Below are positions 1 through 64,000 of a DNA stretch of 64,000 nt, one piece after another. Position numbers and translations under genes: made by a program. How positions within the stretch are numbered: position 1 is the first letter of the stretch; every line of letters starts with the position of its first letter. Source of the stretch: Janthinobacterium sp. CG3 (GTDB lineage: Bacteria > Pseudomonadota > Gammaproteobacteria > Burkholderiales > Burkholderiaceae_D). Where the stretch lies: contig NZ_KB467824.1 of assembly GCF_000344615.1 (NCBI RefSeq), positions 4,748,367 through 4,812,366 of the forward strand, read 5' to 3'. The notes under the pieces are model-generated. The model ran no database searches and had not been told where the DNA came from. It saw nothing but the letters and a program-made list of their open reading frames with translations.

Positions 1-30
1 AATTCCCGGGGCAGATGGTTTTACAAGTTA

Positions 31-146
31 TGCCTGATGACCATAGCAAATTGGTACCACCCCTTCCCATCCCGAACAGGACCGTGAAACAATTTTGCGC
101 CGATGATAGTGCTGCAACCAGTGTGAAAGTAGGTTATCGTCAGGCT
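31..146 (+). rRNA. rrf: 5S ribosomal RNA
   Basis: The segment starts TGCCTGATGACCATAGC and ends GTTATCGTCAGGC, so the terminal helix (GCCTGA/TCAGGC) closes, and the conserved CCCATCCCGAAC loop lies near position 66. The length of about 116 nt is normal for 5S rRNA. The 16S and 23S genes of the operon would lie off the left edge. Ends are set by the terminal helix and may be off by a few bases. Confidence 0.95.
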
Positions 147-155
147 TGTTATATT

Positions 156-216
156 AAAAAACCCCACCAGCCCCAGCGTGCTCAAGATCGCGCCGGGCGC
201 CGGTGGGGTTTTTTTC
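156..216 (+). terminator. rRNA operon terminator
   Basis: AAAAACCCCACC at about 156-167 pairs with GGTGGGGTTTTTTT at about 202-215, separated by a GC-rich loop and ending in a T run. It lies ten bases after the 5S gene, as expected for the Rho-independent end of an rrn operon. Confidence 0.85.
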
Positions 217-363
217 CGTCCGCGTTTTCGTCGGCTTTGTTTTTTGTCGGCGGCCCGTCGCGCTCCAAGGCTGTTCTATTTTTGGCAATTAAATTCACAC
301 CAAGCTTCCTGCTCGCGCTATCATTGGGGTCGCATTTCCCACCCCTGGATAGAAAAGGCCATC

Positions 364-999
364 ATGAGCACAATGATTACGCTTCTTAGTATCGCTAGCG
401 CCACCGCAATTGGCGCAATTAGCCCTGGACCAAGCTTCGTGATGATCGCCCGCACCGCCGTCACGTCGAGCCGCGCAAACGGCCTGGCCGCCGCGTTCGG
501 GATGGGGATCGGCGGTACTATCTTTGCCGTCGCCGTGCTGCTGGGGCTACAAGCGCTGCTGGCTTCCGTACCGGTGCTTTACCTCGTATTGAAGGCGGCG
601 GGCGGTGCCTATCTGGCCTATATCGGGTATCGAATTTGGAAGGGTGCCAATTCGCCATTGATGCTGTCGGCCGGCGCCGGCGAGGAAACACATCCGACGT
701 TGCGACGTTCCTTCCTGCTGGGACTAGCCGCGCAGTTGAGCAATCCCAAGACGGCGATTTGTTACGGCAGCATTTTCGCTTCGCTGTTGCCGAAAGAGGT
801 GCCTGTGGCCTTGATGCTGGCCCTGCCGCTAGTGATTTTCACGATCGAGGCAGGCTGGTACAGCATTGTTGCCACGTTACTGTCGTCCGCTTCGCCGCGC
901 GACACCTATCTGCGTTACAAGAGCTGGGTCGACCGCGTGGCTGGCGGTGTAATGGGCTTGCTCGGCGTGCGCTTGGTGGCGACCTCCGCGGAAGTCTAA
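364..999 (+). CDS. LysE/RhtB family exporter
   Basis: A 211-aa inner-membrane protein of the LysE/RhtB amino-acid exporter family. The family hallmark SPGPSFVMIART lies near residues 20-31, a conserved QLSNPKTAICYGSIF block lies mid-protein, and about six hydrophobic helices are visible. The ATG at 364 was chosen because it follows an AAAGG Shine-Dalgarno-like stretch and places the first helix at the N terminus; the frame stays open upstream but without family sequence. Its last bases overlap the stop codon of the convergent LysR gene. The substrate cannot be read from sequence; the adjacent LysR protein may control it. Confidence 0.85.
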   Translation: MSTMITLLSIASATAIGAISPGPSFVMIARTAVTSSRANGLAAAFGMGIGGTIFAVAVLLGLQALLASVPVLYLVLKAAGGAYLAYIGYRIWKGANSPLMLSAGAGEETHPTLRRSFLLGLAAQLSNPKTAICYGSIFASLLPKEVPVALMLALPLVIFTIEAGWYSIVATLLSSASPRDTYLRYKSWVDRVAGGVMGLLGVRLVATSAEV

Positions 1000-1916
1000 T
1001 CAGTCAGCTTTAGCAATGAGGCGGGGGTTATCTCCGGTGCCCCTTGCGCCTTCAGCCAATCGGTGAAAATCGCTACCCGTGAAGAAGCTTGATGGCGGCC
1101 AATCGCAAACGAATAAGAGCCTGAATCGATGGCTGTTGCATGAAGCAGTTGGAGTGCATTGGACTGTAGCATCGTCGAGATGAAGGCCGCCGGTACAACC
1201 AGAGCGCCCAGGCCCTGTTTAGCCGCTTCTATCGCCAACACGGTGTTGTCCAGCTCAAACGTCGGCTCCAGCGGCTTGGCATCCATGCCGTGAGCTGTGC
1301 TCCAGCCCGCCCAAAGGTCGGGCCTGGAACGCGCGCCGATGCGCGCCACCCCGCTTAACCAGCGCATGTCCGCCGATCTGCCGGGAGGCAAATTCGACAT
1401 GAATTCAGGACTCGATACCAGCACGGAGCGCTCCTGCATGAATGTCTGCGCCGGCAGGCCGCGCAATTCACTGACGTCGCGCCGCAAGAACACGTCCGCC
1501 GGCGAGGATGGATTAATGTTGCCGTCGACTGTACGGATCTGCACATGAATATGTAGGTAACGCTTCCTAAAATCCGCTAACTGCGGAATTAACCAGTGCA
1601 TCGCAAGCGTCACACTGGTGTCGACCAGGATGGAACCCTGCCGTTGAACACGGCCGCCAGGATCGAGCACGTCATTAATCGCCGCCATTTTGTCGCCAAC
1701 GCGCTCCTGTAGATGTCGCCCTTGCGCCGTCAGCGTGGCCGAGCTGCCAAGGCCACGGTCGAATAGCACCTGCTTCAGATGTGCTTCCAGCGTTTGGATT
1801 TGCCGGCTGACCGCGCCTGGCGTAAGGTGCAGCGCCAGCGCGGCTTGGCGAAAGCCGCCCTCTTGAACAACGACACAAAAGACGTGTAAGGCATTCAGCG
1901 GAGGACGAAGACTCAT
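996..1916 (-). CDS. LysR family regulator (GcvA-like)
   Basis: A 306-aa LysR-type transcriptional regulator. The N-terminal winged helix (MSLRPPLNALHVF, then the helix-turn-helix around residues 20-50 with TPGAVSRQIQTLE) is of the GcvA/AmpR-like group; the remainder fits the periplasmic-binding-protein-like effector domain. An in-frame TTG at 1952 would add 12 residues, but the ATG at 1916 gives the typical family N terminus. It is convergent with one LysE exporter and divergent from another (start 2030), so it probably regulates one or both. The effector is unknown. Confidence 0.85.
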   Translation of the reverse strand: MSLRPPLNALHVFCVVVQEGGFRQAALALHLTPGAVSRQIQTLEAHLKQVLFDRGLGSSATLTAQGRHLQERVGDKMAAINDVLDPGGRVQRQGSILVDTSVTLAMHWLIPQLADFRKRYLHIHVQIRTVDGNINPSSPADVFLRRDVSELRGLPAQTFMQERSVLVSSPEFMSNLPPGRSADMRWLSGVARIGARSRPDLWAGWSTAHGMDAKPLEPTFELDNTVLAIEAAKQGLGALVVPAAFISTMLQSNALQLLHATAIDSGSYSFAIGRHQASSRVAIFTDWLKAQGAPEITPASLLKLTD

Positions 1917-2029
1917 CGTAATGTGAGAACGGAGTTGAGGAAAATTCAACACATCATACCAAAATCTCGGTTGATGGCTAGATGCAGAAATTGCACTATC
2001 AAATATTACAAATTGAGCAGGGATGGGCG

Positions 2030-2653
2030 ATGAACCAAGCCTATTGGATTTTTGTCGCCATGGTCGTCTTCACCGTGTCAAGCCCCGGGCCAGGCGTGCT
2101 GATGACCTTGGACAACGCGATTGCCGCTGGCTGGCGAGCGGCAATGCATGGCGTGCTAGGGCTGGCGATCGGTGCGGCGGCGATGGCGGCGCTGTCCGCC
2201 GCCGGCATCGGACTGCTGATCCGCTCCTCTCCACTCTTGTTTGTGCTGCTGAAATATTGCGGAGTGGCGTATCTTTTTTATCTGTCCTATAAGACTTGGA
2301 GCCGCACGTCGCAGGCGCTGGGTGGTGCGCGCGGCAATTGCGACGCTGGCGTGACGCTGCAAAAACGCATGGTCGCAGGCGCTATCTTGCAGACGAGTAA
2401 TCCCAAATCGCTGTTCTTTTTCTTGTCCGTGTTGCCGCAGCTCGCCGAGGGCAAGGCCGGTCAGCCGCTGCCGCTGGTAGCGGCTGTCGCCACCTATTGC
2501 ATCGTGCTGATTCTGGTCCACGGGCTGTACGCCGGGCTGGCGGCCAGGGCCAGAACGTGGCTAAGCCAGCCGGGCGCCGCCCGCCTGCTGTCACGCCTGA
2601 GCGCACTGATGTTTTTTGCGTTTGGCGTCACGATGCTGACGCTGAAGCTTTAA
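2030..2653 (+). CDS. LysE/RhtB family exporter
   Basis: A 207-aa LysE-type translocator with the SPGPGVLMTLDNA motif near residue 16 and a conserved QTSNPKSLFFFLSVLPQL block near residue 123. Multiple hydrophobic helices place it in the inner membrane. The ATG at 2030 follows a GCAGGGA Shine-Dalgarno-like sequence and gives the usual short N-terminal tail; an ATG at 1982 would add 16 atypical residues. It diverges from the LysR regulator across about 110 bp, the classic arrangement for a LysR-controlled exporter. Substrate is unknown; RhtB-type amino-acid efflux is the family expectation. Confidence 0.85.
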   Translation: MNQAYWIFVAMVVFTVSSPGPGVLMTLDNAIAAGWRAAMHGVLGLAIGAAAMAALSAAGIGLLIRSSPLLFVLLKYCGVAYLFYLSYKTWSRTSQALGGARGNCDAGVTLQKRMVAGAILQTSNPKSLFFFLSVLPQLAEGKAGQPLPLVAAVATYCIVLILVHGLYAGLAARARTWLSQPGAARLLSRLSALMFFAFGVTMLTLKL

Positions 2654-2766
2654 GCAGGCAGCTAAGCTTATCGTCGGCGTGCGCGCTGTTTTTGCATCCA
2701 TCTTCTATAATTCGCCACAACTGACTGGTGTTCCGGTCACAAACCGATAACACAAGGAGCAGGATA

Positions 2767-4002
2767 ATGAGCGATTTCGGCCGTGGTCAAAAAGGTAAGT
2801 TGGCAGATATGGAATGCACCGGCGCATTCCCGATCACCCTGAATCTTGCGGCGTCGGGCATATCGGTGGACGCCGCCTGCTTTGGTTTGGATGAAGCCGG
2901 CAAGCTGTCGGACGACCGCTATATGGTGTTTTTCAATCAAAAAGCCAGTCCCGGCGGGGCGGTGACGCTGGAAACGGCTGGCGAGAAATCGGTCTTCGTC
3001 ACGGACGTGGCCAAGTTGCCGGATTCGATCCATCGCCTGGTGTTCGCCGCGTCGATCGACGGCGAGGGCACCATGCGCCAATTGGGCCAAAGCTCGATGA
3101 CGCTCGGTACCGGGATATTCAACTTTGCCGGTGCCGATTTCGACAATGAAAAAGCGGTTATCGTAGGCGAGGTGTATAAGCGCGACGGTCTTTGGCGTTT
3201 TGGTGCAGTTGGCCAAGGCTTTTCGGGTGGCTTGGCCGCGTTGCTGGCGCATTTCGGCGGCGCCGAGTCCGGACCCGTGGAAGCGGCGGCGCCGGTTCCG
3301 GCGCCAAGCAAGATTTCACTGTCTAAAGTGAGCTTGACCAAGGTCGGCCAAAGCCATTCTATCTCGCTGGTGAAAGGTCCAGCCGCGCCGCGCAAACTGG
3401 TGGTGAAGGCGACGTGGGAAGACAACGGCGACGGCGAGGACGATAACGACGACCTGGACTTGCGTGTCGGCATTCTGTTGGCGGATGGACGGATGAAGTT
3501 TGTTTCGGCGCCGAATTTCCCTGGCGACTTCGACAGCGCCCCCTTCGTCAAGCATCTCGGCGATATTAAAGTGGCGTCGGCCAAGGAGCCGGCTACCGAA
3601 ACCGTCGAAGTGAATCCCGCCATCGCCCAGCACTGCGGCGGCCGGGTAGCGCTGGTATTTAGCGTGTATTCAGCGGTAGGGAATGGCGCCGTGTCGGTGG
3701 CCTCCTTGAAACCGAAAATGCGGATGGAATACGGTGATCAAATCGTTGAATGCGCATTCGACTTTTCCGGTTGCAAGGCCGCCAAGGACAGCAGCGTTTA
3801 CACCTACGTGATCGGCATGGCGGTTATCGACGGCGACAGCATCGTCTTGGCCCCATCCGGGCAAACGTCGGAGTCTGGCAGCGAGAGCACGCCCTGGCTC
3901 CAATGGGACGGCAAGCAAGCCAAGATGACAATGGACGGCCCAGTGGTATTCAAGGACGACGACGCCGACTTAGATTGCGACAGCCCGCACCGCTATTGCT
4001 GA
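2767..4002 (+). CDS. Tandem TerD-domain stress protein
   Basis: A 411-aa cytoplasmic protein with two TerD-like domains. The first spans about residues 10-165 (DAACFGLDEAGKLSDDRYMVFFNQ, then VGEVYKRDGLWRFGAVGQGF). A proline/alanine linker leads to the second (about 185-400), which carries an acidic DNGDGEDDNDDLDLRVG stretch resembling TerD calcium ligands. The ATG at 2767 follows AAGGAGCAGG. TerD proteins are linked to tellurite and general stress response; the biochemical role is unsettled. No other ter genes are nearby, so it stands alone here. GC content is lower than in the catabolic blocks, which may hint at transfer. Confidence 0.8.
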   Translation: MSDFGRGQKGKLADMECTGAFPITLNLAASGISVDAACFGLDEAGKLSDDRYMVFFNQKASPGGAVTLETAGEKSVFVTDVAKLPDSIHRLVFAASIDGEGTMRQLGQSSMTLGTGIFNFAGADFDNEKAVIVGEVYKRDGLWRFGAVGQGFSGGLAALLAHFGGAESGPVEAAAPVPAPSKISLSKVSLTKVGQSHSISLVKGPAAPRKLVVKATWEDNGDGEDDNDDLDLRVGILLADGRMKFVSAPNFPGDFDSAPFVKHLGDIKVASAKEPATETVEVNPAIAQHCGGRVALVFSVYSAVGNGAVSVASLKPKMRMEYGDQIVECAFDFSGCKAAKDSSVYTYVIGMAVIDGDSIVLAPSGQTSESGSESTPWLQWDGKQAKMTMDGPVVFKDDDADLDCDSPHRYC

Positions 4003-4005
4003 TCG

Positions 4006-4359
4006 TTAGCTGCCGCGATAGGTCGAGTACGACCATGGCGACACCACCAGCGGCACATGGTAATTCTGGTCGGCGTGCGCAATGCCGAAGGCCAGCGTGA
4101 CGAGGTCGATGAAGCGCGGCGAGGGCAGTTCCACGCCCTGGGCCGCGAAATAATCGCCGGCGTTGAACACCAGCTCGTATTGGCCGGCTTTCATGGTGTC
4201 GCCTTCCAGCAGCGGCGCGCCGCAGCGGCCGTCGGCGTTGGTGACATCCATCTTCAACAACACCTTGCCTTCCGCCCCGACGGAGAACAAGGCAACCTTG
4301 ACGCCCGCTCCCGGTTTGCCATGCGCGATGTCCAATACATGTGTGCTCAGTTTGCCCAT
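4006..4359 (-). CDS. hiuH: 5-hydroxyisourate hydrolase
   Basis: A 117-aa transthyretin-like protein that hydrolyses 5-hydroxyisourate to OHCU in urate breakdown. Visible family marks are the N-terminal LSTHVLD with His7, Arg45 in [10 protein letters not shown], a late His in NYHVPLV, and the diagnostic C-terminal tetrapeptide YRGS. Length is typical for bacterial HiuH (PucM/UraH). It is divergent from the allantoinase gene, with about 107 bp between the starts, so both probably share a regulatory region. OHCU decarboxylase and a urate-oxidising enzyme are not seen in this window. Confidence 0.93.
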
Positions 4360-4466
4360 TGTGCGTTCCTATATGTCGAAGTTGAAAATGCTTATCTTGT
4401 AAATCATATACTGGTACGCCGCAGTCACTATATTATTGGGCATATACTCACATTGGCGCCGCCCCC

Positions 4467-5420
4467 ATGACCACTTACGATAATTACCCGCGCGATTTGA
4501 TCGGCTACGGCCGCACGCCGCCCCATCCGCAATGGCCGAACCGCGCCCGCATCGCGCTGCAGTTCGTGCTGAACTATGAAGAGGGCGGCGAAAACAACGT
4601 CCTGCACGGCGACGCCGCGTCCGAAACCTTCCTGTCCGAGATTATCGGTGCGGCCGCCTTCCCGATGCGCCACCTTAGCATGGAGTCGATCTACGAATAC
4701 GGTTCGCGCGCCGGTCTGTGGCGCCTGTTGCGCATGTTCGAGGACCGCGGCTTGCCGCTGACGGTGTTCGGCGTGGCGATGGCGCTGAAACGCAACCCGG
4801 AGGCCGTCGCGGCCTTCCAGCAACTGGGCCACGAGATCGCCTGCCACGGTTTGCGCTGGATTTCCTACCAGAACGTCGACGAGGCCACCGAGCGCGCGCA
4901 TATGCAAGAGGCAATGGCCATCATCAAGGACCTGACCGGGGCCGCGCCGCAGGGCTGGTACACCGGCCGCGATTCGCCGAACACGCGCAAGCTGGTGGTC
5001 GAGCATGGCGGTTTCCGTTACGACTCGGATTATTACGGCGACGATTTGCCGTTCTGGGAGCAAGTCGCCCACACCGACGCGTCCGGCGCGGCGGCGTCGC
5101 AACCGCACCTGGTGGTGCCGTACACGCTGGACACCAACGATATGCGCTTCGCGGCGATGCAGGGTTTCAACTCCGGCACGCAATTCTTCGACTATCTGAA
5201 GGATGCCTTCGACGTGCTGTACGCGGAGGGCGATCCGAACGGCCTGAACCAGCCGAAGATGCTGTCGGTCGGCTTGCATTGCCGCCTGGTGGGACGGCCG
5301 GGGCGGGCCGCCGCCCTGGCGCGCTTCCTCGACTACGTGCAAAGCCACCAACAGGTGTGGATCACGCGCCGCATCGATATCGCCGAACACTGGCATTCGA
5401 CGCATCCGTATGTAAAATGA
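4467..5420 (+). CDS. puuE: Allantoinase PuuE / polysaccharide deacetylase fold
   Basis: A 317-aa protein of the polysaccharide-deacetylase (NodB-like) fold, of the PuuE group that opens the allantoin ring to allantoate without a bound metal. Supporting sequence includes the N-terminal YPRDLIGYG, the NYEEGGE segment near residue 32 and conserved GLRWISYQNVDE and WYTGRDSPNTR blocks. The length fits PuuE. Position between hiuH and xdhABC strongly supports a role in urate catabolism rather than in polysaccharide modification. Confidence 0.88.
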   Translation: MTTYDNYPRDLIGYGRTPPHPQWPNRARIALQFVLNYEEGGENNVLHGDAASETFLSEIIGAAAFPMRHLSMESIYEYGSRAGLWRLLRMFEDRGLPLTVFGVAMALKRNPEAVAAFQQLGHEIACHGLRWISYQNVDEATERAHMQEAMAIIKDLTGAAPQGWYTGRDSPNTRKLVVEHGGFRYDSDYYGDDLPFWEQVAHTDASGAAASQPHLVVPYTLDTNDMRFAAMQGFNSGTQFFDYLKDAFDVLYAEGDPNGLNQPKMLSVGLHCRLVGRPGRAAALARFLDYVQSHQQVWITRRIDIAEHWHSTHPYVK

Positions 5421-5560
5421 AGCAATCGACGTGAAGTAGGCCGGTACTGGCGTGATATGTAACTCGGCTGATAAGCGACATCAGCGTCAAACCATAATGG
5501 TGGGGCGCGCGGGTGTTAATCTGCAGGCTGAGACAATGCTGAAACAAAGCTGAGGCCACC

Positions 5561-7024
5561 ATGTCAGAACCGATTCGATTTTACTACCGCGGCGCCGTGC
5601 AAGAAGTCGCCAATGTGTCGCCGACGCAAACCGTGCTACAGCACCTGCGCGAGGATTTGCATTGCACCGGCACCAAGGAAGGTTGCGCCGAGGGCGACTG
5701 CGGCGCCTGCACGGTGGTCATCGGCAGCTTGCAGAACGGCCAGCTGGAATTGAAGGCCGTCAATTCCTGCATCCAACTGACGCCTACGCTTGACGGCAAG
5801 GCCTTGTTTTCGGTGGAAGACTTGCAGCAGGCCGATGGCGCGCTGCATCCGGTGCAGCAGGCGCTGGTCGAATGCCACGGTTCCCAATGCGGCTTTTGCA
5901 CGCCCGGCTTCGCCATGTCGCTGTGGGGCATGTATTTGAAGCAAGAATGTACGCCGCAACGGCGCGAAATCGACGACGCCCTGTCCGGCAACTTGTGCCG
6001 CTGCACCGGCTACCGCCCGATCATCGAAGCGGCCCAGCGCATGGGCGACTATCCCCGCGTCGAACTCGACCGTGCGGCGCTGACGCTGCAATTGCAGGCC
6101 CTGCAACGCGGCGAGATGGCGACATACAGCGCCCAGGGCCGGCAGTTCCACGCGCCTCGCACGCTCGACGAGCTGGTGCGGGTGCGCGCCGCCCATCCAA
6201 GCGCGGTGCTGCTGGCCGGCTCGACCGACGTCGGCCTGTGGGTCACCAAGCAGATGCGCGATCTGGGCGACATCATCTACCTGGGCCAAGTCGACTCCCT
6301 GAAAAGCATCACCACGACCGACGGCATGCTGGAAATCGGCGCCGGCGCCACCTTGAACGACGCCTACCAGGCGCTGTGCGTGCATTACCGGGAGCACCTG
6401 TCCGAGATGTGGCAGCGTTTCGCGTCGCTGCCCATCCGCAACGCCGGCACCTTGGGCGGCAACGTTGCCAACGGCTCGCCGATCGGCGATTCGATGCCGT
6501 GGATGATCGCGCTGGGCAGTGAAATCGTGTTGCGCGGCAGCGCCGGCCAGCGCGTGATGGCGCTGGAGGACTTTTACCTCGGCTATCAAAAGAAGGACTT
6601 GCTGGCGGACGAGTTCGTCGAAGCGGTGCGCGTGCCCTTGCCGCGCGCCGGCGTGCAGTTCCGCACCTACAAGCTGGCCAAGCGTTACGACCAGGATATT
6701 TCGGCGGTGTGCGCGGCGTTCGCCTTCACCCTCGACGGCGGCCTGATCAAAGAGGCGCGCATTGCCTTCGGCGGCATGGCGGCCACGCCGAAGCGGGCCA
6801 CCCACGCGGAAGCCTTCCTGGACGGGCTGGAATGGAGCGAGGCCAACTTGAAGGCCGCCATGAAGTTGATGGAGCAAGACTACGCGCCGCTGTCGGACAT
6901 GCGCGCCTCCAGCGCCTACCGCATGAAAAGCGCGCAAAACCTGCTGCGCCGTTTCTGGTTTGAAACCCGTATCGACGCGCCGCTGGCCGTTACCGGCGTC
7001 AACGCTTTTGCCTGCCGCGCATAA
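5561..7024 (+). CDS. xdhA: Xanthine dehydrogenase small subunit XdhA
   Basis: A 487-aa iron-sulfur/FAD subunit of xanthine dehydrogenase. The N-terminal [2Fe-2S] domain has Cys42, Cys47 and Cys50 (GCAEGDCGAC); a second [2Fe-2S] domain has QCGFCTPG and NLCRCTGYRP at about residues 110-155. The FAD-binding domain follows (ASLPIRNAGTLGGNVANGSP around 290) with a CO-dehydrogenase flavoprotein-like C terminus. It is first of xdhA-xdhB-xdhC, 15 nt ahead of xdhB, with about 140 bp of upstream noncoding DNA. Oxidises hypoxanthine and xanthine to urate together with XdhB. Confidence 0.96.
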   Translation: MSEPIRFYYRGAVQEVANVSPTQTVLQHLREDLHCTGTKEGCAEGDCGACTVVIGSLQNGQLELKAVNSCIQLTPTLDGKALFSVEDLQQADGALHPVQQALVECHGSQCGFCTPGFAMSLWGMYLKQECTPQRREIDDALSGNLCRCTGYRPIIEAAQRMGDYPRVELDRAALTLQLQALQRGEMATYSAQGRQFHAPRTLDELVRVRAAHPSAVLLAGSTDVGLWVTKQMRDLGDIIYLGQVDSLKSITTTDGMLEIGAGATLNDAYQALCVHYREHLSEMWQRFASLPIRNAGTLGGNVANGSPIGDSMPWMIALGSEIVLRGSAGQRVMALEDFYLGYQKKDLLADEFVEAVRVPLPRAGVQFRTYKLAKRYDQDISAVCAAFAFTLDGGLIKEARIAFGGMAATPKRATHAEAFLDGLEWSEANLKAAMKLMEQDYAPLSDMRASSAYRMKSAQNLLRRFWFETRIDAPLAVTGVNAFACRA

Positions 7025-7039
7025 TTTCGAGGAATCAGC

Positions 7040-9385
7040 ATGAACCATCCAGGCGTACCAGAATTGAAAGCGGCGTGGGCGGCGGTCGGCGTTGCGCGTC
7101 CGCACGAGTCGGCGCAGTTGCACGTGCTTGGCCAGGCCACCTATACCGACGACATTCCCGAACTGCAAGGCACGCTGCACGCCGCGCTCGGCCTGTCGCA
7201 AAAGCCGCACGCGAAGATCGTCGCCATCGACCTGGCGGCGGTGCGCAAGTCGGCCGGCGTGGTCGCCGCCTACGTCGCGCGCGACATCCCCGGCAGCAAC
7301 GATTGCGGACCGATCATCCACGACGACCCCATCCTCGCCGACGGCCTGGTGCAATACGTCGGCCAGCCCATTTTCATCGTCGTCGCGGACAGCCACGACA
7401 ACGCCCGCCGCGCCGCGCGCCTGGGCAATGTGACGTACGAGGAATTGCCGGCGATTATGACGCCGCAGGCGGCCAAGGCGGCGCAGTCGTACGTGCTGCC
7501 GCCGATGCACCTGAAGCGCGGCGACTACCAGGCCGCGTTCGAGCGCGCGCCGCACGTCGTCAAGGGCGAATTGTATGTGGGCGGCCAGGAACAGTTTTAT
7601 CTGGAAGGGCAGATTTCCTACGCGATCCCGAAGGAAGACGGGGGCATGCTGGTGCTGTGCTCGACGCAGCACCCGAGCGAGATGCAGCACATCGTCGCGC
7701 ACACGCTGGGCGTGCACGCGCACAACGTCACGGTTGAATGCCGGCGCATGGGCGGCGGTTTCGGCGGCAAGGAATCGCAGTCCGGCCTGTGGGCGGCGTG
7801 CGCGGCCATCGCCGCCGCCGCGCTGAAGCGCCCGGTCAAGCTGCGCGCCGACCGCGACGACGACATGCTCGTCACCGGCAAGCGCCACTGCTTTTTTTAT
7901 GAATACACAGTCGGCTACGACGCCGACGGCAAGATTCTCGCGGCCAAGGTCGACATGGTGTCGCGCGCCGGTTTCTCGGCGGACTTGTCCGGCCCGGTCG
8001 CCACGCGCGCCGTCTGCCATTTCGACAATACCTATTACCTGTCCGACGTCGATATCCGCGCCGCTTGCGGCAAGACCAACACCCAGTCTAACACCGCCTT
8101 CCGCGGCTTCGGCGGGCCGCAGGGCGCCATCGCCATCGAGTACATCATCGACGACATCGCCCGCAACCTGGGCCGCGACGCGCTCGACATCCGCCGCCTG
8201 AATTTCTACGGCCGCAACGACACCGAGGGCCGCAACGTCACGCCCTACGGCCAGAAAGTGGTCGACAACGTCATCGTCGAATTGAGCGCCGAGCTGGAGG
8301 CCAGCAGTGAATACCGCGCCCGGCGCGCCGCCGTCGACGCCTTCAACGCCACCAGCCCGGTGCTGAAAAAAGGCCTGGCCTTGACCCCGCTCAAGTTCGG
8401 CATCGCCTTCAACGTCACGCATCTGAACCAGGCCGGCGCGCTGGTGCACGTCTACGTCGACGGCTCGGTGCTGGTCAACCACGGCGGCACCGAAATGGGG
8501 CAGGGCATCAACACCAAGGTGTTGCAGGTGGTCGCGCATGAACTGGGCCTGGACTTCGAGCATGTGCGCGCCACCGCCACCGACACCAGCAAGGTCGCCA
8601 ACACCTCGGCGACGGCGGCCTCGACCGGCGCGGACCTGAACGGCAAGGCGGCGCAGGACGCCGCCCGGCAAATCCGCGAACGCCTGAGCGCCTACGCTGT
8701 CGAACTGTACGGTGGCGACGTGGCCGACGTCGCGTTTTTCGACAACGCCGTGCACGTGAACGAGCATGTCCTGCCGTTCACGGAACTGGTGCAAAAGGCT
8801 TACCTGGCACGGGTGCAGTTGTGGTCCGACGGCTTCTACGCCACCCCGCATTTGCACTGGAACCCGACAACCATGAACGGCCACCCGTTCTCGTATTACG
8901 CCTACGGCGCGGCGGTGTCCGAAGTGGTGGTCGACACCCTCACCGGCGAGTGGAAACTGTTGCGCGCCGACGCGCTGTACGACGCCGGCCAGTCGCTCAA
9001 CCCGGCCATCGACCTGGGCCAGGTCGAAGGCGCCTTTATCCAGGGCATGGGCTGGTTGACGACCGAGCAATTGTGGTGGAACGCCGGCGGCAAGCTGATG
9101 ACGCACGCGCCGTCGACGTACAAGATACCGGGCGTCTCCGATTGCCCGGAAGACTTCCGCGTGCGCCTGTTTAAGAACCGCAACGTGGAGGACAGTATCC
9201 ACCGCTCCAAGGCGGTGGGCGAGCCGCCGTTGCTGCTGCCGTTTTCGGTGTTTTTCGCGATCCGCGACGCCGTCTCCAGCGTCGCCGGCCACCGCGTCAA
9301 CCCGCCGCTGAACGCGCCGGCCACCAGCGAGGAAATCCTCAAGGCCATCGCCGCGGTCGAGTCGGCAATCGAAGGGATGGCGTGA
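7040..9385 (+). CDS. xdhB: Xanthine dehydrogenase large subunit XdhB
   Basis: A 781-aa molybdopterin-binding subunit. Visible marks are GGQEQFYLEGQ (substrate region), RRMGGGFGGKES for molybdopterin binding, GTEMGQGINTKV, and AVGEPPLLLPFSVF near the C terminus, whose Glu is the catalytic base in characterised enzymes. Length matches bacterial XdhB. It sits between xdhA and xdhC; its TGA overlaps the ATG of xdhC by one base, so the three are translated together. Confidence 0.96.
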   Translation: MNHPGVPELKAAWAAVGVARPHESAQLHVLGQATYTDDIPELQGTLHAALGLSQKPHAKIVAIDLAAVRKSAGVVAAYVARDIPGSNDCGPIIHDDPILADGLVQYVGQPIFIVVADSHDNARRAARLGNVTYEELPAIMTPQAAKAAQSYVLPPMHLKRGDYQAAFERAPHVVKGELYVGGQEQFYLEGQISYAIPKEDGGMLVLCSTQHPSEMQHIVAHTLGVHAHNVTVECRRMGGGFGGKESQSGLWAACAAIAAAALKRPVKLRADRDDDMLVTGKRHCFFYEYTVGYDADGKILAAKVDMVSRAGFSADLSGPVATRAVCHFDNTYYLSDVDIRAACGKTNTQSNTAFRGFGGPQGAIAIEYIIDDIARNLGRDALDIRRLNFYGRNDTEGRNVTPYGQKVVDNVIVELSAELEASSEYRARRAAVDAFNATSPVLKKGLALTPLKFGIAFNVTHLNQAGALVHVYVDGSVLVNHGGTEMGQGINTKVLQVVAHELGLDFEHVRATATDTSKVANTSATAASTGADLNGKAAQDAARQIRERLSAYAVELYGGDVADVAFFDNAVHVNEHVLPFTELVQKAYLARVQLWSDGFYATPHLHWNPTTMNGHPFSYYAYGAAVSEVVVDTLTGEWKLLRADALYDAGQSLNPAIDLGQVEGAFIQGMGWLTTEQLWWNAGGKLMTHAPSTYKIPGVSDCPEDFRVRLFKNRNVEDSIHRSKAVGEPPLLLPFSVFFAIRDAVSSVAGHRVNPPLNAPATSEEILKAIAAVESAIEGMA

Positions 9386-10437
9386 TGGATAACTGGCTGA
9401 CAAGCGCCGGCGATCAAGCCGCAGTGCTGGTGACGGTGGCGATCGTCGAGGGTTCCGGCCCGCGCGAAGCCGGCGCGAAAATGCTGGTGAGCGCCGATCG
9501 CTTATTCGACACCATCGGCGGCGGCCACCTGGAAATGCGCGCCATCGAAGTCGCGCGCGGCATGCTGGCGGGCGACGCCGCGCCGGCCCGCATTGAACGG
9601 TTTGCGCTCGGCCCCAGCCTGGGCCAGTGCTGCGGCGGCGTCGTGCACCTGGCGTTCGAACGCGTCGACGCCGGCCTGCTGGCGGTGCTGGACGCCTTGC
9701 GCCAGCGCCGCCAGGAAGATAGCTGGCGCGTCAGCGCCATCGACGGCGCGGCCGCCTCGGCCTTGTTCGACGCGGCCGGCAAGACCATCACGGGCGCCGA
9801 CCTGGTGGTGCCGTCGGCGTTTGCGCGCGAACGCGCCGCCCACGTGCTGCGCGACGAGGCCGGGCGGCGCTGGCTGGTCGACCCGTGCCTGGCGCCGCGC
9901 GCCCATCTGACCTTGTTCGGCGCCGGCCACGTCGGCGCGGCCATCGTGCGCGCGCTGGCCGAGTTGCCGTGCAACGTCACCTGGGTCGACGAGCGCGAAG
10001 ACATGTTTCCCGCAACGGTGCCCGGCAATGTCCGCATCGAAGCGTCCGACACCCCGGAGGCGCTGGTCGGCGAGGCGCCGGCCGGCGGCAGTTTCCTGGT
10101 CATGACGCACAGCCACGCGCTCGACCAGCGCCTGACCGAGGCCATCATGGCGCGCGCCGACGTTGGCTGGTTCGGCCTGATCGGCTCGCAGACCAAGCGC
10201 AAGCAGTTCGAGCACCGGCTGCGCGCGCGCGGCGTGGCCGCCGAGCGCATCGACGCGATGGTGTGCCCGATCGGCATGCCCGGTATTACCAACAAGGCGC
10301 CGGCGGTGATCGCCATCGCCGTCGCCGCGCAACTCATCACGGTGTGGGAGGCTGCTGCGGCGGCCTCCGGCACCACCGCACCGCTCAGGCTGGTAGCCTC
10401 CGGCGGCGCGTCCAAAGCAACTCACCAGTACAAGTAA
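9385..10437 (+). CDS. xdhC: Xanthine dehydrogenase accessory protein XdhC
   Basis: A 350-aa chaperone that binds molybdenum cofactor and supports its sulfuration and insertion into XdhB. The N-terminal XdhC/CoxI domain shows EGSGPREAGAKM and LGQCCGGVVHL; the C-terminal Rossmann-like part shows LFGAGHVGAAIVRAL and GLIGSQTKRKQFEHRL. The ATG at 9385 overlaps the xdhB stop as TGATG; an in-frame GTG directly before it is less likely. It is followed after 12 nt by guanine deaminase, extending the operon. Confidence 0.94.
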   Translation: MDNWLTSAGDQAAVLVTVAIVEGSGPREAGAKMLVSADRLFDTIGGGHLEMRAIEVARGMLAGDAAPARIERFALGPSLGQCCGGVVHLAFERVDAGLLAVLDALRQRRQEDSWRVSAIDGAAASALFDAAGKTITGADLVVPSAFARERAAHVLRDEAGRRWLVDPCLAPRAHLTLFGAGHVGAAIVRALAELPCNVTWVDEREDMFPATVPGNVRIEASDTPEALVGEAPAGGSFLVMTHSHALDQRLTEAIMARADVGWFGLIGSQTKRKQFEHRLRARGVAAERIDAMVCPIGMPGITNKAPAVIAIAVAAQLITVWEAAAAASGTTAPLRLVASGGASKATHQYK

Positions 10438-10449
10438 AAGAAAGATTTC

Positions 10450-11766
10450 ATGTCTACTGCAACAACCACCTTGCAAGCCTACCGGGCCAGCTTGCTGCAC
10501 TTCCACGCCGATCCCGCCTTCAACGAGCAAGCCCATAGCTGGTTTGAAGACGGCCTGCTGCTGGTCGCCGACGGCAAAATCCAGGCGGCCGGCGATTACG
10601 CCCAGCTGCACGCCAGCCTGCCGCCCGGCACCGACGTGCTCGACTACCGCGGCAAGGTCATCATGCCCGGCTTTATCGACACCCACGTGCATTTCCCGCA
10701 AACCGACATGATCGCCTCGCCCGCGCCGGGCCTGCTGCCGTGGCTGGAAACCTACACCTTCCCGACCGAGCGCCAGTTTTCCGACCCGGCGCACGCGCGC
10801 GACGTCGCCGAGTTCTTCCTCGACGAGCTGCTGCGCTGCGGCACCACGACGGCCATGGTGTATTGCACCGTGCATCCAGAATCGGTGGACGCCTTCTTCA
10901 GCGCCAGCGAAGCGCGCCAGTTGCGCATGGTGGCCGGCAAGGTGATGATGGACCGCAACTGCCCGGAATTCCTGCGCGACACCGCCGAGAGCGGCGCCCG
11001 CCAGACCGAGGACTTGATCAAGCGCTGGCACAAGCGCGGCCGCGCGCTGTACGCGATCACGCCGCGGTTCGCCCCGACCTCGACCGAAGCCCAGCTGGAA
11101 CTGGCCGGCGAGCTGGCGCGCGCCTACCCGGACACCTATCTGCAAACCCACGTGTCGGAAAACCTGGACGAGTGCAAATGGGTGCAGTCGCTGTTTCCGC
11201 ATTCGCGCAGCTACATCGACGTCTACGACCACTACGGTATGCTGCGTCCGCGCGCGGTGTTCGGCCATTGCATCTGGCTCGACGAGCGCGACCGCGAACG
11301 CATGGCCGAAACCCAGTCGGCGGCGGCGATCTGCCCGACCTCCAACCTGTTCCTCGGCAGCGGCCTGTTCGACTTCGAGCGCGCCGACGCGGCCCGCGTG
11401 CCGCTGTCGCTGGCGACCGACGTCGGCGGCGGCACCACGTTCTCGATGTTGCAAACGATGAATGAAGCCTATAAAGTAGCGCGCATGAAAGGCAGTTATC
11501 TGCCGGCAATGCGTATGTTTTACCTGGCGACACTGGGCGGTGCGCGCAGCTTGCAGCTCGAAGGCACGATCGGCAACTTCGTCGCCGGCGCGGAAGCGGA
11601 CTTCATCGTCCTCGACCCGAAGGCGACGCCGCTGCTGGCGCGCCGCACCGAGCGCTGCAACAGCCTGGAAGAGTTGTTGTTCGCGCTGGCGCTGCTGGGC
11701 GACGACCGCACGGTCGCGGCCACCTACGCCGCCGGGCGCCGGGTGCACCAACGCGTCGCCGGCTAA
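10450..11766 (+). CDS. guaD: Guanine deaminase
   Basis: A 438-aa amidohydrolase converting guanine to xanthine, the substrate of the adjacent Xdh. Zinc-site and family motifs are PGFIDTHVHFPQTDM near residue 75, QTHVSENLDECKW near 230, FGHCIWLDERD near 275 and SLATDVGGGTTFSML near 320. The length is typical for bacterial GuaD. It starts 12 nt after xdhC in the same direction, completing a guanine-to-urate module. Confidence 0.95.
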   Translation: MSTATTTLQAYRASLLHFHADPAFNEQAHSWFEDGLLLVADGKIQAAGDYAQLHASLPPGTDVLDYRGKVIMPGFIDTHVHFPQTDMIASPAPGLLPWLETYTFPTERQFSDPAHARDVAEFFLDELLRCGTTTAMVYCTVHPESVDAFFSASEARQLRMVAGKVMMDRNCPEFLRDTAESGARQTEDLIKRWHKRGRALYAITPRFAPTSTEAQLELAGELARAYPDTYLQTHVSENLDECKWVQSLFPHSRSYIDVYDHYGMLRPRAVFGHCIWLDERDRERMAETQSAAAICPTSNLFLGSGLFDFERADAARVPLSLATDVGGGTTFSMLQTMNEAYKVARMKGSYLPAMRMFYLATLGGARSLQLEGTIGNFVAGAEADFIVLDPKATPLLARRTERCNSLEELLFALALLGDDRTVAATYAAGRRVHQRVAG

Positions 11767-11772
11767 GAAGGT

Positions 11773-11826
11773 CGTTGGATTACCGGCGGCGCATTCCCGG
11801 AGGCTGCCGCCCCCCCCAATCCAACG
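11773..11826 (+). promoter_or_regulatory. Long hairpin before the exported deaminase
   Basis: CGTTGGATT (11773-11781) pairs exactly with AATCCAACG (11818-11826), with an inner GCGGC/GCCGC pairing. The structure ends 10 nt before the downstream ATG at 11837, where no clear Shine-Dalgarno sequence is present. It could terminate or process the xdh-guaD transcript, or limit translation of the next gene. Eight consecutive C residues lie inside its 3' arm. Confidence 0.5.
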
Positions 11827-11836
11827 AAAGCAACAC

Positions 11837-13300
11837 ATGCAAAAGAAACTCCCCGGCCTGATGATCGCGCTGGCCATCGCCGGCGGCGCCAACGCCGCCC
11901 CGCCGGTGTCGAACGAAGACATCACGAAACGCCATTTCGCCGAGCTGCTGGCCGGCCCGCAGCCGAAAACGGCCGAGCTGACCATGTTCTTTTCGATGAT
12001 GCCGAAGGGCGGGGATTTGCACCACCATTACTCGGGCGCCATCTACGCCGAGCAATACCTGGAGTGGGTCGACAAGCAGCGCTTCTGCGTCGACAAGGCC
12101 AGCTACCAGATTGTTACCGACGCTGCGGCCATCGCCGCCGGCCGCGCCAAGGGCAGTTGCCTGTCATCGAGCGAAGTCATCGGCGACAACGCCATGTACC
12201 GCGAATTGTTGCAGCGCTGGTCGATCAAGGATTACGCCAACCACGGCGCGCTGCAAGCGCCGCCGGACCGCCAATTCTTCGACACCTTCGGTTATTTCGG
12301 CCCTGTCGCGTCGAGCAACACCAACGAGGGCCTGCTGACGCTGAAACAGCGCGCGCTGCAGGAAAACCTCGGCTACATCGAAACCATTTTCGAGCTGGCG
12401 CCGTTCACCCAAAGCGCCGATTTCGACCGGAAGGTGGCGCAACCCGGCGCCGACCTGGCCGCGCAGCTGACGGCCTGGAGCGCCACGCTGGAGCAGGACG
12501 CCGCCTTCAAGCAAAACATCGCCAATTACCTGGCCAACGTCAAGGCCAGCAGCGCCGGCGTCGACGACGCCCGCTTCACCATGCGCTACCAGGCTTACGT
12601 GCTGCGCTTCCTGTCGCCGTCGCAAGTGTTTTCGTCGATGCTGGCCGGTTTCCAGCTGGCCAGCCAAAGCCCGCAGATAGTCGGCGTCAACATCGTCGGC
12701 GCGGAAAACTTCAGCGTCTCGATGCGCGACTACGCGCTGCACATGCAGATGTTCAAGTTCTTGAAGACCAAGTATCCGTCCGTCAAGCTGGCGCTGCACG
12801 CCGGCGAACTGGCGCTGGGCATGGTGCCGCCGGAAGGCTTGACCTTCCACATCAACGACGCCATCACGGTGGCCGGCGCCGACCGCATCGGCCACGGCAT
12901 CGACCTGGCGCATGAAACGAACGCGCTGGGCATCATGAAAACAATGCGCGAGCGCGGCATCCCGGTTGAAATCAATTTGACCAGCAACGACTTCATCGCC
13001 GGCGTCAAGAACCAGGCCCATCCGCTGACGCTGTACCGCAAGTACGGCGTGCCGTTTGTCATCTCGACCGACGATCCCGGCGTGGCGCGCAACAATCTGT
13101 CGGGTGAATACGTGTTGTTTGCCAGCCGCTATAAGACCGACTACGCCGAGGTCAAAAAGCTGTCGTATAACAGCCTGCGCTATTCCTTCCTCGCCGCTGG
13201 CGACAAACAGCGCCTGATCAAGGCCCTGGACGGACGTTTCACCCAGTTCGAGGCGGATATCGCCGCGGCGCACAAAAATACCACAGCCGCGAAACCATAA
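11837..13300 (+). CDS. Exported adenosine deaminase family protein
   Basis: A 487-aa adenosine-deaminase superfamily enzyme with an evident signal peptide (MQKKL..., cleavage predicted after ANA at residue 20). Metal and catalytic motifs are GGDLHHHYSGA near residue 60, LHAGELALG near 330, RIGHGIDLAHE near 355 and ISTDDPGVARNN near 415. It is longer than cytosolic Add and resembles secreted ADA-like enzymes. Periplasmic deamination of adenosine or a related nucleoside is inferred. It lies between guaD and a TonB receptor in the same direction, 70 nt after guaD. Confidence 0.88.
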   Translation: MQKKLPGLMIALAIAGGANAAPPVSNEDITKRHFAELLAGPQPKTAELTMFFSMMPKGGDLHHHYSGAIYAEQYLEWVDKQRFCVDKASYQIVTDAAAIAAGRAKGSCLSSSEVIGDNAMYRELLQRWSIKDYANHGALQAPPDRQFFDTFGYFGPVASSNTNEGLLTLKQRALQENLGYIETIFELAPFTQSADFDRKVAQPGADLAAQLTAWSATLEQDAAFKQNIANYLANVKASSAGVDDARFTMRYQAYVLRFLSPSQVFSSMLAGFQLASQSPQIVGVNIVGAENFSVSMRDYALHMQMFKFLKTKYPSVKLALHAGELALGMVPPEGLTFHINDAITVAGADRIGHGIDLAHETNALGIMKTMRERGIPVEINLTSNDFIAGVKNQAHPLTLYRKYGVPFVISTDDPGVARNNLSGEYVLFASRYKTDYAEVKKLSYNSLRYSFLAAGDKQRLIKALDGRFTQFEADIAAAHKNTTAAKP

Positions 13301-13444
13301 TATTGCGGTGTGCGGCGGCGCCCCCCCGGGCGCGCCGCCGGTGTGAACAGTACGCGGCCGGACTCGCCGGCCGCACTCCCTTGCGTGATAGCGCTATCAA
13401 CACTGCCTTTTAACGACGCCGCGACGTGTCCGTTGCGTATTGCG
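13301..13444. other. Noncoding spacer before the TonB receptor promoter
   Basis: This is the first part of the 491-bp gap between the deaminase and the TonB receptor. It holds a GC-rich imperfect hairpin just after the deaminase stop (GGCGGCGC.../GCGCGCCGCC around 13315-13341) that could end transcription, though no T run follows. The base composition changes abruptly from GC-rich to AT-rich near 13440, where the regulatory element begins. No gene was recognised. Confidence 0.5.
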
Positions 13445-13517
13445 TTATTTATACTATTTATATATAAATACGTAAAATAAAACGTATTTGTCATCCAATT
13501 TAGCTTGATGCATAGTG
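13445..13517 (+). promoter_or_regulatory. Nucleoside-regulon element, copy A
   Basis: One of three closely related elements (others at 43889-43962 and 49631-49704). Reading toward the TonB receptor it has TTATTTATA, 9 nt, TATAAAT, an A-rich stretch, GTATTTG, then TTGATGCATAGTG. ATTTATA and TATAAAT form an inverted repeat around a 9-nt spacer, a plausible regulator site. TTGTCA (13488-13493) and CATAGT (13511-13516), 17 bp apart, look like -35 and -10 boxes, placing the inverted repeat near -65, an activator-like position. The start codon is 274 nt downstream. Regulator unknown. Confidence 0.75.
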
Positions 13518-13589
13518 GGGCGACAAGCGATGTTAAATCGTTAAAATTATCGCTTTATAGCATGTTTTTAAGATGCTTTAGCCCCACTA
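13513..13589 (+). other. Nested inverted repeats in the TonB receptor leader
   Basis: TAGTGGGGC (13513-13521) matches GCCCCACTA (13581-13589) perfectly, and encloses two further hairpins: AAGCGAT/ATCGCTT (13525-13531 and 13549-13555) and AGCAT/ATGCT (13559-13563 and 13573-13577). Together they draw a three-way junction. The outer 5' arm overlaps the proposed -10 box, so it would be in the transcript only if the start lies upstream of 13513. The two inner hairpins would be transcribed in either case. Confidence 0.45.
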
Positions 13590-13791
13590 CGCCCGCGCCG
13601 CGAGGCCGCGTCGACAGCGTGTTTTTTGTGTCTTCGTGCCGCTGGAAATGTGTCATGGCCTTGACATATTTGATCATTACACTCTCGCCTCACGCCCGTA
13701 ACGGGATAGCTACAGCACAGTAAAAACGGGGGGTGTCGCGCTGACCGCGTACCGATCCCACAAAATAAAACAGTTTTTTAGGGGTACTACC
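13590..13791. other. Long 5' leader of the TonB receptor gene
   Basis: About 200 nt of untranslated sequence between the nested repeats and the ATG. It contains a CCCGTAACGGG hairpin near 13696-13706 and GTTTTTTAGGGG just before the start codon, where AGGGG could act as Shine-Dalgarno. I see no conserved riboswitch core and no convincing small gene. Confidence 0.4.
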
Positions 13792-16700
13792 ATGATCAAT
13801 CACAAACGGTTTCGGCTGACGCAGATAGCGCTAAGCCTGGCTATCGCGTTGGCGGTGGCACCGTCCTTCGCCCAGAACACCACGTCCGCCATCGGCGGGC
13901 GCATTTCCGGCAGCGACGGCCAGCCGGCCGGCGGCGCCACCGTCACCATCGTGCACACCGAGTCCGGCTCGATCAGCCACGTCGTCACCGACGCCGAAGG
14001 CCGTTACGTGGCGCGCGGCTTGCGCGCCGGTGGTCCGTACACGATCACGGTCAGCAAAAACGGCGTGGTCGAAAAACGCGAGGGCGTGTTTGTGCAACTG
14101 GCCGAAACCTCCAACGTCGACGCCACCCTGGGCGCGCCCATCCAGTCGGTGACCGTCACCGGCAACGCGGCCCGTTCCGACAAGTTCAGCAAGTCCAACA
14201 TGGGCGCCGGCACCAGCATCAGCGCGACCGAACTGGCGATGCAGGCGTCCATCCAGCGCAATTTGCAAGACTATGCGCGGTCCGATCCGCGCGTGTCGCA
14301 AACCGACAAGGAGCGCGGCGAAATGTCGGTCGGCGGCCAGAACTCGCGCTACAACTCGCTGACCATCGACGGCGTGGCCGTCAACGACACCTTCGGCCTG
14401 GAGCCAAGCGGCAGCCCGACGGCGAAGCAGCCGATTTCTATCGAGGCGATCCAGTCGGTGCAGGTAAACGTGGCCAATTACGACGTCACGCAAAAAGGCT
14501 ATACGGGCGGCAACGTTAACGCCGCCACGAAGTCGGGCACCAACACCGTCAAGGGCAGCGTTTATTACGTTTTCCGTAACGACAGCATGGTGGGCGAGCG
14601 CTTTAACGCCACCACCGGCGAGTACTATGAGGCGCCGCCGTTCCGCGAAACCACCAAGGGCGCGACGCTTGGCGGCCCCTTGATCAAGGATAAATTGTTC
14701 TTCTTCGCCAACGTCGAAGAGCTGATCAGCACCCGTACCACGCCAGCCTTCAGCCCGCTGGGCGGCCCGAAAACCAATGTCGGCATCACCCCGTCGACCA
14801 TCTCCAGCGCGCAAGAGATCGCCAAGTCGGCGCACGGCTGGGATGTCGGCACGGCCGAGGTGCCGGGCACGCCGGAGATGTCGGTGAAAGACACCCTGCT
14901 CAAGCTGGACTGGAACATCAGCGATACGCACCGCGCGATGATGCGTTATTCGAAGACCACGCAGTCCGAGCCGCGGTTCCCCGGCATTAGCGCCACCTCG
15001 CTGTCGCTCAGCTCGCAATGGAACACCCAGAAGAAGGATGTCGAAACCCTGGTCGGCCAGTGGTTTGCCGACTGGACCCCGACGTTCACCACCGAGTTCA
15101 AGGTGTCGGCGCGCGACTTCAATAGCATCCCCGTCAACAACTCGACGTCGCCGGCGGTCGGCCTGCTGTTCGCCGGCGCCTTGCCGCCGGGTTCGCCTTC
15201 CAGCATCAAGGTGGACAAGCGCTACCTCAATTTCGGCACCGAGCAAAGCAACCAGAACAACGTGCTGGGCACCAAGACCAAGGACGCCTACCTGGGCGCG
15301 AACTGGGCGCTAGGCGACCATGAAGTGAAATTCGGCGGCGATTACAGCAAAAACGACGTGTATAACGCGTATTTGCAGAACGTTAACGGCAACTACACCT
15401 TCGGTTGCATCTCCGGAAAATATGCGTTCAGCGCAAGCCCGATCGTCTGCGGTTCGGGCTTGAGCGCGGCGCTGGAAGAGCAAGTTATCCTGGACAACTT
15501 CCGCCGTGGCCGCCCGTCGAGTTATATGGTGCAAGTGCCGGCCAGCGGCGACAAGTTCGACGCCGCCGTGGCGCGCTTCACCCTGCAAAACTACGGCTTC
15601 TTCGCCCAGGACACCTGGACCGTCAACAAGCAGTTGACCGTCAGCTACGGCGTGCGGGTGGACGCGGCCCGCCTCGGCGACCGTCCGGCGGCCAATGCCG
15701 CCGCCGCCGCGCCCATGGTGGCCGGCAACGCCGCCAGCAAGACCAACCAGACCGGCGGTTTCGGGCTGGACAACACCCAAACCATTGATGGCCAAAACCT
15801 GGTGCAGCCGCGGGTCGGCTTCAACTACACCTTCGACAGCGCGCGCCCGATGCAGGTGCGCGGCGGCGCCGGCCTGTTCCAGGGCGCGGCGGCCAACGTC
15901 TGGCTGGCCAACCCGTTCAGCAACTCCGGCGTGGCCACCCGCATTGTCGGTTGCGGCGGTTCCTTCAAGCCTTGCCCTACCACGGACGGCACCTTCAGTA
16001 CCGACCCGTCCAAGCAGCCGGTCAGCTTCGTCGGCGCGCAGCCGGCCGCCAACGTCGACTTCCTGTCGCCGGACATGCGCCAGCCGTCGGTGTGGAAATC
16101 GAACCTGGCGTTTGAACACCAGTTGCCTTGGTACGGCATGGTGTTCGGCGCGGAGTACATGTACACCAAAACCAAGGACGCGATCTATTACCAGCATAAA
16201 AACCTGGGCGTGGCGTCGCGCATCGGCCGCGACGGCCGCGAGCTCTTCTACACGGACAATGGATACGACACTGCTTGCTGGCAGAACAACGGTACGCTGG
16301 TGTCCGCCTGCGGCGTGCGCACCCGCGCGTATAACAACAAGAGCTTCAACAACGTCCTGGTGGCGCAAAAAACCGAGAAGGGCGGCGGCAACCTCGCCAC
16401 CCTGTCGCTGAGCCGTCCGCTGAGCCAGGGCATAGGCTGGTCGATGTCGTACACCTACACCGACGCCACCGAGGTGTCGCCGCTGACGTCGTCGGTGTCG
16501 AACTCGAACTGGGCCGCCCGCGCGGTGTTCCATCCGAACGAGGAGAAGCTGGCCAATTCGAGCTACCTGGTGAAGGACCGCATCAACGCCATGGTGAACT
16601 GGCAGCATCGCTTCTTCTCGAGCTACAAGACCACGGTGGGCGTGTTCTACGAGGGACGCAAGGGCAAGCCGTACAGCTGGACCTACAACAACGACTTGAA

Positions 16701-17193
16701 CGGCGACGGCCAGGCCGGCAACGACCTGATGTACATTCCCAAGGCGCCGGGTTCGGGCGAAGTGGTGTTCGCCGGCGACACCGCCAGCAGCCATCTGAAC
16801 GAAGACCGCTTCTGGTCCGTCGTCAACGGCAACAAGGAATTGAAGCGCTCGATCGGCCAGCTTACCAGCCGCAACGATAGTTTCTCGCCATGGACGAATA
16901 GTATTGACATGCGTGTCAGCCAGGAAGTCCCGGGTTTCTTCAAAGGGAACAAAGGCATCCTGACCCTGGATTTCTTCAACGTCGGCAATATGATCAACAA
17001 AAAATGGGGTCGTATCAACGAGATCGGCTTCGCCACCAGCGGTGGCCAGTCGCGCAGCTTCGTCGACTATGGCGGCATGGTCGACGGCCGCTACGTGTAT
17101 CAAGTGAAGGACAAGGTGGAAGACTACGAAGTTCGCCAGGCCAAGGGCGAATCGCAGTGGGCGATCCAGGCCACGGTAAAGTACGAATTCTAA
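13792..17193 (+). CDS. TonB-dependent receptor with carboxypeptidase-regulatory-like domain
   Basis: An 1133-aa outer-membrane receptor. A signal peptide (cleavage near residue 27, SFA/QN) is followed by a CarboxypepD_reg-like beta domain (about 30-115, ISGSDGQPAGGATVTI), a possible TonB box (SVTVTG), a plug with GEMSVGGQNSRYNSLTIDG, and a long barrel ending in Phe (TVKYEF), as outer-membrane proteins do. This OmpA/Oar-like type often imports large or unusual substrates. Its place between a secreted deaminase and an exported nucleotidase, and its shared promoter element with nucleoside genes, suggest nucleoside, nucleotide or oligonucleotide uptake; the substrate is inference. Confidence 0.88.
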   Translation: MINHKRFRLTQIALSLAIALAVAPSFAQNTTSAIGGRISGSDGQPAGGATVTIVHTESGSISHVVTDAEGRYVARGLRAGGPYTITVSKNGVVEKREGVFVQLAETSNVDATLGAPIQSVTVTGNAARSDKFSKSNMGAGTSISATELAMQASIQRNLQDYARSDPRVSQTDKERGEMSVGGQNSRYNSLTIDGVAVNDTFGLEPSGSPTAKQPISIEAIQSVQVNVANYDVTQKGYTGGNVNAATKSGTNTVKGSVYYVFRNDSMVGERFNATTGEYYEAPPFRETTKGATLGGPLIKDKLFFFANVEELISTRTTPAFSPLGGPKTNVGITPSTISSAQEIAKSAHGWDVGTAEVPGTPEMSVKDTLLKLDWNISDTHRAMMRYSKTTQSEPRFPGISATSLSLSSQWNTQKKDVETLVGQWFADWTPTFTTEFKVSARDFNSIPVNNSTSPAVGLLFAGALPPGSPSSIKVDKRYLNFGTEQSNQNNVLGTKTKDAYLGANWALGDHEVKFGGDYSKNDVYNAYLQNVNGNYTFGCISGKYAFSASPIVCGSGLSAALEEQVILDNFRRGRPSSYMVQVPASGDKFDAAVARFTLQNYGFFAQDTWTVNKQLTVSYGVRVDAARLGDRPAANAAAAAPMVAGNAASKTNQTGGFGLDNTQTIDGQNLVQPRVGFNYTFDSARPMQVRGGAGLFQGAAANVWLANPFSNSGVATRIVGCGGSFKPCPTTDGTFSTDPSKQPVSFVGAQPAANVDFLSPDMRQPSVWKSNLAFEHQLPWYGMVFGAEYMYTKTKDAIYYQHKNLGVASRIGRDGRELFYTDNGYDTACWQNNGTLVSACGVRTRAYNNKSFNNVLVAQKTEKGGGNLATLSLSRPLSQGIGWSMSYTYTDATEVSPLTSSVSNSNWAARAVFHPNEEKLANSSYLVKDRINAMVNWQHRFFSSYKTTVGVFYEGRKGKPYSWTYNNDLNGDGQAGNDLMYIPKAPGSGEVVFAGDTASSHLNEDRFWSVVNGNKELKRSIGQLTSRNDSFSPWTNSIDMRVSQEVPGFFKGNKGILTLDFFNVGNMINKKWGRINEIGFATSGGQSRSFVDYGGMVDGRYVYQVKDKVEDYEVRQAKGESQWAIQATVKYEF

Positions 17194-17250
17194 TTGTCTC
17201 GCTGCGGGGAGCCGCGCGCCTTGGCGCCGCGGGTGCCGCATCGTAGCGAA

Positions 17251-17281
17251 ACGGCTGGCGGCGACACCGGCCGTTTTTTTT
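17251..17281 (+). terminator. Rho-independent terminator after the TonB receptor
   Basis: ACGGCTGG (17251-17258) pairs with CCGGCCGT (17267-17274) across an 8-nt loop with one G-T wobble, followed by a run of eight T. It lies about 57 nt after the receptor stop. Confidence 0.8.
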
Positions 17282-17346
17282 GGGGCTGCGCCGGCGCAGC
17301 TGATGTACCCTATTGTTTTTTGAAAAATATTCCTTCCGGCTAGACC

Positions 17347-19035
17347 ATGACAAACTTCCTCCGCCCCCTCGCCGCCGCCGTCGCCCTCGCTTTGGCCCTG
17401 TCCGGCTGCGCCAGCCGCTCCACCGCGCCGGTGGAGATCAACCTGGTCGCGCTGAACGACTTCCACGGCAACCTCGACAGCAGTAAATTCCGCTACACCA
17501 GCGTGCTCGACAAGACCCAGCACACCATCGAGGCCGGCGGCGTCGACACGTTGGCGGCGGCGTTGCAGGCGTGGCGCCAGGAGGACCGCGAACTGCTGCT
17601 GATCGGCGCCGGCGACCTGGTCGGCGGCAGCCCGGCGATGTCGTCGATGTGGGCGGACGAACCCAGCATCGCCGCGCTGAACCTGCTGGGCCTGCGCGCC
17701 AGCTCGCTCGGCAACCACGAATTCGACCAAGGCCGCCTGGAACTGCTGCGCCAGCAGGAAGGCGGCTGCGTCTCGACCCGGCCGCAACAAGCCTGCCAGT
17801 TCGAGCCGTTTTTCCACGGCGCCAAGTTCAGCTACCTGGCCGCCAACGTGCTCGACCGCGCCAGCGGCAAGCCCTTCATGCCGGCCTACCGGATTGAAAC
17901 GGTGCGCGGGGTTAAGATCGGCTTGATCGGCGCGGTGCTCAAGGACACCGCCTCGGTGGTGCTGGCGTCCAGCATCGCCGGCCTGGAATTCATCGACGAG
18001 GCCGACGCCGTCAACCGCGTGCTGCCGGAGTTGCGCGAGCAGGGCGTCGGCGTGTTCGTGCTGCTGGTGCACCAGGGCGGCCACAGCGCCGACTATTTCG
18101 ACCAGCCAGACTGCGCCAACCTGGGCGGCCCGGTGGTCGATATCGCCAAGCGCCTCGACCCGGCTATCAGCGTCGTCGTCAGCGGCCATTCGCACACCGG
18201 CTACACCTGCCGCGTCGACGGCCGCCTCGTGACCCAGGCCGAGATGGGCGGGCACGTGCTCTCGCGCATCAAGCTCAGCGTCGATCCCGTCAGCAACAGC
18301 GTGCGCGAGGCCAGCGCGCGCAACGTCGTCATGACCCAGGGCACCTATCCGCCAGACCTGGTCATGGAAGAGTATTTGAAGAGCGTCAGGGAGCGCAGCG
18401 CGGCGGTGCTGTCGAAACCGGTGGCCCGGCTGGCCGTGGCCAGCGTCACGCGCGAACGCAACGACGCCGGCGAGTCGGCGCTGGGCAACCTGGTGGCGGA
18501 CTCCGCGCTGGCGGCGACCCGGTCCGCCGGCGCGCAGATCGCCTTCATGAACAATGGCGGCATACGCAAAGACCTCGACGCCGGCGCCGACCTGGTCAGC
18601 ACGGTGGGGCAATGCCAGATGGTGCTGCCGTTCGCCAACACCTTGGTCACGATGAGCCTGAGCGGCGCGCAAATCCGCGCCTTGCTCGAACAGCAATGGG
18701 TGCAGGACAAGGCCGACTCGCGCGGCCTGTTGCAGGTGTCGGACGGCTTTGCCTACCGTTGGGACGCCCGGCGGGCGCAGGGCCAGCGCGTGCTGCCCGG
18801 CAGCGTGCGCCTGAACGGCGCGCCGCTGGAGGATGCCAAGGTTTATCGTGTTGCGGTGAACAACTTCCTGGCCGAGGGCGGCGACAGTTTTCCGATGTTC
18901 AACCAGGGCGGCGACCGGGTTAATACGGGCATCCGCGACGGCGACGCGCTGACCGACTACCTGAGCCAGCGCGACCGGGCCGGCGTGCCGGCCGGCCGCG
19001 CGGCGCCCGCCGGCCGCATCCAGCGGGTGCAATGA
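17347..19035 (+). CDS. Lipoprotein 5'-nucleotidase / metallophosphoesterase
   Basis: A 562-aa UshA-like 5'-nucleotidase. The N terminus is a lipoprotein signal with lipobox LSGC (Cys21), so it is exported and membrane-anchored. Metallophosphatase motifs are ALNDFHGNL near residue 34, GAGDLVGGSP near 87, GNHEFDQG near 120 and SGHSHTGY near 280. The C-terminal nucleotidase domain has FMNNGGIRKDL and SDGFAYRWD for base stacking. It would dephosphorylate nucleotides released by the S1/P1 nuclease encoded 49 nt downstream. Confidence 0.92.
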   Translation: MTNFLRPLAAAVALALALSGCASRSTAPVEINLVALNDFHGNLDSSKFRYTSVLDKTQHTIEAGGVDTLAAALQAWRQEDRELLLIGAGDLVGGSPAMSSMWADEPSIAALNLLGLRASSLGNHEFDQGRLELLRQQEGGCVSTRPQQACQFEPFFHGAKFSYLAANVLDRASGKPFMPAYRIETVRGVKIGLIGAVLKDTASVVLASSIAGLEFIDEADAVNRVLPELREQGVGVFVLLVHQGGHSADYFDQPDCANLGGPVVDIAKRLDPAISVVVSGHSHTGYTCRVDGRLVTQAEMGGHVLSRIKLSVDPVSNSVREASARNVVMTQGTYPPDLVMEEYLKSVRERSAAVLSKPVARLAVASVTRERNDAGESALGNLVADSALAATRSAGAQIAFMNNGGIRKDLDAGADLVSTVGQCQMVLPFANTLVTMSLSGAQIRALLEQQWVQDKADSRGLLQVSDGFAYRWDARRAQGQRVLPGSVRLNGAPLEDAKVYRVAVNNFLAEGGDSFPMFNQGGDRVNTGIRDGDALTDYLSQRDRAGVPAGRAAPAGRIQRVQ

Positions 19036-19084
19036 GCATGAGCGGCGCCGGCCTGCGCCGCGGCTTTTTGATGAGGATAGCAAA

Positions 19085-20146
19085 ATGATCAAGACATGCG
19101 CATGCGTGCTGGCGCTGGCCGGCGCGTTCGCCCCGTTCCCGGCGGCGGCCTGGGGCAACGACGGCCACCGCGCCGTCGGCGCCATCGCCGACCAGTTGAT
19201 CAAGGGCTCGAACGCGCAGCGCCAGGTGGCGGCCCTGCTGCGGGCCGGCGAGAGCTTGGAGAAGGTCGCGGTCTGGGCCGACTGCGTCAAGGGCACGTAT
19301 TGCGGCGCGCAGACGGCGGAGATGCTCGAGTACACCGCGGCCAACCCCAAGCACAGCCAATACCATTACACCGACATCCCGTTCCAGCACGCGCACTACC
19401 ACGACGGCGCCGTCGGCAGCGCCGGCAACGACATCGTGCAGACGCTCAAGCAGACCATCGCGGTGCTGCAGGGCAGGGACGACGCCGTCTCGAACCCGCG
19501 CCGTTTCAGCCGGCGCCAGGCGCTGCTGTTGCTGACCCACCTGGCCGGCGACATCCACCAGCCGCTGCACGTGGGCGCCGCCTACGTCGGCAAGGACGGC
19601 GGCTTCGTGGTGCCGGGCGCGCACGGCCAGATCGACGCGGTCAATATATTCGACGCGCGCGGCGGCAACAACCTGCTGCTCGACGACGCCAAGCTGGCCG
19701 CCGCCAGCGCCGGCCTGATTCCGCCGGCTCCGGCGCCGCTGGACGGCGACGCCGGTCCGGCCTTGAAAGCGACGGCCAAGCCCTTCCACTCGTATTGGGA
19801 CACCACCGTGGTCGATTACGCGATGCGCCGCGTCGGCGCGCGCACGCCGCAGCAGTTCGCGCAGATCGTCATCGGCGGCCAGCCCGTCGTCGCCGCCAAC
19901 ACCGGCGCGCCGGCGGGCTGGCCGTACCAGTGGGCCGACGACGCGCTGCAAGCGTCGAAACTGGCCTACGCCGACGTCACGCCGGGCCGGGCCAGTCTGC
20001 AAACCGGCAAGAACGGCGACAACTACCACGTCTGGGCGCTCGAGGTGCCGCACAACTACCCCGTGCCGAGTTCGGCGCTGGCCAAGGCGCAGCTGGTCAA
20101 GGGCGGCTACCACCTGGCGGCGCTGCTGCGGGCGATCTGGCCGTAA
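19085..20146 (+). CDS. S1/P1-type nuclease
   Basis: A 353-aa secreted S1/P1 nuclease. After a signal peptide the mature chain begins at AWGNDGHRAVG, giving the N-terminal Trp that is a zinc ligand in the family. Other zinc-site motifs are VAVWADCVK, HYTDIPF, LTHLAGDIHQPLHVG near residue 150 and GGNN followed by HSYWD. These enzymes cut single-stranded RNA and DNA to 5'-nucleotides and remove 3'-phosphates. It follows the 5'-nucleotidase with a GAGG Shine-Dalgarno sequence, and the two make a coherent nucleic-acid digestion pair. Confidence 0.92.
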   Translation: MIKTCACVLALAGAFAPFPAAAWGNDGHRAVGAIADQLIKGSNAQRQVAALLRAGESLEKVAVWADCVKGTYCGAQTAEMLEYTAANPKHSQYHYTDIPFQHAHYHDGAVGSAGNDIVQTLKQTIAVLQGRDDAVSNPRRFSRRQALLLLTHLAGDIHQPLHVGAAYVGKDGGFVVPGAHGQIDAVNIFDARGGNNLLLDDAKLAAASAGLIPPAPAPLDGDAGPALKATAKPFHSYWDTTVVDYAMRRVGARTPQQFAQIVIGGQPVVAANTGAPAGWPYQWADDALQASKLAYADVTPGRASLQTGKNGDNYHVWALEVPHNYPVPSSALAKAQLVKGGYHLAALLRAIWP

Positions 20147-20151
20147 CGTAT

Positions 20152-20216
20152 AAACCGGGGACAGACCACGATTTCCGAGAAAGAGTTTCTCGGAAATCGT
20201 GGTCTGTCCCCGGTTT
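20152..20216. repeat. 31-bp perfect inverted repeat
   Basis: AAACCGGGGACAGACCACG... at 20152-20182 is matched exactly in reverse complement at 20186-20216, with a 3-nt GAG loop. Such long CCGGGGACAGACC palindromes occur as dispersed intergenic repeats in many proteobacteria. Here it begins six bases after the nuclease stop, where its 31-bp hairpin could protect or end the transcript. Confidence 0.9.
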
Positions 20217-20296
20217 CGCAGTACCGGCGGCCGTGTTAAATATCCGGCGAATATATTATGATGGGTTTTTAGCCGCCACCCCGGAGCACTCCCCCC

Positions 20297-20968
20297 ATGA
20301 CCTTCATTTCCGCCGACGGCAAGCCGCCCGCATCCAAGGCGCGCGCCGCCGATGTCGCCTACGACCGCATCGAGAGCATGATCGTGACGCTGCAACTGAA
20401 GCCCGGCGCGCCCATCGTCGAAGCCGATCTGGTCGAAGGCACCGGCATGGGCCGCACGCCGGTGCGCGAGGCGCTGATGCGCATGGTCGCCAACGGCTTG
20501 ATCGACCAGTTGCCGCGGCGCGGCTTGACAGTCAGCGCCATCGAGGCCGCCGAACACCTGACTTTGATCGAAACGCGCCGCGTGCTGGAACGCCTGATCG
20601 CCGCCAGCGCCGCGCGCCGGGCCGCGCCGGCGCTGCGCAAGGCGATCCTGGCGAGCGCGCAAAAGATGGTCGCGGCCGCCGCCAAGGGCGACTTGAAAGC
20701 CTACATGCTGGCCGACCAGGCGCTCGACCACGTTACCCATGAAGCCTGCCGCAACCGGTCGGCGGTGGCGGCGGTGGTGCCGCTGGTGATCAAGTGCCGG
20801 CGCTTCTGGTACGCCTTCCAGCACGAGGGCGACATCGAACAGGGCGCCGCCTGCCATGTTCAACTGGCTGAAGCCATCGCCGCCGCCGACGCCGACGCCG
20901 CGGTGGCCGGCGCCGACGCGCTGATGGACTACCTGGAATCGTTCGCCCGCAAGGTGATCGACGGCTGA
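20297..20968 (+). CDS. GntR family regulator (FCD type)
   Basis: A 223-aa GntR-family regulator. The winged helix covers about residues 18-85 (AYDRIESMIVTLQLKPG, GRTPVREALMRM, GLIDQLPRRG), followed by an all-helical FCD-like ligand domain. It lies 82 bp upstream of the hydroxyproline epimerase gene on the same strand, and is the likely local regulator of the hydroxyproline genes. Confidence 0.88.
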   Translation: MTFISADGKPPASKARAADVAYDRIESMIVTLQLKPGAPIVEADLVEGTGMGRTPVREALMRMVANGLIDQLPRRGLTVSAIEAAEHLTLIETRRVLERLIAASAARRAAPALRKAILASAQKMVAAAAKGDLKAYMLADQALDHVTHEACRNRSAVAAVVPLVIKCRRFWYAFQHEGDIEQGAACHVQLAEAIAAADADAAVAGADALMDYLESFARKVIDG

Positions 20969-21050
20969 CCCCGCGGCTATGCTGAAATCGTCATTTTCTA
21001 CTTGGCTTTCGGGCCAAGACAGCCGCGATGAACTCCTTTAATCTGAGCCT

Positions 21051-21986
21051 ATGAAAAAGATCTCGATACTCGATACCCACACCGGCGGCGAGCCGACCCG
21101 GCTGGTACTGGACGGCGGCCCCGACCTTGGCGACGGCCCGCTGGCCGAGCGCCTGGAGCGCTTCCGGCGCGACCACGACCTGCTGCGCTCGGCCATCGTT
21201 TGCGAGCCGCGCGGCTCGGACGTCATGGTCGGCGCGCTGTTATGCCAACCGCACGACCCCGGCTGCACGGCCGGCGTCATCTTCTTCAACAATACCGCCT
21301 ACCTCGGCATGTGCGGCCACGGCATGATCGGCTGCATCGCCTCGCTGGCCTACCTGGGCCGCATCGGCGCCGGCCGCCACCGCGTCGAGACGCCGGTCGG
21401 GGTGGTCGAATGCGAGCTGCACGAGGACGGCGGCGTCACCGTGCACAACGTCCCGGCGTACCGCCTGCACCAGGGCGTGGCGCTGCAGGTGGCGGGCCAC
21501 GGTCGCGTGGTCGGCGACGTGGCCTGGGGCGGCAACTGGTTTTTCCTGGTGGCCGAACATGGCCTGCGGCTGGACGTGTCGAACGTCGACGCGCTGACCG
21601 ACTTCGCCTGGCGCACCCGCCAAGCGCTGGAGCAGGCCGGCGTGCGCGGCGCCGACGGCGCGCTGGTCGACCACGTCGAACTGTTCGCGCCCTCGGCCAC
21701 GCCCGGCGTCGACAGCCGCAACTTTGTGCTGTGCCCGGGCAAAGCCTACGACCGCTCGCCCTGCGGCACCGGCACCAGCGCCAAGGTGGCCTGCCTGGCC
21801 GCCGACGCGAAGCTGGCCCCGGGCGCTATCTGGCGCCAGGAGAGCATCATCGGCAGCGTGTTCGAGGCCAGCTACCGGCTCGACGGCGGGCGCGTGCTGC
21901 CAAGCATCCGCGGCCGCGCCCACGTCAGCGCCGAGGCGACGCTGCTGCTGGACCCGGACGACGCGCTGGTCTGGGGCATTCGTTGA
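21051..21986 (+). CDS. 4-hydroxyproline 2-epimerase
   Basis: A 311-aa member of the proline-racemase fold. The two catalytic cysteines are visible, in MCGHGMIG near residue 89 and [10 protein letters not shown] near 238. The first catalytic motif and the neighbouring flavin dehydrogenase genes point to the trans-4-hydroxy-L-proline / cis-4-hydroxy-D-proline epimerase branch (HypE/LhpA) rather than proline racemase. Its stop overlaps the start of the next gene. Confidence 0.9.
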
Positions 21987-23107
21987 CGGTGGGCGCCGAC
22001 GTGCTGGTGATCGGCGCCGGCATCGTCGGCGCCGCCTGCGCCGATGAACTGGCGGCGCGCGGCCTGCGCGTGCTCGTCATCGAGTCCGGCACCGTGGGCG
22101 GCGGCGCCACCGCCGCCGGCATGGGCCACCTGGTGGCGATGGACGACAACCCGGCCGAGCTGGCGCTGACGCGCTATTCGCTGGAACTGTGGCGCCGCTT
22201 CGTCGCCGACGCGCCGCGGCGCCACGAATACAGCCAGTGCGGCACCATCTGGGTCGCCGCCGACGACGAGGAACTGGCGGCGGCGCGCGCCAAGCAGACG
22301 CTGCTCGGCGACGCCGGCGTCGCCTGCGAACTGCTCGACGCCGCCGCGCTGGCCGCGTGCGAGCCGCGCCTGCGCCCCGGCCTGGCCGGCGGCCTGCGCG
22401 TCGGCGGCGACGCCGTCGTGTACCCGCCCAAGAGCGCGCAAATCCTGCTCGACCGGGCCTGCGCGCGCGGCGCCGGCCTGCTGCGCGAGCGCGTGCGCGG
22501 CCTCACGCAACACGGCGTCACGCTCGACAACGGCGCGCGCATCGACGCCGGCATGGTGGTCGTCGCCAACGGCGTCGGCGCCGCCGCGCTGCTGCCGGAA
22601 CTGCCGCTGCGGCCGAAAAAAGGCCACCTCATGATCACCGACCGCTATCCCGGTTTCGTCCGGCACCAGCTGGTCGAGCTGGGCTATATCAAAAGCGCGC
22701 ACGCCGCCAGCGGCGAATCGGTCGCCTTCAACGTCCAGCCGCGCCCGACCGGGCAACTGCTGATCGGTTCCTCGCGCCAGTTCGACAACGACGACCGCGA
22801 CGTCGACCCGCGCCTGCTGCGGCGCATGCTGGCGCGCGCCGCCGACTACCTGCCCGGGCTGGCGCAACTGCACGCGCTGCGCTGCTGGACCGGCCTGCGC
22901 GCCGCCAGCGCGGACGGCCTGCCGCTGATCGGCCCGCACCCGGCGCGCCGCAACGTCTGGCTGGCGACCGGCCACGAGGGGCTGGGCATCACAACCTCGC
23001 TGGCCACCGCGCAACTGCTGGCGGCGCAACTGTGCGGTTCGGCCGCGCCCATCGCCGCCGCGCCCTACCTGCCGGCGCGGTTCGCGCAACTGGCCGCCCA
23101 TGGTTGA
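21983..23107 (+). CDS. D-hydroxyproline dehydrogenase, DAO-type flavin subunit
   Basis: A 374-aa FAD-dependent oxidoreductase of the D-amino-acid oxidase fold, with the dinucleotide motif [20 protein letters not shown] at the N terminus and a C-terminal GLPLIGPHP...[10 protein letters not shown] flavin segment. The frame starts at TTG 21983, overlapping the epimerase stop (TTGA); GTG 21989 is an equally possible start. It corresponds to the beta (LhpB-like) subunit of the heteromeric D-hydroxyproline dehydrogenase. Overlap with the next two genes supports a single complex. Confidence 0.82.
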
Positions 23108-23366
23108 GCGCAAGCGCATCGAACTGACCATCGACGGCCGCGGCGTCGGGGTGGAGGCCGGCAGTAGCGTCGCCGCGGCCATCGCCATCGCCGGCATCGG
23201 CGCCACCCGGCGCTCGGTCAGCGGCATGCCGCGCGCGCCCGTGTGCGGCATGGGCGTGTGCCAGGAATGCCGCGTCACCATCGACGGGCGCGCGCACCGG
23301 CTGGCCTGCCAGACCCTGTGCGCGCCCGGCATGCGCGTGCAAACGGCGATGGAGAAAACGGCATGA
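23100..23366 (+). CDS. D-hydroxyproline dehydrogenase, small [2Fe-2S] subunit
   Basis: An 88-aa ferredoxin-like protein with CGMGVCQECRV and a later LACQTLC, the four-cysteine pattern of the small subunit of LhpBEF/HcnABC-type dehydrogenases. It overlaps the upstream flavin gene by 8 nt and the downstream gene by 4 nt (ATGA), so translation is coupled. It probably passes electrons between the flavin subunits. Confidence 0.85.
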   Translation: MVERKRIELTIDGRGVGVEAGSSVAAAIAIAGIGATRRSVSGMPRAPVCGMGVCQECRVTIDGRAHRLACQTLCAPGMRVQTAMEKTA

Positions 23367-24619
23367 AGCTGCATTTCGACGTACTGGTCATTGGCGCCGG
23401 CCCGGCCGGCCTGGCCGCCGCGCACGCCGCCGCCATGGCCGGGGCCAGGGTCGGCGTGCTCGACGACAACCCGCTGACCGGCGGCCAGATCTGGCGCGGC
23501 GGAGCGGAGCGCAGCAAGGACGCCCGCGCCGTCGCGTTGTCGGCCGCGCTGCGCGCCGCCGACAACGTCCACATGCTGGCCCAGACGCGGGTGCTGTATC
23601 CGTCCGGCCCGAAACAACTGCTGGTCGAAACGCCCGACAGCGCGCTAACGCTGCACTACGGGCGCCTGATCGTCGCCACCGGCGCGCGCGAACGGCTGCT
23701 GCCGTTCCCCGGCTGGACCCTGCCGGGCGTGACCGGCGCCGGCGGCCTGCAGGCGCTGGTCAAAGGCGGTTATCCGGTGGCCGGCAAACGCATCGTCGTG
23801 GCCGGCTCCGGGCCGTTGCTGCTGGCGGTCGCCGCAACCCTGCGCGAACGTGGCGCGCACGTGCTGGCAATCGTCGAACAAGCGCCGCTGCGGCGGCTGG
23901 CGCGGTTCGCGCTGGCGCTGTTCGGCACGCCCGGCAAACTGCACCAGGCGTTGCAACTGCGGCGCCAACTGAACGGCGTGCCCTACCACAGCGGCGCCTA
24001 CATCAGCGCGGCCGGCGGCGACGGCCAACTGCGCGAAGTCACGCTGCAAACCGGCGCGAGCCGGCGGATACTCGCCTGCGACTACCTGGCCTGCGGCTAC
24101 GGCCTGCTGCCCAACCTGGAACTGGCGGAGGCGCTCGGCTGCGCGACGGCGGACAACGCCGTCCAAGTCGACCGCTGGCAGCAAAGCTCGCGGCCCGACA
24201 TCTACTGCGCCGGCGAAAGCACCGGCGTCGGCGGCGTCGACCTGGCGCTGGTGGAAGGGCGCATCGCCGGCCTGGCCGCCGTCGACGACCTGGCGCGGGC
24301 CGCTCGCCACTTGGCGCAACGCGCGCGCGGGCGCCGCTTTGCCGCCCGCCTGGCCGGCGCCTTCGCGCTGCGGCCCGAACTGCGCGGCCTGTGCGAGGCC
24401 GACACCATCGTCTGCCGCTGCGAAGACGTGCGGCACGGCGAACTGGCGCCGCACGCCGACTGGCGCAGCGCCAAACTGCACACCCGCTGCGGCATGGGCG
24501 CGTGCCAGGGCCGCGTCTGCGGCGGCGCCGCCGCAACGCTCTACGGCTGGAGCAAAGATGCCGCGCGCATGCCGCTGGCGCCGGCGCGCATCGCCAGCCT
24601 CCTCGCCGACGCCGAATAG
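23363..24619 (+). CDS. D-hydroxyproline dehydrogenase, FAD/[2Fe-2S] large subunit
   Basis: A 418-aa pyridine-nucleotide-disulfide-oxidoreductase-like flavoprotein. The FAD motif [19 protein letters not shown] begins at residue 6, an NAD(P)-like motif IVVAGSGPLLLAVAA lies near 150, and the C terminus has a BFD-like [2Fe-2S] site (VCRCEDV ... CGMGACQGRVCG). It corresponds to the alpha (LhpE-like) subunit. The ATG overlaps the small-subunit stop. Confidence 0.85.
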   Translation: MKLHFDVLVIGAGPAGLAAAHAAAMAGARVGVLDDNPLTGGQIWRGGAERSKDARAVALSAALRAADNVHMLAQTRVLYPSGPKQLLVETPDSALTLHYGRLIVATGARERLLPFPGWTLPGVTGAGGLQALVKGGYPVAGKRIVVAGSGPLLLAVAATLRERGAHVLAIVEQAPLRRLARFALALFGTPGKLHQALQLRRQLNGVPYHSGAYISAAGGDGQLREVTLQTGASRRILACDYLACGYGLLPNLELAEALGCATADNAVQVDRWQQSSRPDIYCAGESTGVGGVDLALVEGRIAGLAAVDDLARAARHLAQRARGRRFAARLAGAFALRPELRGLCEADTIVCRCEDVRHGELAPHADWRSAKLHTRCGMGACQGRVCGGAAATLYGWSKDAARMPLAPARIASLLADAE

Positions 24620-24646
24620 AAAAAGCGTCGACGTCCACTGTTGCGG

Positions 24647-25423
24647 TCAGATTTTGTTGGCGGCGCGGTATTGGCTCGGGGTGACGCCGACTTTTTCCTT
24701 GAATTGGCGGGTGAAGGCGCTGTGGTCGTGGTAGCCGCAGGCGACGGCGATGTCGGTGATGTTTTGCGCGCCGGCCAGCAGTGTGGTGGCCGCGTCGAGC
24801 CGGGTTTTGATGATCATTTGGCGCGGCGTCAGCTGGAAGATGCGGTGGAAGTAGCGCTCGATCTGCGACGCCGATAGTTTGGCGATGCGCGCCAGGTCGG
24901 CCAGCTGGATCGGTTGTTCGTAGTTTTCCAGGATGTGGTTGGCCGCCGCCGAGATGCGCCGGTACACCGGGTGTTCCTGGTCCGGCATGTTGAGGTCGCG
25001 CGAGATGCCGGTCAGGCCGACGATGGCGCCGGCGTTGTCGCGCAGCGCCATTTTGTGGGTCATGCACCAGCCCGGGTCGCGGTCCGGGTACAGGTGCAGT
25101 TCCAGCCGGTCGCGTATCTCCGCTCCACCCGCCAGCACGGCGCGGTCCTGCGCCAGGTAGGTGCAGGCGTAGGCGGCCGGGAATACCTCGGCGGTGTGGC
25201 GGCCTACCATCGCCGCCTTGTCGCGCATGCCGCAGCGGCTGGCCAGCGTCTGGTTCACCAGCACGTAGCGGCTTTCTTTGTCTTTGACGAAAAAGACGAC
25301 GTCTGGCAGCAGGTCGAATAGCGGTGCGGCGAAGCAGGCGTTGTCGGCCAGCGACGCCAGCAGCAGCCGCGCCGCGTCGCCGCCGGCGCTGTCCTCGTGT
25401 CGGTTTTGCTCTGTCATTGGCAT
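24647..25423 (-). CDS. AraC family regulator with N-terminal PAS domain
   Basis: A 258-aa regulator. Residues about 35-150 form a PAS-like sensor (LLPDVVFFVKDKESRYVLVN, then GIVGLTGISRDL-like end), and residues about 160-258 form two AraC helix-turn-helix motifs (IQLADLARIAKLSASQIERY; NITDIAVACGYHDHSAFTR). It is convergent with the dehydrogenase operon and precedes nothing on its own strand except intergenic DNA. Together with the GntR regulator it brackets the hydroxyproline genes and may sense the substrate. Confidence 0.85.
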   Translation of the reverse strand: MPMTEQNRHEDSAGGDAARLLLASLADNACFAAPLFDLLPDVVFFVKDKESRYVLVNQTLASRCGMRDKAAMVGRHTAEVFPAAYACTYLAQDRAVLAGGAEIRDRLELHLYPDRDPGWCMTHKMALRDNAGAIVGLTGISRDLNMPDQEHPVYRRISAAANHILENYEQPIQLADLARIAKLSASQIERYFHRIFQLTPRQMIIKTRLDAATTLLAGAQNITDIAVACGYHDHSAFTRQFKEKVGVTPSQYRAANKI

Positions 25424-25506
25424 GCTTGAGTCAGTCCCGTCAGGTGGCGCCGTTGCCGGCGGTGGGCGGTGCCGGCGCGCCGCGCGCGGCCGGCGTCGTC
25501 GCCTGT

Positions 25507-26418
25507 CTACAGCAAGTTGCTCAGGTCGGGCCGCGTCTCCAGCGCCGCGCGGACGATTGCCGTCACCCGTTCGCGCTCGGCACCGCTCAACGGCTGGCGC
25601 GGCCGGCGCACGTTTTCGTTGCCGACGCCGACCAGCGTTTCAACCAGTTTCAGGTTCTGCACCAGTTTGTTCGATACGTCCAGGTGCATCAGCGGCATGA
25701 ACCATTGGTATAGCTTGAGCGCCTCGTCCCAGCGCTTGGCTTTCATCAGTTGGTACAGTACCACGGTCTCTTTCGGGAAGGCCACCACCAGCCCGGCCAG
25801 CAGGCCGTCGGCGCCCACCGCCAGCCCTTCGAAGGACAGGTCGTCGACGCCCATGAACAGCTGGTAGCGCTGGCCCAGGGCGTTGCGCAGGTCGGTGATT
25901 CGGCGCACGTTGTCGCTCGATTCCTTGATCGCCACCAGCCATTCGCAGTCGGCCAGGTCGAGGAAGTCCTGCGCCGTCAGGTCGACCTTGTAGGTGACCG
26001 GATTGTTGTACACCATGATCGGTAATTGGGCCGCCTTGGCGATGGTGCGCAGGTTGTCCTTGGCCTCGCGCGCGTCGGCCGCGTACAGCACCGACGGCAT
26101 TACCATGAAGCCTTGCACGCCCATGGCGGCGGCCTGCTCGACGAAGCGGCAGGCGTTGCGGGTGCGCGTTTCGGAGACGTTGACCAGCACCGGCACGCGC
26201 TTGTCGGCCACCGCCAGCGCGGTCTTCGTCACCTCCAGTTTTTCCTCGAAGGAGAGGGTGCTGGCCTCGCCCAGCGAGCCGCATGTGACCAGCCCGTGCA
26301 CGCCGTTGTCGATCTGGAAGGCGAAGTGCCGTTCCATCTCCGCGTGGTCCAAGTCTTCGTTTTCTTTAAACTTCGTCGTTACCGCCGGGAACACGCCCTG
26401 CCACTTCGTCGTCGCCAT
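25507..26418 (-). CDS. DapA-family lyase, probable 1-pyrroline-4-hydroxy-2-carboxylate deaminase
   Basis: A 303-aa member of the dihydrodipicolinate synthase/N-acetylneuraminate lyase family. The Schiff-base lysine sits in WLVAIKESSDN near residue 163, the family tyrosine in MVYNNPVTY near 135, and GSLGEASTLS near 48 is the family GxxGE motif. The neighbouring epimerase and dehydrogenase suggest it converts Pyr4H2C to alpha-ketoglutarate semialdehyde. The semialdehyde dehydrogenase that would finish the pathway is not in the window. Shine-Dalgarno AAGGAG lies inside a hairpin. Confidence 0.82.
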   Translation of the reverse strand: MATTKWQGVFPAVTTKFKENEDLDHAEMERHFAFQIDNGVHGLVTCGSLGEASTLSFEEKLEVTKTALAVADKRVPVLVNVSETRTRNACRFVEQAAAMGVQGFMVMPSVLYAADAREAKDNLRTIAKAAQLPIMVYNNPVTYKVDLTAQDFLDLADCEWLVAIKESSDNVRRITDLRNALGQRYQLFMGVDDLSFEGLAVGADGLLAGLVVAFPKETVVLYQLMKAKRWDEALKLYQWFMPLMHLDVSNKLVQNLKLVETLVGVGNENVRRPRQPLSGAERERVTAIVRAALETRPDLSNLL

Positions 26419-26425
26419 TGCTTTA

Positions 26426-26458
26426 CTCCTTCAGTTGGGAAATGGATCACTGAAGGAG
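26426..26458 (-). promoter_or_regulatory. Hairpin covering the Shine-Dalgarno of the DapA-family gene
   Basis: CTCCTTCAGT (26426-26435) and ACTGAAGGAG (26449-26458) are perfect inverted 10-mers with a 13-nt loop. In the mRNA of the minus-strand gene the 3' arm contains the AAGGAG ribosome-binding site, so the fold would hide it. The symmetry also allows a protein-binding operator. Confidence 0.65.
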
Positions 26459-26487
26459 ATATTAATATGAGTCTAATATATTTACAA
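26459..26487 (-). promoter_or_regulatory. Predicted promoter of the DapA-family gene
   Basis: On the minus strand TTGTAA (26487-26482) and TAATAT (26464-26459) are separated by 17 bp, a good sigma-70 pattern. The predicted start would fall at or just inside the Shine-Dalgarno-sequestering hairpin. Confidence 0.55.
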
Positions 26488-26498
26488 CATATTTAATC

Positions 26499-27545
26499 TC
26501 AATCTTCGTGCGTCAGCCGCAGGAAGTGGTTGAGGATGTGGAAGTGGTCCTCGAAGAACTGGTCTTCCATCGCCGCCAGGTCGGCAAGCGGTATCCAGCA
26601 GGCCTGGGCGGCGTCGTCGGCGCCTTCGACCGCCGGCAGTTGCTCGGTTTTCAGGTCGAAGTAGTGGGCGTGCGTGATGGTGCGCCCGCGCAGGCTGCGC
26701 GACGGGTGGTCGAACACCTTGACGTCGACCAGCGACTCGGCCAGCGTCGCGCCCAGCACGGCCAGGCCGGTTTCCTCGGCCAGTTCGCGCAGCGCGCCCT
26801 GCAGCAGGCGTTCGTGCTGTTCGACGAAACCGCCCGGCAGCGCCCATAGTCCTTTGCCGGGGTGGGCGCCGCGCTCGACCAGCAGCACGTGGCCGGCGGT
26901 CTTGACCAGCGCGTCGACGGTGGAAAAGATTGGCGCGTACGGCGCCAGGCTCCAGGCGGCCTTGTAGGCTTGCACCGCGCGGTGTTCCAGCAGCAGCGGC
27001 GCGTAGGCCGACAGCAGGGTCCACGCGCGCAGGTATTGACGCACCGCCGCCGGCACCAGCGCGTCCAGCGCGGCCAGCGAGACGTCGATGTCTTCGGCTT
27101 CGAACAGCACGCGGCGGATCTGCGTGGCGTGGATGTCGGCGGCGGCGCTGACGAAGATTTCCTGCCATTGCGGGAAATGGTTCAGGTACTGGCTGGAGCT
27201 GTCCTTGAGGTAGCCGACCAGGACGATGCGTTTCGCGCCGGCCGCGCATTGCGCGACTTTTTTGCCGACCACGCCGGCCCAGCGCGCGTCCTCGTAGTAG
27301 TCGCGCACGGCGACGAAGGAGACCCGCTCGCGCTCGTGCGCCGGCAGCGTGGCGGCGATCATGGCGGCGCGTTCCTGCCAGGTGAACGGGTTCTTCGCGC
27401 TGCGGGCGTGGAACGACGAGCCGAGTACCACGACGACCTTGGGCGCGGCGTCGAGCGCCATGCGCAGCAGGCTGGCGTGGCCGTTGTGGAAGGGTTGGAA
27501 GCGGCCGATCAGGACGGCGGCGTCGGCGTTTGCCTGGGTGTTCAT
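26499..27545 (-). CDS. nadM: Bifunctional NMN adenylyltransferase / Nudix hydrolase
   Basis: A 348-aa fusion. The N-terminal nucleotidyltransferase domain (about 1-180) has LIGRFQPFHNGHASLL, containing the HxGH-type site, and a KDSSSQYLNHFP segment. The C-terminal Nudix domain (about 200-340) has GGFVEQHERLLQGALRELAEETGL, an intact Nudix box. NadM-Nudix proteins make NAD from NMN and ATP, and the Nudix part acts on ADP-ribose-type compounds. It is the last gene of the pncA-pncB-nadE-nadM operon, 15 nt after nadE. Confidence 0.93.
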   Translation of the reverse strand: MNTQANADAAVLIGRFQPFHNGHASLLRMALDAAPKVVVVLGSSFHARSAKNPFTWQERAAMIAATLPAHERERVSFVAVRDYYEDARWAGVVGKKVAQCAAGAKRIVLVGYLKDSSSQYLNHFPQWQEIFVSAAADIHATQIRRVLFEAEDIDVSLAALDALVPAAVRQYLRAWTLLSAYAPLLLEHRAVQAYKAAWSLAPYAPIFSTVDALVKTAGHVLLVERGAHPGKGLWALPGGFVEQHERLLQGALRELAEETGLAVLGATLAESLVDVKVFDHPSRSLRGRTITHAHYFDLKTEQLPAVEGADDAAQACWIPLADLAAMEDQFFEDHFHILNHFLRLTHED

Positions 27546-27560
27546 AGAGGGGCGCTTTCT

Positions 27561-29258
27561 TTAATATTTCGCGGTGATGGGCATTTGGCGGCCGCTGCCG
27601 AAGGCGCGCGAACGCACCCGGATGATCGGCGGCGCCTGGCGTCGCTTGTACTCGTTGCGGGCGACCATGCCGAGGATGCGCGCGACCAGCTTGCGGCCGT
27701 CGTCGCGGACCAGCAGCGCGTCGACGAAGCCGCCGGCGGCCGCCGCTTCGGCTTGCGGCAGGCGCTTGCCTTCGATGTGCCACTTCAGGATGTCGTCCAA
27801 CACCTCGTAGGGCGGCAGGCTGTCGGTGTCTTGCTGGCCCGGCGCCAGTTCGGCGGACGGCGGCTTGGTCAGCACCGCCTCGGGAATGATTTCGCGGCCG
27901 GCGTGCTCGTTGACGTGGCGCGACAGCGCGTACACCTCGGTTTTATACAGGTCGCCGATCAGGCCCAGGCCGCCGTTGGTGTCGCCGTATAGCGTGCAAT
28001 AGCCAACCGAGATTTCGCTCTTGTTGCCGGTGGTGAGCAGCAGCGCGCCGAAGGTGTTCGAGTATTCCATCAGGATGGTGCCGCGCACGCGCGCCTGCAG
28101 GTTTTCCAGCGACAGGCCTTGCAGCGGCTGGTCGAAGGCGGCGCCGAAGCCGTCGCGGTAGCTCTCCACCAGCGCCAGGATGGGGTGGGTGTAGAGCTTG
28201 ATGCCGAGCTTGTCGCACAGCGCCACCGAGTCCGACACCGAGCCTTCGCTGGAGTAGGCCGACGGCATGGTGATGGCGAATACGTTCTCGGCGCCGAGCG
28301 CCTCGACCGCCAGCGCCAAGGTCAGCGCCGAGTCGATGCCGCCGGACGAGCCGACCACCGCCTGGGTGAAGTTGCAGCGCCGCGCGTAGTCCTGCAGGCC
28401 CAGCACGATCTGGCGGCGGGTGAAGTCGGGCACCGACAGGCCGGCCGGGTCCGGCGCGGCCAGGGCGGCGCCGTCGGCGTCGCTGAAGCGGCCGTCGGCG
28501 AAACCGATGACCTGGAAGTCTTCCTGGAAGCGCAGCGCTTCGAACGCCACGCCTTGCGCCGGCGCGACGGCGAACGAGGCGCCGTCGAACACCAGCTGGT
28601 CCTGGCCGCCGACCTGGTTGACGTACAGGACGGGCAGGCCGGTGCGCTCGGCGGCGGCGCGGAACAGGTCGTGGCGCTGCTGGCGCTTGCCGATGTCGGA
28701 CGGGCTGGCGTTGATGCTGATGACCAGTTCCGGCTTGGCCGCCCGCAGCGCGGTGAAGGGGTTGACCAGGTAGTCGCGGCCGGCGTCGTTCCAGCCGTCC
28801 TCGCAGACCATGAAGCCGATGCGGTGGCCGGCGACGTCGAGCAGGCAGGCGCCTTCCGGACCCGGCTCGAAGTGGCGGCGCTCGTCGAAGATGCCGTAGG
28901 TCGGCAGCAGCTGTTTGTAGTATTCGGCCACCACGGCGCCGTCCTGGATCGCCAGCAGCGCGTTGTACAGCGGTTTGCCGGGGCCGCTGTTGCGGCGCAC
29001 GGTGCCCAGCACCGTGACCAGCGAGGGCACGCGGCGCGAGGCGTCGATTACCTGGGCCAGCGCGTCGTCGAGGCGGCCCAGGAAGGCGGCGTCTTCGAGC
29101 AGGTCGGCCGGGTAGTAGCCGCACAGCGACAGCTCGGAGAAGACGACGATGTCGGCGCCGGCGGCGGCGGCGCCGGCCATGTGGCGCTCGGTGGCGGCGG
29201 CGTTGCCGGCGAAGTCGCCGACGGTGTAGTTCAGCTGGGCGATGGCGAGCTTGAGCAT
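27561..29258 (-). CDS. nadE: Glutamine-dependent NAD synthetase
   Basis: A 565-aa enzyme with an N-terminal nitrilase-type glutaminase (Glu in VVFSELSLCGYYP, Lys in YYKQLLPTYGIFDE, Cys in FMVCEDGWN) and a C-terminal ATP-dependent synthetase with the P-loop motif VVGSSGGIDSAL near residue 300. It amidates nicotinate adenine dinucleotide to NAD. Third in the salvage operon, 16 nt after pncB. Confidence 0.96.
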   Translation of the reverse strand: MLKLAIAQLNYTVGDFAGNAAATERHMAGAAAAGADIVVFSELSLCGYYPADLLEDAAFLGRLDDALAQVIDASRRVPSLVTVLGTVRRNSGPGKPLYNALLAIQDGAVVAEYYKQLLPTYGIFDERRHFEPGPEGACLLDVAGHRIGFMVCEDGWNDAGRDYLVNPFTALRAAKPELVISINASPSDIGKRQQRHDLFRAAAERTGLPVLYVNQVGGQDQLVFDGASFAVAPAQGVAFEALRFQEDFQVIGFADGRFSDADGAALAAPDPAGLSVPDFTRRQIVLGLQDYARRCNFTQAVVGSSGGIDSALTLALAVEALGAENVFAITMPSAYSSEGSVSDSVALCDKLGIKLYTHPILALVESYRDGFGAAFDQPLQGLSLENLQARVRGTILMEYSNTFGALLLTTGNKSEISVGYCTLYGDTNGGLGLIGDLYKTEVYALSRHVNEHAGREIIPEAVLTKPPSAELAPGQQDTDSLPPYEVLDDILKWHIEGKRLPQAEAAAAGGFVDALLVRDDGRKLVARILGMVARNEYKRRQAPPIIRVRSRAFGSGRQMPITAKY

Positions 29259-29274
29259 GATTTTTTCCTTTGGT

Positions 29275-30465
29275 TCAGGCGGCGGCGTGGCGGAAGATCT
29301 GGCGCAGGTAGGCCAGGAAGGTCTCGTCCTTGCACAGGGTTTTGCCGGCCGAGTCGGACAGCTTGGCGACCGGCTGGCCGTTGCAGCTCATCAGTTTCAT
29401 GACGATGTTGAGCGGCGCCACGCCGGTGTCGTTGCTCAGGTTGGTGCCGATGCCGAAGCCGGTCATGCAGCGGTCGGCGAAGTGGCGGTACAGCGCGAAC
29501 GCCGCTTCCAGGTCGAGGCCGTCGGAGAACACCAGGCGCTTGGTGTTGGCGTCGATGCGCAGCGTGGCGTAGTGCGCCAGCGCCTTTTCGCCCCACACCA
29601 CCGGGTCGCCGGAGTCGTGCCGCAGGCCGTCGAACAGCTTGGCGAAGTACAGGTCGAAGTCGGCCAGGAAGGCGTCCATGCCGACCACGTCGGTCAGCGC
29701 GGTGCCCAGGTCGCCGCGGTATTCCTGCACCCAGTCCTCCAGCGCGGCCTTCTGGAAGTCGCGCAGGCGCACGCCGAACGATTGGTACGATTGCAGGTAT
29801 TCATGGGCCATCGTGCCGATCGGTACCAAGTTGTATTTCTTGGCCAGGTAGACGTTCGAGGTGCCCTTGAAGTACCGCGGCACGGCGCGCGCCAGCGTGG
29901 CGACGACTTCGTCCTGCCAGGCGCCGGAAAAACGGCGGCGCACGCCGAAGTCGAAGAATTCGAACGGATGCTTGCGCCCCGGCTCGGCGCCGAAGGCGCG
30001 CAGCAGCTCGACTTTTTCGGCCAGGCGGCGGCGCGCCTCGGCCAGCAGCGGCGCTTGCTCGAAACGGCGGAAATACAGCTCGTTGACGATGAAGAGCACG
30101 AAGATTTCAAAGCCCATCACGTGCACCTGCGGACCCTTGGCGACGACGCGCAGCGTCGGCCCGTCGCAGTCGACGCTGATGAATTTGCGCTGGAAGCGGA
30201 AGATCGTCAGGAAGTCGACGAAATCGCTTTTGATGTAGCGCAGCGAGCGCAGGTAGTCCAGCTCGTCCTCGGCGAAGGTCAGCGCGCAGAGCTGGTCGAG
30301 TTCATAGTCGACGTCGGCTTTCAACTCGGCCAGCGGGTAGGCCGGCGTGTTGCGGCAGACGAAGGCGTACTCGGTTTCGGCGCCCGGATGGCTGTGCAGC
30401 AGCGCCTGCCACATGGTGAATTTGTAGAGGTCGGTTTCGAGCAGGCTGTTGACGATGGGTTGCAT
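29275..30465 (-). CDS. pncB: Nicotinate phosphoribosyltransferase
   Basis: A 396-aa enzyme converting nicotinate and PRPP to nicotinate mononucleotide. Characteristic blocks are [17 protein letters not shown] at the N terminus, [12 protein letters not shown] near 160, [10 protein letters not shown] near 185 and [12 protein letters not shown] near 345. ATG 30465 gives the standard family start; an upstream TTG would add 11 residues. It follows pncA by 57 nt. Confidence 0.95.
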
Positions 30466-30522
30466 ATTGGGTCCAGATTCGTGTTGTGGCTTCGACAAGG
30501 GCTGACAGGATAATTGTTTTTA

Positions 30523-31389
30523 TTAGCGTTGCGCGTTCGATAGCAATTCCGGCAAGGCGTCGGCGGCGCCGGCCGTCTGCACGCCCAGCGCCAGCATGGC
30601 GCGGACAAAACCCTGGTATTGCGCGTCGTAGCCGCCAACCGGACTCATGCAGTCGGTCAGCAACACCAGCTTAGACAGATTTTCGGCGCCGATATTGGCG
30701 GCGATGTGCTCGGTGGTGGCTTTGACGCAATGGCTGCTTGCTTCGCCGCAAATGTAGACGCGGTCGGCCCGCGCCAGCGTATCGATCAGGCCCTGGTTCA
30801 ACTGCGTGGCCGGGTCGTCGCGGTCCGGCACCTCGGCCAGCACGGCGGAATAGTGCTCGGTCCACGGGTTGCTACCCTTGGTCACCATGTTGACCACGCC
30901 CAGCCCGGCGTCCTGCCAGCCGTTGCAGGCGGCACGCACGTCGGCGTGGATGTTGTGGCCCCACGAGCCGATTTCGCAGTGCACCGGCCAAACCATCAAG
31001 CGGTAGCGCCCGCTCGCTTCGAGCGTGTCCAGATAGGCCAAGGTGCGTGGCAGCGCGTCCTTGTTGCGCGGCGCGTATGTGCCGGCGCGCACGTCGGCGG
31101 CGCTGATTTCGGTGAAGGGCGGCACGGCCGCGCCTTGGGCGTCGAACCAGAACGTGGGGTGGGCAATGTCGACGCGCTGGTGCGTGTCGAGCGTAACGCT
31201 GATGCCGGACAGGCCCTGGCGACCGCGGTTGACCAGCTCGGCAATGCGCAGCATGTCGGCGTGGGCGCCGGCCACCGGCAGCGCCGGCGCCTCGATGCCG
31301 CCGAGCGGACGCGGCGCCAAATAGCTTTCGGGCAAGTCGCAAAAATCGTTTTGCGGATCGATGACGAGCAGGTGAAGGTTGCGTCTCAT
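30523..31389 (-). CDS. pncA: Nicotinamidase-like cysteine hydrolase
   Basis: A 288-aa isochorismatase-fold hydrolase, first gene of the NAD salvage operon. The catalytic Asp is in LLVIDPQNDFCD near residue 10, a Lys in the middle region (TKGSNPWTEHYS) and the nucleophilic Cys in EASSHCVKATTEH near 215. It is longer than E. coli PncA (about 213 aa), with extra segments around residues 25-120, so its substrate could be related rather than identical; operon context favours nicotinamide. ATG 31389 is preceded by GGAG. Confidence 0.85.
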   Translation of the reverse strand: MRRNLHLLVIDPQNDFCDLPESYLAPRPLGGIEAPALPVAGAHADMLRIAELVNRGRQGLSGISVTLDTHQRVDIAHPTFWFDAQGAAVPPFTEISAADVRAGTYAPRNKDALPRTLAYLDTLEASGRYRLMVWPVHCEIGSWGHNIHADVRAACNGWQDAGLGVVNMVTKGSNPWTEHYSAVLAEVPDRDDPATQLNQGLIDTLARADRVYICGEASSHCVKATTEHIAANIGAENLSKLVLLTDCMSPVGGYDAQYQGFVRAMLALGVQTAGAADALPELLSNAQR

Positions 31390-31428
31390 GTGGATCTCCG
31401 GTGGTTGGCAGTGAGTGTAATGTAGGTC

Positions 31429-31453
31429 ACTTAGTTTATTTGTGCAACTAACT
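31429..31453. promoter_or_regulatory. NrtR operator, pncA side
   Basis: ACTTAGT, 11 nt, ACTAACT forms an imperfect inverted repeat of the same architecture as the operator at 31524-31548. It sits 40 nt upstream of the pncA start in the divergent pncA-nrtR region, where a repressor site for NAD salvage would be expected. Confidence 0.7.
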
Positions 31454-31523
31454 AATTTGATATTTCTCATGGGACTGGAGTTCGGCCCCAGGTTTATCTA
31501 CGTGCCCGCGATTTTGCGTGTAG

Positions 31524-31548
31524 ACTTAGTATAGGTATCGAACTAAGT
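31524..31548. promoter_or_regulatory. NrtR operator, nrtR side
   Basis: ACTTAGT (31524-31530) and ACTAAGT (31542-31548) are a perfect inverted repeat with an 11-nt spacer. It ends 23 nt before the nrtR ATG, which fits autoregulation by the encoded repressor. Confidence 0.75.
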
Positions 31549-31570
31549 GGCTTTTGCACCGGAGTGGAAG

Positions 31571-32236
31571 ATGAATGACGTGATCTGTACCGTAGACGTG
31601 GTTTTGCTGACTATCAAGGACGGCGCTTTGCACGTGGCCTTGCTGAAGCGCGACCGCGACCCGTATAAGGACGTGCTGGCCTTGCCCGGCGGCTTCGTGC
31701 ATGTGCGGGAGGACGCCGACGCCCAGGCCGCCGCCTTGCGCGTGTTGAAAGAAAAGACCGGCATCGACGCGCCGTACCTGGGGCAATTGGCGACGTTTTC
31801 CGGGCCGGTGCGCGACCCGCGCGGCTGGTCGATGTCGATCGCCCACTACGCGTTGGTGTCGCACGACGTCATCGCCGGGGCCGGGCACCCCGACGTGGCA
31901 TTGCGCAGCGTCGACCAACTGATGAACCTGCCGTTCGACCACCAGGCCATCATCGACACGGCGGTGGCGCGGCTGCGCAGCAAGAGCCAGTACTCGTCCT
32001 TGCCCTGCTACCTGGCCGGCGACACGTTCACCTTGCCGCAATTGCAGCGCATCTACGAGGCGCTGATGGGCGAGCCGCTCAACAAGGTCAGTTTCCGCCG
32101 CAAGATGACGGAGATGGGCATGCTCGAAGCGGTCGAGGGACAGATGGAAGTGGGCGGCGCGCACCGTCCGGCGCAGTTGTACCGATTGAAGCCGGCCCTG
32201 CGCGCGCAGCTGGCGCTGCTTTCCCGCGGCTTGTAA
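31571..32236 (+). CDS. nrtR: NrtR Nudix-related repressor of NAD metabolism
   Basis: A 221-aa regulator with an N-terminal Nudix-fold domain (about 1-145) and a C-terminal winged helix (about 155-221, LNKVSFRRKMTEMGMLE). The Nudix box (GGFVHVREDADAQAAALRVLKEKTG) lacks the usual REUxEE acidic residues, as in NrtR proteins that sense ADP-ribose-type effectors without hydrolysing them. ATG 31571 follows GGAG; an earlier in-frame GTG is less likely. Divergent from the pncA operon, with two matching operators between. Confidence 0.92.
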   Translation: MNDVICTVDVVLLTIKDGALHVALLKRDRDPYKDVLALPGGFVHVREDADAQAAALRVLKEKTGIDAPYLGQLATFSGPVRDPRGWSMSIAHYALVSHDVIAGAGHPDVALRSVDQLMNLPFDHQAIIDTAVARLRSKSQYSSLPCYLAGDTFTLPQLQRIYEALMGEPLNKVSFRRKMTEMGMLEAVEGQMEVGGAHRPAQLYRLKPALRAQLALLSRGL

Positions 32237-32334
32237 TTGTTGAAGTTCGCGGGCCGGCGGCGCTGAAAACCAAGCCAAGAGGCGCCCTTGGTGTTCCCGT
32301 TGATCCCCATTGAAAATAACCGGAGGTAAGCCCC

Positions 32335-33354
32335 ATGTTCACCCTCAAATTCATCAAGTTCCAGCCGAGTACCCATGTGCTGCAATACAAGAAAGGCGTG
32401 CTCGTCCGCGAGGGCGCCGGCCTGGCGTTCTTCTACTACACGCCAACCGCCGCCCTGGTGGCGGTACCGATGGGCAGCGAAGACGTTCCCTTCATCTTCG
32501 AGGAAAGCTCGGCCGACTTTCAGCTCATCACGGTGCAGGGCCAGGTCACGTACCGCATCACCGATCCGAAAAAAATCGCCGGCCTGCTCAATTTCTCGAT
32601 CGATCCGGTCACGCAACAGTACATTTCCGACGATCCGCAAAAGCTGTCGCAGCGCATCATCAACGTCGCCAAGGTGCTCACGCGCAAAGGCTTGCAAGAG
32701 CTGCCGCTGCGCGAAGCCTTGCGCGCCACCGACATGCTGGCCACGCTGGTGACGCAGAGCGTCAAAGGCAGCGCCGAATTGCAGGCGCTGGGCGTCGAGA
32801 TCCTCGGCTTGTCCTTCCTGGCGATCAAGCCCACGCCCGAGACCGCGCGCGCACTGGAGGCGCAGGCGCGCGAACAGATCCTGCGCGAAGCGGACGAGGC
32901 GGTCTACGCGCGCCGCAACGCGGCGGTCGAGCAGGAGCGGCGCATCAAGGAGAATGAACTCAACACCGAGATCGCCGTGGAAACCAAGCAGCGCCAAATC
33001 CGCGAAACGCAGATGGAGGCGGAGCGCAGCATCCAGCACAAGCAGCATGAATTGCAGCAGGCCGAGATGACGGCGAAGATTGCGCTGGAGGGGCAAAATA
33101 CGCAGTTGGTGACCTTGGCGATGGACAACGCCAAGCGCGAAGCGGACGTCAAGGCGCACGCGGCCGGCGTGTTGATGCGAGCCTACGCCGGCGTCGATCC
33201 GAAGATCCTGCAAGCGTTGGCGATGTCCGGCATGCAGCCCGGCCAGTTGATCGCGCTGGCCTTCCACGAACTGGCCGAGAAGGCCGAGCGCATCGGCCAG
33301 CTCAACGTGACGCCCGATTTGTTGCGGGAAGTCATCGACAGTCCGGTCCGGTGA
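32335..33354 (+). CDS. SPFH/Band 7 domain protein
   Basis: A 339-aa SPFH (stomatin/prohibitin/flotillin/HflK) protein. The SPFH domain covers about residues 20-200 (GLAFFYYTPTAALVAVPMGSEDVPF), followed by a charged coiled coil (about 185-255, rich in Glu, Gln and Arg) and a flotillin-like C terminus. There is no obvious N-terminal membrane anchor, so peripheral membrane association is likely. Its stop overlaps the start of a NAD-kinase-like gene. Placed after nrtR, its link to NAD metabolism is suggestive but unproven. Confidence 0.82.
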   Translation: MFTLKFIKFQPSTHVLQYKKGVLVREGAGLAFFYYTPTAALVAVPMGSEDVPFIFEESSADFQLITVQGQVTYRITDPKKIAGLLNFSIDPVTQQYISDDPQKLSQRIINVAKVLTRKGLQELPLREALRATDMLATLVTQSVKGSAELQALGVEILGLSFLAIKPTPETARALEAQAREQILREADEAVYARRNAAVEQERRIKENELNTEIAVETKQRQIRETQMEAERSIQHKQHELQQAEMTAKIALEGQNTQLVTLAMDNAKREADVKAHAAGVLMRAYAGVDPKILQALAMSGMQPGQLIALAFHELAEKAERIGQLNVTPDLLREVIDSPVR

Positions 33355-34298
33355 ACGCGATGCGCCGCCACACCGAAAACAAGACCGTTCTGGTCACGCG
33401 CAAGACGCGCCTGGAGAACCTGGTGGCCCAATACAACACCGTTGGCCAGGCCAAGTTCTATATCGAGCATCTGGGCGCCGATTTTTCCGACTATCTGGTT
33501 GAGCACGACACTTACCAGCGCTGCGTGCGCGAAGCGGAAACCACGCTGCAACAGTTGAGCCGCGTGCAGGTGGTCGAGCGCGCCTTCCTGCCGAACTTCC
33601 TGTTCGGCCCGCAAGACGTCGTCGTCGCGCTGGGGCAGGACGGCCTGGTTGCCAATACGCTGAAATATCTGGACGGGCAACCGTTGATCGGCGTCAATCC
33701 CGACCCCAAGCGTTGGGACGGCGTGTTGTTGCCGTTCGGCGTGGCCGACCTGGCCCGCATCGTCGCCCAGGTGTTCGCCGGCCGGCGCCAGATCCAGGAA
33801 GTGACGATGGCCAAGGTGGCGCTGAACAACGGCCAGACGCTGTACGGCGTCAACGACATTTTTATCGGGCCGAAGTCGCACACCTCCGCCCGCTACACGA
33901 TCTGCCTGGACGAGGCGCAGGAACAGCAATCGTCGAGCGGCGTCATCGTCTCCACCGGATTGGGATCGACCGGCTGGCTGAAAAGCCTGCTGACCGGGGC
34001 CAGCGCCATCGCCGCGCAGGCGACGCCGGGCGGCGCGGCGCGCGCGCCGGCGCCGCCGGCGCCGTGGGACGCCGACTACTTGTACTTCACGGTGCGCGAA
34101 CCCTTCCCCAGCCGGACCTCGGCGGCCTCGCTGGTGTTTGGCAAAATCAGCGCCGGGTCGTGCCTGACGCTGACCTCGCAGATGGCCGAGAACGGCGTCA
34201 TCTTCAGCGACGGTATCGAGGCCGACTACCTCGAATTTAATTCCGGCATCGTCGCCCGGCTTGGCCCGGCCGAGAAAAAGGGCTTGTTGGTGGTGTGA
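33351..34298 (+). CDS. NAD-kinase-like protein
   Basis: A 315-aa protein of the NAD kinase/diacylglycerol kinase fold. The glycine-rich GQDG (VVALGQDGLVANTLKYL) near residue 87 replaces the usual GGDGT; NDIFIG and STGLGSTGW correspond to later NADK conserved segments. GTG 33351 overlaps the SPFH stop as GTGA; ATG 33360 is an alternative. The altered GGDG motif leaves open whether it phosphorylates NAD or another nucleotide or lipid. Translational coupling to the SPFH gene suggests a functional pair. Confidence 0.72.
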   Translation: MNAMRRHTENKTVLVTRKTRLENLVAQYNTVGQAKFYIEHLGADFSDYLVEHDTYQRCVREAETTLQQLSRVQVVERAFLPNFLFGPQDVVVALGQDGLVANTLKYLDGQPLIGVNPDPKRWDGVLLPFGVADLARIVAQVFAGRRQIQEVTMAKVALNNGQTLYGVNDIFIGPKSHTSARYTICLDEAQEQQSSSGVIVSTGLGSTGWLKSLLTGASAIAAQATPGGAARAPAPPAPWDADYLYFTVREPFPSRTSAASLVFGKISAGSCLTLTSQMAENGVIFSDGIEADYLEFNSGIVARLGPAEKKGLLVV

Positions 34299-34313
34299 GG
34301 GCGGGCGCCGCCG

Positions 34314-35069
34314 TCAGGCCAGCGTGACGGTAATGCCCAGCGCCCGGTACGGCGCCAGCAAAGCGTCGTCGACGTCGGCGTTGACGACGATGCCGCTGAC
34401 CTGGGCCAGCGGCGCGATCAGGTAAGGCGACGCGGTGTTGAGCTTTTCCGGCGAGGCCAGCACCACGGTTGTGGCGGCGGCGTTGCTCAGGGCGCGCTTG
34501 ACGGCGGCCTCCTCGAAATCGCCGGTGGTAATGCCGGCCTCGGGATGCAGGCCGGACACGCCCATGAAATACAGGTCGGCGCGCACCCGGCCGATGGCCT
34601 CGATGGCGGCCGCGCCGACGCCGACGATGGAATGCTTGAACAGGCGCCCGCCGAGCATGATCACCTCGACGTGGGCGTGCTCGACCAGCTCAAGCGCAAT
34701 CGACGGGCTGTGCGTAACCACGGTGGCACGCAAGTCCGCCGGCAACTGGCGCACCAGTTGCACGGCGGTGGTGCCGCCGTCGATGAACACCACCTGCCCC
34801 GGCAAAATCATGGCGGCGGCGGCGCGGCCGATGGCCGGCTTGGCGTCGCTGGAAATGCCCTGGCGCGCGGCGAACGGCGCCATCGCCGGCGAGGCGGGCA
34901 GGGCGCCGCCGTGCACCCGCTGCAGCAGCCCCTCCCTGGCCAGCTCGCGCAGATCGCGCCGTATCGTGTCCTCCGACAGGCCCAATTGTTCGCTCAGCAA
35001 CTTGGCGACGATTTGGCCGTCGCGTTTGAGCAGTTCCAGCAGATGTTGTTTGCGTTGGCGTGTCAGCAT
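34314..35069 (-). CDS. DeoR/GlpR family regulator
   Basis: A 251-aa DeoR-type regulator. The N-terminal HTH shows MLTRQRKQHLLELLKRDG and LSEDTIRRDLRELAREGLLQRVHGG; the sensor domain shows IDGGTTAVQLVRQLP and a phosphosugar-like isomerase fold. ATG 35069 gives the family N terminus. It is divergent from the Nudix gene (start 35179) and may regulate it. Whether it also controls the nucleoside genes elsewhere in the window is unknown. Confidence 0.88.
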   Translation of the reverse strand: MLTRQRKQHLLELLKRDGQIVAKLLSEQLGLSEDTIRRDLRELAREGLLQRVHGGALPASPAMAPFAARQGISSDAKPAIGRAAAAMILPGQVVFIDGGTTAVQLVRQLPADLRATVVTHSPSIALELVEHAHVEVIMLGGRLFKHSIVGVGAAAIEAIGRVRADLYFMGVSGLHPEAGITTGDFEEAAVKRALSNAAATTVVLASPEKLNTASPYLIAPLAQVSGIVVNADVDDALLAPYRALGITVTLA

Positions 35070-35178
35070 AGTATATTTGCATGAATAATCTTGAGATTGC
35101 ACGATATTGCATGATATCTTTGCCGGGCACAAGCGCGCATTGGCCCTCCAACGCAAAGCCCACCCACCGGAGCACAGC

Positions 35179-36168
35179 ATGCAAGACAACAGAGTCAAAA
35201 TCCACAAGGTCGAAACCCTGTCCCACGACTGGTACCTGCTGCAAAAAACCACCTTCGACTACCTGCGCCGCGACGGCGCGTGGCAAACCCAAACGCGCGA
35301 AACCTACGACCGCGGCAACGGCGCCACTATCCTGCTATACAACCGCGCCCGCCGCAGCGTGATCCTGATCCGCCAATTCCGCTTCCCCACCTACGGCAAC
35401 GGCCACGACGGCTTCTTGATCGAAACGGCCGCCGGCCTGCTCGACCAGGCAAGCCCGGAAGAGCGCATCAAACTCGAAGTCGAGGAAGAAACCGGCTACC
35501 GCGTGGCCGAGGTGTGCAAGGTTTTTGAAGCCTTCATGAGCCCCGGCTCGGTCACCGAAAAGCTGTATTTCTTCGTCGCAGAATACGAACCCGGCGCGCG
35601 TGCCGGCGACGGCGGTGGCGTGGTGGCGGAAGGGGAAGACATCGAAGTGCTGGAATTGCCGCTGGAGCAGGCGCTGCACATGGTGGCCGACGGCCGTATC
35701 GCCGACGGCAAAACCATCATGCTGCTGCAGTACGCGCAGCTGCACCTGTTGCCGCCGCCGGCACCGCGCAAGGATGCGATGATGATTTTGATCGCCGGTC
35801 CCTACCGCTCGGGCACGGGCGACGACCCGGCGCTGATGGCGGCCAACGTGGCGGCGATGGAAGCGTTCGCGCTGCCGCGGTACCAGGCCGGCCACATGCC
35901 GGTGCTGGGCGAATGGCTGGCGCTGCCGCTGCTGAAACTGGCCGGCTCGGCGCAGGTGGGTGACGCGGCTTTCGAGCGCATCTTCCACGCGCAGGGAGGC
36001 GACGACCCTGCTCGGCAGGCGGCATCGCCATTGACGCGTGGCGCGCCGCTCGGGGCCGCCTGTGGCGCTCCTGGGCGCATGGGGATCGTCCGAAGGGGCG
36101 CAGTCGACTCGGCGGCATTCGACTCGTATGGCGGCACGTTCAGTTCCAGCGAGTTGGCATTACGTTGA
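35179..36168 (+). pseudogene. Nudix (NudK-like) - DUF4406 fusion, 3' end replaced by IS110 remnant
   Basis: The frame encodes 329 aa. Residues about 1-195 are a GDP-mannose pyrophosphatase (NudK)-like Nudix domain with [21 protein letters not shown]. Residues about 199-270 begin a nucleoside 2-deoxyribosyltransferase-like DUF4406 domain ([20 protein letters not shown]). Homology stops after ERIFH (His270, position 35988); from there DNA matches the 3' end of the IS110 transposase gene located in inverse orientation at 36743-36800. The second domain is therefore truncated and the last 59 residues are IS-derived. The Nudix half may still work. Confidence 0.75.
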
Positions 36169-36285
36169 ACTTACGCAGCGATTAGCGAAGCGTAATCCAG
36201 CGCCGAGCAGATGCCGACGCCAGTCGGGTTAAGCCCGAACGGGCTAACCCGACCCTAGTAGATGGGAATTCCAAGCATCAAGGTG
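35989..36285 (+). mobile_element. IS110-family remnant, 3' end only
   Basis: DNA from 35989 aligns, in inverted orientation, with the 3' end of the transposase at 36743-36900 (shared GGGATCGTCC...GAAGGGGCGCAG and GTTCAACGTAATGCCAACT) and with its downstream noncoding DNA, including CCCATCTACTAGGGTCGG and GCATCAAGGT. The copy is diverged, with small gaps, and lacks the rest of the transposase. The two copies lie tail to tail. Confidence 0.75.
36223..36253. repeat. Dispersed GTCGGGTTA palindrome
   Basis: GTCGGGTT (36223-36230) pairs with AACCCGAC (36246-36253), with further inner pairing AAGCCC/GGGCT. Similar half-sites recur at 36654-36666 and 60853-60882, the last sharing TAACCCGACTGGCGTCGGC with the reverse complement of this region. 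Confidence 0.65.
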
Positions 36286-36601
36286 GTTTTTCGCAAATTT
36301 ATCCTATCCCTTGTTTCGGCATAACCAGCGGGTCAAGGGCGGGCGAAGCCCGGCGAAGCGAACCCTTGACGCCGCCGATACCGAAATATGCTGGTCCATG
36401 GCGCCATGACGCATATTGCGGCTTGGCGCCATGCCGACCTGTTTCGTTTTGGCCTTCGTTCATTGCCAGCGCTTTGCTTTCGTCGTTCGTACAGCCCAGT
36501 TCGAAGCTCTCGGTCATCATTGCGTGAGACTTCACGTCCCACCACCTTCTATCCGCTGGTTTTGCTACCCCAGCCTAATTCTGCATGCGCGTTGCGCTTA
36601 G
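36286..36601. other. Noncoding core between two IS110 tails
   Basis: About 315 bp lying between the downstream noncoding tails of the remnant and of the intact IS110 element. It contains GGGCGAAGCCC and two TGGCGCCA palindromes near 36396-36440, giving it a folded look. I recognise no gene; the short open frames on both strands lack ribosome-binding sites or known motifs. It may be the noncoding (guide-RNA-bearing) end of an IS110-type element. Confidence 0.45.
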
Positions 36602-37975
36602 TGACCTTGATGCGTGCAAGCCCCATCTACTAGGGTCGGTTGCCATGGGCAACCAGGTCGGGTTACGGGCCTGCCTACTCCTTGCTGCTGCGTAGTTCAA
36701 CGTAATGCCAACTGCTGGTACTGAACGTGCCGCCTTACTCCCTTATGCCGCTCGTTTCAACTGCGCCCCTTCGGGGACGATCCCATGCTCCAGGTAGCGC
36801 CACAGGGCGACCACCAGCTTGCGCGCCACCGCGACGATGGCGATGCGCTTGCCGCGCTTGTTCTGGCCTCCCTGCGTGCGCCGGGCGAACCATTTCGTCA
36901 TCACGCTGTCGGGTTGGTAGCGCAGCCAGAACCAAGACATCTCGATCAACAGCGCGCGCACGCGCCGGTTGCCCTGCTTGCTGATGCCCTGGTCAACCCG
37001 GCTCTCGCCGCTGTCGTAGGGCTGCGGCACCAAACCGACGCAGGCGCCCACCTGCCTGCGGTTCTCGAATTTGCGCCAGAACAGCTCCAGCACCAACCTC
37101 GTCGCGCCCACCGGCCCCACCGCCTTCAACCGTTCCAGGTCGGCAATGCGCTGGCGCACCTCCGGCGGCAATTGCTCCGCCATCCCTTTTTCCAGCGCGG
37201 CCAGTTGTTGCTGCGCCAACTCCAAACGTTTGCACTCCTGTTCCAGCCGCTGCTGCAGCTGCGCCGACAGCGGATCGCCGTCGTAGCAACACAATTCCCG
37301 CTTGTTCAGCCGCGCCCCCACATCGCCGCCGACGCCATCCCAGCAGCCGACGGTGCGCAGCAGCTTGCGGATCCGGTCGCGGTGCTGCTGCGTTTCCTTT
37401 TGCAACTCGCCGCGGTCCCGTACCACGTGCCGCTGCGCCTCGGCCTCCACCGTCGGAACACGGATCACGTGCATCCGGTCGTACTCGCCACGCAACCAGC
37501 CCCGCAATGTCAGCACCAGCTTGATCGCGTCGAGCCGGTCGGTCTTGGCCCGCCGTTTGTGCCGCTCGACGGGAATGCTGGCAGGGTCGCAGATCACCAC
37601 CTCGTAGCCCAGCTTCGAGAGGGCGCGTTCAATCCAGAAGCCATCCTGACCAGCCTCGTACAGCACGACGGTGCGTACCTCGGCGGCCAGGCCCCACTTT
37701 GCCTTGAACTTCTCAATCTCCTGCACCGTTTCGTTGAGGCGCCCCGCCGCTGTCTCGCCGGAAACCGTCTGAATCGCCGGCTTCTCTCTCTTTCCGTCGT
37801 GCAAGGCAATTTTCCAGCTCTTGCTCGACAACTCTAATGCCACTGCAAAAACTTCGACTTCAGGCGTAAAATCGTTGGCGCGGGTCGGTTGCATGATTTT
37901 CTCCTAAGTTGATTCTTCGAACCTTCACTTTAGGATTAATTTGCGTCTTTTGCCGACCCGCCTTCATTCATAGTA
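36602..37975 (-). mobile_element. IS110-family insertion sequence
   Basis: An intact transposase gene plus downstream noncoding DNA. IS110 elements lack clear terminal inverted repeats, so the ends are only approximate: the left limit is set by the shared tail with the remnant and the right limit by the start of the KGG gene region. A hairpin GGTTGCC/GGCAACC (36638-36654) lies in the tail. Confidence 0.6.
36743..37894 (-). CDS. IS110 family transposase
   Basis: A 383-aa DEDD transposase. The N-terminal RuvC-like domain has a variant first acidic motif (VALELSSKSW, Glu in place of the usual Asp), YEAGQDG and KTDRLDAIKL; a coiled coil follows (about 195-250), and the C-terminal Transposase_20 part has LKAVGPVGATRLVLE, YDSGESRVDQGISKQGNRRVR with the conserved Ser. 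The reading frame is complete and apparently functional. It faces the remnant copy. Confidence 0.9.
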   Translation of the reverse strand: MQPTRANDFTPEVEVFAVALELSSKSWKIALHDGKREKPAIQTVSGETAAGRLNETVQEIEKFKAKWGLAAEVRTVVLYEAGQDGFWIERALSKLGYEVVICDPASIPVERHKRRAKTDRLDAIKLVLTLRGWLRGEYDRMHVIRVPTVEAEAQRHVVRDRGELQKETQQHRDRIRKLLRTVGCWDGVGGDVGARLNKRELCCYDGDPLSAQLQQRLEQECKRLELAQQQLAALEKGMAEQLPPEVRQRIADLERLKAVGPVGATRLVLELFWRKFENRRQVGACVGLVPQPYDSGESRVDQGISKQGNRRVRALLIEMSWFWLRYQPDSVMTKWFARRTQGGQNKRGKRIAIVAVARKLVVALWRYLEHGIVPEGAQLKRAA

Positions 37976-37997
37976 TCTACGAAACCGGCGCCGCTAA

Positions 37998-38525
37998 CTA
38001 GCTTTTGGAGCCGGAGCCACCTGACTTGCTTGAGCTTGACGAAGCGCTCGACTTGCCCGAACCCGAGGAGCTGCCCGAACTGCCTTGGTTGCCGCCGGAA
38101 CTACCTTGGTTGCCGCCCGACTTGCCGCGCGAACCGCCGTCGTCCGAATCGCTTTGCTGGTTGCCGCCCGACTTGCCGCGCGAGCCACCGTCGTCCGAAT
38201 CGCTTTGCTGGTTGCCGTCGTTCTTATGGCTCATTGCGCCGGCCTTGCGCGCCTCTTCCGAGGTGAACTCGTGCGCGGTGCCTGCGGCGTGGGCGGCGCG
38301 GCCGCCTTCGGCTGCGATTTCACGCTGCTGCTCAGGGTCCATCGACGCAAAACCGCGGTTGCTGGTGTCGCTTTGATTGTTGCCGCCCTTGCTGCCGGCT
38401 TGATTACCGCGCGATTTGTCGTCGTCCTTGTTGCTGGCCTGGCTGGAGCCTTTGCCGCTTTCTTTGCTGTTGTCGTTACCGCTTTGGTTGCTACCTTTGC
38501 TACCGCTTTGATTTGACGAAGACAT
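37998..38525 (-). CDS. KGG-motif stress-induced protein
   Basis: A 175-aa very hydrophilic, Ser/Gly/Asn-rich, probably disordered protein. The centre carries a con-10/GsiB-like stress motif (GFASMDPEQQREIAAEGGRAAH ... SEEARKAGAMSH) at about residues 58-100. A 17-residue unit (GNQQSDSDDGGSRGKSG) occurs twice in tandem, encoded by two nearly identical 51-bp repeats. KGG proteins are associated with stationary-phase and desiccation tolerance. It stands alone beside the IS element. Confidence 0.75.
   Translation of the reverse strand: MSSSNQSGSKGSNQSGNDNSKESGKGSSQASNKDDDKSRGNQAGSKGGNNQSDTSNRGFASMDPEQQREIAAEGGRAAHAAGTAHEFTSEEARKAGAMSHKNDGNQQSDSDDGGSRGKSGGNQQSDSDDGGSRGKSGGNQGSSGGNQGSSGSSSGSGKSSASSSSSKSGGSGSKS
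38110..38211. repeat. Two 51-bp tandem repeats in the KGG gene
   Basis: TTGCCGCCCGACTTGCCGCG begins each unit at about 38110 and 38161, and the two differ by only one or a few bases. They are in frame, so copy-number change would lengthen or shorten the protein by 17 residues. Confidence 0.8.
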
Positions 38526-38767
38526 GAGTGTTCTCCCGATCTAATAAGTTAGAGTTCAAATGGCATACAGAGTCTCCCGCCACCCGGGTGCATCGTTGCA
38601 GCTTCGCTGACTGATCAGGCGAGGGGATAGATTCCATAGTAGAGCGCGCATCCCTTGTCCGAAATAGGACGACGGATGGAGTTAGCGTAGGAACAATCCT
38701 GCTGGACATTGACGGGCGATAACTAACGATGTTGGGAGGGACGTGTTGCCGCGCCGATGGCGGCGGG

Positions 38768-38792
38768 GCCGGGGAACGCGCTGTTCCCCGGC
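38768..38792 (-). terminator. Hairpin after the nucleoside transporter operon
   Basis: GCCGGGGAAC (38768-38777) pairs perfectly with GTTCCCCGGC (38783-38792) over a 5-nt loop, about 18 nt past the last permease stop on the minus strand. There is no T run, so it may be a Rho-dependent or mRNA-stabilising 3' structure. Confidence 0.5.
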
Positions 38793-38809
38793 AGGCGCGC
38801 TAACGAGGC

Positions 38810-39781
38810 TTAGCGCGATTTGACGAACGGCGTGCCGAGCGCTTTCGGCGCCACCGACTTGGCCATCAGGCCGGCCAGCACGATGACGGTGACGACGTAG
38901 GGCACCATCTGGATCAGCGAGCCGGGGATGCGGCCGATGCCGGGCAGGTCGACGCCCTCGATCTGGATCTGCACTGCGCCGAAGAAGCCGAACATCAGGC
39001 AGCCGAGGAAGGTGTAGAGCGGGCGCCAGTTGCCGAACACCATGGCCGTCAAGGCCAGGTAGCCGGCGCCGGCCGACATGTCGCGCAGGAAAAAGCCGCT
39101 CTGGACGATGGCCAGGTAGGCGCCCGAGAACGAGCACAGCACGCCGGCGACGAGCATCGCCAGGTAGCGCGTCTTTTCGACGCTGACGCCGGCGGCGTCG
39201 GCAGCGTGCGGGTTTTCGCCGCAGGCGCGCAGGCGCAGGCCGAAGCGGCTGTGGTACAGCACCCAGTGTACCAGCGGTACCAGCGCGAACGCCAGGTACA
39301 CCAGCGCCGAATGGCCGCCGATCAGGTGGGCGTACAGCCAGCCGACAAAGGGGATGCCTTCGACGTACTGGGTGCCGGGCAGCACCACGTCGAACAAGCG
39401 CGCCTGGCCCAGGTCCGGCGTGCGCCCGCCCTGCTGGAAGTAAAACTGCGCCAGCACGAAGGTCAGCCCGCTCATGGCGATGTTGATGGCGATGCCGGCC
39501 ACCAATTGGTTGCCCTTTTGCGTGATGCTGACATAGCCTTGCAGCAGGGCCAGCAGCGCGCACACCAGCGTGCCGGCGGCCACGCCGTACCACGGGTTCT
39601 GGGTGGCGAAGGCCACCGCCGCCGAGGTGAAGGCGCTGGCCAGGATCTTGCCCTCCAGGCCGATGTCGATGACGCCGCTGCGTTCGGCGAACAGGCCGGC
39701 CATCGCGGCGAAGATCAGCACCGGCGCGTTGCGCACGGTCGACACCAGGATGCTGGCGAAATGGAAGTCGTCGAAGGTCAT
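38810..39781 (-). CDS. Nucleoside ABC transporter permease 2
   Basis: A 323-aa inner-membrane permease of the BPD_transp_2 family found in BMP-type nucleoside uptake systems. Blocks typical of the family are LFAERSGVIDIGLEGKI near residue 31 and GLRLRACGENPHAADAAGVSV near 190; eight or more hydrophobic helices are visible. ATG 39781 overlaps the upstream permease stop by 4 nt. Last gene of the operon. Confidence 0.9.
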   Translation of the reverse strand: MTFDDFHFASILVSTVRNAPVLIFAAMAGLFAERSGVIDIGLEGKILASAFTSAAVAFATQNPWYGVAAGTLVCALLALLQGYVSITQKGNQLVAGIAINIAMSGLTFVLAQFYFQQGGRTPDLGQARLFDVVLPGTQYVEGIPFVGWLYAHLIGGHSALVYLAFALVPLVHWVLYHSRFGLRLRACGENPHAADAAGVSVEKTRYLAMLVAGVLCSFSGAYLAIVQSGFFLRDMSAGAGYLALTAMVFGNWRPLYTFLGCLMFGFFGAVQIQIEGVDLPGIGRIPGSLIQMVPYVVTVIVLAGLMAKSVAPKALGTPFVKSR

Positions 39782-40869
39782 GCTGCGCTCCGTTTGCTGC
39801 GTTTGAGCATGGCCGCGATTGCCGGCGCGTAGAAGTTTTCCATCGCGCCGCAGAAGAGGATGATCAAACCCTGGATGAAGATGAAGGTCTCGGTCGGGAT
39901 GTTCGGTTTCTCCAGCGACAGGTCGAAGCCGCCCTGGATCAGCGCGCCGAACAGGATCGCCGACAGGAAGATACCAACCGGATGCTGGCGCCCCATCAGC
40001 GCGATGGCGATGCCGATGAAGCCGGCGCCGGCGGTGAAGTTCAGGCTCAGGTAGTGGGTCGAGCCCATGATGGAGTTGACCGAGCCGAGCCCGGCCAGCG
40101 CGCCCGAGATCAGCATGACGGCGATGATCATCTTGCTGATCGACACGCCGGCGTAGTGGGCGGCGTTCTGGTTCAGGCCGGTGGCGCGCAGCTTGAAGCC
40201 CCACGCCGAGCGCGTCATCATGACGCCGTAAATGGCCAGCGCGACGATGGCCAGCGGGAAGCTGACGTTGAGCGGGGTGTCGCCCAGCATCGGCAACCAG
40301 GTGTTCAGGCGCGGCATGGCGCCGCTGTCGGCGAACAGGCGGCTGGCGGTGTTTTGCTCGCCGACCGGGATCAGGTATTTGACGATGATGAAGTTCATCA
40401 GGCTGGCGGCGATGAAGTTGAACATGATCGTCGTGACGACGATGTGGCTGCCGCGCTTCGCCTGCAGGTAGCCGGGCAGGAAGGCCCATAGCGCGCCGAA
40501 CACGGCCGCGCCCAGCATGGCCGCCGGAATCAAGGCCCAGGCCGGCAGGCTGGAGTCGAACGCCAGCATGGCCAGCGTCAGGCCGAGGCCGCCGAAATAC
40601 ATCTGGCCCTCGCTGCCGATGTTGAACAGGCCGGCCTGCATCGCCACCGACACCGACAGGCCGGTGAAGATGAAGGTGCTGGCGTAGAACAGCGTGTAAC
40701 TGAGGCCTTCCGGGTTGATGATCGCGCTATTGACCAGAATGCCCAGCGATACGGCCGGGTTTTCACCCAGCAGGTAGATCACCAGGGCGGCTACCAGCAG
40801 CGCCGACAGCAAGTTTAAAACGGGCAGGACGACGGCGGTCGCCCAACGTGGCAAGTCGTTATTGTTCAT
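39778..40869 (-). CDS. Nucleoside ABC transporter permease 1
   Basis: A 363-aa permease partner with SVAMQAGLFNIGSEGQMYFG near residue 75 and GFKLRATGLNQNAAHYAGVSI near 223, the conserved cytoplasmic loops of BMP-type permeases. It starts 4 nt after the ATPase stop and overlaps the next permease, so subunits are produced together. Confidence 0.92.
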   Translation of the reverse strand: MNNNDLPRWATAVVLPVLNLLSALLVAALVIYLLGENPAVSLGILVNSAIINPEGLSYTLFYASTFIFTGLSVSVAMQAGLFNIGSEGQMYFGGLGLTLAMLAFDSSLPAWALIPAAMLGAAVFGALWAFLPGYLQAKRGSHIVVTTIMFNFIAASLMNFIIVKYLIPVGEQNTASRLFADSGAMPRLNTWLPMLGDTPLNVSFPLAIVALAIYGVMMTRSAWGFKLRATGLNQNAAHYAGVSISKMIIAVMLISGALAGLGSVNSIMGSTHYLSLNFTAGAGFIGIAIALMGRQHPVGIFLSAILFGALIQGGFDLSLEKPNIPTETFIFIQGLIILFCGAMENFYAPAIAAMLKRSKRSAA

Positions 40870-40873
40870 ATTA

Positions 40874-42397
40874 TTATGCCCCCCCGCCCATCAACAGGCC
40901 GATGCGGGTGGTATCGAATTGCTCGATGGGCAGTTCTCCAGTGATGCGTCCGCCGCACATGACGAGGATGCGGTCGGCCAGCGAGCGCACCTCCTCCAGT
41001 TCGACCGACACCAGTAAGATGGCGACGCCGGCGTCGCGCAGGGCCAGCAGTTGCGTGTGGATGCTTTCGATGGTGCCGATGTCGACGCCGCGGGTCGGTT
41101 GCCCGACCAGCATCAGCGTCGGTTTGGCCAGCACTTCGCGGGCGATGACGACTTTTTGCTGGTTGCCGCCGGACAACAGGCCGATGCGCAGCTCCGGGTT
41201 GGCCGGACGCACGTCGAAGGTTGTCAGCAGTTCGGCGCAGCGCGCCGCGATGGCCTTGAAGTCGAACAGGCCCCAGCGGTTGCTGAGCTGGTCCTGGTAG
41301 CCGAGCATGGTGTTGTGCATTACCGAAAAATTCTTGACGACGCCGTCGCGCAGCCGGTCTTCGGGAACGTGGGCGATGCCCAGTTCGCGGAACAGGCGCG
41401 GCAGGCCGTCGGCGTCGCCGCGTTTGGCGAACGGCAAGTCCTGGCCGAGGAAGGCCACCGCGCCCGAGCTGGGCAGGCGCATGCCCGACAGGATTTCCAT
41501 CAGCTCGCTCTGGCCGTTGCCGGAGACGCCGGCGATGGCGACAATCTCGCCGGCGCGCAGGCTGAAGTTGATGCCGGCCAGCAGCTTGACCTGCTGCGCG
41601 TTGACCAGTTGCACATTCTTTACGTCGAGCACGACCGCGCCCGGTTGGTAGGGCGCGCGCGGCAGGTGGTTCTGGATCGGCCGGCCCACCATCATGTTCG
41701 CCAGTTGCTCCTTGGTGGTGCCGGCGGTGGCGACGGCGCCGACGACGCGCCCGCCGCGCATCACCGTGACGGTGTCGGTGATGTCCAGGATTTCCTGCAA
41801 CTTGTGGGTGATCAGGATGATGGTCTTGCCCTGTTCCTTGAACAGGCGCAGGATGTCGAACAGCGACGCGGTTTCCTGCGCCGTCAGCACGGCGGTCGGC
41901 TCGTCGAGGATCAGGATGTTGGCGCTGCGGTAGATCTGCTTGAGGATCTCGACGCGCTGCTGGGCGCCGACCGACAAGTCTTCGATCTTCGCCAGCGGAT
42001 CGACGTCGAGCCGGTAGCGCTGGCAGATCTCGCGCAGCTTGGCCTCGGTGGCGGCGCGCTGGCCGGCCAGCTGGAAGCCGCCCTCGGTGCCGAGCATCAC
42101 GTTGTCGAGAACGGTGAAATTTTCCACCAGCATGAAGTGCTGGTGCACCATGCCGATGCCCAGGCGGATCGCCTCCTGGCTGTTGCGGATCGGCTGGTGC
42201 TGGCCGTCGAGCAGGATGTCGCCGCCGTCGGCCCGGTAATAGCCGTACAGGATGCTCATCAAGGTCGACTTGCCGGCGCCGTTCTCCCCCACCAGGCCGT
42301 GGATCGAACCCTTGGCGATGGCGAAGCTGACGTCGGCGTTCGCCTTCACCTGTCCAAAGTGCTTGGAGATGCCGCGAAATTCTACTGCTGCTTGCAT
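40874..42397 (-). CDS. Nucleoside ABC transporter ATP-binding protein
   Basis: A 507-aa double ABC ATPase. The first half has Walker A GENGAGKST near residue 37, signature LSVGAQQR near 143 and Walker B ILILDEPT; the second has a degenerate Walker A-like GVSGNGQSE near 297 and signature LSGGNQQK near 400. Two fused ATPase halves are usual for sugar/nucleoside importers (RbsA/BmpC type). ATG 42397 removes an upstream non-homologous extension. Confidence 0.92.
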   Translation of the reverse strand: MQAAVEFRGISKHFGQVKANADVSFAIAKGSIHGLVGENGAGKSTLMSILYGYYRADGGDILLDGQHQPIRNSQEAIRLGIGMVHQHFMLVENFTVLDNVMLGTEGGFQLAGQRAATEAKLREICQRYRLDVDPLAKIEDLSVGAQQRVEILKQIYRSANILILDEPTAVLTAQETASLFDILRLFKEQGKTIILITHKLQEILDITDTVTVMRGGRVVGAVATAGTTKEQLANMMVGRPIQNHLPRAPYQPGAVVLDVKNVQLVNAQQVKLLAGINFSLRAGEIVAIAGVSGNGQSELMEILSGMRLPSSGAVAFLGQDLPFAKRGDADGLPRLFRELGIAHVPEDRLRDGVVKNFSVMHNTMLGYQDQLSNRWGLFDFKAIAARCAELLTTFDVRPANPELRIGLLSGGNQQKVVIAREVLAKPTLMLVGQPTRGVDIGTIESIHTQLLALRDAGVAILLVSVELEEVRSLADRILVMCGGRITGELPIEQFDTTRIGLLMGGGA

Positions 42398-42470
42398 ATG
42401 TTCACTAGGTAAAAACGCGCCGCGCGGAGACTGTGGTCCCCGGCGGCGCGCTTTGAGTTGACGTGTGAGT

Positions 42471-43466
42471 TTAAACCGGGCAGCTGTTGCCGGCGCGGTA
42501 GTCGATGACCTTGATCTTGCCGTCAATGATGTCCTTGCGGGCGCCGAGCACGCGCTTTTCAATCTCCGGCGTGATCAGCTTGCGGTTGTGCTCGTCCAGC
42601 GCCCAGTCGACGCCGCCTTCCTTCAAACCCTTGCTGACGACGCCGGCCTTCCAGGTGCCGTTCTTGACTTGCATGAAACTGTCGTAGACGGCGTTGTCGA
42701 CGCGCTTGACCATTGAGGTCAGCATCGTGCCCGGGTACAGGTGGTTCTGGTTGGAATCGACGCCGATCGCCAGCTTGCCTTTTTCCTTGGCCGTTTGCAG
42801 CGTGCCCATGCCGCTGCCGCCGGCCACCGCGAATACCACGTCGACGCCGCGCTCGAACTGCGAGCGCGCCAGTTCGCCGCCCTTGGCCGGGTCGTTCCAG
42901 GCGCCGGAGGTGGTGCCGACCATGTTTTGCGTCACTTCCGCCTTCGGATTGACGAGCTTTGCGCCTTGCGCGTAGCCGCAGGCGAAGGTGCGGATCAGCG
43001 GGATGTCGATGCCGCCGATGAAACCGAGTTTTTTCGACTTGCTGGCCATTGCCGCCGCCACGCCGACCAGATAAGAGCCTTCTTCTTCCTTGAACAGCAC
43101 GGAATTGACGTTATTGCCGGGCGCGGTGCCGTCGATCAGCACGAATTTCACGTTGGGAAATTCCTTGGCGACCTTTTGCACGGCTTGCGTCTGGGCGAAG
43201 CCGATCGATGCGATCAGATCGAGTTTTTTGCGCGCCAAACCGCGCAGCACCTGCTCGGCCTGGGTGTCGCTGGACGCCTGCACTTCGATGAAGGAAATAT
43301 TGGTCTCTTTCTTGAAGCGTTGTGCGCCTTCGAAAGCGGACTGGTTGAACGACTTGTCGAACTTGCCGCCGGCGTCATACACGATGCCCAATTTTGGGTC
43401 CGCCGCGGACGCGCTAGCCGTCATAAACAAGGCTGCGATCGTCAAACTAAGTTGTGTAAGTTTCAT
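42471..43466 (-). CDS. BMP family nucleoside-binding protein
   Basis: A 331-aa periplasmic substrate-binding protein. The signal peptide MKLTQLSLTIAALFMTASASA is followed by ADPKLGIVYDAGGKFDKSFNQ, the BMP/PnrA N-terminal motif for purine-nucleoside binding; FIGGIDIPLI and FAVAGGSGMG follow. ATG 43466 has AGGAG seven bases upstream. First gene of the transporter operon, preceded by a ~420-nt leader and regulon element copy B. Confidence 0.92.
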   Translation of the reverse strand: MKLTQLSLTIAALFMTASASAADPKLGIVYDAGGKFDKSFNQSAFEGAQRFKKETNISFIEVQASSDTQAEQVLRGLARKKLDLIASIGFAQTQAVQKVAKEFPNVKFVLIDGTAPGNNVNSVLFKEEEGSYLVGVAAAMASKSKKLGFIGGIDIPLIRTFACGYAQGAKLVNPKAEVTQNMVGTTSGAWNDPAKGGELARSQFERGVDVVFAVAGGSGMGTLQTAKEKGKLAIGVDSNQNHLYPGTMLTSMVKRVDNAVYDSFMQVKNGTWKAGVVSKGLKEGGVDWALDEHNRKLITPEIEKRVLGARKDIIDGKIKVIDYRAGNSCPV

Positions 43467-43862
43467 GAATTGGCTCCTGGAAGTTCGATATTGTATATTT
43501 TTTATAGACGAAGCCGCTAATTCGCTCGTTTTACCGCCGTATGCGCCAGCCTTGCGCGCCAACCATGCCTTGATCGCAATCTTGTAGCATCATCACAACA
43601 GTTTCCGCATACCGTTGTGGAAACGCCGCCGCTCAACTTGTTGCGTCCGCGCGCATCGCTGTTGCCACCGCGCCACGCCGGGCGCCGGACGCGGCGCGCC
43701 GCGGTTTGTATACATACCTGTCCGTGCTGCACGCGTTGGCGTCTGCCGCCGGCGCCGCGCCGCCGAGTGAAACGCGGGTGCCGCGGCACTTTTTTTAGCC
43801 GCCGCCGCCGCCGCCGCCGCGGCTTTCCGCGGCGCGTATCACGCTGCCTTTTTGTTAAGCAC
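43467..43862 (-). other. Long leader of the nucleoside transporter operon
   Basis: About 400 nt of untranslated DNA between element B and the binding-protein start. It contains a (GCC)n microsatellite at 43798-43820, a run of seven T next to a GTGCCGCGGCAC palindrome (43779-43796), and otherwise GC-rich sequence without a recognisable gene. Confidence 0.45.
43798..43820. repeat. GCC trinucleotide microsatellite
   Basis: Seven or more consecutive GCC units in the transporter-operon leader. Slipped-strand length change here could alter the mRNA leader; nothing shows that it does. Confidence 0.8.
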
Positions 43863-43888
43863 ACGAACCGCACAGGGACTTGGTTCGT
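43863..43888. promoter_or_regulatory. Inverted repeat at the start point of the transporter operon
   Basis: ACGAACC (43863-43869) and GGTTCGT (43882-43888) are perfect inverted 7-mers with a 12-nt spacer, directly adjoining regulon element B at its -10 side. It could be a repressor site around +1 or a hairpin at the 5' end of the mRNA. Confidence 0.5.
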
Positions 43889-43962
43889 CACTATGCATCA
43901 TGCTATATATGTATGACAAATACGATTTTATTTAGCTATTTATATGATCGACATATAAATAA
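43889..43962 (-). promoter_or_regulatory. Nucleoside-regulon element, copy B
   Basis: On the minus strand this 74-bp stretch has the same ordered blocks and spacing as copies A and C: TTATTTATA, 9 nt, TATAAAT, GTATTTG, TGATGCATAGTG. TTGTCA and CATAGT are 18 bp apart. It points toward the BMP transporter operon (start 43466). Because the AT-rich half is an inverted repeat, it could also influence the second TonB receptor, which starts 207 bp away on the other side. Confidence 0.78.
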
Positions 43963-44168
43963 ACAGCACCATTTTGTGATTTTCAGTGAATATTTTTCCT
44001 GCTAGCATGACCAATACTTTGCATTTTGCAAAGCCGGAAACTGTCAAAACGGCCTGTGTTGGAGGTGCGTTTGCGCATCCCGGCAGACCCGCCGAATGCC
44101 CGCGCCGCGCCGCCCAAGAGCCGCTGTACAGAGTTGAAACTGGTGTTTACCCCCATAGGAGTTGGTCG

Positions 44169-46445
44169 ATGATGAAAACAAATGAGAACAATCCGCCGCG
44201 CCGGCATGCCGCGCGTTCGCTGATCGCGCTGGCGGTGGCCGCGGCTTTCCCGCTGCACGCGGCGATCGCCCAGGAAGCGCCGGAGGCCGCCAAGGCCCAG
44301 CCCGGCCAACTGGAAACGGTGATCGTCACCGCGCAGCGTCGTTCGGAAAACATCAAAGACGTGCCGATGGCCATCTCCACCATGAAGGGCGAGAAACTCG
44401 ACGTATTGACCGCCGGCGGCCAGGACGTGCGCTTCATGTCGGGCCGCACGCCGAGCCTGAACGTGGAATCCGAGTTCGGCCGCTCCTTTCCGCGCTTCTA
44501 CGTGCGCGGCCTGGGCAATATCGACTTCGACTTGAACGCCTCGCAACCGGTCGGCCTGGTCTACGACGACGTGGTGCAGGAAAATCCGGTGCTGAAAGGC
44601 TTCCCGGTGTTCGACGTGGAGCAGATCGAAGTGCTGCGCGGCCCGCAGGGCACGCTGTTCGGGCGCAACTCGCCGGCCGGCGTGGTCAAGTTCGAGTCGG
44701 TCAAGCCGACCAATAAGCGGGAAGGTTACTTTAGCGGCGGCCTGGGCAACGACGGCGTCGTCAACCTGGAAGGCGCCTACAACCTGCCGCTGAACGAACA
44801 ATGGGCGGCCCGCGTCTCGCTGCAATCGCAGACGCGCGACGACCGCGTGCGCAATCCGCGTTCGACCGGCACCCAGGAACTGGAAGGCTACGACGACAAG
44901 GCCGCGCGCCTGCAACTGTCGTTCAAGCCGAGCAAGGACTTCGGCGCCTTGTTCAATGTGCACCACCGCAAGATGGAAGGCAGCGCCACCTTGTTCCGCG
45001 CCAACATCATCAAGAAGGGTAGCAACGAACTGGTCGACGGCTTCGACTACGACAACTACCCGACCGACGGCATCAACGACCAGACCCTGACCAGCACCGG
45101 CACCAGCCTGCGGCTGCGCTGGGACCTCGACGGCGTGACCTTGCATTCGATCAGCGGCTACGAGAAGGCCGAGTATTCCAGCCGCGCCGACGTGGACGGC
45201 GGCTACGGCGCCTCCTACGCGCCGCCGATGGGTCCCGGGTTTATCCCGTTTACCGCCGAAACCGGCGACGGCTTGCCGAAGCACCGCCAGTTGTCGCAGG
45301 AATTCCGGGTCGAGTCGAACACCAAGGAGCGCCTGCAATGGATCGCCGGCGTGTACGCGTTCAACGAGAAGATCACGGTCGACAGTAACAGCTACGACAC
45401 GCTGAACCAGAATAAACTCAACGGTTTCGCGCAGCAACAGCAGGAAAGCAAGTCGTGGGCCTTGTTCGGTTCGCTGAACTATGCGATGAGCAATGTCTGG
45501 AAAGTGCGCGCCGGCCTGCGCTACACCGACGACCAGAAGGACTTCAGCGCCGTGCGCACCATGGATCCGCGCATACCATCGAGCTATGTTGGCGCCATCG
45601 GCCCGCTCACGGCCAAGCCCGAGTCGACCAACTACAGCTGGGACTTGAGCACCAACTACGAGCTGACCAAGGAAACCAATGTGTACGCGCGCATCGCCAC
45701 CGGCTACCGCGCGCCGAGTATCCAGGGGCGCATCCTGTTCGGCGACACCATTTCGATCGGCGATGCCGAGAAGAACCTGTCGTACGAAGCCGGTATCAAG
45801 CAAGACCTGTTCAACAAGCGCGCGCGCCTGTCGGCCACGGTCTACCAGTACCGCGTGAAGGATTTGCAATTGACGGCCGGCAGCGGCGCGGTCAACCAGA
45901 ACCGCCTCGTCAACGCTGAAAAAGCGGTTGGCCAGGGTGTCGAGCTGGACTTCCAGGCGATCCTGTCCGACGAGTTCCGCCTGACCCTGGGCGGCAGCTA
46001 CAACGACACCGAAATCAAGGACCCGAACCTGTTCGTGGCGACCTGCGGCAACGGTTGCACCGTGACCTCGCCCGCCGGCCCCGGCGCCAACACCTCGCTG
46101 ATCAACGGCAATCCATTGCCGCGCGCGCCTAAGTGGACCGGCAACGTCACGCTGCGCTACAGCAAGCCGATTGGCGAGGGCGAGTTCTACGCCTACACCG
46201 ACTGGACCTACCGCTCGACCTACAATATGTTCCTCGACGAAGCCAAGGAATACACCGCCAAGTCGCTGGTCGAAGGCGGCCTGCGCGCCGGCTACAAATG
46301 GGCGGACGGCAAGTATGAAGTGGCCGCCTACGGCCGCAACATCACCAACAAGGTGCAGTTGATCGGCGCGATCAACTTCAACAACCTGACCGGCATCGTC
46401 AACGAACCGCGCAGCTACGGCGTGCAGTTCAAGGCCAACTTCTAA
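44169..46445 (+). CDS. TonB-dependent receptor
   Basis: A 758-aa outer-membrane receptor. Signal peptide to about residue 34 (AIA/QE), TonB box ETVIVTAQRR near 47, plug with PRFYVRGLGNIDFD and EVLRGPQGTLFGRNSPAGVV near 155, then a 22-strand-type barrel ending YGVQFKANF with terminal Phe. ATG 44169 follows AGGAG; a second ATG is next to it. It diverges from the nucleoside ABC transporter, which suggests the outer-membrane step for the same substrates; this is inference. Confidence 0.9.
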   Translation: MMKTNENNPPRRHAARSLIALAVAAAFPLHAAIAQEAPEAAKAQPGQLETVIVTAQRRSENIKDVPMAISTMKGEKLDVLTAGGQDVRFMSGRTPSLNVESEFGRSFPRFYVRGLGNIDFDLNASQPVGLVYDDVVQENPVLKGFPVFDVEQIEVLRGPQGTLFGRNSPAGVVKFESVKPTNKREGYFSGGLGNDGVVNLEGAYNLPLNEQWAARVSLQSQTRDDRVRNPRSTGTQELEGYDDKAARLQLSFKPSKDFGALFNVHHRKMEGSATLFRANIIKKGSNELVDGFDYDNYPTDGINDQTLTSTGTSLRLRWDLDGVTLHSISGYEKAEYSSRADVDGGYGASYAPPMGPGFIPFTAETGDGLPKHRQLSQEFRVESNTKERLQWIAGVYAFNEKITVDSNSYDTLNQNKLNGFAQQQQESKSWALFGSLNYAMSNVWKVRAGLRYTDDQKDFSAVRTMDPRIPSSYVGAIGPLTAKPESTNYSWDLSTNYELTKETNVYARIATGYRAPSIQGRILFGDTISIGDAEKNLSYEAGIKQDLFNKRARLSATVYQYRVKDLQLTAGSGAVNQNRLVNAEKAVGQGVELDFQAILSDEFRLTLGGSYNDTEIKDPNLFVATCGNGCTVTSPAGPGANTSLINGNPLPRAPKWTGNVTLRYSKPIGEGEFYAYTDWTYRSTYNMFLDEAKEYTAKSLVEGGLRAGYKWADGKYEVAAYGRNITNKVQLIGAINFNNLTGIVNEPRSYGVQFKANF

Positions 46446-46466
46446 ACAAGGGAGCGCCACCCCGCG

Positions 46467-46501
46467 GCCCCCGCACATCGCAAGGTGTGCGGGGGCTTTT
46501 T
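46467..46501. terminator. Bidirectional terminator
   Basis: GCCCCCGCACA (46467-46477) pairs with TGTGCGGGGGC (46486-46496), followed by a T-rich tail. It separates the TonB receptor from the convergent LysR gene and could serve both strands. Confidence 0.85.
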
Positions 46502-46525
46502 GCGTTGCAGGCGCGCTTGGCGCGG

Positions 46526-47434
46526 CTAGTCGGCGCGGGCCGGCGGGTTGATGATGTTGAGGAAGGCGCGCACCACCGGCGCGTCGTCCAGCGTGGTGTA
46601 GCTGATGTACAGGTTGGCGGACGGCGGGTTGGTCTTGATCGGCAGGAATACCACGCCGGGCCAGCCGATGCGGCTGGTGGTTTCCGGCAGCAGCGTGTAA
46701 CCCAGGCCGGCGCCGACCATCGCCAGCAGCGTCTGCGGCTCGGACGCCTCCTGGAAAATGAAGGGCTGGAAGCCGGCCTTGACGCAGCATTGCACCAGGT
46801 AGCGCGGGAAGGCCGACTTGTCGAGCGCCAGCGTCAGCATCGGCTCGTGTTCCAGGTCGCTCAGCTCGATCGCACTTTCCTTCGCCAGCGCGTGGTGCTC
46901 GTTGACGGCCACGCAAACGTTTTCGCGGAAGCACAGCTCCTGGCGCAGGTTGTCGCGGCGCAGGTCGTCGTCGTTGAGCTTCGGCTCGCGCCAGAAGCCG
47001 ACGTCGATCTGCTTGGCGCGCAGAGCCTCGTACTGCACGTTCGGGCCGGACTCGTGCAGCGTCCAGGTGACGCGCGGATACTTGGTTTGGAACTCTTCGA
47101 GCAGACTGGGAATCGGCCCCCACATGGCCGAGCCGACGATGCCCACGCGCAGCCGCCCAACCTCGCCGCGGTCGATCTGGCGGATCGTGTCTATCGTCAT
47201 GCGCATTTTCGCCAGCAGGTCCGCGGCCTCCGACATCAGCGCCTTGCCGGCCACGGTCAGCTCGAAGGTGCGGGTGGTGCGGGCGAACAGGCGCACGCCC
47301 AGTTCGCTCTCCAGCTTCATGATCTGCTGGCTCAGCGGCGGCTGCGATATGTGCAGCCGCTCGGCGGCGCGGCTGAAGCTCTTTTCCTCGGCGACGGCGA
47401 GAAAATATTTTAACTGTTTCAGGTCGATGGACAT
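46526..47434 (-). CDS. LysR family regulator
   Basis: A 302-aa LysR-type regulator with HTH KSFSRAAERLHISQPPLSQQIMKLE (about 18-42) and a typical effector domain (GRLRVGIVGSAMWG; LLAMVGAGLGYTLLPE). It lies 7 nt after psuG on the same strand, so it may be co-transcribed with the pseudouridine genes, and is convergent with the TonB receptor. A candidate regulator of the local nucleoside genes, without direct evidence. Confidence 0.87.
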   Translation of the reverse strand: MSIDLKQLKYFLAVAEEKSFSRAAERLHISQPPLSQQIMKLESELGVRLFARTTRTFELTVAGKALMSEAADLLAKMRMTIDTIRQIDRGEVGRLRVGIVGSAMWGPIPSLLEEFQTKYPRVTWTLHESGPNVQYEALRAKQIDVGFWREPKLNDDDLRRDNLRQELCFRENVCVAVNEHHALAKESAIELSDLEHEPMLTLALDKSAFPRYLVQCCVKAGFQPFIFQEASEPQTLLAMVGAGLGYTLLPETTSRIGWPGVVFLPIKTNPPSANLYISYTTLDDAPVVRAFLNIINPPARAD

Positions 47435-47441
47435 GGCGTTG

Positions 47442-48365
<924 letters not shown>

Positions 48366-48368
48366 GGT

Positions 48369-49505
48369 TCAGTCCAGGGGAAAAAAAGTGGAGATCGGCT
48401 GCGACAGGTCGAAGCTATGGATTTCGTCGAGCACGTCGGGCGCTAGCAGCGGCGACACCGTGGCGTCCGATTCGAGCGTCATCGCGGCCACTTTCAAGCC
48501 GCGGCGGCAGGCCAGCTTCAAGTCGCCGCTGCTCTGGTATAGCGACCAGCAGACCGCGGCGGCGAAGGCGTCGCCGGCGCCGGTGACGTCGACCGTTTGC
48601 ACCTCCAGCGCCGGCAGGTGGGCGACGCCGTCGGCGCAGCTGTAGTACACGCCGGCGCCGGCGCAGGTGACGATAAGGTGCTGCGCGCCCTGCGCCTGCA
48701 CGGCCAGGCTGGCCTCGCGCACGGCGGCCTGGTCGGGCAGGGCGTGGCCGACCCGGGTTTCCAGCTCGCCGCGGTTGAGGATCAGCAGATGCAGGCCGCG
48801 CAGGTCGAGCGGCAGGTGGCGCATCTTCGGCTGCGACACCGCCACCAACACCAGCGGCACGCTGTCGCGCAGCGCGTCGGCCAGCAGCGAGGCGACGGCT
48901 TCGAGCGGCAAATTCAAGTCCGCCACCGTCAGCGCGGCGGCGGCGCGTTGCGGCGCGCGCCCGGCCAGGAACTGCGCCGTCAGCGCGTCGTACAACTGCA
49001 TATCGGCCAGCGCCAGCACCATCTCGCCGCGCTCGTCGAGGACCGCCGTGTAGGTGCCGCTGCAGGTGTTGGCCAGGCGCAGACTGCCGCGCGTATCGAT
49101 GCCGGCGGCCTCGGCGTGGGCTTGCAGCGCGGCGCCGGCGGCGTCGTCGCCGAACACCGTCAACAGCGCGGCCGGCACGCCCAGGCGCGCCAGGTTCTCG
49201 GCGATATTGCGGGCCACGCCGCCGAAGACCTCCTCGGCGCTGGCTGGGTTCGACGTGCCCATCTGCAGCGTCGCCAGCGTGCGCAGCTTGCGGTCCAGAT
49301 TGGCCGCGCCGATGCACATCACCGGCCGGCTGTCGGGCAGCACGTAGGCGCGCCCGAGCAGGCGGCGCTCGCGCATCAGACCGGCGATATGGCCGGCCAC
49401 GGCCGAGCGCGACAGGCGTAGCTCCACCGCCAACTCTTGCTGCGAAATGAAGGGGTTGGCGCGGATCAGCCCATACAACTGGTCTTTTTTCGAAAGGTCG
49501 GTCAT
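48369..49505 (-). CDS. psuK: Pseudouridine kinase with N-terminal HTH
   Basis: A 378-aa PfkB-family kinase that phosphorylates pseudouridine for PsuG. Residues about 1-55 form a winged helix (ISQQELAVELRLSRSAVAGHI), an unusual regulatory addition; the kinase part has FGGVARNIAENLARLG near 95 and the catalytic anion hole TGAGDAFAAAV near 310. PsuK followed closely by PsuG is the standard pair. The HTH may let the kinase regulate its own operon. Confidence 0.92.
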   Translation of the reverse strand: MTDLSKKDQLYGLIRANPFISQQELAVELRLSRSAVAGHIAGLMRERRLLGRAYVLPDSRPVMCIGAANLDRKLRTLATLQMGTSNPASAEEVFGGVARNIAENLARLGVPAALLTVFGDDAAGAALQAHAEAAGIDTRGSLRLANTCSGTYTAVLDERGEMVLALADMQLYDALTAQFLAGRAPQRAAAALTVADLNLPLEAVASLLADALRDSVPLVLVAVSQPKMRHLPLDLRGLHLLILNRGELETRVGHALPDQAAVREASLAVQAQGAQHLIVTCAGAGVYYSCADGVAHLPALEVQTVDVTGAGDAFAAAVCWSLYQSSGDLKLACRRGLKVAAMTLESDATVSPLLAPDVLDEIHSFDLSQPISTFFPLD

Positions 49506-49516
49506 GGCATAATGGG

Positions 49517-49526
49517 ATTGTACAAT
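49517..49526. promoter_or_regulatory. Palindrome upstream of psuK
   Basis: ATTGTACAAT is a perfect 10-bp palindrome starting 12 bp before the psuK start. It is a plausible operator for the HTH domain of PsuK itself or another regulator. Confidence 0.4.
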
Positions 49527-49630
49527 TGTTAGTGATCGTAAACATATGTTTTACAGCTGTCAAACGAGGTTCCCTACGCTGTTGTCGCGTTCGCTCGTTT
49601 GGGGCTGTTTACGCTGTCTTATCATACGGC

Positions 49631-49704
49631 TTATTTATATTGGTTTTGTATAAATGTGGAAGAAAAATGGTATTTGCCATACATATGGCGGTTGATGCAT
49701 AGTG
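49631..49704 (+). promoter_or_regulatory. Nucleoside-regulon element, copy C
   Basis: Same ordered blocks and spacing as copies A and B: TTATTTATA (49631-49639), 9 nt, TATAAAT, GTATTTG (49670-49676), then TTGATGCATAGTG ending at 49704. TTGCCA and CATAGT are 18 bp apart. It points toward xapA-deoB-deoC (xapA start 49874) and leaves a leader of about 160 nt. Confidence 0.78.
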
Positions 49705-49873
49705 ACGTTCGATAGCAGTAGCTCCACCCAATTCGATGCATCCGCACCACGCTTGCGTACCAGACACGCAGTCGCCTCACACGGAGCCGGCGCGCCGCTC
49801 TTTTGCGCCGCTCTTTTTACTATCGCAGCGCATAGCAGCAACGAATTCATCTATTAAAATTACGAGGATAATC
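49705..49873 (+). other. Leader of the xapA-deo operon
   Basis: About 170 nt of untranslated sequence after element C. It includes CGCGCCGCTCTTTTGCGCCGCTCTTTTT (two GCGCCGCTCTTTT units at about 49789-49817) and an ACGAGGA Shine-Dalgarno sequence before xapA. The remaining gap, 49527-49630, is unremarkable. Confidence 0.4.
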
Positions 49874-50713
49874 ATGTCGAACAATTCCCCTTTCCACGCC
49901 GCCGAAATCATCCGCGCCCGCGCCCCCGCGAATTTCATGCCGCGCGTGGCGATGATCCTGGGCTCCGGCCTGGGCGTGCTGGCCGAGCAGATGAGCGACG
50001 CGGTGACGATCAGCTTCGATGAATTGCCTGGCTTCCCGATCAGCACCGTGCACGGCCACGCCGGCGAGCTGGTGGTCGGTACGCTGTCGGGCGTGGCGGT
50101 GGTGTGTATGAAGGGCCGCGGCCATTTCTACGAGGGCTACGGCATGGGCGTGATGACCAGCGCGATCCGCACCCTGAAGCTGCTGGGCTGCGAGATGCTG
50201 TTCGTGACCAACGCGGCCGGTTCGCTGCGCCCTGAAGTCGACGCCGGCAGTCTGGTGGCGATTACCGACCATATCAACCTGTTGCCGGGTACGCCGATGG
50301 TCGGCGCCAACGACGAGCGCTTCGGCCCGCGTTTCTTCAGCATGGCCAACGCCTACGACGCCGAACTGCGCGACATGGTCAAGGCAAGCGCCGCCGCCAA
50401 CAGCATCACGCTGCACGAGGGCGTGTTCGTCGCCTATCCCGGCCCGAACTTCGAGACCGCCGCCGAAATCCGCATGATGTCGCGCCTGGGCGCCGACACC
50501 GTCGGCATGTCGGTGGTGCCGGAGGTGGTATCGGCGCGCCATTGCGGCTTGAAGGTGGTCGGCGTGTCCGTCATCACCAATCTGGCCGAAGGCATGTCGC
50601 CGTTTGCGCTGTCGCACGAGCAGACCCTGAAGTACGCCGCTATCGGCGCCAAGGATCTGGTCAAGCTGATTTTGGCCTTCCTGGCCGACGTCGCCGCCAA
50701 GCCGCAGGCTTGA
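49874..50713 (+). CDS. xapA: Purine nucleoside phosphorylase (XapA/PunA type)
   Basis: A 279-aa trimeric-type purine nucleoside phosphorylase. Phosphate and nucleoside site motifs are ILGSGLGVLAEQM near residue 29, GRGHFYEGYGMG near 81, VTNAAGSLRPEV near 112 and GMSVVPEVVSARHCGLKV near 212, with the base-contacting Asn in VITNLAEG near 240. Length matches E. coli XapA (xanthosine/inosine/guanosine). First gene after element C, followed by deoB and deoC. Confidence 0.92.
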   Translation: MSNNSPFHAAEIIRARAPANFMPRVAMILGSGLGVLAEQMSDAVTISFDELPGFPISTVHGHAGELVVGTLSGVAVVCMKGRGHFYEGYGMGVMTSAIRTLKLLGCEMLFVTNAAGSLRPEVDAGSLVAITDHINLLPGTPMVGANDERFGPRFFSMANAYDAELRDMVKASAAANSITLHEGVFVAYPGPNFETAAEIRMMSRLGADTVGMSVVPEVVSARHCGLKVVGVSVITNLAEGMSPFALSHEQTLKYAAIGAKDLVKLILAFLADVAAKPQA

Positions 50714-50745
50714 TAGCGTTTACCTCTTTTTAATCGAGCCCCATC

Positions 50746-51939
50746 ATGTCACGCGCCTTTATCCTTTTGCTTGATTCCTTCGGCCTCGGCGCCACGCCGG
50801 ACGCGGCCTCCTTCGGCGACGCCGGCGCCAATACCTTTGGCCATATCGCCAGCTGGGCCGCGGGACAGGGCAAGCCGATGTCCCTGCCCAACCTGGAGCG
50901 GCTCGGCCTGGCCGCCGCCGCCCATTTGGCTTGCGGCGAATGGGCCGAGGGCTTCGCGCTGCGCGACGGTTTCGGCGCCGCCTACGGCGCCGCGCGCGAG
51001 CGTTCGACCGGCAAGGACACCCAGAGCGGGCATTGGGAGATCGCCGGCGTGCCGGTCGATTTCGAGTGGGGCTATTTCCCGCGCACGACGCCGTCGTTCC
51101 CGGCCGAGCTGACCGCCGCGCTGCAGGCCTTGACCGGCGTGCCGGGCTTCCTCGGCGACTGCCACGCTTCCGGCACGGAGATCATCAACCGCCACGGCGA
51201 CGAGCATGTCGCCAGCGGCAAGCTGATTATCTACACCTCGGGCGACTCGGTGATGCAGATCGCCGCGCACGAGGACTCGTTCGGCCTGGAGCGTTTATAC
51301 GAGGTGTGCGAGGCGGCCTTCAAGCTGGTCGCGCCGTACAACATCGGCCGCGTCATCGCGCGCCCGTTCAGCGGCGCCAACGGCGACTACACGCGCACCT
51401 CGAACCGCCACGACTACGCCGTCGCGCCGCCGGCGTCGACGCTGCTCGACCACGTCAAGGACGCCGGCGGCGAGGTCGTCGGCCTGGGCAAGATCAGCGA
51501 TATTTTCGCCGGCCAGGGCATCTCGCGCGTGGTCAAGGGCGTCGACAACATGGCCTTGTTCGACGCGCTGCTGACGGTCGCCGACGAGGTTGGGGACGGC
51601 TCGCTGACCTTCGTCAATTTCGTCGATTTCGACCAGGCTTTCGGCCACCGCCGCAACGTCCAGGGTTATTCGGACGCGCTGCACGAGATGGACGCGCGCC
51701 TGCCCGAGTTCGTCGCCAAGCTGAAACAGGGCGATCTGGTGGTCGTCACCGCCGACCACGGCTGCGACCCGACCTGGCCCGGTTCGGACCACACCCGCGA
51801 GCATATACCGATGATGTTCTTCGGCCCCGGCGTGGCCCCGCGGGCGCTCGGCATTTCCGACAGTTTCTCCGATATCGGCCAAACCCTCGCCCACCACCTG
51901 GGCGTGGCGCCACTTGCACATGGAAACAACTTGCTATGA
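50746..51939 (+). CDS. deoB: Phosphopentomutase
   Basis: A 397-aa alkaline-phosphatase-superfamily enzyme interconverting (deoxy)ribose 1- and 5-phosphate. Metal-site motifs are LLLDSFGLGATPDA at the N terminus, GKDTQSGHWE near 87 (with the phosphorylated Thr region) and TADHGCDPTWPGSDHTREH near 335. Its stop overlaps deoC. Confidence 0.96.
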   Translation: MSRAFILLLDSFGLGATPDAASFGDAGANTFGHIASWAAGQGKPMSLPNLERLGLAAAAHLACGEWAEGFALRDGFGAAYGAARERSTGKDTQSGHWEIAGVPVDFEWGYFPRTTPSFPAELTAALQALTGVPGFLGDCHASGTEIINRHGDEHVASGKLIIYTSGDSVMQIAAHEDSFGLERLYEVCEAAFKLVAPYNIGRVIARPFSGANGDYTRTSNRHDYAVAPPASTLLDHVKDAGGEVVGLGKISDIFAGQGISRVVKGVDNMALFDALLTVADEVGDGSLTFVNFVDFDQAFGHRRNVQGYSDALHEMDARLPEFVAKLKQGDLVVVTADHGCDPTWPGSDHTREHIPMMFFGPGVAPRALGISDSFSDIGQTLAHHLGVAPLAHGNNLL

Positions 51940-52892
51940 CAATGTCCCCCGACTTCAAGCGTAACGAAGCGATCGGCCTCGACCTCGGCTGGATCAACCA
52001 GATCCGCGTCAACCGCGCCGCCGCCGACCGCCGCGCCGCCAGCCTGGCGAACCGCCGCACGGTGAAGAAGGAATACCAGGCCGCCTGGCTGGTCAAGGCG
52101 ATCCAGGTGATCGACCTGACCACGCTCGGCGGCGACGACACCCCGGGCCGCGTCGAGCGCCTGTGCATGAAGGCGCTGCGTCCGCTGCGCGCCGATTTGA
52201 TGGCGGCGCTCGGCGTCGCCGACCTGAGCACCGGCGCGGTGTGCGTCTACCACGAAATGATCGCCCCGGCCGTGCGCGCGCTGAACGGCCGCCTGCCGAT
52301 CGCCGCCGTCTCGACCGGCTTCCCGGCCGGCCTGACCAGCATGGAAACGAAGCTGCGCGAAATCGAATTGTCGGTCGCCGCCGGCGCCACCGAGATCGAC
52401 ATCGTCATCACCCGCCAGCACGTTTTGACGGGCAACTGGCAAACGCTGTACGACGAGATGCTGGCCTACCGCAAAGCCTGCGGCGACGCCCACGTCAAGG
52501 CGATCCTGGCCACCGGCGACTTGCTGACCCTGGAAAACGTCGCCAAGGCGTCGTGGGTGTGCATGATGGCGGGCGCCGATTTCATCAAGACCTCGACCGG
52601 CAAGGAGGGCGTCAACGCCACCATCCCGGTAGCCCTGACGATGGTGCGCACGATCCGCGAGTACCACGAGCAAACCGGTTTCATGGTCGGCTTCAAGCCG
52701 GCCGGCGGCGTCAGTTCGGCCAAGAGCGCGCTGCAGTATTTGACCCTGATGAAGGAAGAACTGGGCAACGCCTGGCTGCAGCCGCAGCTGTTCCGCATCG
52801 GCGCGTCGAGCCTGCTGACCGACATCGAGCGCCAGCTTGAACACTACGTCACCGGGAACTACTCGGCCAACCACCGCCACGCGCAACCTTAA
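51936..52892 (+). CDS. deoC: Deoxyribose-phosphate aldolase
   Basis: A 318-aa aldolase cleaving deoxyribose 5-phosphate to acetaldehyde and glyceraldehyde 3-phosphate. The Schiff-base Lys is in FIKTSTGKEG near residue 222, with VKAILATGD near 190 and VGFKPAGGV near 250. It is longer than E. coli DeoC (259 aa), mainly by an N-terminal extension. ATG 51936 overlaps the deoB stop (ATGA); a second ATG follows two codons later. Confidence 0.95.
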   Translation: MTMSPDFKRNEAIGLDLGWINQIRVNRAAADRRAASLANRRTVKKEYQAAWLVKAIQVIDLTTLGGDDTPGRVERLCMKALRPLRADLMAALGVADLSTGAVCVYHEMIAPAVRALNGRLPIAAVSTGFPAGLTSMETKLREIELSVAAGATEIDIVITRQHVLTGNWQTLYDEMLAYRKACGDAHVKAILATGDLLTLENVAKASWVCMMAGADFIKTSTGKEGVNATIPVALTMVRTIREYHEQTGFMVGFKPAGGVSSAKSALQYLTLMKEELGNAWLQPQLFRIGASSLLTDIERQLEHYVTGNYSANHRHAQP

Positions 52893-52904
52893 AGAACAAT
52901 CGTC

Positions 52905-55289
52905 ATGCCAACAATTAACGAGATTCTCACGACTATGGACTACGGCCCCGCAGCGGAAAGTCAAAAAGAAGCGCAAGCGTGGTTGGACCAGCGCCAGCGC
53001 AAGTTCGGCCTGTTCATCGACAACGCCTGGAGCGAGGCGGGCGAGCTGTTCGCCTCCACCAATCCGGCCGACGGCACGCAGTTGGCCGAGCTGACCCAGG
53101 CCAGCGCGCTCGACGTCGACCGCGCCGTCGAGGCGGCGCGCCGCGCCCAGCCGCTGTGGCAGGGCATCGGCGGCCACGCCCGCGCGCGCGTGCTGTACGC
53201 GCTGGCGCGGCTGCTGCAAAAGCACGCGCGCCTGTTCGCGGTGCTGGAGACGCTCGACAACGGCAAGACCATCCGCGAAACGCGCGACGTCGACATGCCG
53301 CAGGCGGCGCGGCATTTCTACTACCACGCCGGCTGGGCCCAGTTGCAGGCCGAGGACTTCGCCGACTACCGCGCGGTGGGCGTGGTCGGCCAGATCGTGC
53401 CGTGGAATTTCCCGCTGCTGATGCTGTCCTGGAAAATCGCGCCGGCGCTGGCCGCCGGTAACACGGTGGTGTTCAAGCCGGCCGAATTCACCTCGCTGAC
53501 GGCGCTGTTGTTCGCCGAGCTGTGCCTGCAGGCGGGCGTGCCGGCCGGCGTGGTCAACATCGTCACCGGCGACGGCCGCGTCGGCGAAGCCATCGTCACG
53601 CATCCCGGCGTCGACAAGCTGGCCTTCACCGGCTCGACCGAAGTGGGCCGCCTGATCCGCGTCGCCACCGCCGGCAGCGGCAAGAAGCTGTCGCTGGAAC
53701 TGGGCGGCAAGTCGCCCTTCATCGTCTTCGAAGACGCCGACCTGGACGCCGCCGTCGAGGGCCTGGTCGATTCGATCTGGTTCAACCAGGGCCAGGTCTG
53801 CTGCGCCGGCTCGCGCCTGCTGGTGCAAGAGTCGGTGCACGAGCGTTTCCTGGCCAAGGTGCGCGCGCGCATGCAGAACCTGCGCCTCGGCTCGCCGCTC
53901 GACAAGTCGAGCGATATCGGCGCGTTGGTCGACCCGGTCCAGCGCCAGCGCATCGCCGCGCTGGTCGACTCGGCCCGCGCCGAGGGCTGCACCGTGTGGC
54001 AGCCCGCCTGCGAACTGCCGGCCGACGGCTCCTGGTTCCCGCCGACGCTGATCACCGGCGCCTCCACCTCGGCCGCCGTGGCGCAGGCGGAAATCTTCGG
54101 CCCGGTGCTGGTGGCGATGAGCTTCCGCACGCCGCCGGAGGCGGTCCAACTGGCCAACAACACCGTCTACGGGCTGGCCGCCTGCGTCTGGACCGAGTCG
54201 ATCAGCCTGGCGCTCGACGTCGCGCCGCAGATCAAGGCCGGCGTGGTGTGGATCAACAGCGCCAACCAGTTCGACGCCTCCTGCGGTTTCGGCGGTTACA
54301 AGGAATCGGGCTTCGGCCGCGAGGGCGGCCGCGAAGGCATGCTGGAATATATGACGCCGCTGTCCGAGGACGCGCGTCCGGCCGCGCCGCCGCTGGAGCC
54401 GAAGGCCAAACCCAAGGCTGCGGCGGCGCCGGCCGGCGACGCCTTCGCCATCGACCGCACCGCGAAAATGTATATCGGCGGCAAGCAGGCCCGCCCCGAC
54501 AGCGCCTACAGCCGCGCCGTGTTCGGCGCCGACGGCGCCTTCCTGGCCGATATCGGCGAGGGCAGCCGCAAGGACATCCGCAACGCCGTCGAGGCGGCGC
54601 ACAAAGCCTCCGGCTGGAGCCGCGCGAGCGCGCACAACCGGGCCCAGGTGCTGTATTACATCGCCGAAAACCTGGCCGCGCGCGCCGACGAATTCGCCGC
54701 CCGCATCGGCGCCATGACCGGCGCTAAAAATCCGGAAAAAGAGGTGCAGGCGGCTATCGAGCGGCTGTTCTACTACGCCGCCTGGGCCGACAAGTACGAC
54801 GGTCTGGCGCACCAGCCGCCGACGCAGGGCGTCACGGTGGCGCTCAACGAGCCGGTCGGCGTGATCGGCATCGTCTGCCCGAACGAGTCGCCGCTGCTGG
54901 GCTTTATCGCCCTGGTGGCGCCGGCCATCGCGCTGGGCAACCGCGTGGTGGTGGTGCCGTCGCAAGCGCATCCGCTGTCGGCGATCGACCTGTACCAGGT
55001 GTTCGACACCTCCGATTTGCCGGGCGGCGTGGTGAATATCGTCACCGGCGGCGCCGACGAATTGGCGCGCACGCTGGCGACCCATTCGGATATCGACGCG
55101 GTGTGGCGCCACGACGGCTCGGCCGAGGGCTGCGCCGAAGTGGAGCGCTTGTCGGCCGGGTCGCTCAAGCGCACCTGGGTCGGCGGCGCCAAGGGACGCG
55201 ACTGGTATAGTACGGCGCAAAGCGGCGGCCGCGCGGTGTTGGCGCACGCCAGCCAGGTCAAGAACGTCTGGATTCCTTACGGCGTTTGA
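52905..55289 (+). CDS. Fused aldehyde dehydrogenase with a degenerate second ALDH domain
   Basis: A 794-aa protein. The first ALDH domain (about 30-485) is complete: PWNFP near 166, Glu265 in SLELGGKSP and the catalytic Cys at 299-300 in GQVCCAGS. An Ala/Pro/Lys linker (about 490-505) leads to a second ALDH-like domain (about 515-794) with [18 protein letters not shown] and [11 protein letters not shown], but it ends before any catalytic Cys segment. Located 12 nt after deoC, it probably oxidises acetaldehyde, the DeoC product, to acetate. The second half may be structural. Confidence 0.88.
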
Positions 55290-55306
55290 ACAGCATCGAC
55301 AGCAAG

Positions 55307-55349
55307 GGGCCGGATTCTCGCCGCAGGTATGCGCGTGGAGGTCCGGCCC
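55307..55349 (+). repeat. Inverted repeat between ALDH and deoA
   Basis: GGGCCGGA (55307-55314) and TCCGGCCC (55342-55349) are perfect inverted 8-mers in the 127-bp gap, where a transcript hairpin could partially separate deoA-cdd from upstream genes. No T run follows. Confidence 0.5.
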
Positions 55350-55416
55350 GAATCGCTTTACAAATCGCCAAAGCGGCGCGCGCGGCTATCACCTTATCTT
55401 ACAGGCGGACCAAGAC

Positions 55417-56739
<1,323 letters not shown>

Positions 56740-56758
56740 CCTGCCAAGGACACGCAAC

Positions 56759-57178
56759 ATGAACAAGCAAGAACTGATCGCCGAAGCGGCCGCCGCGCGC
56801 CTGCTGGCCTACACGCCGTACTCGAACTTCAAGGTTGGCGCGGCGCTGCTGTGCAGCGACGGGCGCGTGTTCCGCGGCTGTAACGTGGAAAACGCCGCTT
56901 ACGGCCTGTGCAACTGCGCCGAGCGCACCGCCTTCTTCAGCGCCTTCGCGCACGGCTACCAGCCGGGCGACTTCGACCAGTTGGTCGTCATCGGCGAAAC
57001 CGACGGCCCGATCGCCCCCTGCGGCGCTTGTCGCCAGGTGATCCTGGAACTGGGCGGCAACGACCTGCCGGTGCTGCTGACCAATCTGAACGGCGACGTC
57101 TTCGAGACCACGGCCAGCGCGCAGTTGCCGAACGCCTTTGGCGGCGCCGACCTGAAAAAACCTCCCGAACGTCCATAA
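56759..57178 (+). CDS. cdd: Cytidine deaminase
   Basis: A 139-aa homotetrameric-type cytidine deaminase. Zinc ligands Cys53, Cys88 and Cys91 and catalytic Glu55 are visible in CAERTAFF and PCGACRQ; NVENAAYGLC lies just before. It makes uridine/deoxyuridine for the neighbouring phosphorylase. AAGGA Shine-Dalgarno precedes ATG 56759. Confidence 0.96.
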   Translation: MNKQELIAEAAAARLLAYTPYSNFKVGAALLCSDGRVFRGCNVENAAYGLCNCAERTAFFSAFAHGYQPGDFDQLVVIGETDGPIAPCGACRQVILELGGNDLPVLLTNLNGDVFETTASAQLPNAFGGADLKKPPERP

Positions 57179-58402
<1,224 letters not shown>

Positions 58403-58444
58403 CCTGGCCCGAGTCTATTTGCATGCACCACATCACGGCGGCGC

Positions 58445-58867
58445 TCACCACGGGTCGTAGGTGCCCAGGCTCCACAGGTGGCCTTCCGGGTCGCGGCAGG
58501 TAAAGCCGCGTCCGCCGTAGTCCTCGTCCTTGATGTCGAGCACGATGGCGGCGCCGGCTTCGCGGGCGCGCTGGTACACGGCGTCGGCGTCGGCGACGAC
58601 CAGGTAGCAGGTTTGGCTGTTGAGGTTGCCCAGCGCGCCGGGCTGCGCCATCAGGCGGCCGAATTCGGTGTCGAAGATCGAACTGAGCATCACCATACCG
58701 TTGCCAAAGCTTAACTGGGCGTGGGCGATGCTGCCGTCCTCGTTGGGCACTACCAGTTGCTGTTCAAAGCCGAATGCTCTGCACAACCATGCGATCGCGG
58801 CCGGCGCGTCGCGGTAGCGCAGGCAAGGGACGACGCTTGCCTTGGTGTTCTTCGGTATTGCGGACAT
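58445..58867 (-). CDS. VOC family (glyoxalase-like) protein
   Basis: A 140-aa vicinal-oxygen-chelate fold protein of the PhnB/YdhR-like group, with ASVVPCLRYRDAPAAIAWLCRAFGF at the N terminus and EDYGGRGFTCRDPEGHLWSLGTYDPW at the C terminus, the latter holding a candidate metal-binding Glu. No specific reaction can be assigned. It is convergent with the nucleoside operon. Confidence 0.8.
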   Translation of the reverse strand: MSAIPKNTKASVVPCLRYRDAPAAIAWLCRAFGFEQQLVVPNEDGSIAHAQLSFGNGMVMLSSIFDTEFGRLMAQPGALGNLNSQTCYLVVADADAVYQRAREAGAAIVLDIKDEDYGGRGFTCRDPEGHLWSLGTYDPW

Positions 58868-59044
58868 GGAAAACTCCTACAACGCATAAAGAAGTTTGGA
58901 TCGTTTTCCGCCGGTTTGCGTTCGCCCTCTCCGCGCGCCTGGGGCGCCCGTTGATCAGCGTCAGACGAACGCACGACGGCGCCGAAATCGCACAGAATCT
59001 ATCGATATAGCCACTGTTTGTCGCGCGACAAGGCGGATGACGCG

Positions 59045-59323
59045 TTATTCATGCCGGGCCATGCCATGGCGGTCACGGCGCGGTTTGCCGCCGGCGCCGA
59101 AGGGCGCGTTGCGGATCAGCCATTTCAATACCAGGAAGACGAGGAACAGGCCGATCACCAGGGGAACGATGGTGATCAGCAGAGCCAGCACGACGCAGCT
59201 GACCAACAGCGACGGCCAGGACATATTGCTCACAATGCGCGCGCCCAGGCGGCCGATTCGCAACGTGCTTTGTTGCGTATCTTGGAACACCGATTTGAAC
59301 GGTGGGGAATTGATGTCTTTCAT
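59045..59323 (-). CDS. Small membrane protein of unknown function
   Basis: A 92-aa protein with a hydrophilic N terminus, a long hydrophobic stretch at about residues 36-70 that could span the membrane once or twice, and a basic tail (GGKPRRDRHGMARHE). An AGGAGAAACGGC Shine-Dalgarno region precedes the ATG, which supports a real gene. I do not recognise the family. Confidence 0.6.
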   Translation of the reverse strand: MKDINSPPFKSVFQDTQQSTLRIGRLGARIVSNMSWPSLLVSCVVLALLITIVPLVIGLFLVFLVLKWLIRNAPFGAGGKPRRDRHGMARHE

Positions 59324-59478
59324 GCCGTTTCTCCTGATAGGACGCTGCGCGGCCGCGAACTGCGGCTTGGCGATGACGGCACTATAGCGCGGCGGCGGCG
59401 CGCACGCCGCGCGTTTCCGACGAAACGCCGAAGCGGCGGCATGGCCGGCGCCGGCGCGCGACCAATCGCCCGCGGCGC

Positions 59479-59985
59479 CTACTCGAAGACTTTGAGCTTG
59501 AGCTGGAAGCTCAGGGCGCCGTATAAACGGTCCTTGTACGGCGGAACGAAGGCCAGGTTCAAGCCGACGCTGTTGTACTCGTAGCTGAGCGTCGGAATGA
59601 TGGCTGGAAACCAGCCGCCGTCGCGCATTTTCGGATAGCCGCTGAAGGCGCCGACCACGGCGCCCAGGCGGAACGGCCCCAGCGCCACCGGCTGGTAGTA
59701 CATGCCGGCGTAGTTCGAATAGGCGCGGTCGCTATTGTAGAAGCGCCCGGCGGTGGCCGACATGACCGTCGAGAAGCGGTACTCGGCGCCAATGCCGGGG
59801 TTGCTGTTGTTCAAGCCTTTGTCGCTGTCGAAGTGTGCCGAGTAGAAGCCGGCGTTGAGCCATACTTGCCGCAGCGCTTGGTTCTCGAGCAGTTCGAACG
59901 GTTGCGCGTTGGCGCTGGAACACAGCGCCAACAATAATGCGGCGCAAGCCCAGGGCAGCTTACGTGCCGGCGACAGGTAATTCAT
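59479..59985 (-). CDS. Predicted outer-membrane beta-barrel protein
   Basis: A 168-aa exported protein with a signal peptide (cleavage after SSANA at about residue 27). The mature part alternates polar and hydrophobic residues with many Tyr and Gly (AGFYSAHFDSDKG, GIGAEYRFS, LSYEYNSVGLNLAFVPP), typical of a small beta-barrel. It resembles uncharacterised PagP/acyltransferase-like barrel proteins of beta-proteobacteria, but no catalytic residues can be named. Confidence 0.65.
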   Translation of the reverse strand: MNYLSPARKLPWACAALLLALCSSANAQPFELLENQALRQVWLNAGFYSAHFDSDKGLNNSNPGIGAEYRFSTVMSATAGRFYNSDRAYSNYAGMYYQPVALGPFRLGAVVGAFSGYPKMRDGGWFPAIIPTLSYEYNSVGLNLAFVPPYKDRLYGALSFQLKLKVFE

Positions 59986-60103
59986 GAAGTTCCTTCAGAT
60001 CTGATTGATTCGGGCGCGGCGGTGGCGCGTGCGCGCAAAGCTTACCCGCCGCCATGCCGAACCGCAAGCGTGGCGTCTACGGCAGCGCCTTCAGCCGGCG
60101 TCC

Positions 60104-60736
60104 TCAAGTGCGTTGGCTGGTCAGCAGTTTTAACCCCAGCAGCACAAACAACGAGCCGCCCAGGAATTTGACCGATTTGATGAAGCGGCTGTTCTTGACC
60201 TTGTGCTTGAGCCGGTTCACCGAAAACGAATAGAAAATGTGGACGCTGCCGACGCTGGCGGCGATGGTCAGGTACATGACGGCGAACTGCCAGCCCAGCG
60301 CGCGGCTCTGGTCGATAAATTGCGGCATGAAGGCGGACAGGAAGATCAAGGTCTTCGGGTTGCTGATCGAGACCAGGAAGGCGGAGCGGAACACGCCCGA
60401 CTTCGACATCGGCGCGCCCGGCGCCTCGTCGCCGGTTGGGGAGCCGGGCTGGCGCGCGGTGCGGATCTGGCCGATGCCCAGCAAGATCAGGTAGGCCGCG
60501 CCCAGCACCTTCATCACCAGGAAAAACTCGGGCAGCGCGGCGATGGTCGCGCCGACGCCGCCGGCCACCAGCATGACGACGATGAGTTGCGCCGTCAGGT
60601 TGCCGAGGATGGTCAGCAGGGCCGAGGCGGAGCCGAATTTCAGGCTGTTGCGGATGACCAGCACGACGTTCGGCCCCGGCGTGATGGTGAGCAGGAAGTA
60701 GGTGGCGGCGAAGGTCAGCCACACGTGGAAGGCCAT
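60104..60736 (-). CDS. LysE/RhtB family exporter
   Basis: A 210-aa LysE-type translocator with LTITPGPNVVLVIRNSLKFG near residue 17 and VSISNPKTLIFLSAFMPQF near 124, the two conserved family blocks, plus about six hydrophobic helices. Substrate unknown. It is the third member of the family in the window. Confidence 0.88.
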   Translation of the reverse strand: MAFHVWLTFAATYFLLTITPGPNVVLVIRNSLKFGSASALLTILGNLTAQLIVVMLVAGGVGATIAALPEFFLVMKVLGAAYLILLGIGQIRTARQPGSPTGDEAPGAPMSKSGVFRSAFLVSISNPKTLIFLSAFMPQFIDQSRALGWQFAVMYLTIAASVGSVHIFYSFSVNRLKHKVKNSRFIKSVKFLGGSLFVLLGLKLLTSQRT

Positions 60737-60852
60737 GGGAAGTCCGATTCTAAGGATGCGCTGTCGTATTGGTAATTATGCATGCTAGAGCGTCGCGGCG
60801 CCAACTGTTTGTTGGCACAGGGGGGATACCGACAAGTGAAGCATTTTCGGCG

Positions 60853-60882
60853 GTCGGGTGAGCTGGAACGGCGTAACCCGAC
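60853..60882. repeat. Dispersed GTCGGGT palindrome
   Basis: GTCGGGT (60853-60859) and ACCCGAC (60876-60882) form a hairpin, and the following TAACCCGACTGGCGTCGGC string also occurs beside the IS110 remnant in reverse orientation (about 36214-36232). It lies in the 217-bp gap before the TetR gene. Confidence 0.55.
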
Positions 60883-60953
60883 TGGCGTCGGCGGCGGCTC
60901 GGCGTCGGATGACGCGTTCGCCGCGGCGGCCCCCGCATCCGAGCTACGCAAGC

Positions 60954-61631
60954 TTAACTTAGCGGCGCCGTGCCGGGTTCCAGGCGCACCGCCGCCAGCA
61001 CCATCTGCGTGATCAGCTTTTCGCCGGCGTCGAAGTCGGCGCCGGTCAGCTGGGCGCGGTCCAGCACCAGCGCCATCTGCGCCGAGAAGTCGGCGTAGGA
61101 CTGCGTCATCGCCCAGATAGCGAACAGCAGATGGGTGGCGTTGACCGGCGCGATCAACCCGGCCGCGATCCATTTCTCGAACACGGCGATGTCCTTGCGC
61201 AGCAGCGGCACCACGCGCTCGCGGATTTGCGCCCCGTACAACTGGGCGCCGCTGATGACCTCCATCGCGTACACCCGCGAGGCCCACGGCTGCTCGCGCG
61301 AGAAGCGCAGCTTGGCCTGGATGTAGGCGCGCAGCATGTCGTGCGGGTCCTGGTGGTCGTCGGCCAGGCTTTCCATGCGCTCCAGCCATTCGTCGAGCAC
61401 GTCGTCGAGCACGCGCTGGTACAGCGCCTGCTTGGTGGGAAAGTAGTACATCAGGTTTTGCTTCGACAGCCCGGCGCTGTCGGCGATGGCGGCGATCGAG
61501 GTGCCCTCGTAGCCGCATTCGGCGAACGCGCGCACGGCCCGGGCGACGACGTCGGCTTCGAGCTTGTCGCGGTTCTGCACGCGCCGCTTGCCCGGGACCG
61601 GCGCGGCGTTCAGTGGTTTTGCTGGCGGCAT
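60954..61631 (-). CDS. TetR family regulator, RutR-like
   Basis: A 225-aa TetR regulator with HTH GYEGTSIAAIADSAGLSKQNLMYYFPTKQALY (about 39-70) and a C-terminal domain resembling the RutR ligand domain (QPWASRVYAMEVISGAQ...). RutR senses uracil and controls pyrimidine degradation. With a MocR regulator and an omega-aminotransferase next door, control of pyrimidine or beta-alanine metabolism is likely. Confidence 0.83.
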   Translation of the reverse strand: MPPAKPLNAAPVPGKRRVQNRDKLEADVVARAVRAFAECGYEGTSIAAIADSAGLSKQNLMYYFPTKQALYQRVLDDVLDEWLERMESLADDHQDPHDMLRAYIQAKLRFSREQPWASRVYAMEVISGAQLYGAQIRERVVPLLRKDIAVFEKWIAAGLIAPVNATHLLFAIWAMTQSYADFSAQMALVLDRAQLTGADFDAGEKLITQMVLAAVRLEPGTAPLS

Positions 61632-61666
61632 GGCGGAACTTTCACCGTGACTGTCATCGTGGCCGC

Positions 61667-63127
61667 TTACCGGGGGCGGACCGACTGCAGGAACTTCAGC
61701 AGCGGCGGCGTGTCCGAGTAGGCGACGTTGAAGCGGAACCAGACCGTGTCGGGCTGGCGCAGCATGAAAAATTCGTTGGGCGACAGCAGGATGCCGGACT
61801 TCAGCGCCAGGTCGGCGATGACCTTGCCGTTCCAGTCCGGCGTCGGCGCGCGGTCCCAGCCGGCGCTGACGAACATGCCGCCGCGCGGGCGCGCCACCGG
61901 CGCCATGCCGGCCTGCGCCAGGCAGTCGATGCTGCGCTCGCGGCAGCCGTCGAGCTGGGTCGTCAGGCGCTCGATCATGCGCCGGTAGGCCCGCGACGAC
62001 ACCGCGTGGTAGACCGCGCGCTCGTTGATTTCGGAGGTGGTCAGGCCGGCCAGCATCTTCACCCGCACCAGTTCCGGCAGCAGCGAGTTGGACGCCGAGA
62101 TCGAGCCGACCCGCAGCGCCGGCGACAGCGTCTTCGAGTAGCTGCCGACGCGGATCACGCGGCGCAGGCCGTCCATCGCCGCCAGCGAGGCTTCGCCGCG
62201 CGGCGTCAGTTCGCGGTAGATGTCGTCCTCGACCAGCCAGAAGTCGAACTGCTCGGCCAGTCCCAGCAGGCGGTGCGCCTGGGCGTGGCTGAGCGAGGCG
62301 CCGAGCGGGTTTTGCAGCACCGTGTTGACGAACATCAGTTTCGGTTGCGTGGCCGCGGCCTGGCGCGCCAGCGCCTCGAAGTCGAGGCCGGCGTCGCTGC
62401 GCGGAATGCCGACCGGGACGCAGCCGTGGTGGCGGATCAGGGACAGCAGGTTGCTGTAGCCGGGGTCTTCGACGAAGACGGTGTCGCCCGGCCTGGTCAG
62501 CGTGCGCAGGATCAGGTCGAAGGCGTGGGTGGCGCCGTGGGTCAGCACGATCTGGTCCGGCTCGACCGCGTACAGCTCCTCCGACAGCGTCGCCGCCAGG
62601 TGCTGGCGCAGCGACGGGAAGCCGAGCGGGTGGCCGTAGCCGCGCAGGCGGTTGGCGGGAATGCGCATGGCCTGGCGCACCGCGTCGAGGATGGTGTCCT
62701 CGCCGTACATCTCCGGCGGCAGCCAGCCGGCGCCGACCGGCAGCGCGTCCGACACGCCCGAGTACAGGTCGGGCGTGAGGGCGTCGATGGCGGTCGGGCT
62801 GGCGTGGATCGCCACCTGCGCCGAGGCCGCCGTCTCGTTGCGCGCGACGAAGTAGCCGGAGCCGCGCCGCGACGACAGCAGCCCGAGCGTGACGAGCCGG
62901 TCGTAGGCCTCGACCACCGTGAAGGTGGAGACGCCATTACACTTGGCGAACTGGCGCACCGACGGCATCTTGGTGCCGACGCGCAGTTCGCGCTGGCCCA
63001 CCATCAGGCTGATGGCGGCGACGATCTGCTCGACCAGGCCGCCCTTCTTGCTGCGCTCGATGGCCAGCGTGGGCCAGCCCGATTTGGCGCAATCCGCCAG
63101 CTCGGCGGCGGTGCTAATCTCATTCAT
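61667..63127 (-). CDS. MocR-type GntR/aminotransferase regulator
   Basis: A 486-aa fusion of a GntR winged helix (about 28-95, GTKMPSVRQFAKCNGVSTFTVVEAYDRLVTLGLL) with a class-I aminotransferase fold (about 120-486). The PLP lysine is in GSYSKTLSPALR. MocR proteins act as regulators that use PLP adducts as signals. It diverges from the aminotransferase gene at 63355 and probably regulates it. Confidence 0.92.
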   Translation of the reverse strand: MNEISTAAELADCAKSGWPTLAIERSKKGGLVEQIVAAISLMVGQRELRVGTKMPSVRQFAKCNGVSTFTVVEAYDRLVTLGLLSSRRGSGYFVARNETAASAQVAIHASPTAIDALTPDLYSGVSDALPVGAGWLPPEMYGEDTILDAVRQAMRIPANRLRGYGHPLGFPSLRQHLAATLSEELYAVEPDQIVLTHGATHAFDLILRTLTRPGDTVFVEDPGYSNLLSLIRHHGCVPVGIPRSDAGLDFEALARQAAATQPKLMFVNTVLQNPLGASLSHAQAHRLLGLAEQFDFWLVEDDIYRELTPRGEASLAAMDGLRRVIRVGSYSKTLSPALRVGSISASNSLLPELVRVKMLAGLTTSEINERAVYHAVSSRAYRRMIERLTTQLDGCRERSIDCLAQAGMAPVARPRGGMFVSAGWDRAPTPDWNGKVIADLALKSGILLSPNEFFMLRQPDTVWFRFNVAYSDTPPLLKFLQSVRPR

Positions 63128-63269
63128 CCATTGTCCCCTTGTGAAGCACCGGACAGAACTGTATTGGTATTGTCGCCTGTACGGTTGGATGGTTTTGATA
63201 TTTGTGTATCTGTGCCATAGTTGGCTGCCTGTCTATTATTGCACCATCATTTTGCCAACTGGTAAATTA

Positions 63270-63285
63270 TTTTACGCTTGTAAAA
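63270..63285. promoter_or_regulatory. Inverted repeat in the MocR-aminotransferase divergent region
   Basis: TTTTAC (63270-63275) and GTAAAA (63280-63285) flank a 4-nt spacer in the AT-rich middle of the 227-bp divergent region. It is a candidate operator for the MocR or RutR-like regulator. Confidence 0.4.
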
Positions 63286-63354
63286 ACTTCCCGATGGAGC
63301 GATGCTGAAACCAGCGCTGGCTCCCGTCGAAACCGAAATTCAAAGGAGATTTGC

Positions 63355-64000
63355 ATGAACGAATCCAGACCAGAATCGATGTCGTCGTTTTGGATGCCAT
63401 TTACCAACAACCGCGACTTCAAAGCCAACCCGCGCCTGCTGGTGTCGGCCGAGGGCATGTACTACAAGGACGTCGACGGCAACAGCATCCTGGACGGCAC
63501 CGCCGGCCTGTGGTGCGTGCCGTGCGGCCACGCCCAGCCGAAAATCGTCAGCGCCGTGCGCGAAATGGTCGGCCAGCTCGACTTCGCGCCGACCTTCCAG
63601 ATGGGCCACCCGGCCGCCTTCGACCTGGCCGAAAAACTGATGGACTACACCGGCCACCGCTTCGGCCACGTGTTCTACACCAACTCCGGTTCCGAGGCCG
63701 TCGACACCGCGCTGAAGATGGCGCTGGCCTACCACAAGGCCCGCGGCGAAGCCGGGCGCACCCGCCTGATCGGCCGCGAGCGCGGCTACCACGGCGTCGG
63801 CTTCGGCGGCATTTCGGTCGGCGGCATCGCCGGCAACCGCAAAACCTTCGGCCCGCTGCTGCCCGGCGTCGACCACCTGCCGCACACGCACAACCTGGAA
63901 AAGAACGCCTTCACCCGCGGCGAGCCGGAATACGGCAGCCACCTGGCCGACGAACTGGAACGCATCGTCACGCTGCACGACGCCTCCACCATCGCCGCCG
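63355..64000 (+). CDS. Omega-aminotransferase (beta-alanine-pyruvate type), 3' truncated by window
   Basis: The first 215 codons of a class-III aminotransferase. SSFWMPFTNNRDFKANPRLL at the N terminus, DGTAGLWCVPCGHAQPKI near 50 and FYTNSGSEAVDTALKMALAY near 103 match beta-alanine:pyruvate transaminases; RERGYHGVGFGG near 142 is the PLP-stacking region. AAGGAG precedes ATG 63355. The PLP lysine is beyond the right edge. Beta-alanine is the end product of reductive pyrimidine breakdown, which fits the RutR-like neighbour. Confidence 0.92.
   Translation, partial: MNESRPESMSSFWMPFTNNRDFKANPRLLVSAEGMYYKDVDGNSILDGTAGLWCVPCGHAQPKIVSAVREMVGQLDFAPTFQMGHPAAFDLAEKLMDYTGHRFGHVFYTNSGSEAVDTALKMALAYHKARGEAGRTRLIGRERGYHGVGFGGISVGGIAGNRKTFGPLLPGVDHLPHTHNLEKNAFTRGEPEYGSHLADELERIVTLHDASTIAA

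What the first reader, a model, noticed from the sequence alone, without database searches (positions are those of the whole stretch)
13445..49704. A 74-bp element shared by three nucleoside loci defines an unrecognised regulon
Stretches at 13445-13517, 43889-43962 (minus) and 49631-49704 share ordered blocks at almost fixed spacing: TTATTTATA-N9-TATAAAT-N14-GTATTTG, then CAT and TGATGCATAGTG. Only one base of gap is needed. Each is noncoding and points to a nucleoside-related transcription unit: the 1133-aa TonB receptor, the BMP ABC transporter and xapA-deoB-deoC. The N9 between the arms ATTTATA and TATAAAT is not conserved, as expected of a dimer-binding site. TTGTCA/TTGCCA and CATAGT 17-18 bp apart then look like a promoter, with the site near -65 (activator-like). 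Regulator unknown; candidates in the window are the LysR (46526), DeoR (34314) and the HTH of PsuK. I do not know this motif from CytR, DeoR or NrtR.
Basis: partly seen in the sequence, partly recalled or inferred. Interest (0 to 1): 0.85.

Follow-up and report, generated by a model that had tools for sequence, protein, structure and literature searches.

The report
XapR-type switch governing nucleoside scavenging genes
A short DNA switch, found three times in this bacterium, is most likely the docking site of a LysR-type regulator related to E. coli's xanthosine switch XapR, and it ties the uptake and breakdown of nucleosides (building blocks of DNA and RNA) into one control circuit.

Summary
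In detail: the genome holds exactly three copies: ATTTATA-N9-TATAAAT, N14, GTATTTG, N20-21, CATAGT. It is an operator plus promoter. In 116 sampled family genomes, strong copies occur in exactly the 26 that carry the LysR gene at 46526-47434; DeoR, PsuK and a LysR paralogue do not track it. This LysR passes the NCBIfam equivalog that E. coli XapR belongs to. Upstream of xapA in Enterobacteriaceae the architecture recurs: palindrome-N14-GTATTNG in 22 of 32 loci, none in 100 shuffles. Targets: xapA-deo, the BMP importer, TBDT1133/5'-nucleotidase. So this is an enlarged XapR-type regulon, not a regulon without kin. XapR is known for xapAB in E. coli; coverage from outer membrane to catabolism, in three promoter geometries, looks new in the papers I could search. 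Binding, effector and transcript starts are inferred.

The parts
13445..13517 (+). Operator-promoter copy 1: palindrome 13447-13469, GTATTTG 13484-13490, CATAGT 13511-13516; predicted +1 at 13523, palindrome centre -65; points to the 1133-aa TonB receptor
   Evidence: orthologous site after add in 24 of 25 other element-bearing genomes (counted by hand)
43889..43962 (-). Operator-promoter copy 2: palindrome 43938-43960, GTATTTG 43917-43923, CATAGT 43890-43895; predicted +1 at 43883, centre -66; points to the BMP importer operon
   Evidence: M > BMP in 24 of 25 other genomes (counted by hand) and 72 sites in 80 named loci
49631..49704 (+). Operator-promoter copy 3: palindrome 49633-49655, GTATTTG 49670-49676, CATAGT 49698-49703; predicted +1 at 49710, centre -66; points to xapA-deoB-deoC
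   Evidence: psuK | M > xapA in 24 of 25 other genomes (counted by hand) and 79 sites in 80 named loci
44000..44008 (+). TGCTAGCAT, predicted extended -10 of the divergent TBDT2 promoter; hexamer 44003-44008, predicted +1 at 44015, same palindrome centred at -66
   Evidence: exact match, offset 62; 32 of 53 named TBDT2-side loci have it (<=1 mismatch) at offset 62/63
49621..49626 (-). TATGAT, predicted -10 of psuK-psuG-lysR, predicted +1 at 49614; the palindrome would cover about -41 to -19 of this promoter
   Evidence: offset 29; 64 of 79 named psuK-side loci have TATNAT (<=1 mismatch) at 29/30
46526..47434 (-). LysR-type regulator, XapR equivalog; proposed regulator of all three elements
47442..48365 (-). 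psuG, Indigoidine_A family (pseudouridine-5'-phosphate glycosidase family, name recalled)
48369..49505 (-). psuK, PfkB kinase with N-terminal HTH; first gene of psuK-psuG-lysR
49874..50713 (+). xapA, xanthosine/purine nucleoside phosphorylase, 66% identical to E. coli XapA
   Evidence: (TIGR01699 410 bits, cut-off 370.9)
50746..51939 (+). deoB-type gene (Metalloenzyme superfamily; phosphopentomutase inferred from context)
51951..52892 (+). deoC-type aldolase
52905..55289 (+). aldehyde dehydrogenase
55417..56739 (+). deoA-type pyrimidine nucleoside phosphorylase
56759..57178 (+). cytidine deaminase (cdd)
42471..43562 (-). BMP/PnrA substrate-binding protein
40874..42562 (-). ABC ATPase of the importer
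38810..40869 (-). two permease genes of the importer (39778-40869 and 38810-39778)
44166..46445 (+). TBDT2, TonB-dependent receptor divergent from BMP (start codon not settled)
13792..17193 (+). TBDT1133, TonB-dependent receptor with carboxypeptidase-regulatory domain
17347..19035 (+). 5'-nucleotidase, possibly co-transcribed with TBDT1133 (inferred from spacing)

Best explanation
The 74-bp element is the operator plus promoter of a XapR-type LysR regulator encoded at 46526-47434. A dimer binds the palindrome ATTTATA-N9-TATAAAT (the LysR T-N11-A box, inside TA-N9-TA) centred at -65/-66. A second dimer is inferred to touch GTATTTGYCA at -35, and with a nucleoside-type effector it recruits RNA polymerase to TTGYCA-N17/18-CATAGT. 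It switches on xapA-deo, the BMP importer and TBDT1133/5'-nucleotidase. The same palindrome lies 66 bp before the divergent TBDT2 promoter (second activation geometry) and over the presumed -35 region of psuK-psuG-lysR (autorepression geometry). Shown: the sequence, its conservation and register, co-occurrence with lysR, and its match to enteric xapA promoters. Inferred: binding by this protein, activation, autorepression, effector.
For: Co-occurrence: LysR orthologues (E <= 1e-80) in 26 of 116 family genomes; profile hits of 40 bits or more in exactly the same 26. Of these, 15 genomes contributed nothing to the profile. Three other genomes have only E 0.0015-0.008 hits. Rivals: DeoR in 12 of the 26 and in 2 without the element; PsuK in 5 without the element and missing, at E <= 1e-70, in G019, which has it; LysR paralogue L249 in 1 of 116 at E <= 1e-75. 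Family: E. coli XapR and the window LysR both pass NF007439 (531 and 319 bits, cut-off 290); XapR's best hit in this genome is this LysR; its HTH is 97-100% identical in five orthologues against 76-91% for the rest of the protein. Operator: in 8.5 kb around E. coli xapABR the best profile hit lies upstream of xapA (E 0.0028). With the window's own arms, 16 of 32 enteric xapA upstreams reach shuffle p <= 0.02. Palindrome-N14-GTATTNG, <= 2 mismatches: 22 of 32, 0 at spacings 12, 15 and 16, 6 at 13, none in 100 shuffles. In 17 of these 22 TATAA starts 21 bases after GTATTNG, the distance of CATAGT in two of the three window copies. Literature (passages of PMC7205307): xapAB has two XapR sites, one partly over -35 and one upstream whose removal dramatically reduces the response to xanthosine. 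Mirror promoter: TGCTAGCAT (<= 1 mismatch) in 41 of 53 TBDT2 flanks (shuffle mean 0.6, maximum 3), 32 at offset 62/63, exact in the window and in 4 of 4 TBDT2 homologues found elsewhere in relatives' genomes.
Against: No binding or expression data. lysR and xapA co-occur perfectly, so co-occurrence alone cannot separate 'regulator' from 'linked cluster'. In the tree the own-genome paralogue L249, not this LysR, sits weakly with enteric XapR (93/87; its bootstrap had not settled and some branches are long), so strict orthology is open; the reverse search in E. coli was not possible. L249 itself was not run against NCBIfam. The enteric core is ATYRATA rather than ATTTATA in most species, and xapR itself was seen in only 7 of 32 enteric loci, the fetched stretches being short. 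The generalised pattern ATYNATA-N9-TATNRAT, GTATTNG and TGCTAGCAT were chosen after looking at the sequences. Ten of 32 enteric loci do not match the composite at two mismatches. In E. coli the profile's hit was on the distal palindrome and opposite strand, though one search finds a proximal copy in register. psuK-side TATNAT is common by chance (74 of 79 against shuffle mean 56, maximum 67); its fixed offset is the stronger point. 21 of 53 TBDT2 flanks lack TGCTAGCAT at offset 62/63. Paralogues L250 and L251 have HTH identities to this LysR (61%, 56%) like that of E. coli XapR (61%), so HTH identity does not single out XapR.
Confidence: 0.88

Rival explanations
1. Another regulator (DeoR 34314, the HTH of PsuK, or the second XapR-like LysR elsewhere in the genome) binds the element; the linked LysR is a bystander.
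For: All are DNA-binding proteins by domain; DeoR and PsuK lie in the window; L249 is in the XapR clade.
Against: DeoR in 12 of 26 element genomes and in 2 without it; PsuK in 5 genomes without the element and absent at E <= 1e-70 from G019; L249 in 1 of 116 genomes at E <= 1e-75. Regulators outside these were not screened.
Confidence: 0.06
2. The palindrome acts in the RNA (a leader hairpin or riboswitch) instead of as DNA.
For: Inverted arms of 7 bases and long predicted leaders downstream of the element.
Against: The conserved -35/-10 spacing puts the palindrome upstream of the start; the only Rfam match in the window at the gathering scores is a 5S rRNA; the arms are kept as sequence in the 91-site alignment (read by eye, no covariation count was run); the same palindrome appears to be used from its other side by TBDT2.
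Confidence: 0.02
3. The palindrome is bound by the LysR as a repressor of all units, released by nucleosides.
For: The psuK side has the palindrome over its presumed -35.
Against: At the three main promoters and TBDT2 the predicted centre is at -65/-66, a place from which LysR proteins activate (PltR box -74 to -53, passages of PMC3382589); E. coli XapR is an activator (passages of PMC7205307, and PMC2395238).
Confidence: 0.05
4. The copies are remnants of a mobile repeat with no common function.
For: An IS110-type transposase gene lies at 36743-37894.
Against: Only three copies in the genome, each in orthologous position across genera, with a variable N9 and a constant frame.
Confidence: 0.01

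Closest known systems
E. coli XapR at xapAB
   Same: Same NCBIfam equivalog for the regulator; same XapA enzyme (66% identity); two binding places, one at -35 and one upstream (passages of PMC7205307); palindrome-N14-GTATTGG-N21-TATAAA found here upstream of E. coli xapA.
   Different: E. coli has a second palindrome 25 bp further upstream, a xanthosine permease XapB, and xapAB as target. Here the three units hold an ABC importer, a 5'-nucleotidase and the deo genes, with two TonB receptors, and lysR follows psuK-psuG.
PunR (YdhB) at punC, E. coli
   Same: LysR-type activator of a purine nucleoside transporter with a palindromic site (passages of PMC8376909).
   Different: Its motif TsttwTCAAwAwwwTTGaaGGCA does not resemble ATTTATA-N9-TATAAAT.
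CytR regulon
   Same: Controls nucleoside uptake and catabolism genes (abstract and passages of PMC3454398).
   Different: LacI family, TGCAA/TTGCA half-sites between CRP sites (passages of PMC3454398); not seen as conserved blocks in the element (by eye).
Generic LysR promoter logic (T-N11-A box, RBS and ABS)
   Same: T-N11-A palindrome about 65 bp upstream and a second place at -35; PltR's box lies at -74 to -53 (passages of PMC3382589).
   Different: One palindrome is shared by two mirror-image promoters at equal distance, and another copy covers the presumed promoter of the operon that encodes the regulator.

Membership tests
LysR-type regulator of the XapR group | LysR HTH and substrate-binding domains | tested here: met
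   HTH_1 91.3 bits, LysR_substrate 128.3 bits
LysR-type regulator of the XapR group | passes the equivalog model that E. coli XapR belongs to (NF007439/PRK09986; the model's own description is only 'LysR family transcriptional regulator') | tested here: met
   319 bits against cut-off 290; E. coli XapR 531
LysR-type regulator of the XapR group | strict orthology to E. coli XapR | tested here: inconclusive
   forward best hit met; tree places paralogue L249 nearer to enteric XapR with 93/87 support; reverse search not available
LysR-type regulator of the XapR group | travels with xapA | tested here: met
   same 26 of 116 genomes
LysR-type regulator of the XapR group | operator upstream of xapA in common with enteric xapA promoters | tested here: met
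LysR-type regulator of the XapR group | activation in response to xanthosine | not testable with these tools
   no expression data
PunR regulon | TsttwTCAAwAwwwTTGaaGGCA site | tested here: not met
   motif from PMC8376909 passages compared by eye with the 91-site alignment
CytR regulon | TGCAA/TTGCA half-sites | tested here: not met
   motif from PMC3454398 passages compared by eye
DeoR (34314) regulon | regulator present wherever the site is | tested here: not met
   12 of 26
NrtR regulon | NrtR site and NUDIX-HTH regulator | not tested
   no search was made

The most novel reading that the evidence does not exclude
In the Janthinobacterium-Duganella-Massilia group a local xanthosine switch has become the master regulator of nucleic-acid scavenging, from extracellular nuclease (sites beside ExeM-like nuclease operons in 8 of 26 genomes, not in this one) through two TonB receptors, 5'-nucleotidase and ABC importer to phosphorolysis. 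One palindrome is read in three geometries: forward activation, mirror-image activation of a receptor, and occlusion of the operon encoding the regulator. The effector may have shifted from xanthosine to a broader nucleoside or pseudouridine signal.
Probability: 0.4. Interest if true: 0.68.

Novelty: new variant of a known kind. Interest (0 to 1): 0.56.

Why it matters
It names a regulator for a group of environmental bacteria's nucleoside scavenging genes, and it gives the XapR group a testable operator: ATYRATA-N9-TATYRAT, N14, GTATTNG, N21, -10. That includes E. coli, where one paper calls the two XapR sites at xapAB low-evidence (PMC7567609, passage). It also predicts, from promoter register alone, co-regulation of two TonB receptors whose substrates are unknown, which makes them candidates for outer-membrane uptake of nucleosides or nucleotides.

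Tried and rejected
DeoR, PsuK and paralogue L249 as regulators. RNA element: at the gathering scores one Rfam match in the window, a 5S rRNA. Mobile repeat: three copies only. A mirrored GTATTNG on the divergent side, as a symmetric promoter: present in 1 of 153 at N14, rejected; the divergent TBDT2 side has a different -10. The site in G052 between a 298-aa gene and a pullulanase gene points at the end of a gene and I make nothing of it.

Rows dropped: of the rows, two short opposite-strand hits of about 18 bits (G011, G052) were not carried into, and four weak ones (G068, G073, G110, one in G018; E 0.0015-0.008) had no locus there and were not followed. The counts of 91 sites use 24 bits as the floor. 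In one search matches shorter than 200 residues were left out (L247, L229, L235).

Literature searches for an XapR regulon beyond xapAB or in Oxalobacteraceae. None of the listings shows one, but of 31 papers listed for the word I opened six (PMC7205307, PMC7567609, PMC12844172, PMC2395238, PMC8743547, PMC3454398), in passages only. PMC12844172 adds that HusR also activates xapA in E. coli (passages). The founding papers PMC177358 and PMC93943 are not held. RegPrecise was not available. No structure was predicted and no effector pocket compared.
Full report
OBSERVATION. The three stretches exist where stated and share TTATTTATA-N9-TATAAAT, then GTATTTG, then TGATGCATAGTG. One search gives the register: arm gap 9, palindrome to GTATTTG 14, GTATTTG to CATAGT 20 (TonB copy) or 21 (BMP and xapA copies). 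In the 64-kb window the palindrome pattern with up to 3 mismatches is expected 0.02 times by chance and matches only at these three places. In the whole 6.27-Mb genome the distal half occurs 3 times and its reversed control 0 times, and a profile of the element finds these three only, plus two opposite-strand readings of them.

CONSERVATION. A looser pattern of the proximal half found copies in 11 of 116 sampled genomes of the family, own genome included, with no reversed-control hit. Those examined sit in orthologous places. In the alignment of 15 copies ATGCATAGT is invariant although it was not part of that search pattern. A sequence profile from these 15 then found copies of 40 bits or more in 26 of 116 genomes. 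Three further genomes had only E 0.0015-0.008 hits. In the 26 genomes 91 sites score 24 bits or more: 76 at the three target places, 15 elsewhere. By hand count, each of the three places is occupied in 24 of the 25 other element-bearing genomes: after add and before TBDT, before BMP, and between psuK and xapA. In four add-side genomes (G045, G052, G108, G109) no TBDT1133 match follows the site; in G108 a different TonB-receptor plug protein does. In G098 the contig ends just past the site. In G094, G108 and G111 the BMP match begins 756-1,348 bp from the site. G113 lacks the BMP site and G019 the add site. In G019 lysR is divergent from one element that heads an ABC importer-xapA gene run, and a second element precedes BMP. 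In 80 named loci fetched around LysR relatives (Janthinobacterium, Duganella, Massilia, Pseudoduganella, Rugamonas and a few unassigned; the best 80 of 206) every locus has at least one site. There are 153 sites: 79 psuK | M > xapA, 51 TBDT2 | M > BMP, 21 lysR | M > BMP, 2 TBDT2 | M with no BMP match beside it; these loci span only about 21 kb around lysR. From contig lengths (G005's 113,306-base contig and NZ_NEGZ01000009.1) I infer that the window's genus is Janthinobacterium.

WHICH REGULATOR. LysR 46526-47434 has orthologues at E <= 1e-80 in exactly the 26 genomes with strong elements. Fifteen of the 26 contributed nothing to the profile. xapA has the same distribution, so this test alone cannot tell regulator from linked target. 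PsuK (30 genomes) occurs in five without the element and is missing at E <= 1e-70 in G019, which has it. DeoR occurs in 12 of the 26 and in 2 others. The closest own-genome paralogue L249 occurs in 1 of 116 at E <= 1e-75. The LysR's DNA-binding region is 97-100% identical in the five orthologues compared, against 76-91% for the rest (G019's more distant copy: 89% and 62%). Other own-genome LysR paralogues have HTH identities to it as high as E. coli XapR's, so the HTH alone does not name the group.

WHAT KIND OF LYSR. It scores 319 bits on NF007439, cut-off 290; E. coli XapR scores 531 on the same model. It is the best hit of E. coli XapR in this genome, 41% identical. The tree puts enteric XapR, L249 and this group in one clade (100/99), with L249 on the enteric side (93/87); its bootstrap had not settled. 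So I claim membership of the XapR group, not strict orthology. The adjacent enzyme passes the xanthosine phosphorylase model and is 66% identical to E. coli XapA.

CROSS-CLASS TEST. In 8.5 kb around E. coli xapABR the best profile hit was in the xapA-yfeN gap, E 0.0028, on the strand opposite to xapA. Scored with the window's own arms, 16 of 32 reach shuffle p <= 0.02. With a pattern relaxed after seeing these (ATYNATA-N9-TATNRAT), 26 of 32 match with at most one mismatch against 0.42 expected. The composite palindrome-N14-GTATTNG, with N14 taken from the window, matches 22 of 32 with at most two mismatches; spacings 12, 15 and 16 give 0 and 13 gives 6; 100 shuffles give none. In 17 of the 22 TATAA begins 21 bases after GTATTNG, the register of CATAGT in two of the three window copies. 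Two enteric loci (L222, L247) have the exact arms ATTTATA-N9-TATAAAT. E. coli has two palindromes: a proximal one in this register and one 25 bp further upstream. PMC7205307 (passages) reports two XapR sites at xapAB, one partly over -35 and one upstream whose removal dramatically reduces the response to xanthosine. These relatives are not independent samples, and xapR was within the fetched stretch in only 7 of 32.

THREE PROMOTER GEOMETRIES. Forward: GTATTNG (<= 1 mismatch) at exactly N14 in 153 of 153 named sites (the profile contains this block, so the sites were partly chosen for it) against 1 of 153 on the other side. TBDT2 side: TGCTAGCAT, not in the profile but chosen after viewing the flanks, occurs with at most one mismatch in 41 of 53 (shuffle mean 0.6, maximum 3), 32 at offset 62/63. 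The window has it exactly at offset 62, and 4 of 4 TBDT2 homologues found elsewhere in relatives' genomes have it exactly at 63. Its hexamer starts at the same distance from the palindrome as CATAGT does on the other side, so one palindrome is centred at -66 of two opposite promoters. psuK side: TATNAT at offset 29/30 in 64 of 79 (74 anywhere, shuffle mean 56, maximum 67); TATTAT in 63 of 79 (shuffle mean 28, maximum 40), 59 at 29/30. The palindrome would then cover the -35 region of psuK-psuG-lysR, the usual place for LysR autorepression (general knowledge of the family).

MECHANISM AND LIMITS. Most likely the LysR binds the T-N11-A palindrome, shifts or adds a dimer at GTATTTG on effector binding, and activates; this is the RBS/ABS scheme of the family (passages of PMC3382589). 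Not shown: binding, activation, effector, start sites. Xanthosine is E. coli's effector; here the gene content (pseudouridine, purine and pyrimidine nucleosides) leaves it open.

NOVELTY. The regulator family, its operator position and its xapA target are known in E. coli. I saw no description, in the listings of the searches made, of a XapR regulon with importer, TonB receptors and deo genes, nor of the operator pattern across two classes. I therefore call it a new variant of a known kind.

Noticed in passing
L068 455-530, L069 3333-3409, L070 3247-3323, L075 3085-3159, L079 2932-3007, L083 3032-3106, L084 3253-3330, L087 3007-3080: In 8 of 26 genomes a weaker element (24-41 bits) lies after an operon of a large extracellular-nuclease-like gene (ExeM/NucH model passed in the two tested, L069 and L084) and a short PEP-CTERM-like gene (model passed in L069), pointing at a PhoB-like response regulator and a LuxR-type gene (domains confirmed in L069). 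The other six were matched by gene order and reading only. The own genome lacks the site.
   Followed up: partly
   Followed up: partly
L071, L072, L073, L086: In four relatives of the own genus a TBDT2 homologue elsewhere in the genome has the element with both its forward part and the divergent TGCTAGCAT, although in L071 and L072 no gene start lies close on the forward side; the leftover forward promoter may be a relic.
   Followed up: partly
L258 5878-6789 (G000:C1:1587877-1588785): A second XapR-like LysR gene, found in only this one of 116 genomes at E <= 1e-75; its target is unknown.
   Followed up: partly
window 13523-13792, 43562-43883, 49710-49874: If transcription starts 7 bases after CATAGT, the leaders are about 269, 321 and 164 nt long; the BMP leader holds a CGG run. 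No Rfam match in them at the gathering scores.
   Followed up: no
L214 6990-7012 and 6965-6987: E. coli xapA has two tandem palindromes of the operator type, starting 133 and 108 bp before the ATG, candidates for the two XapR sites called low-evidence in PMC7567609 (passage).
   Followed up: partly
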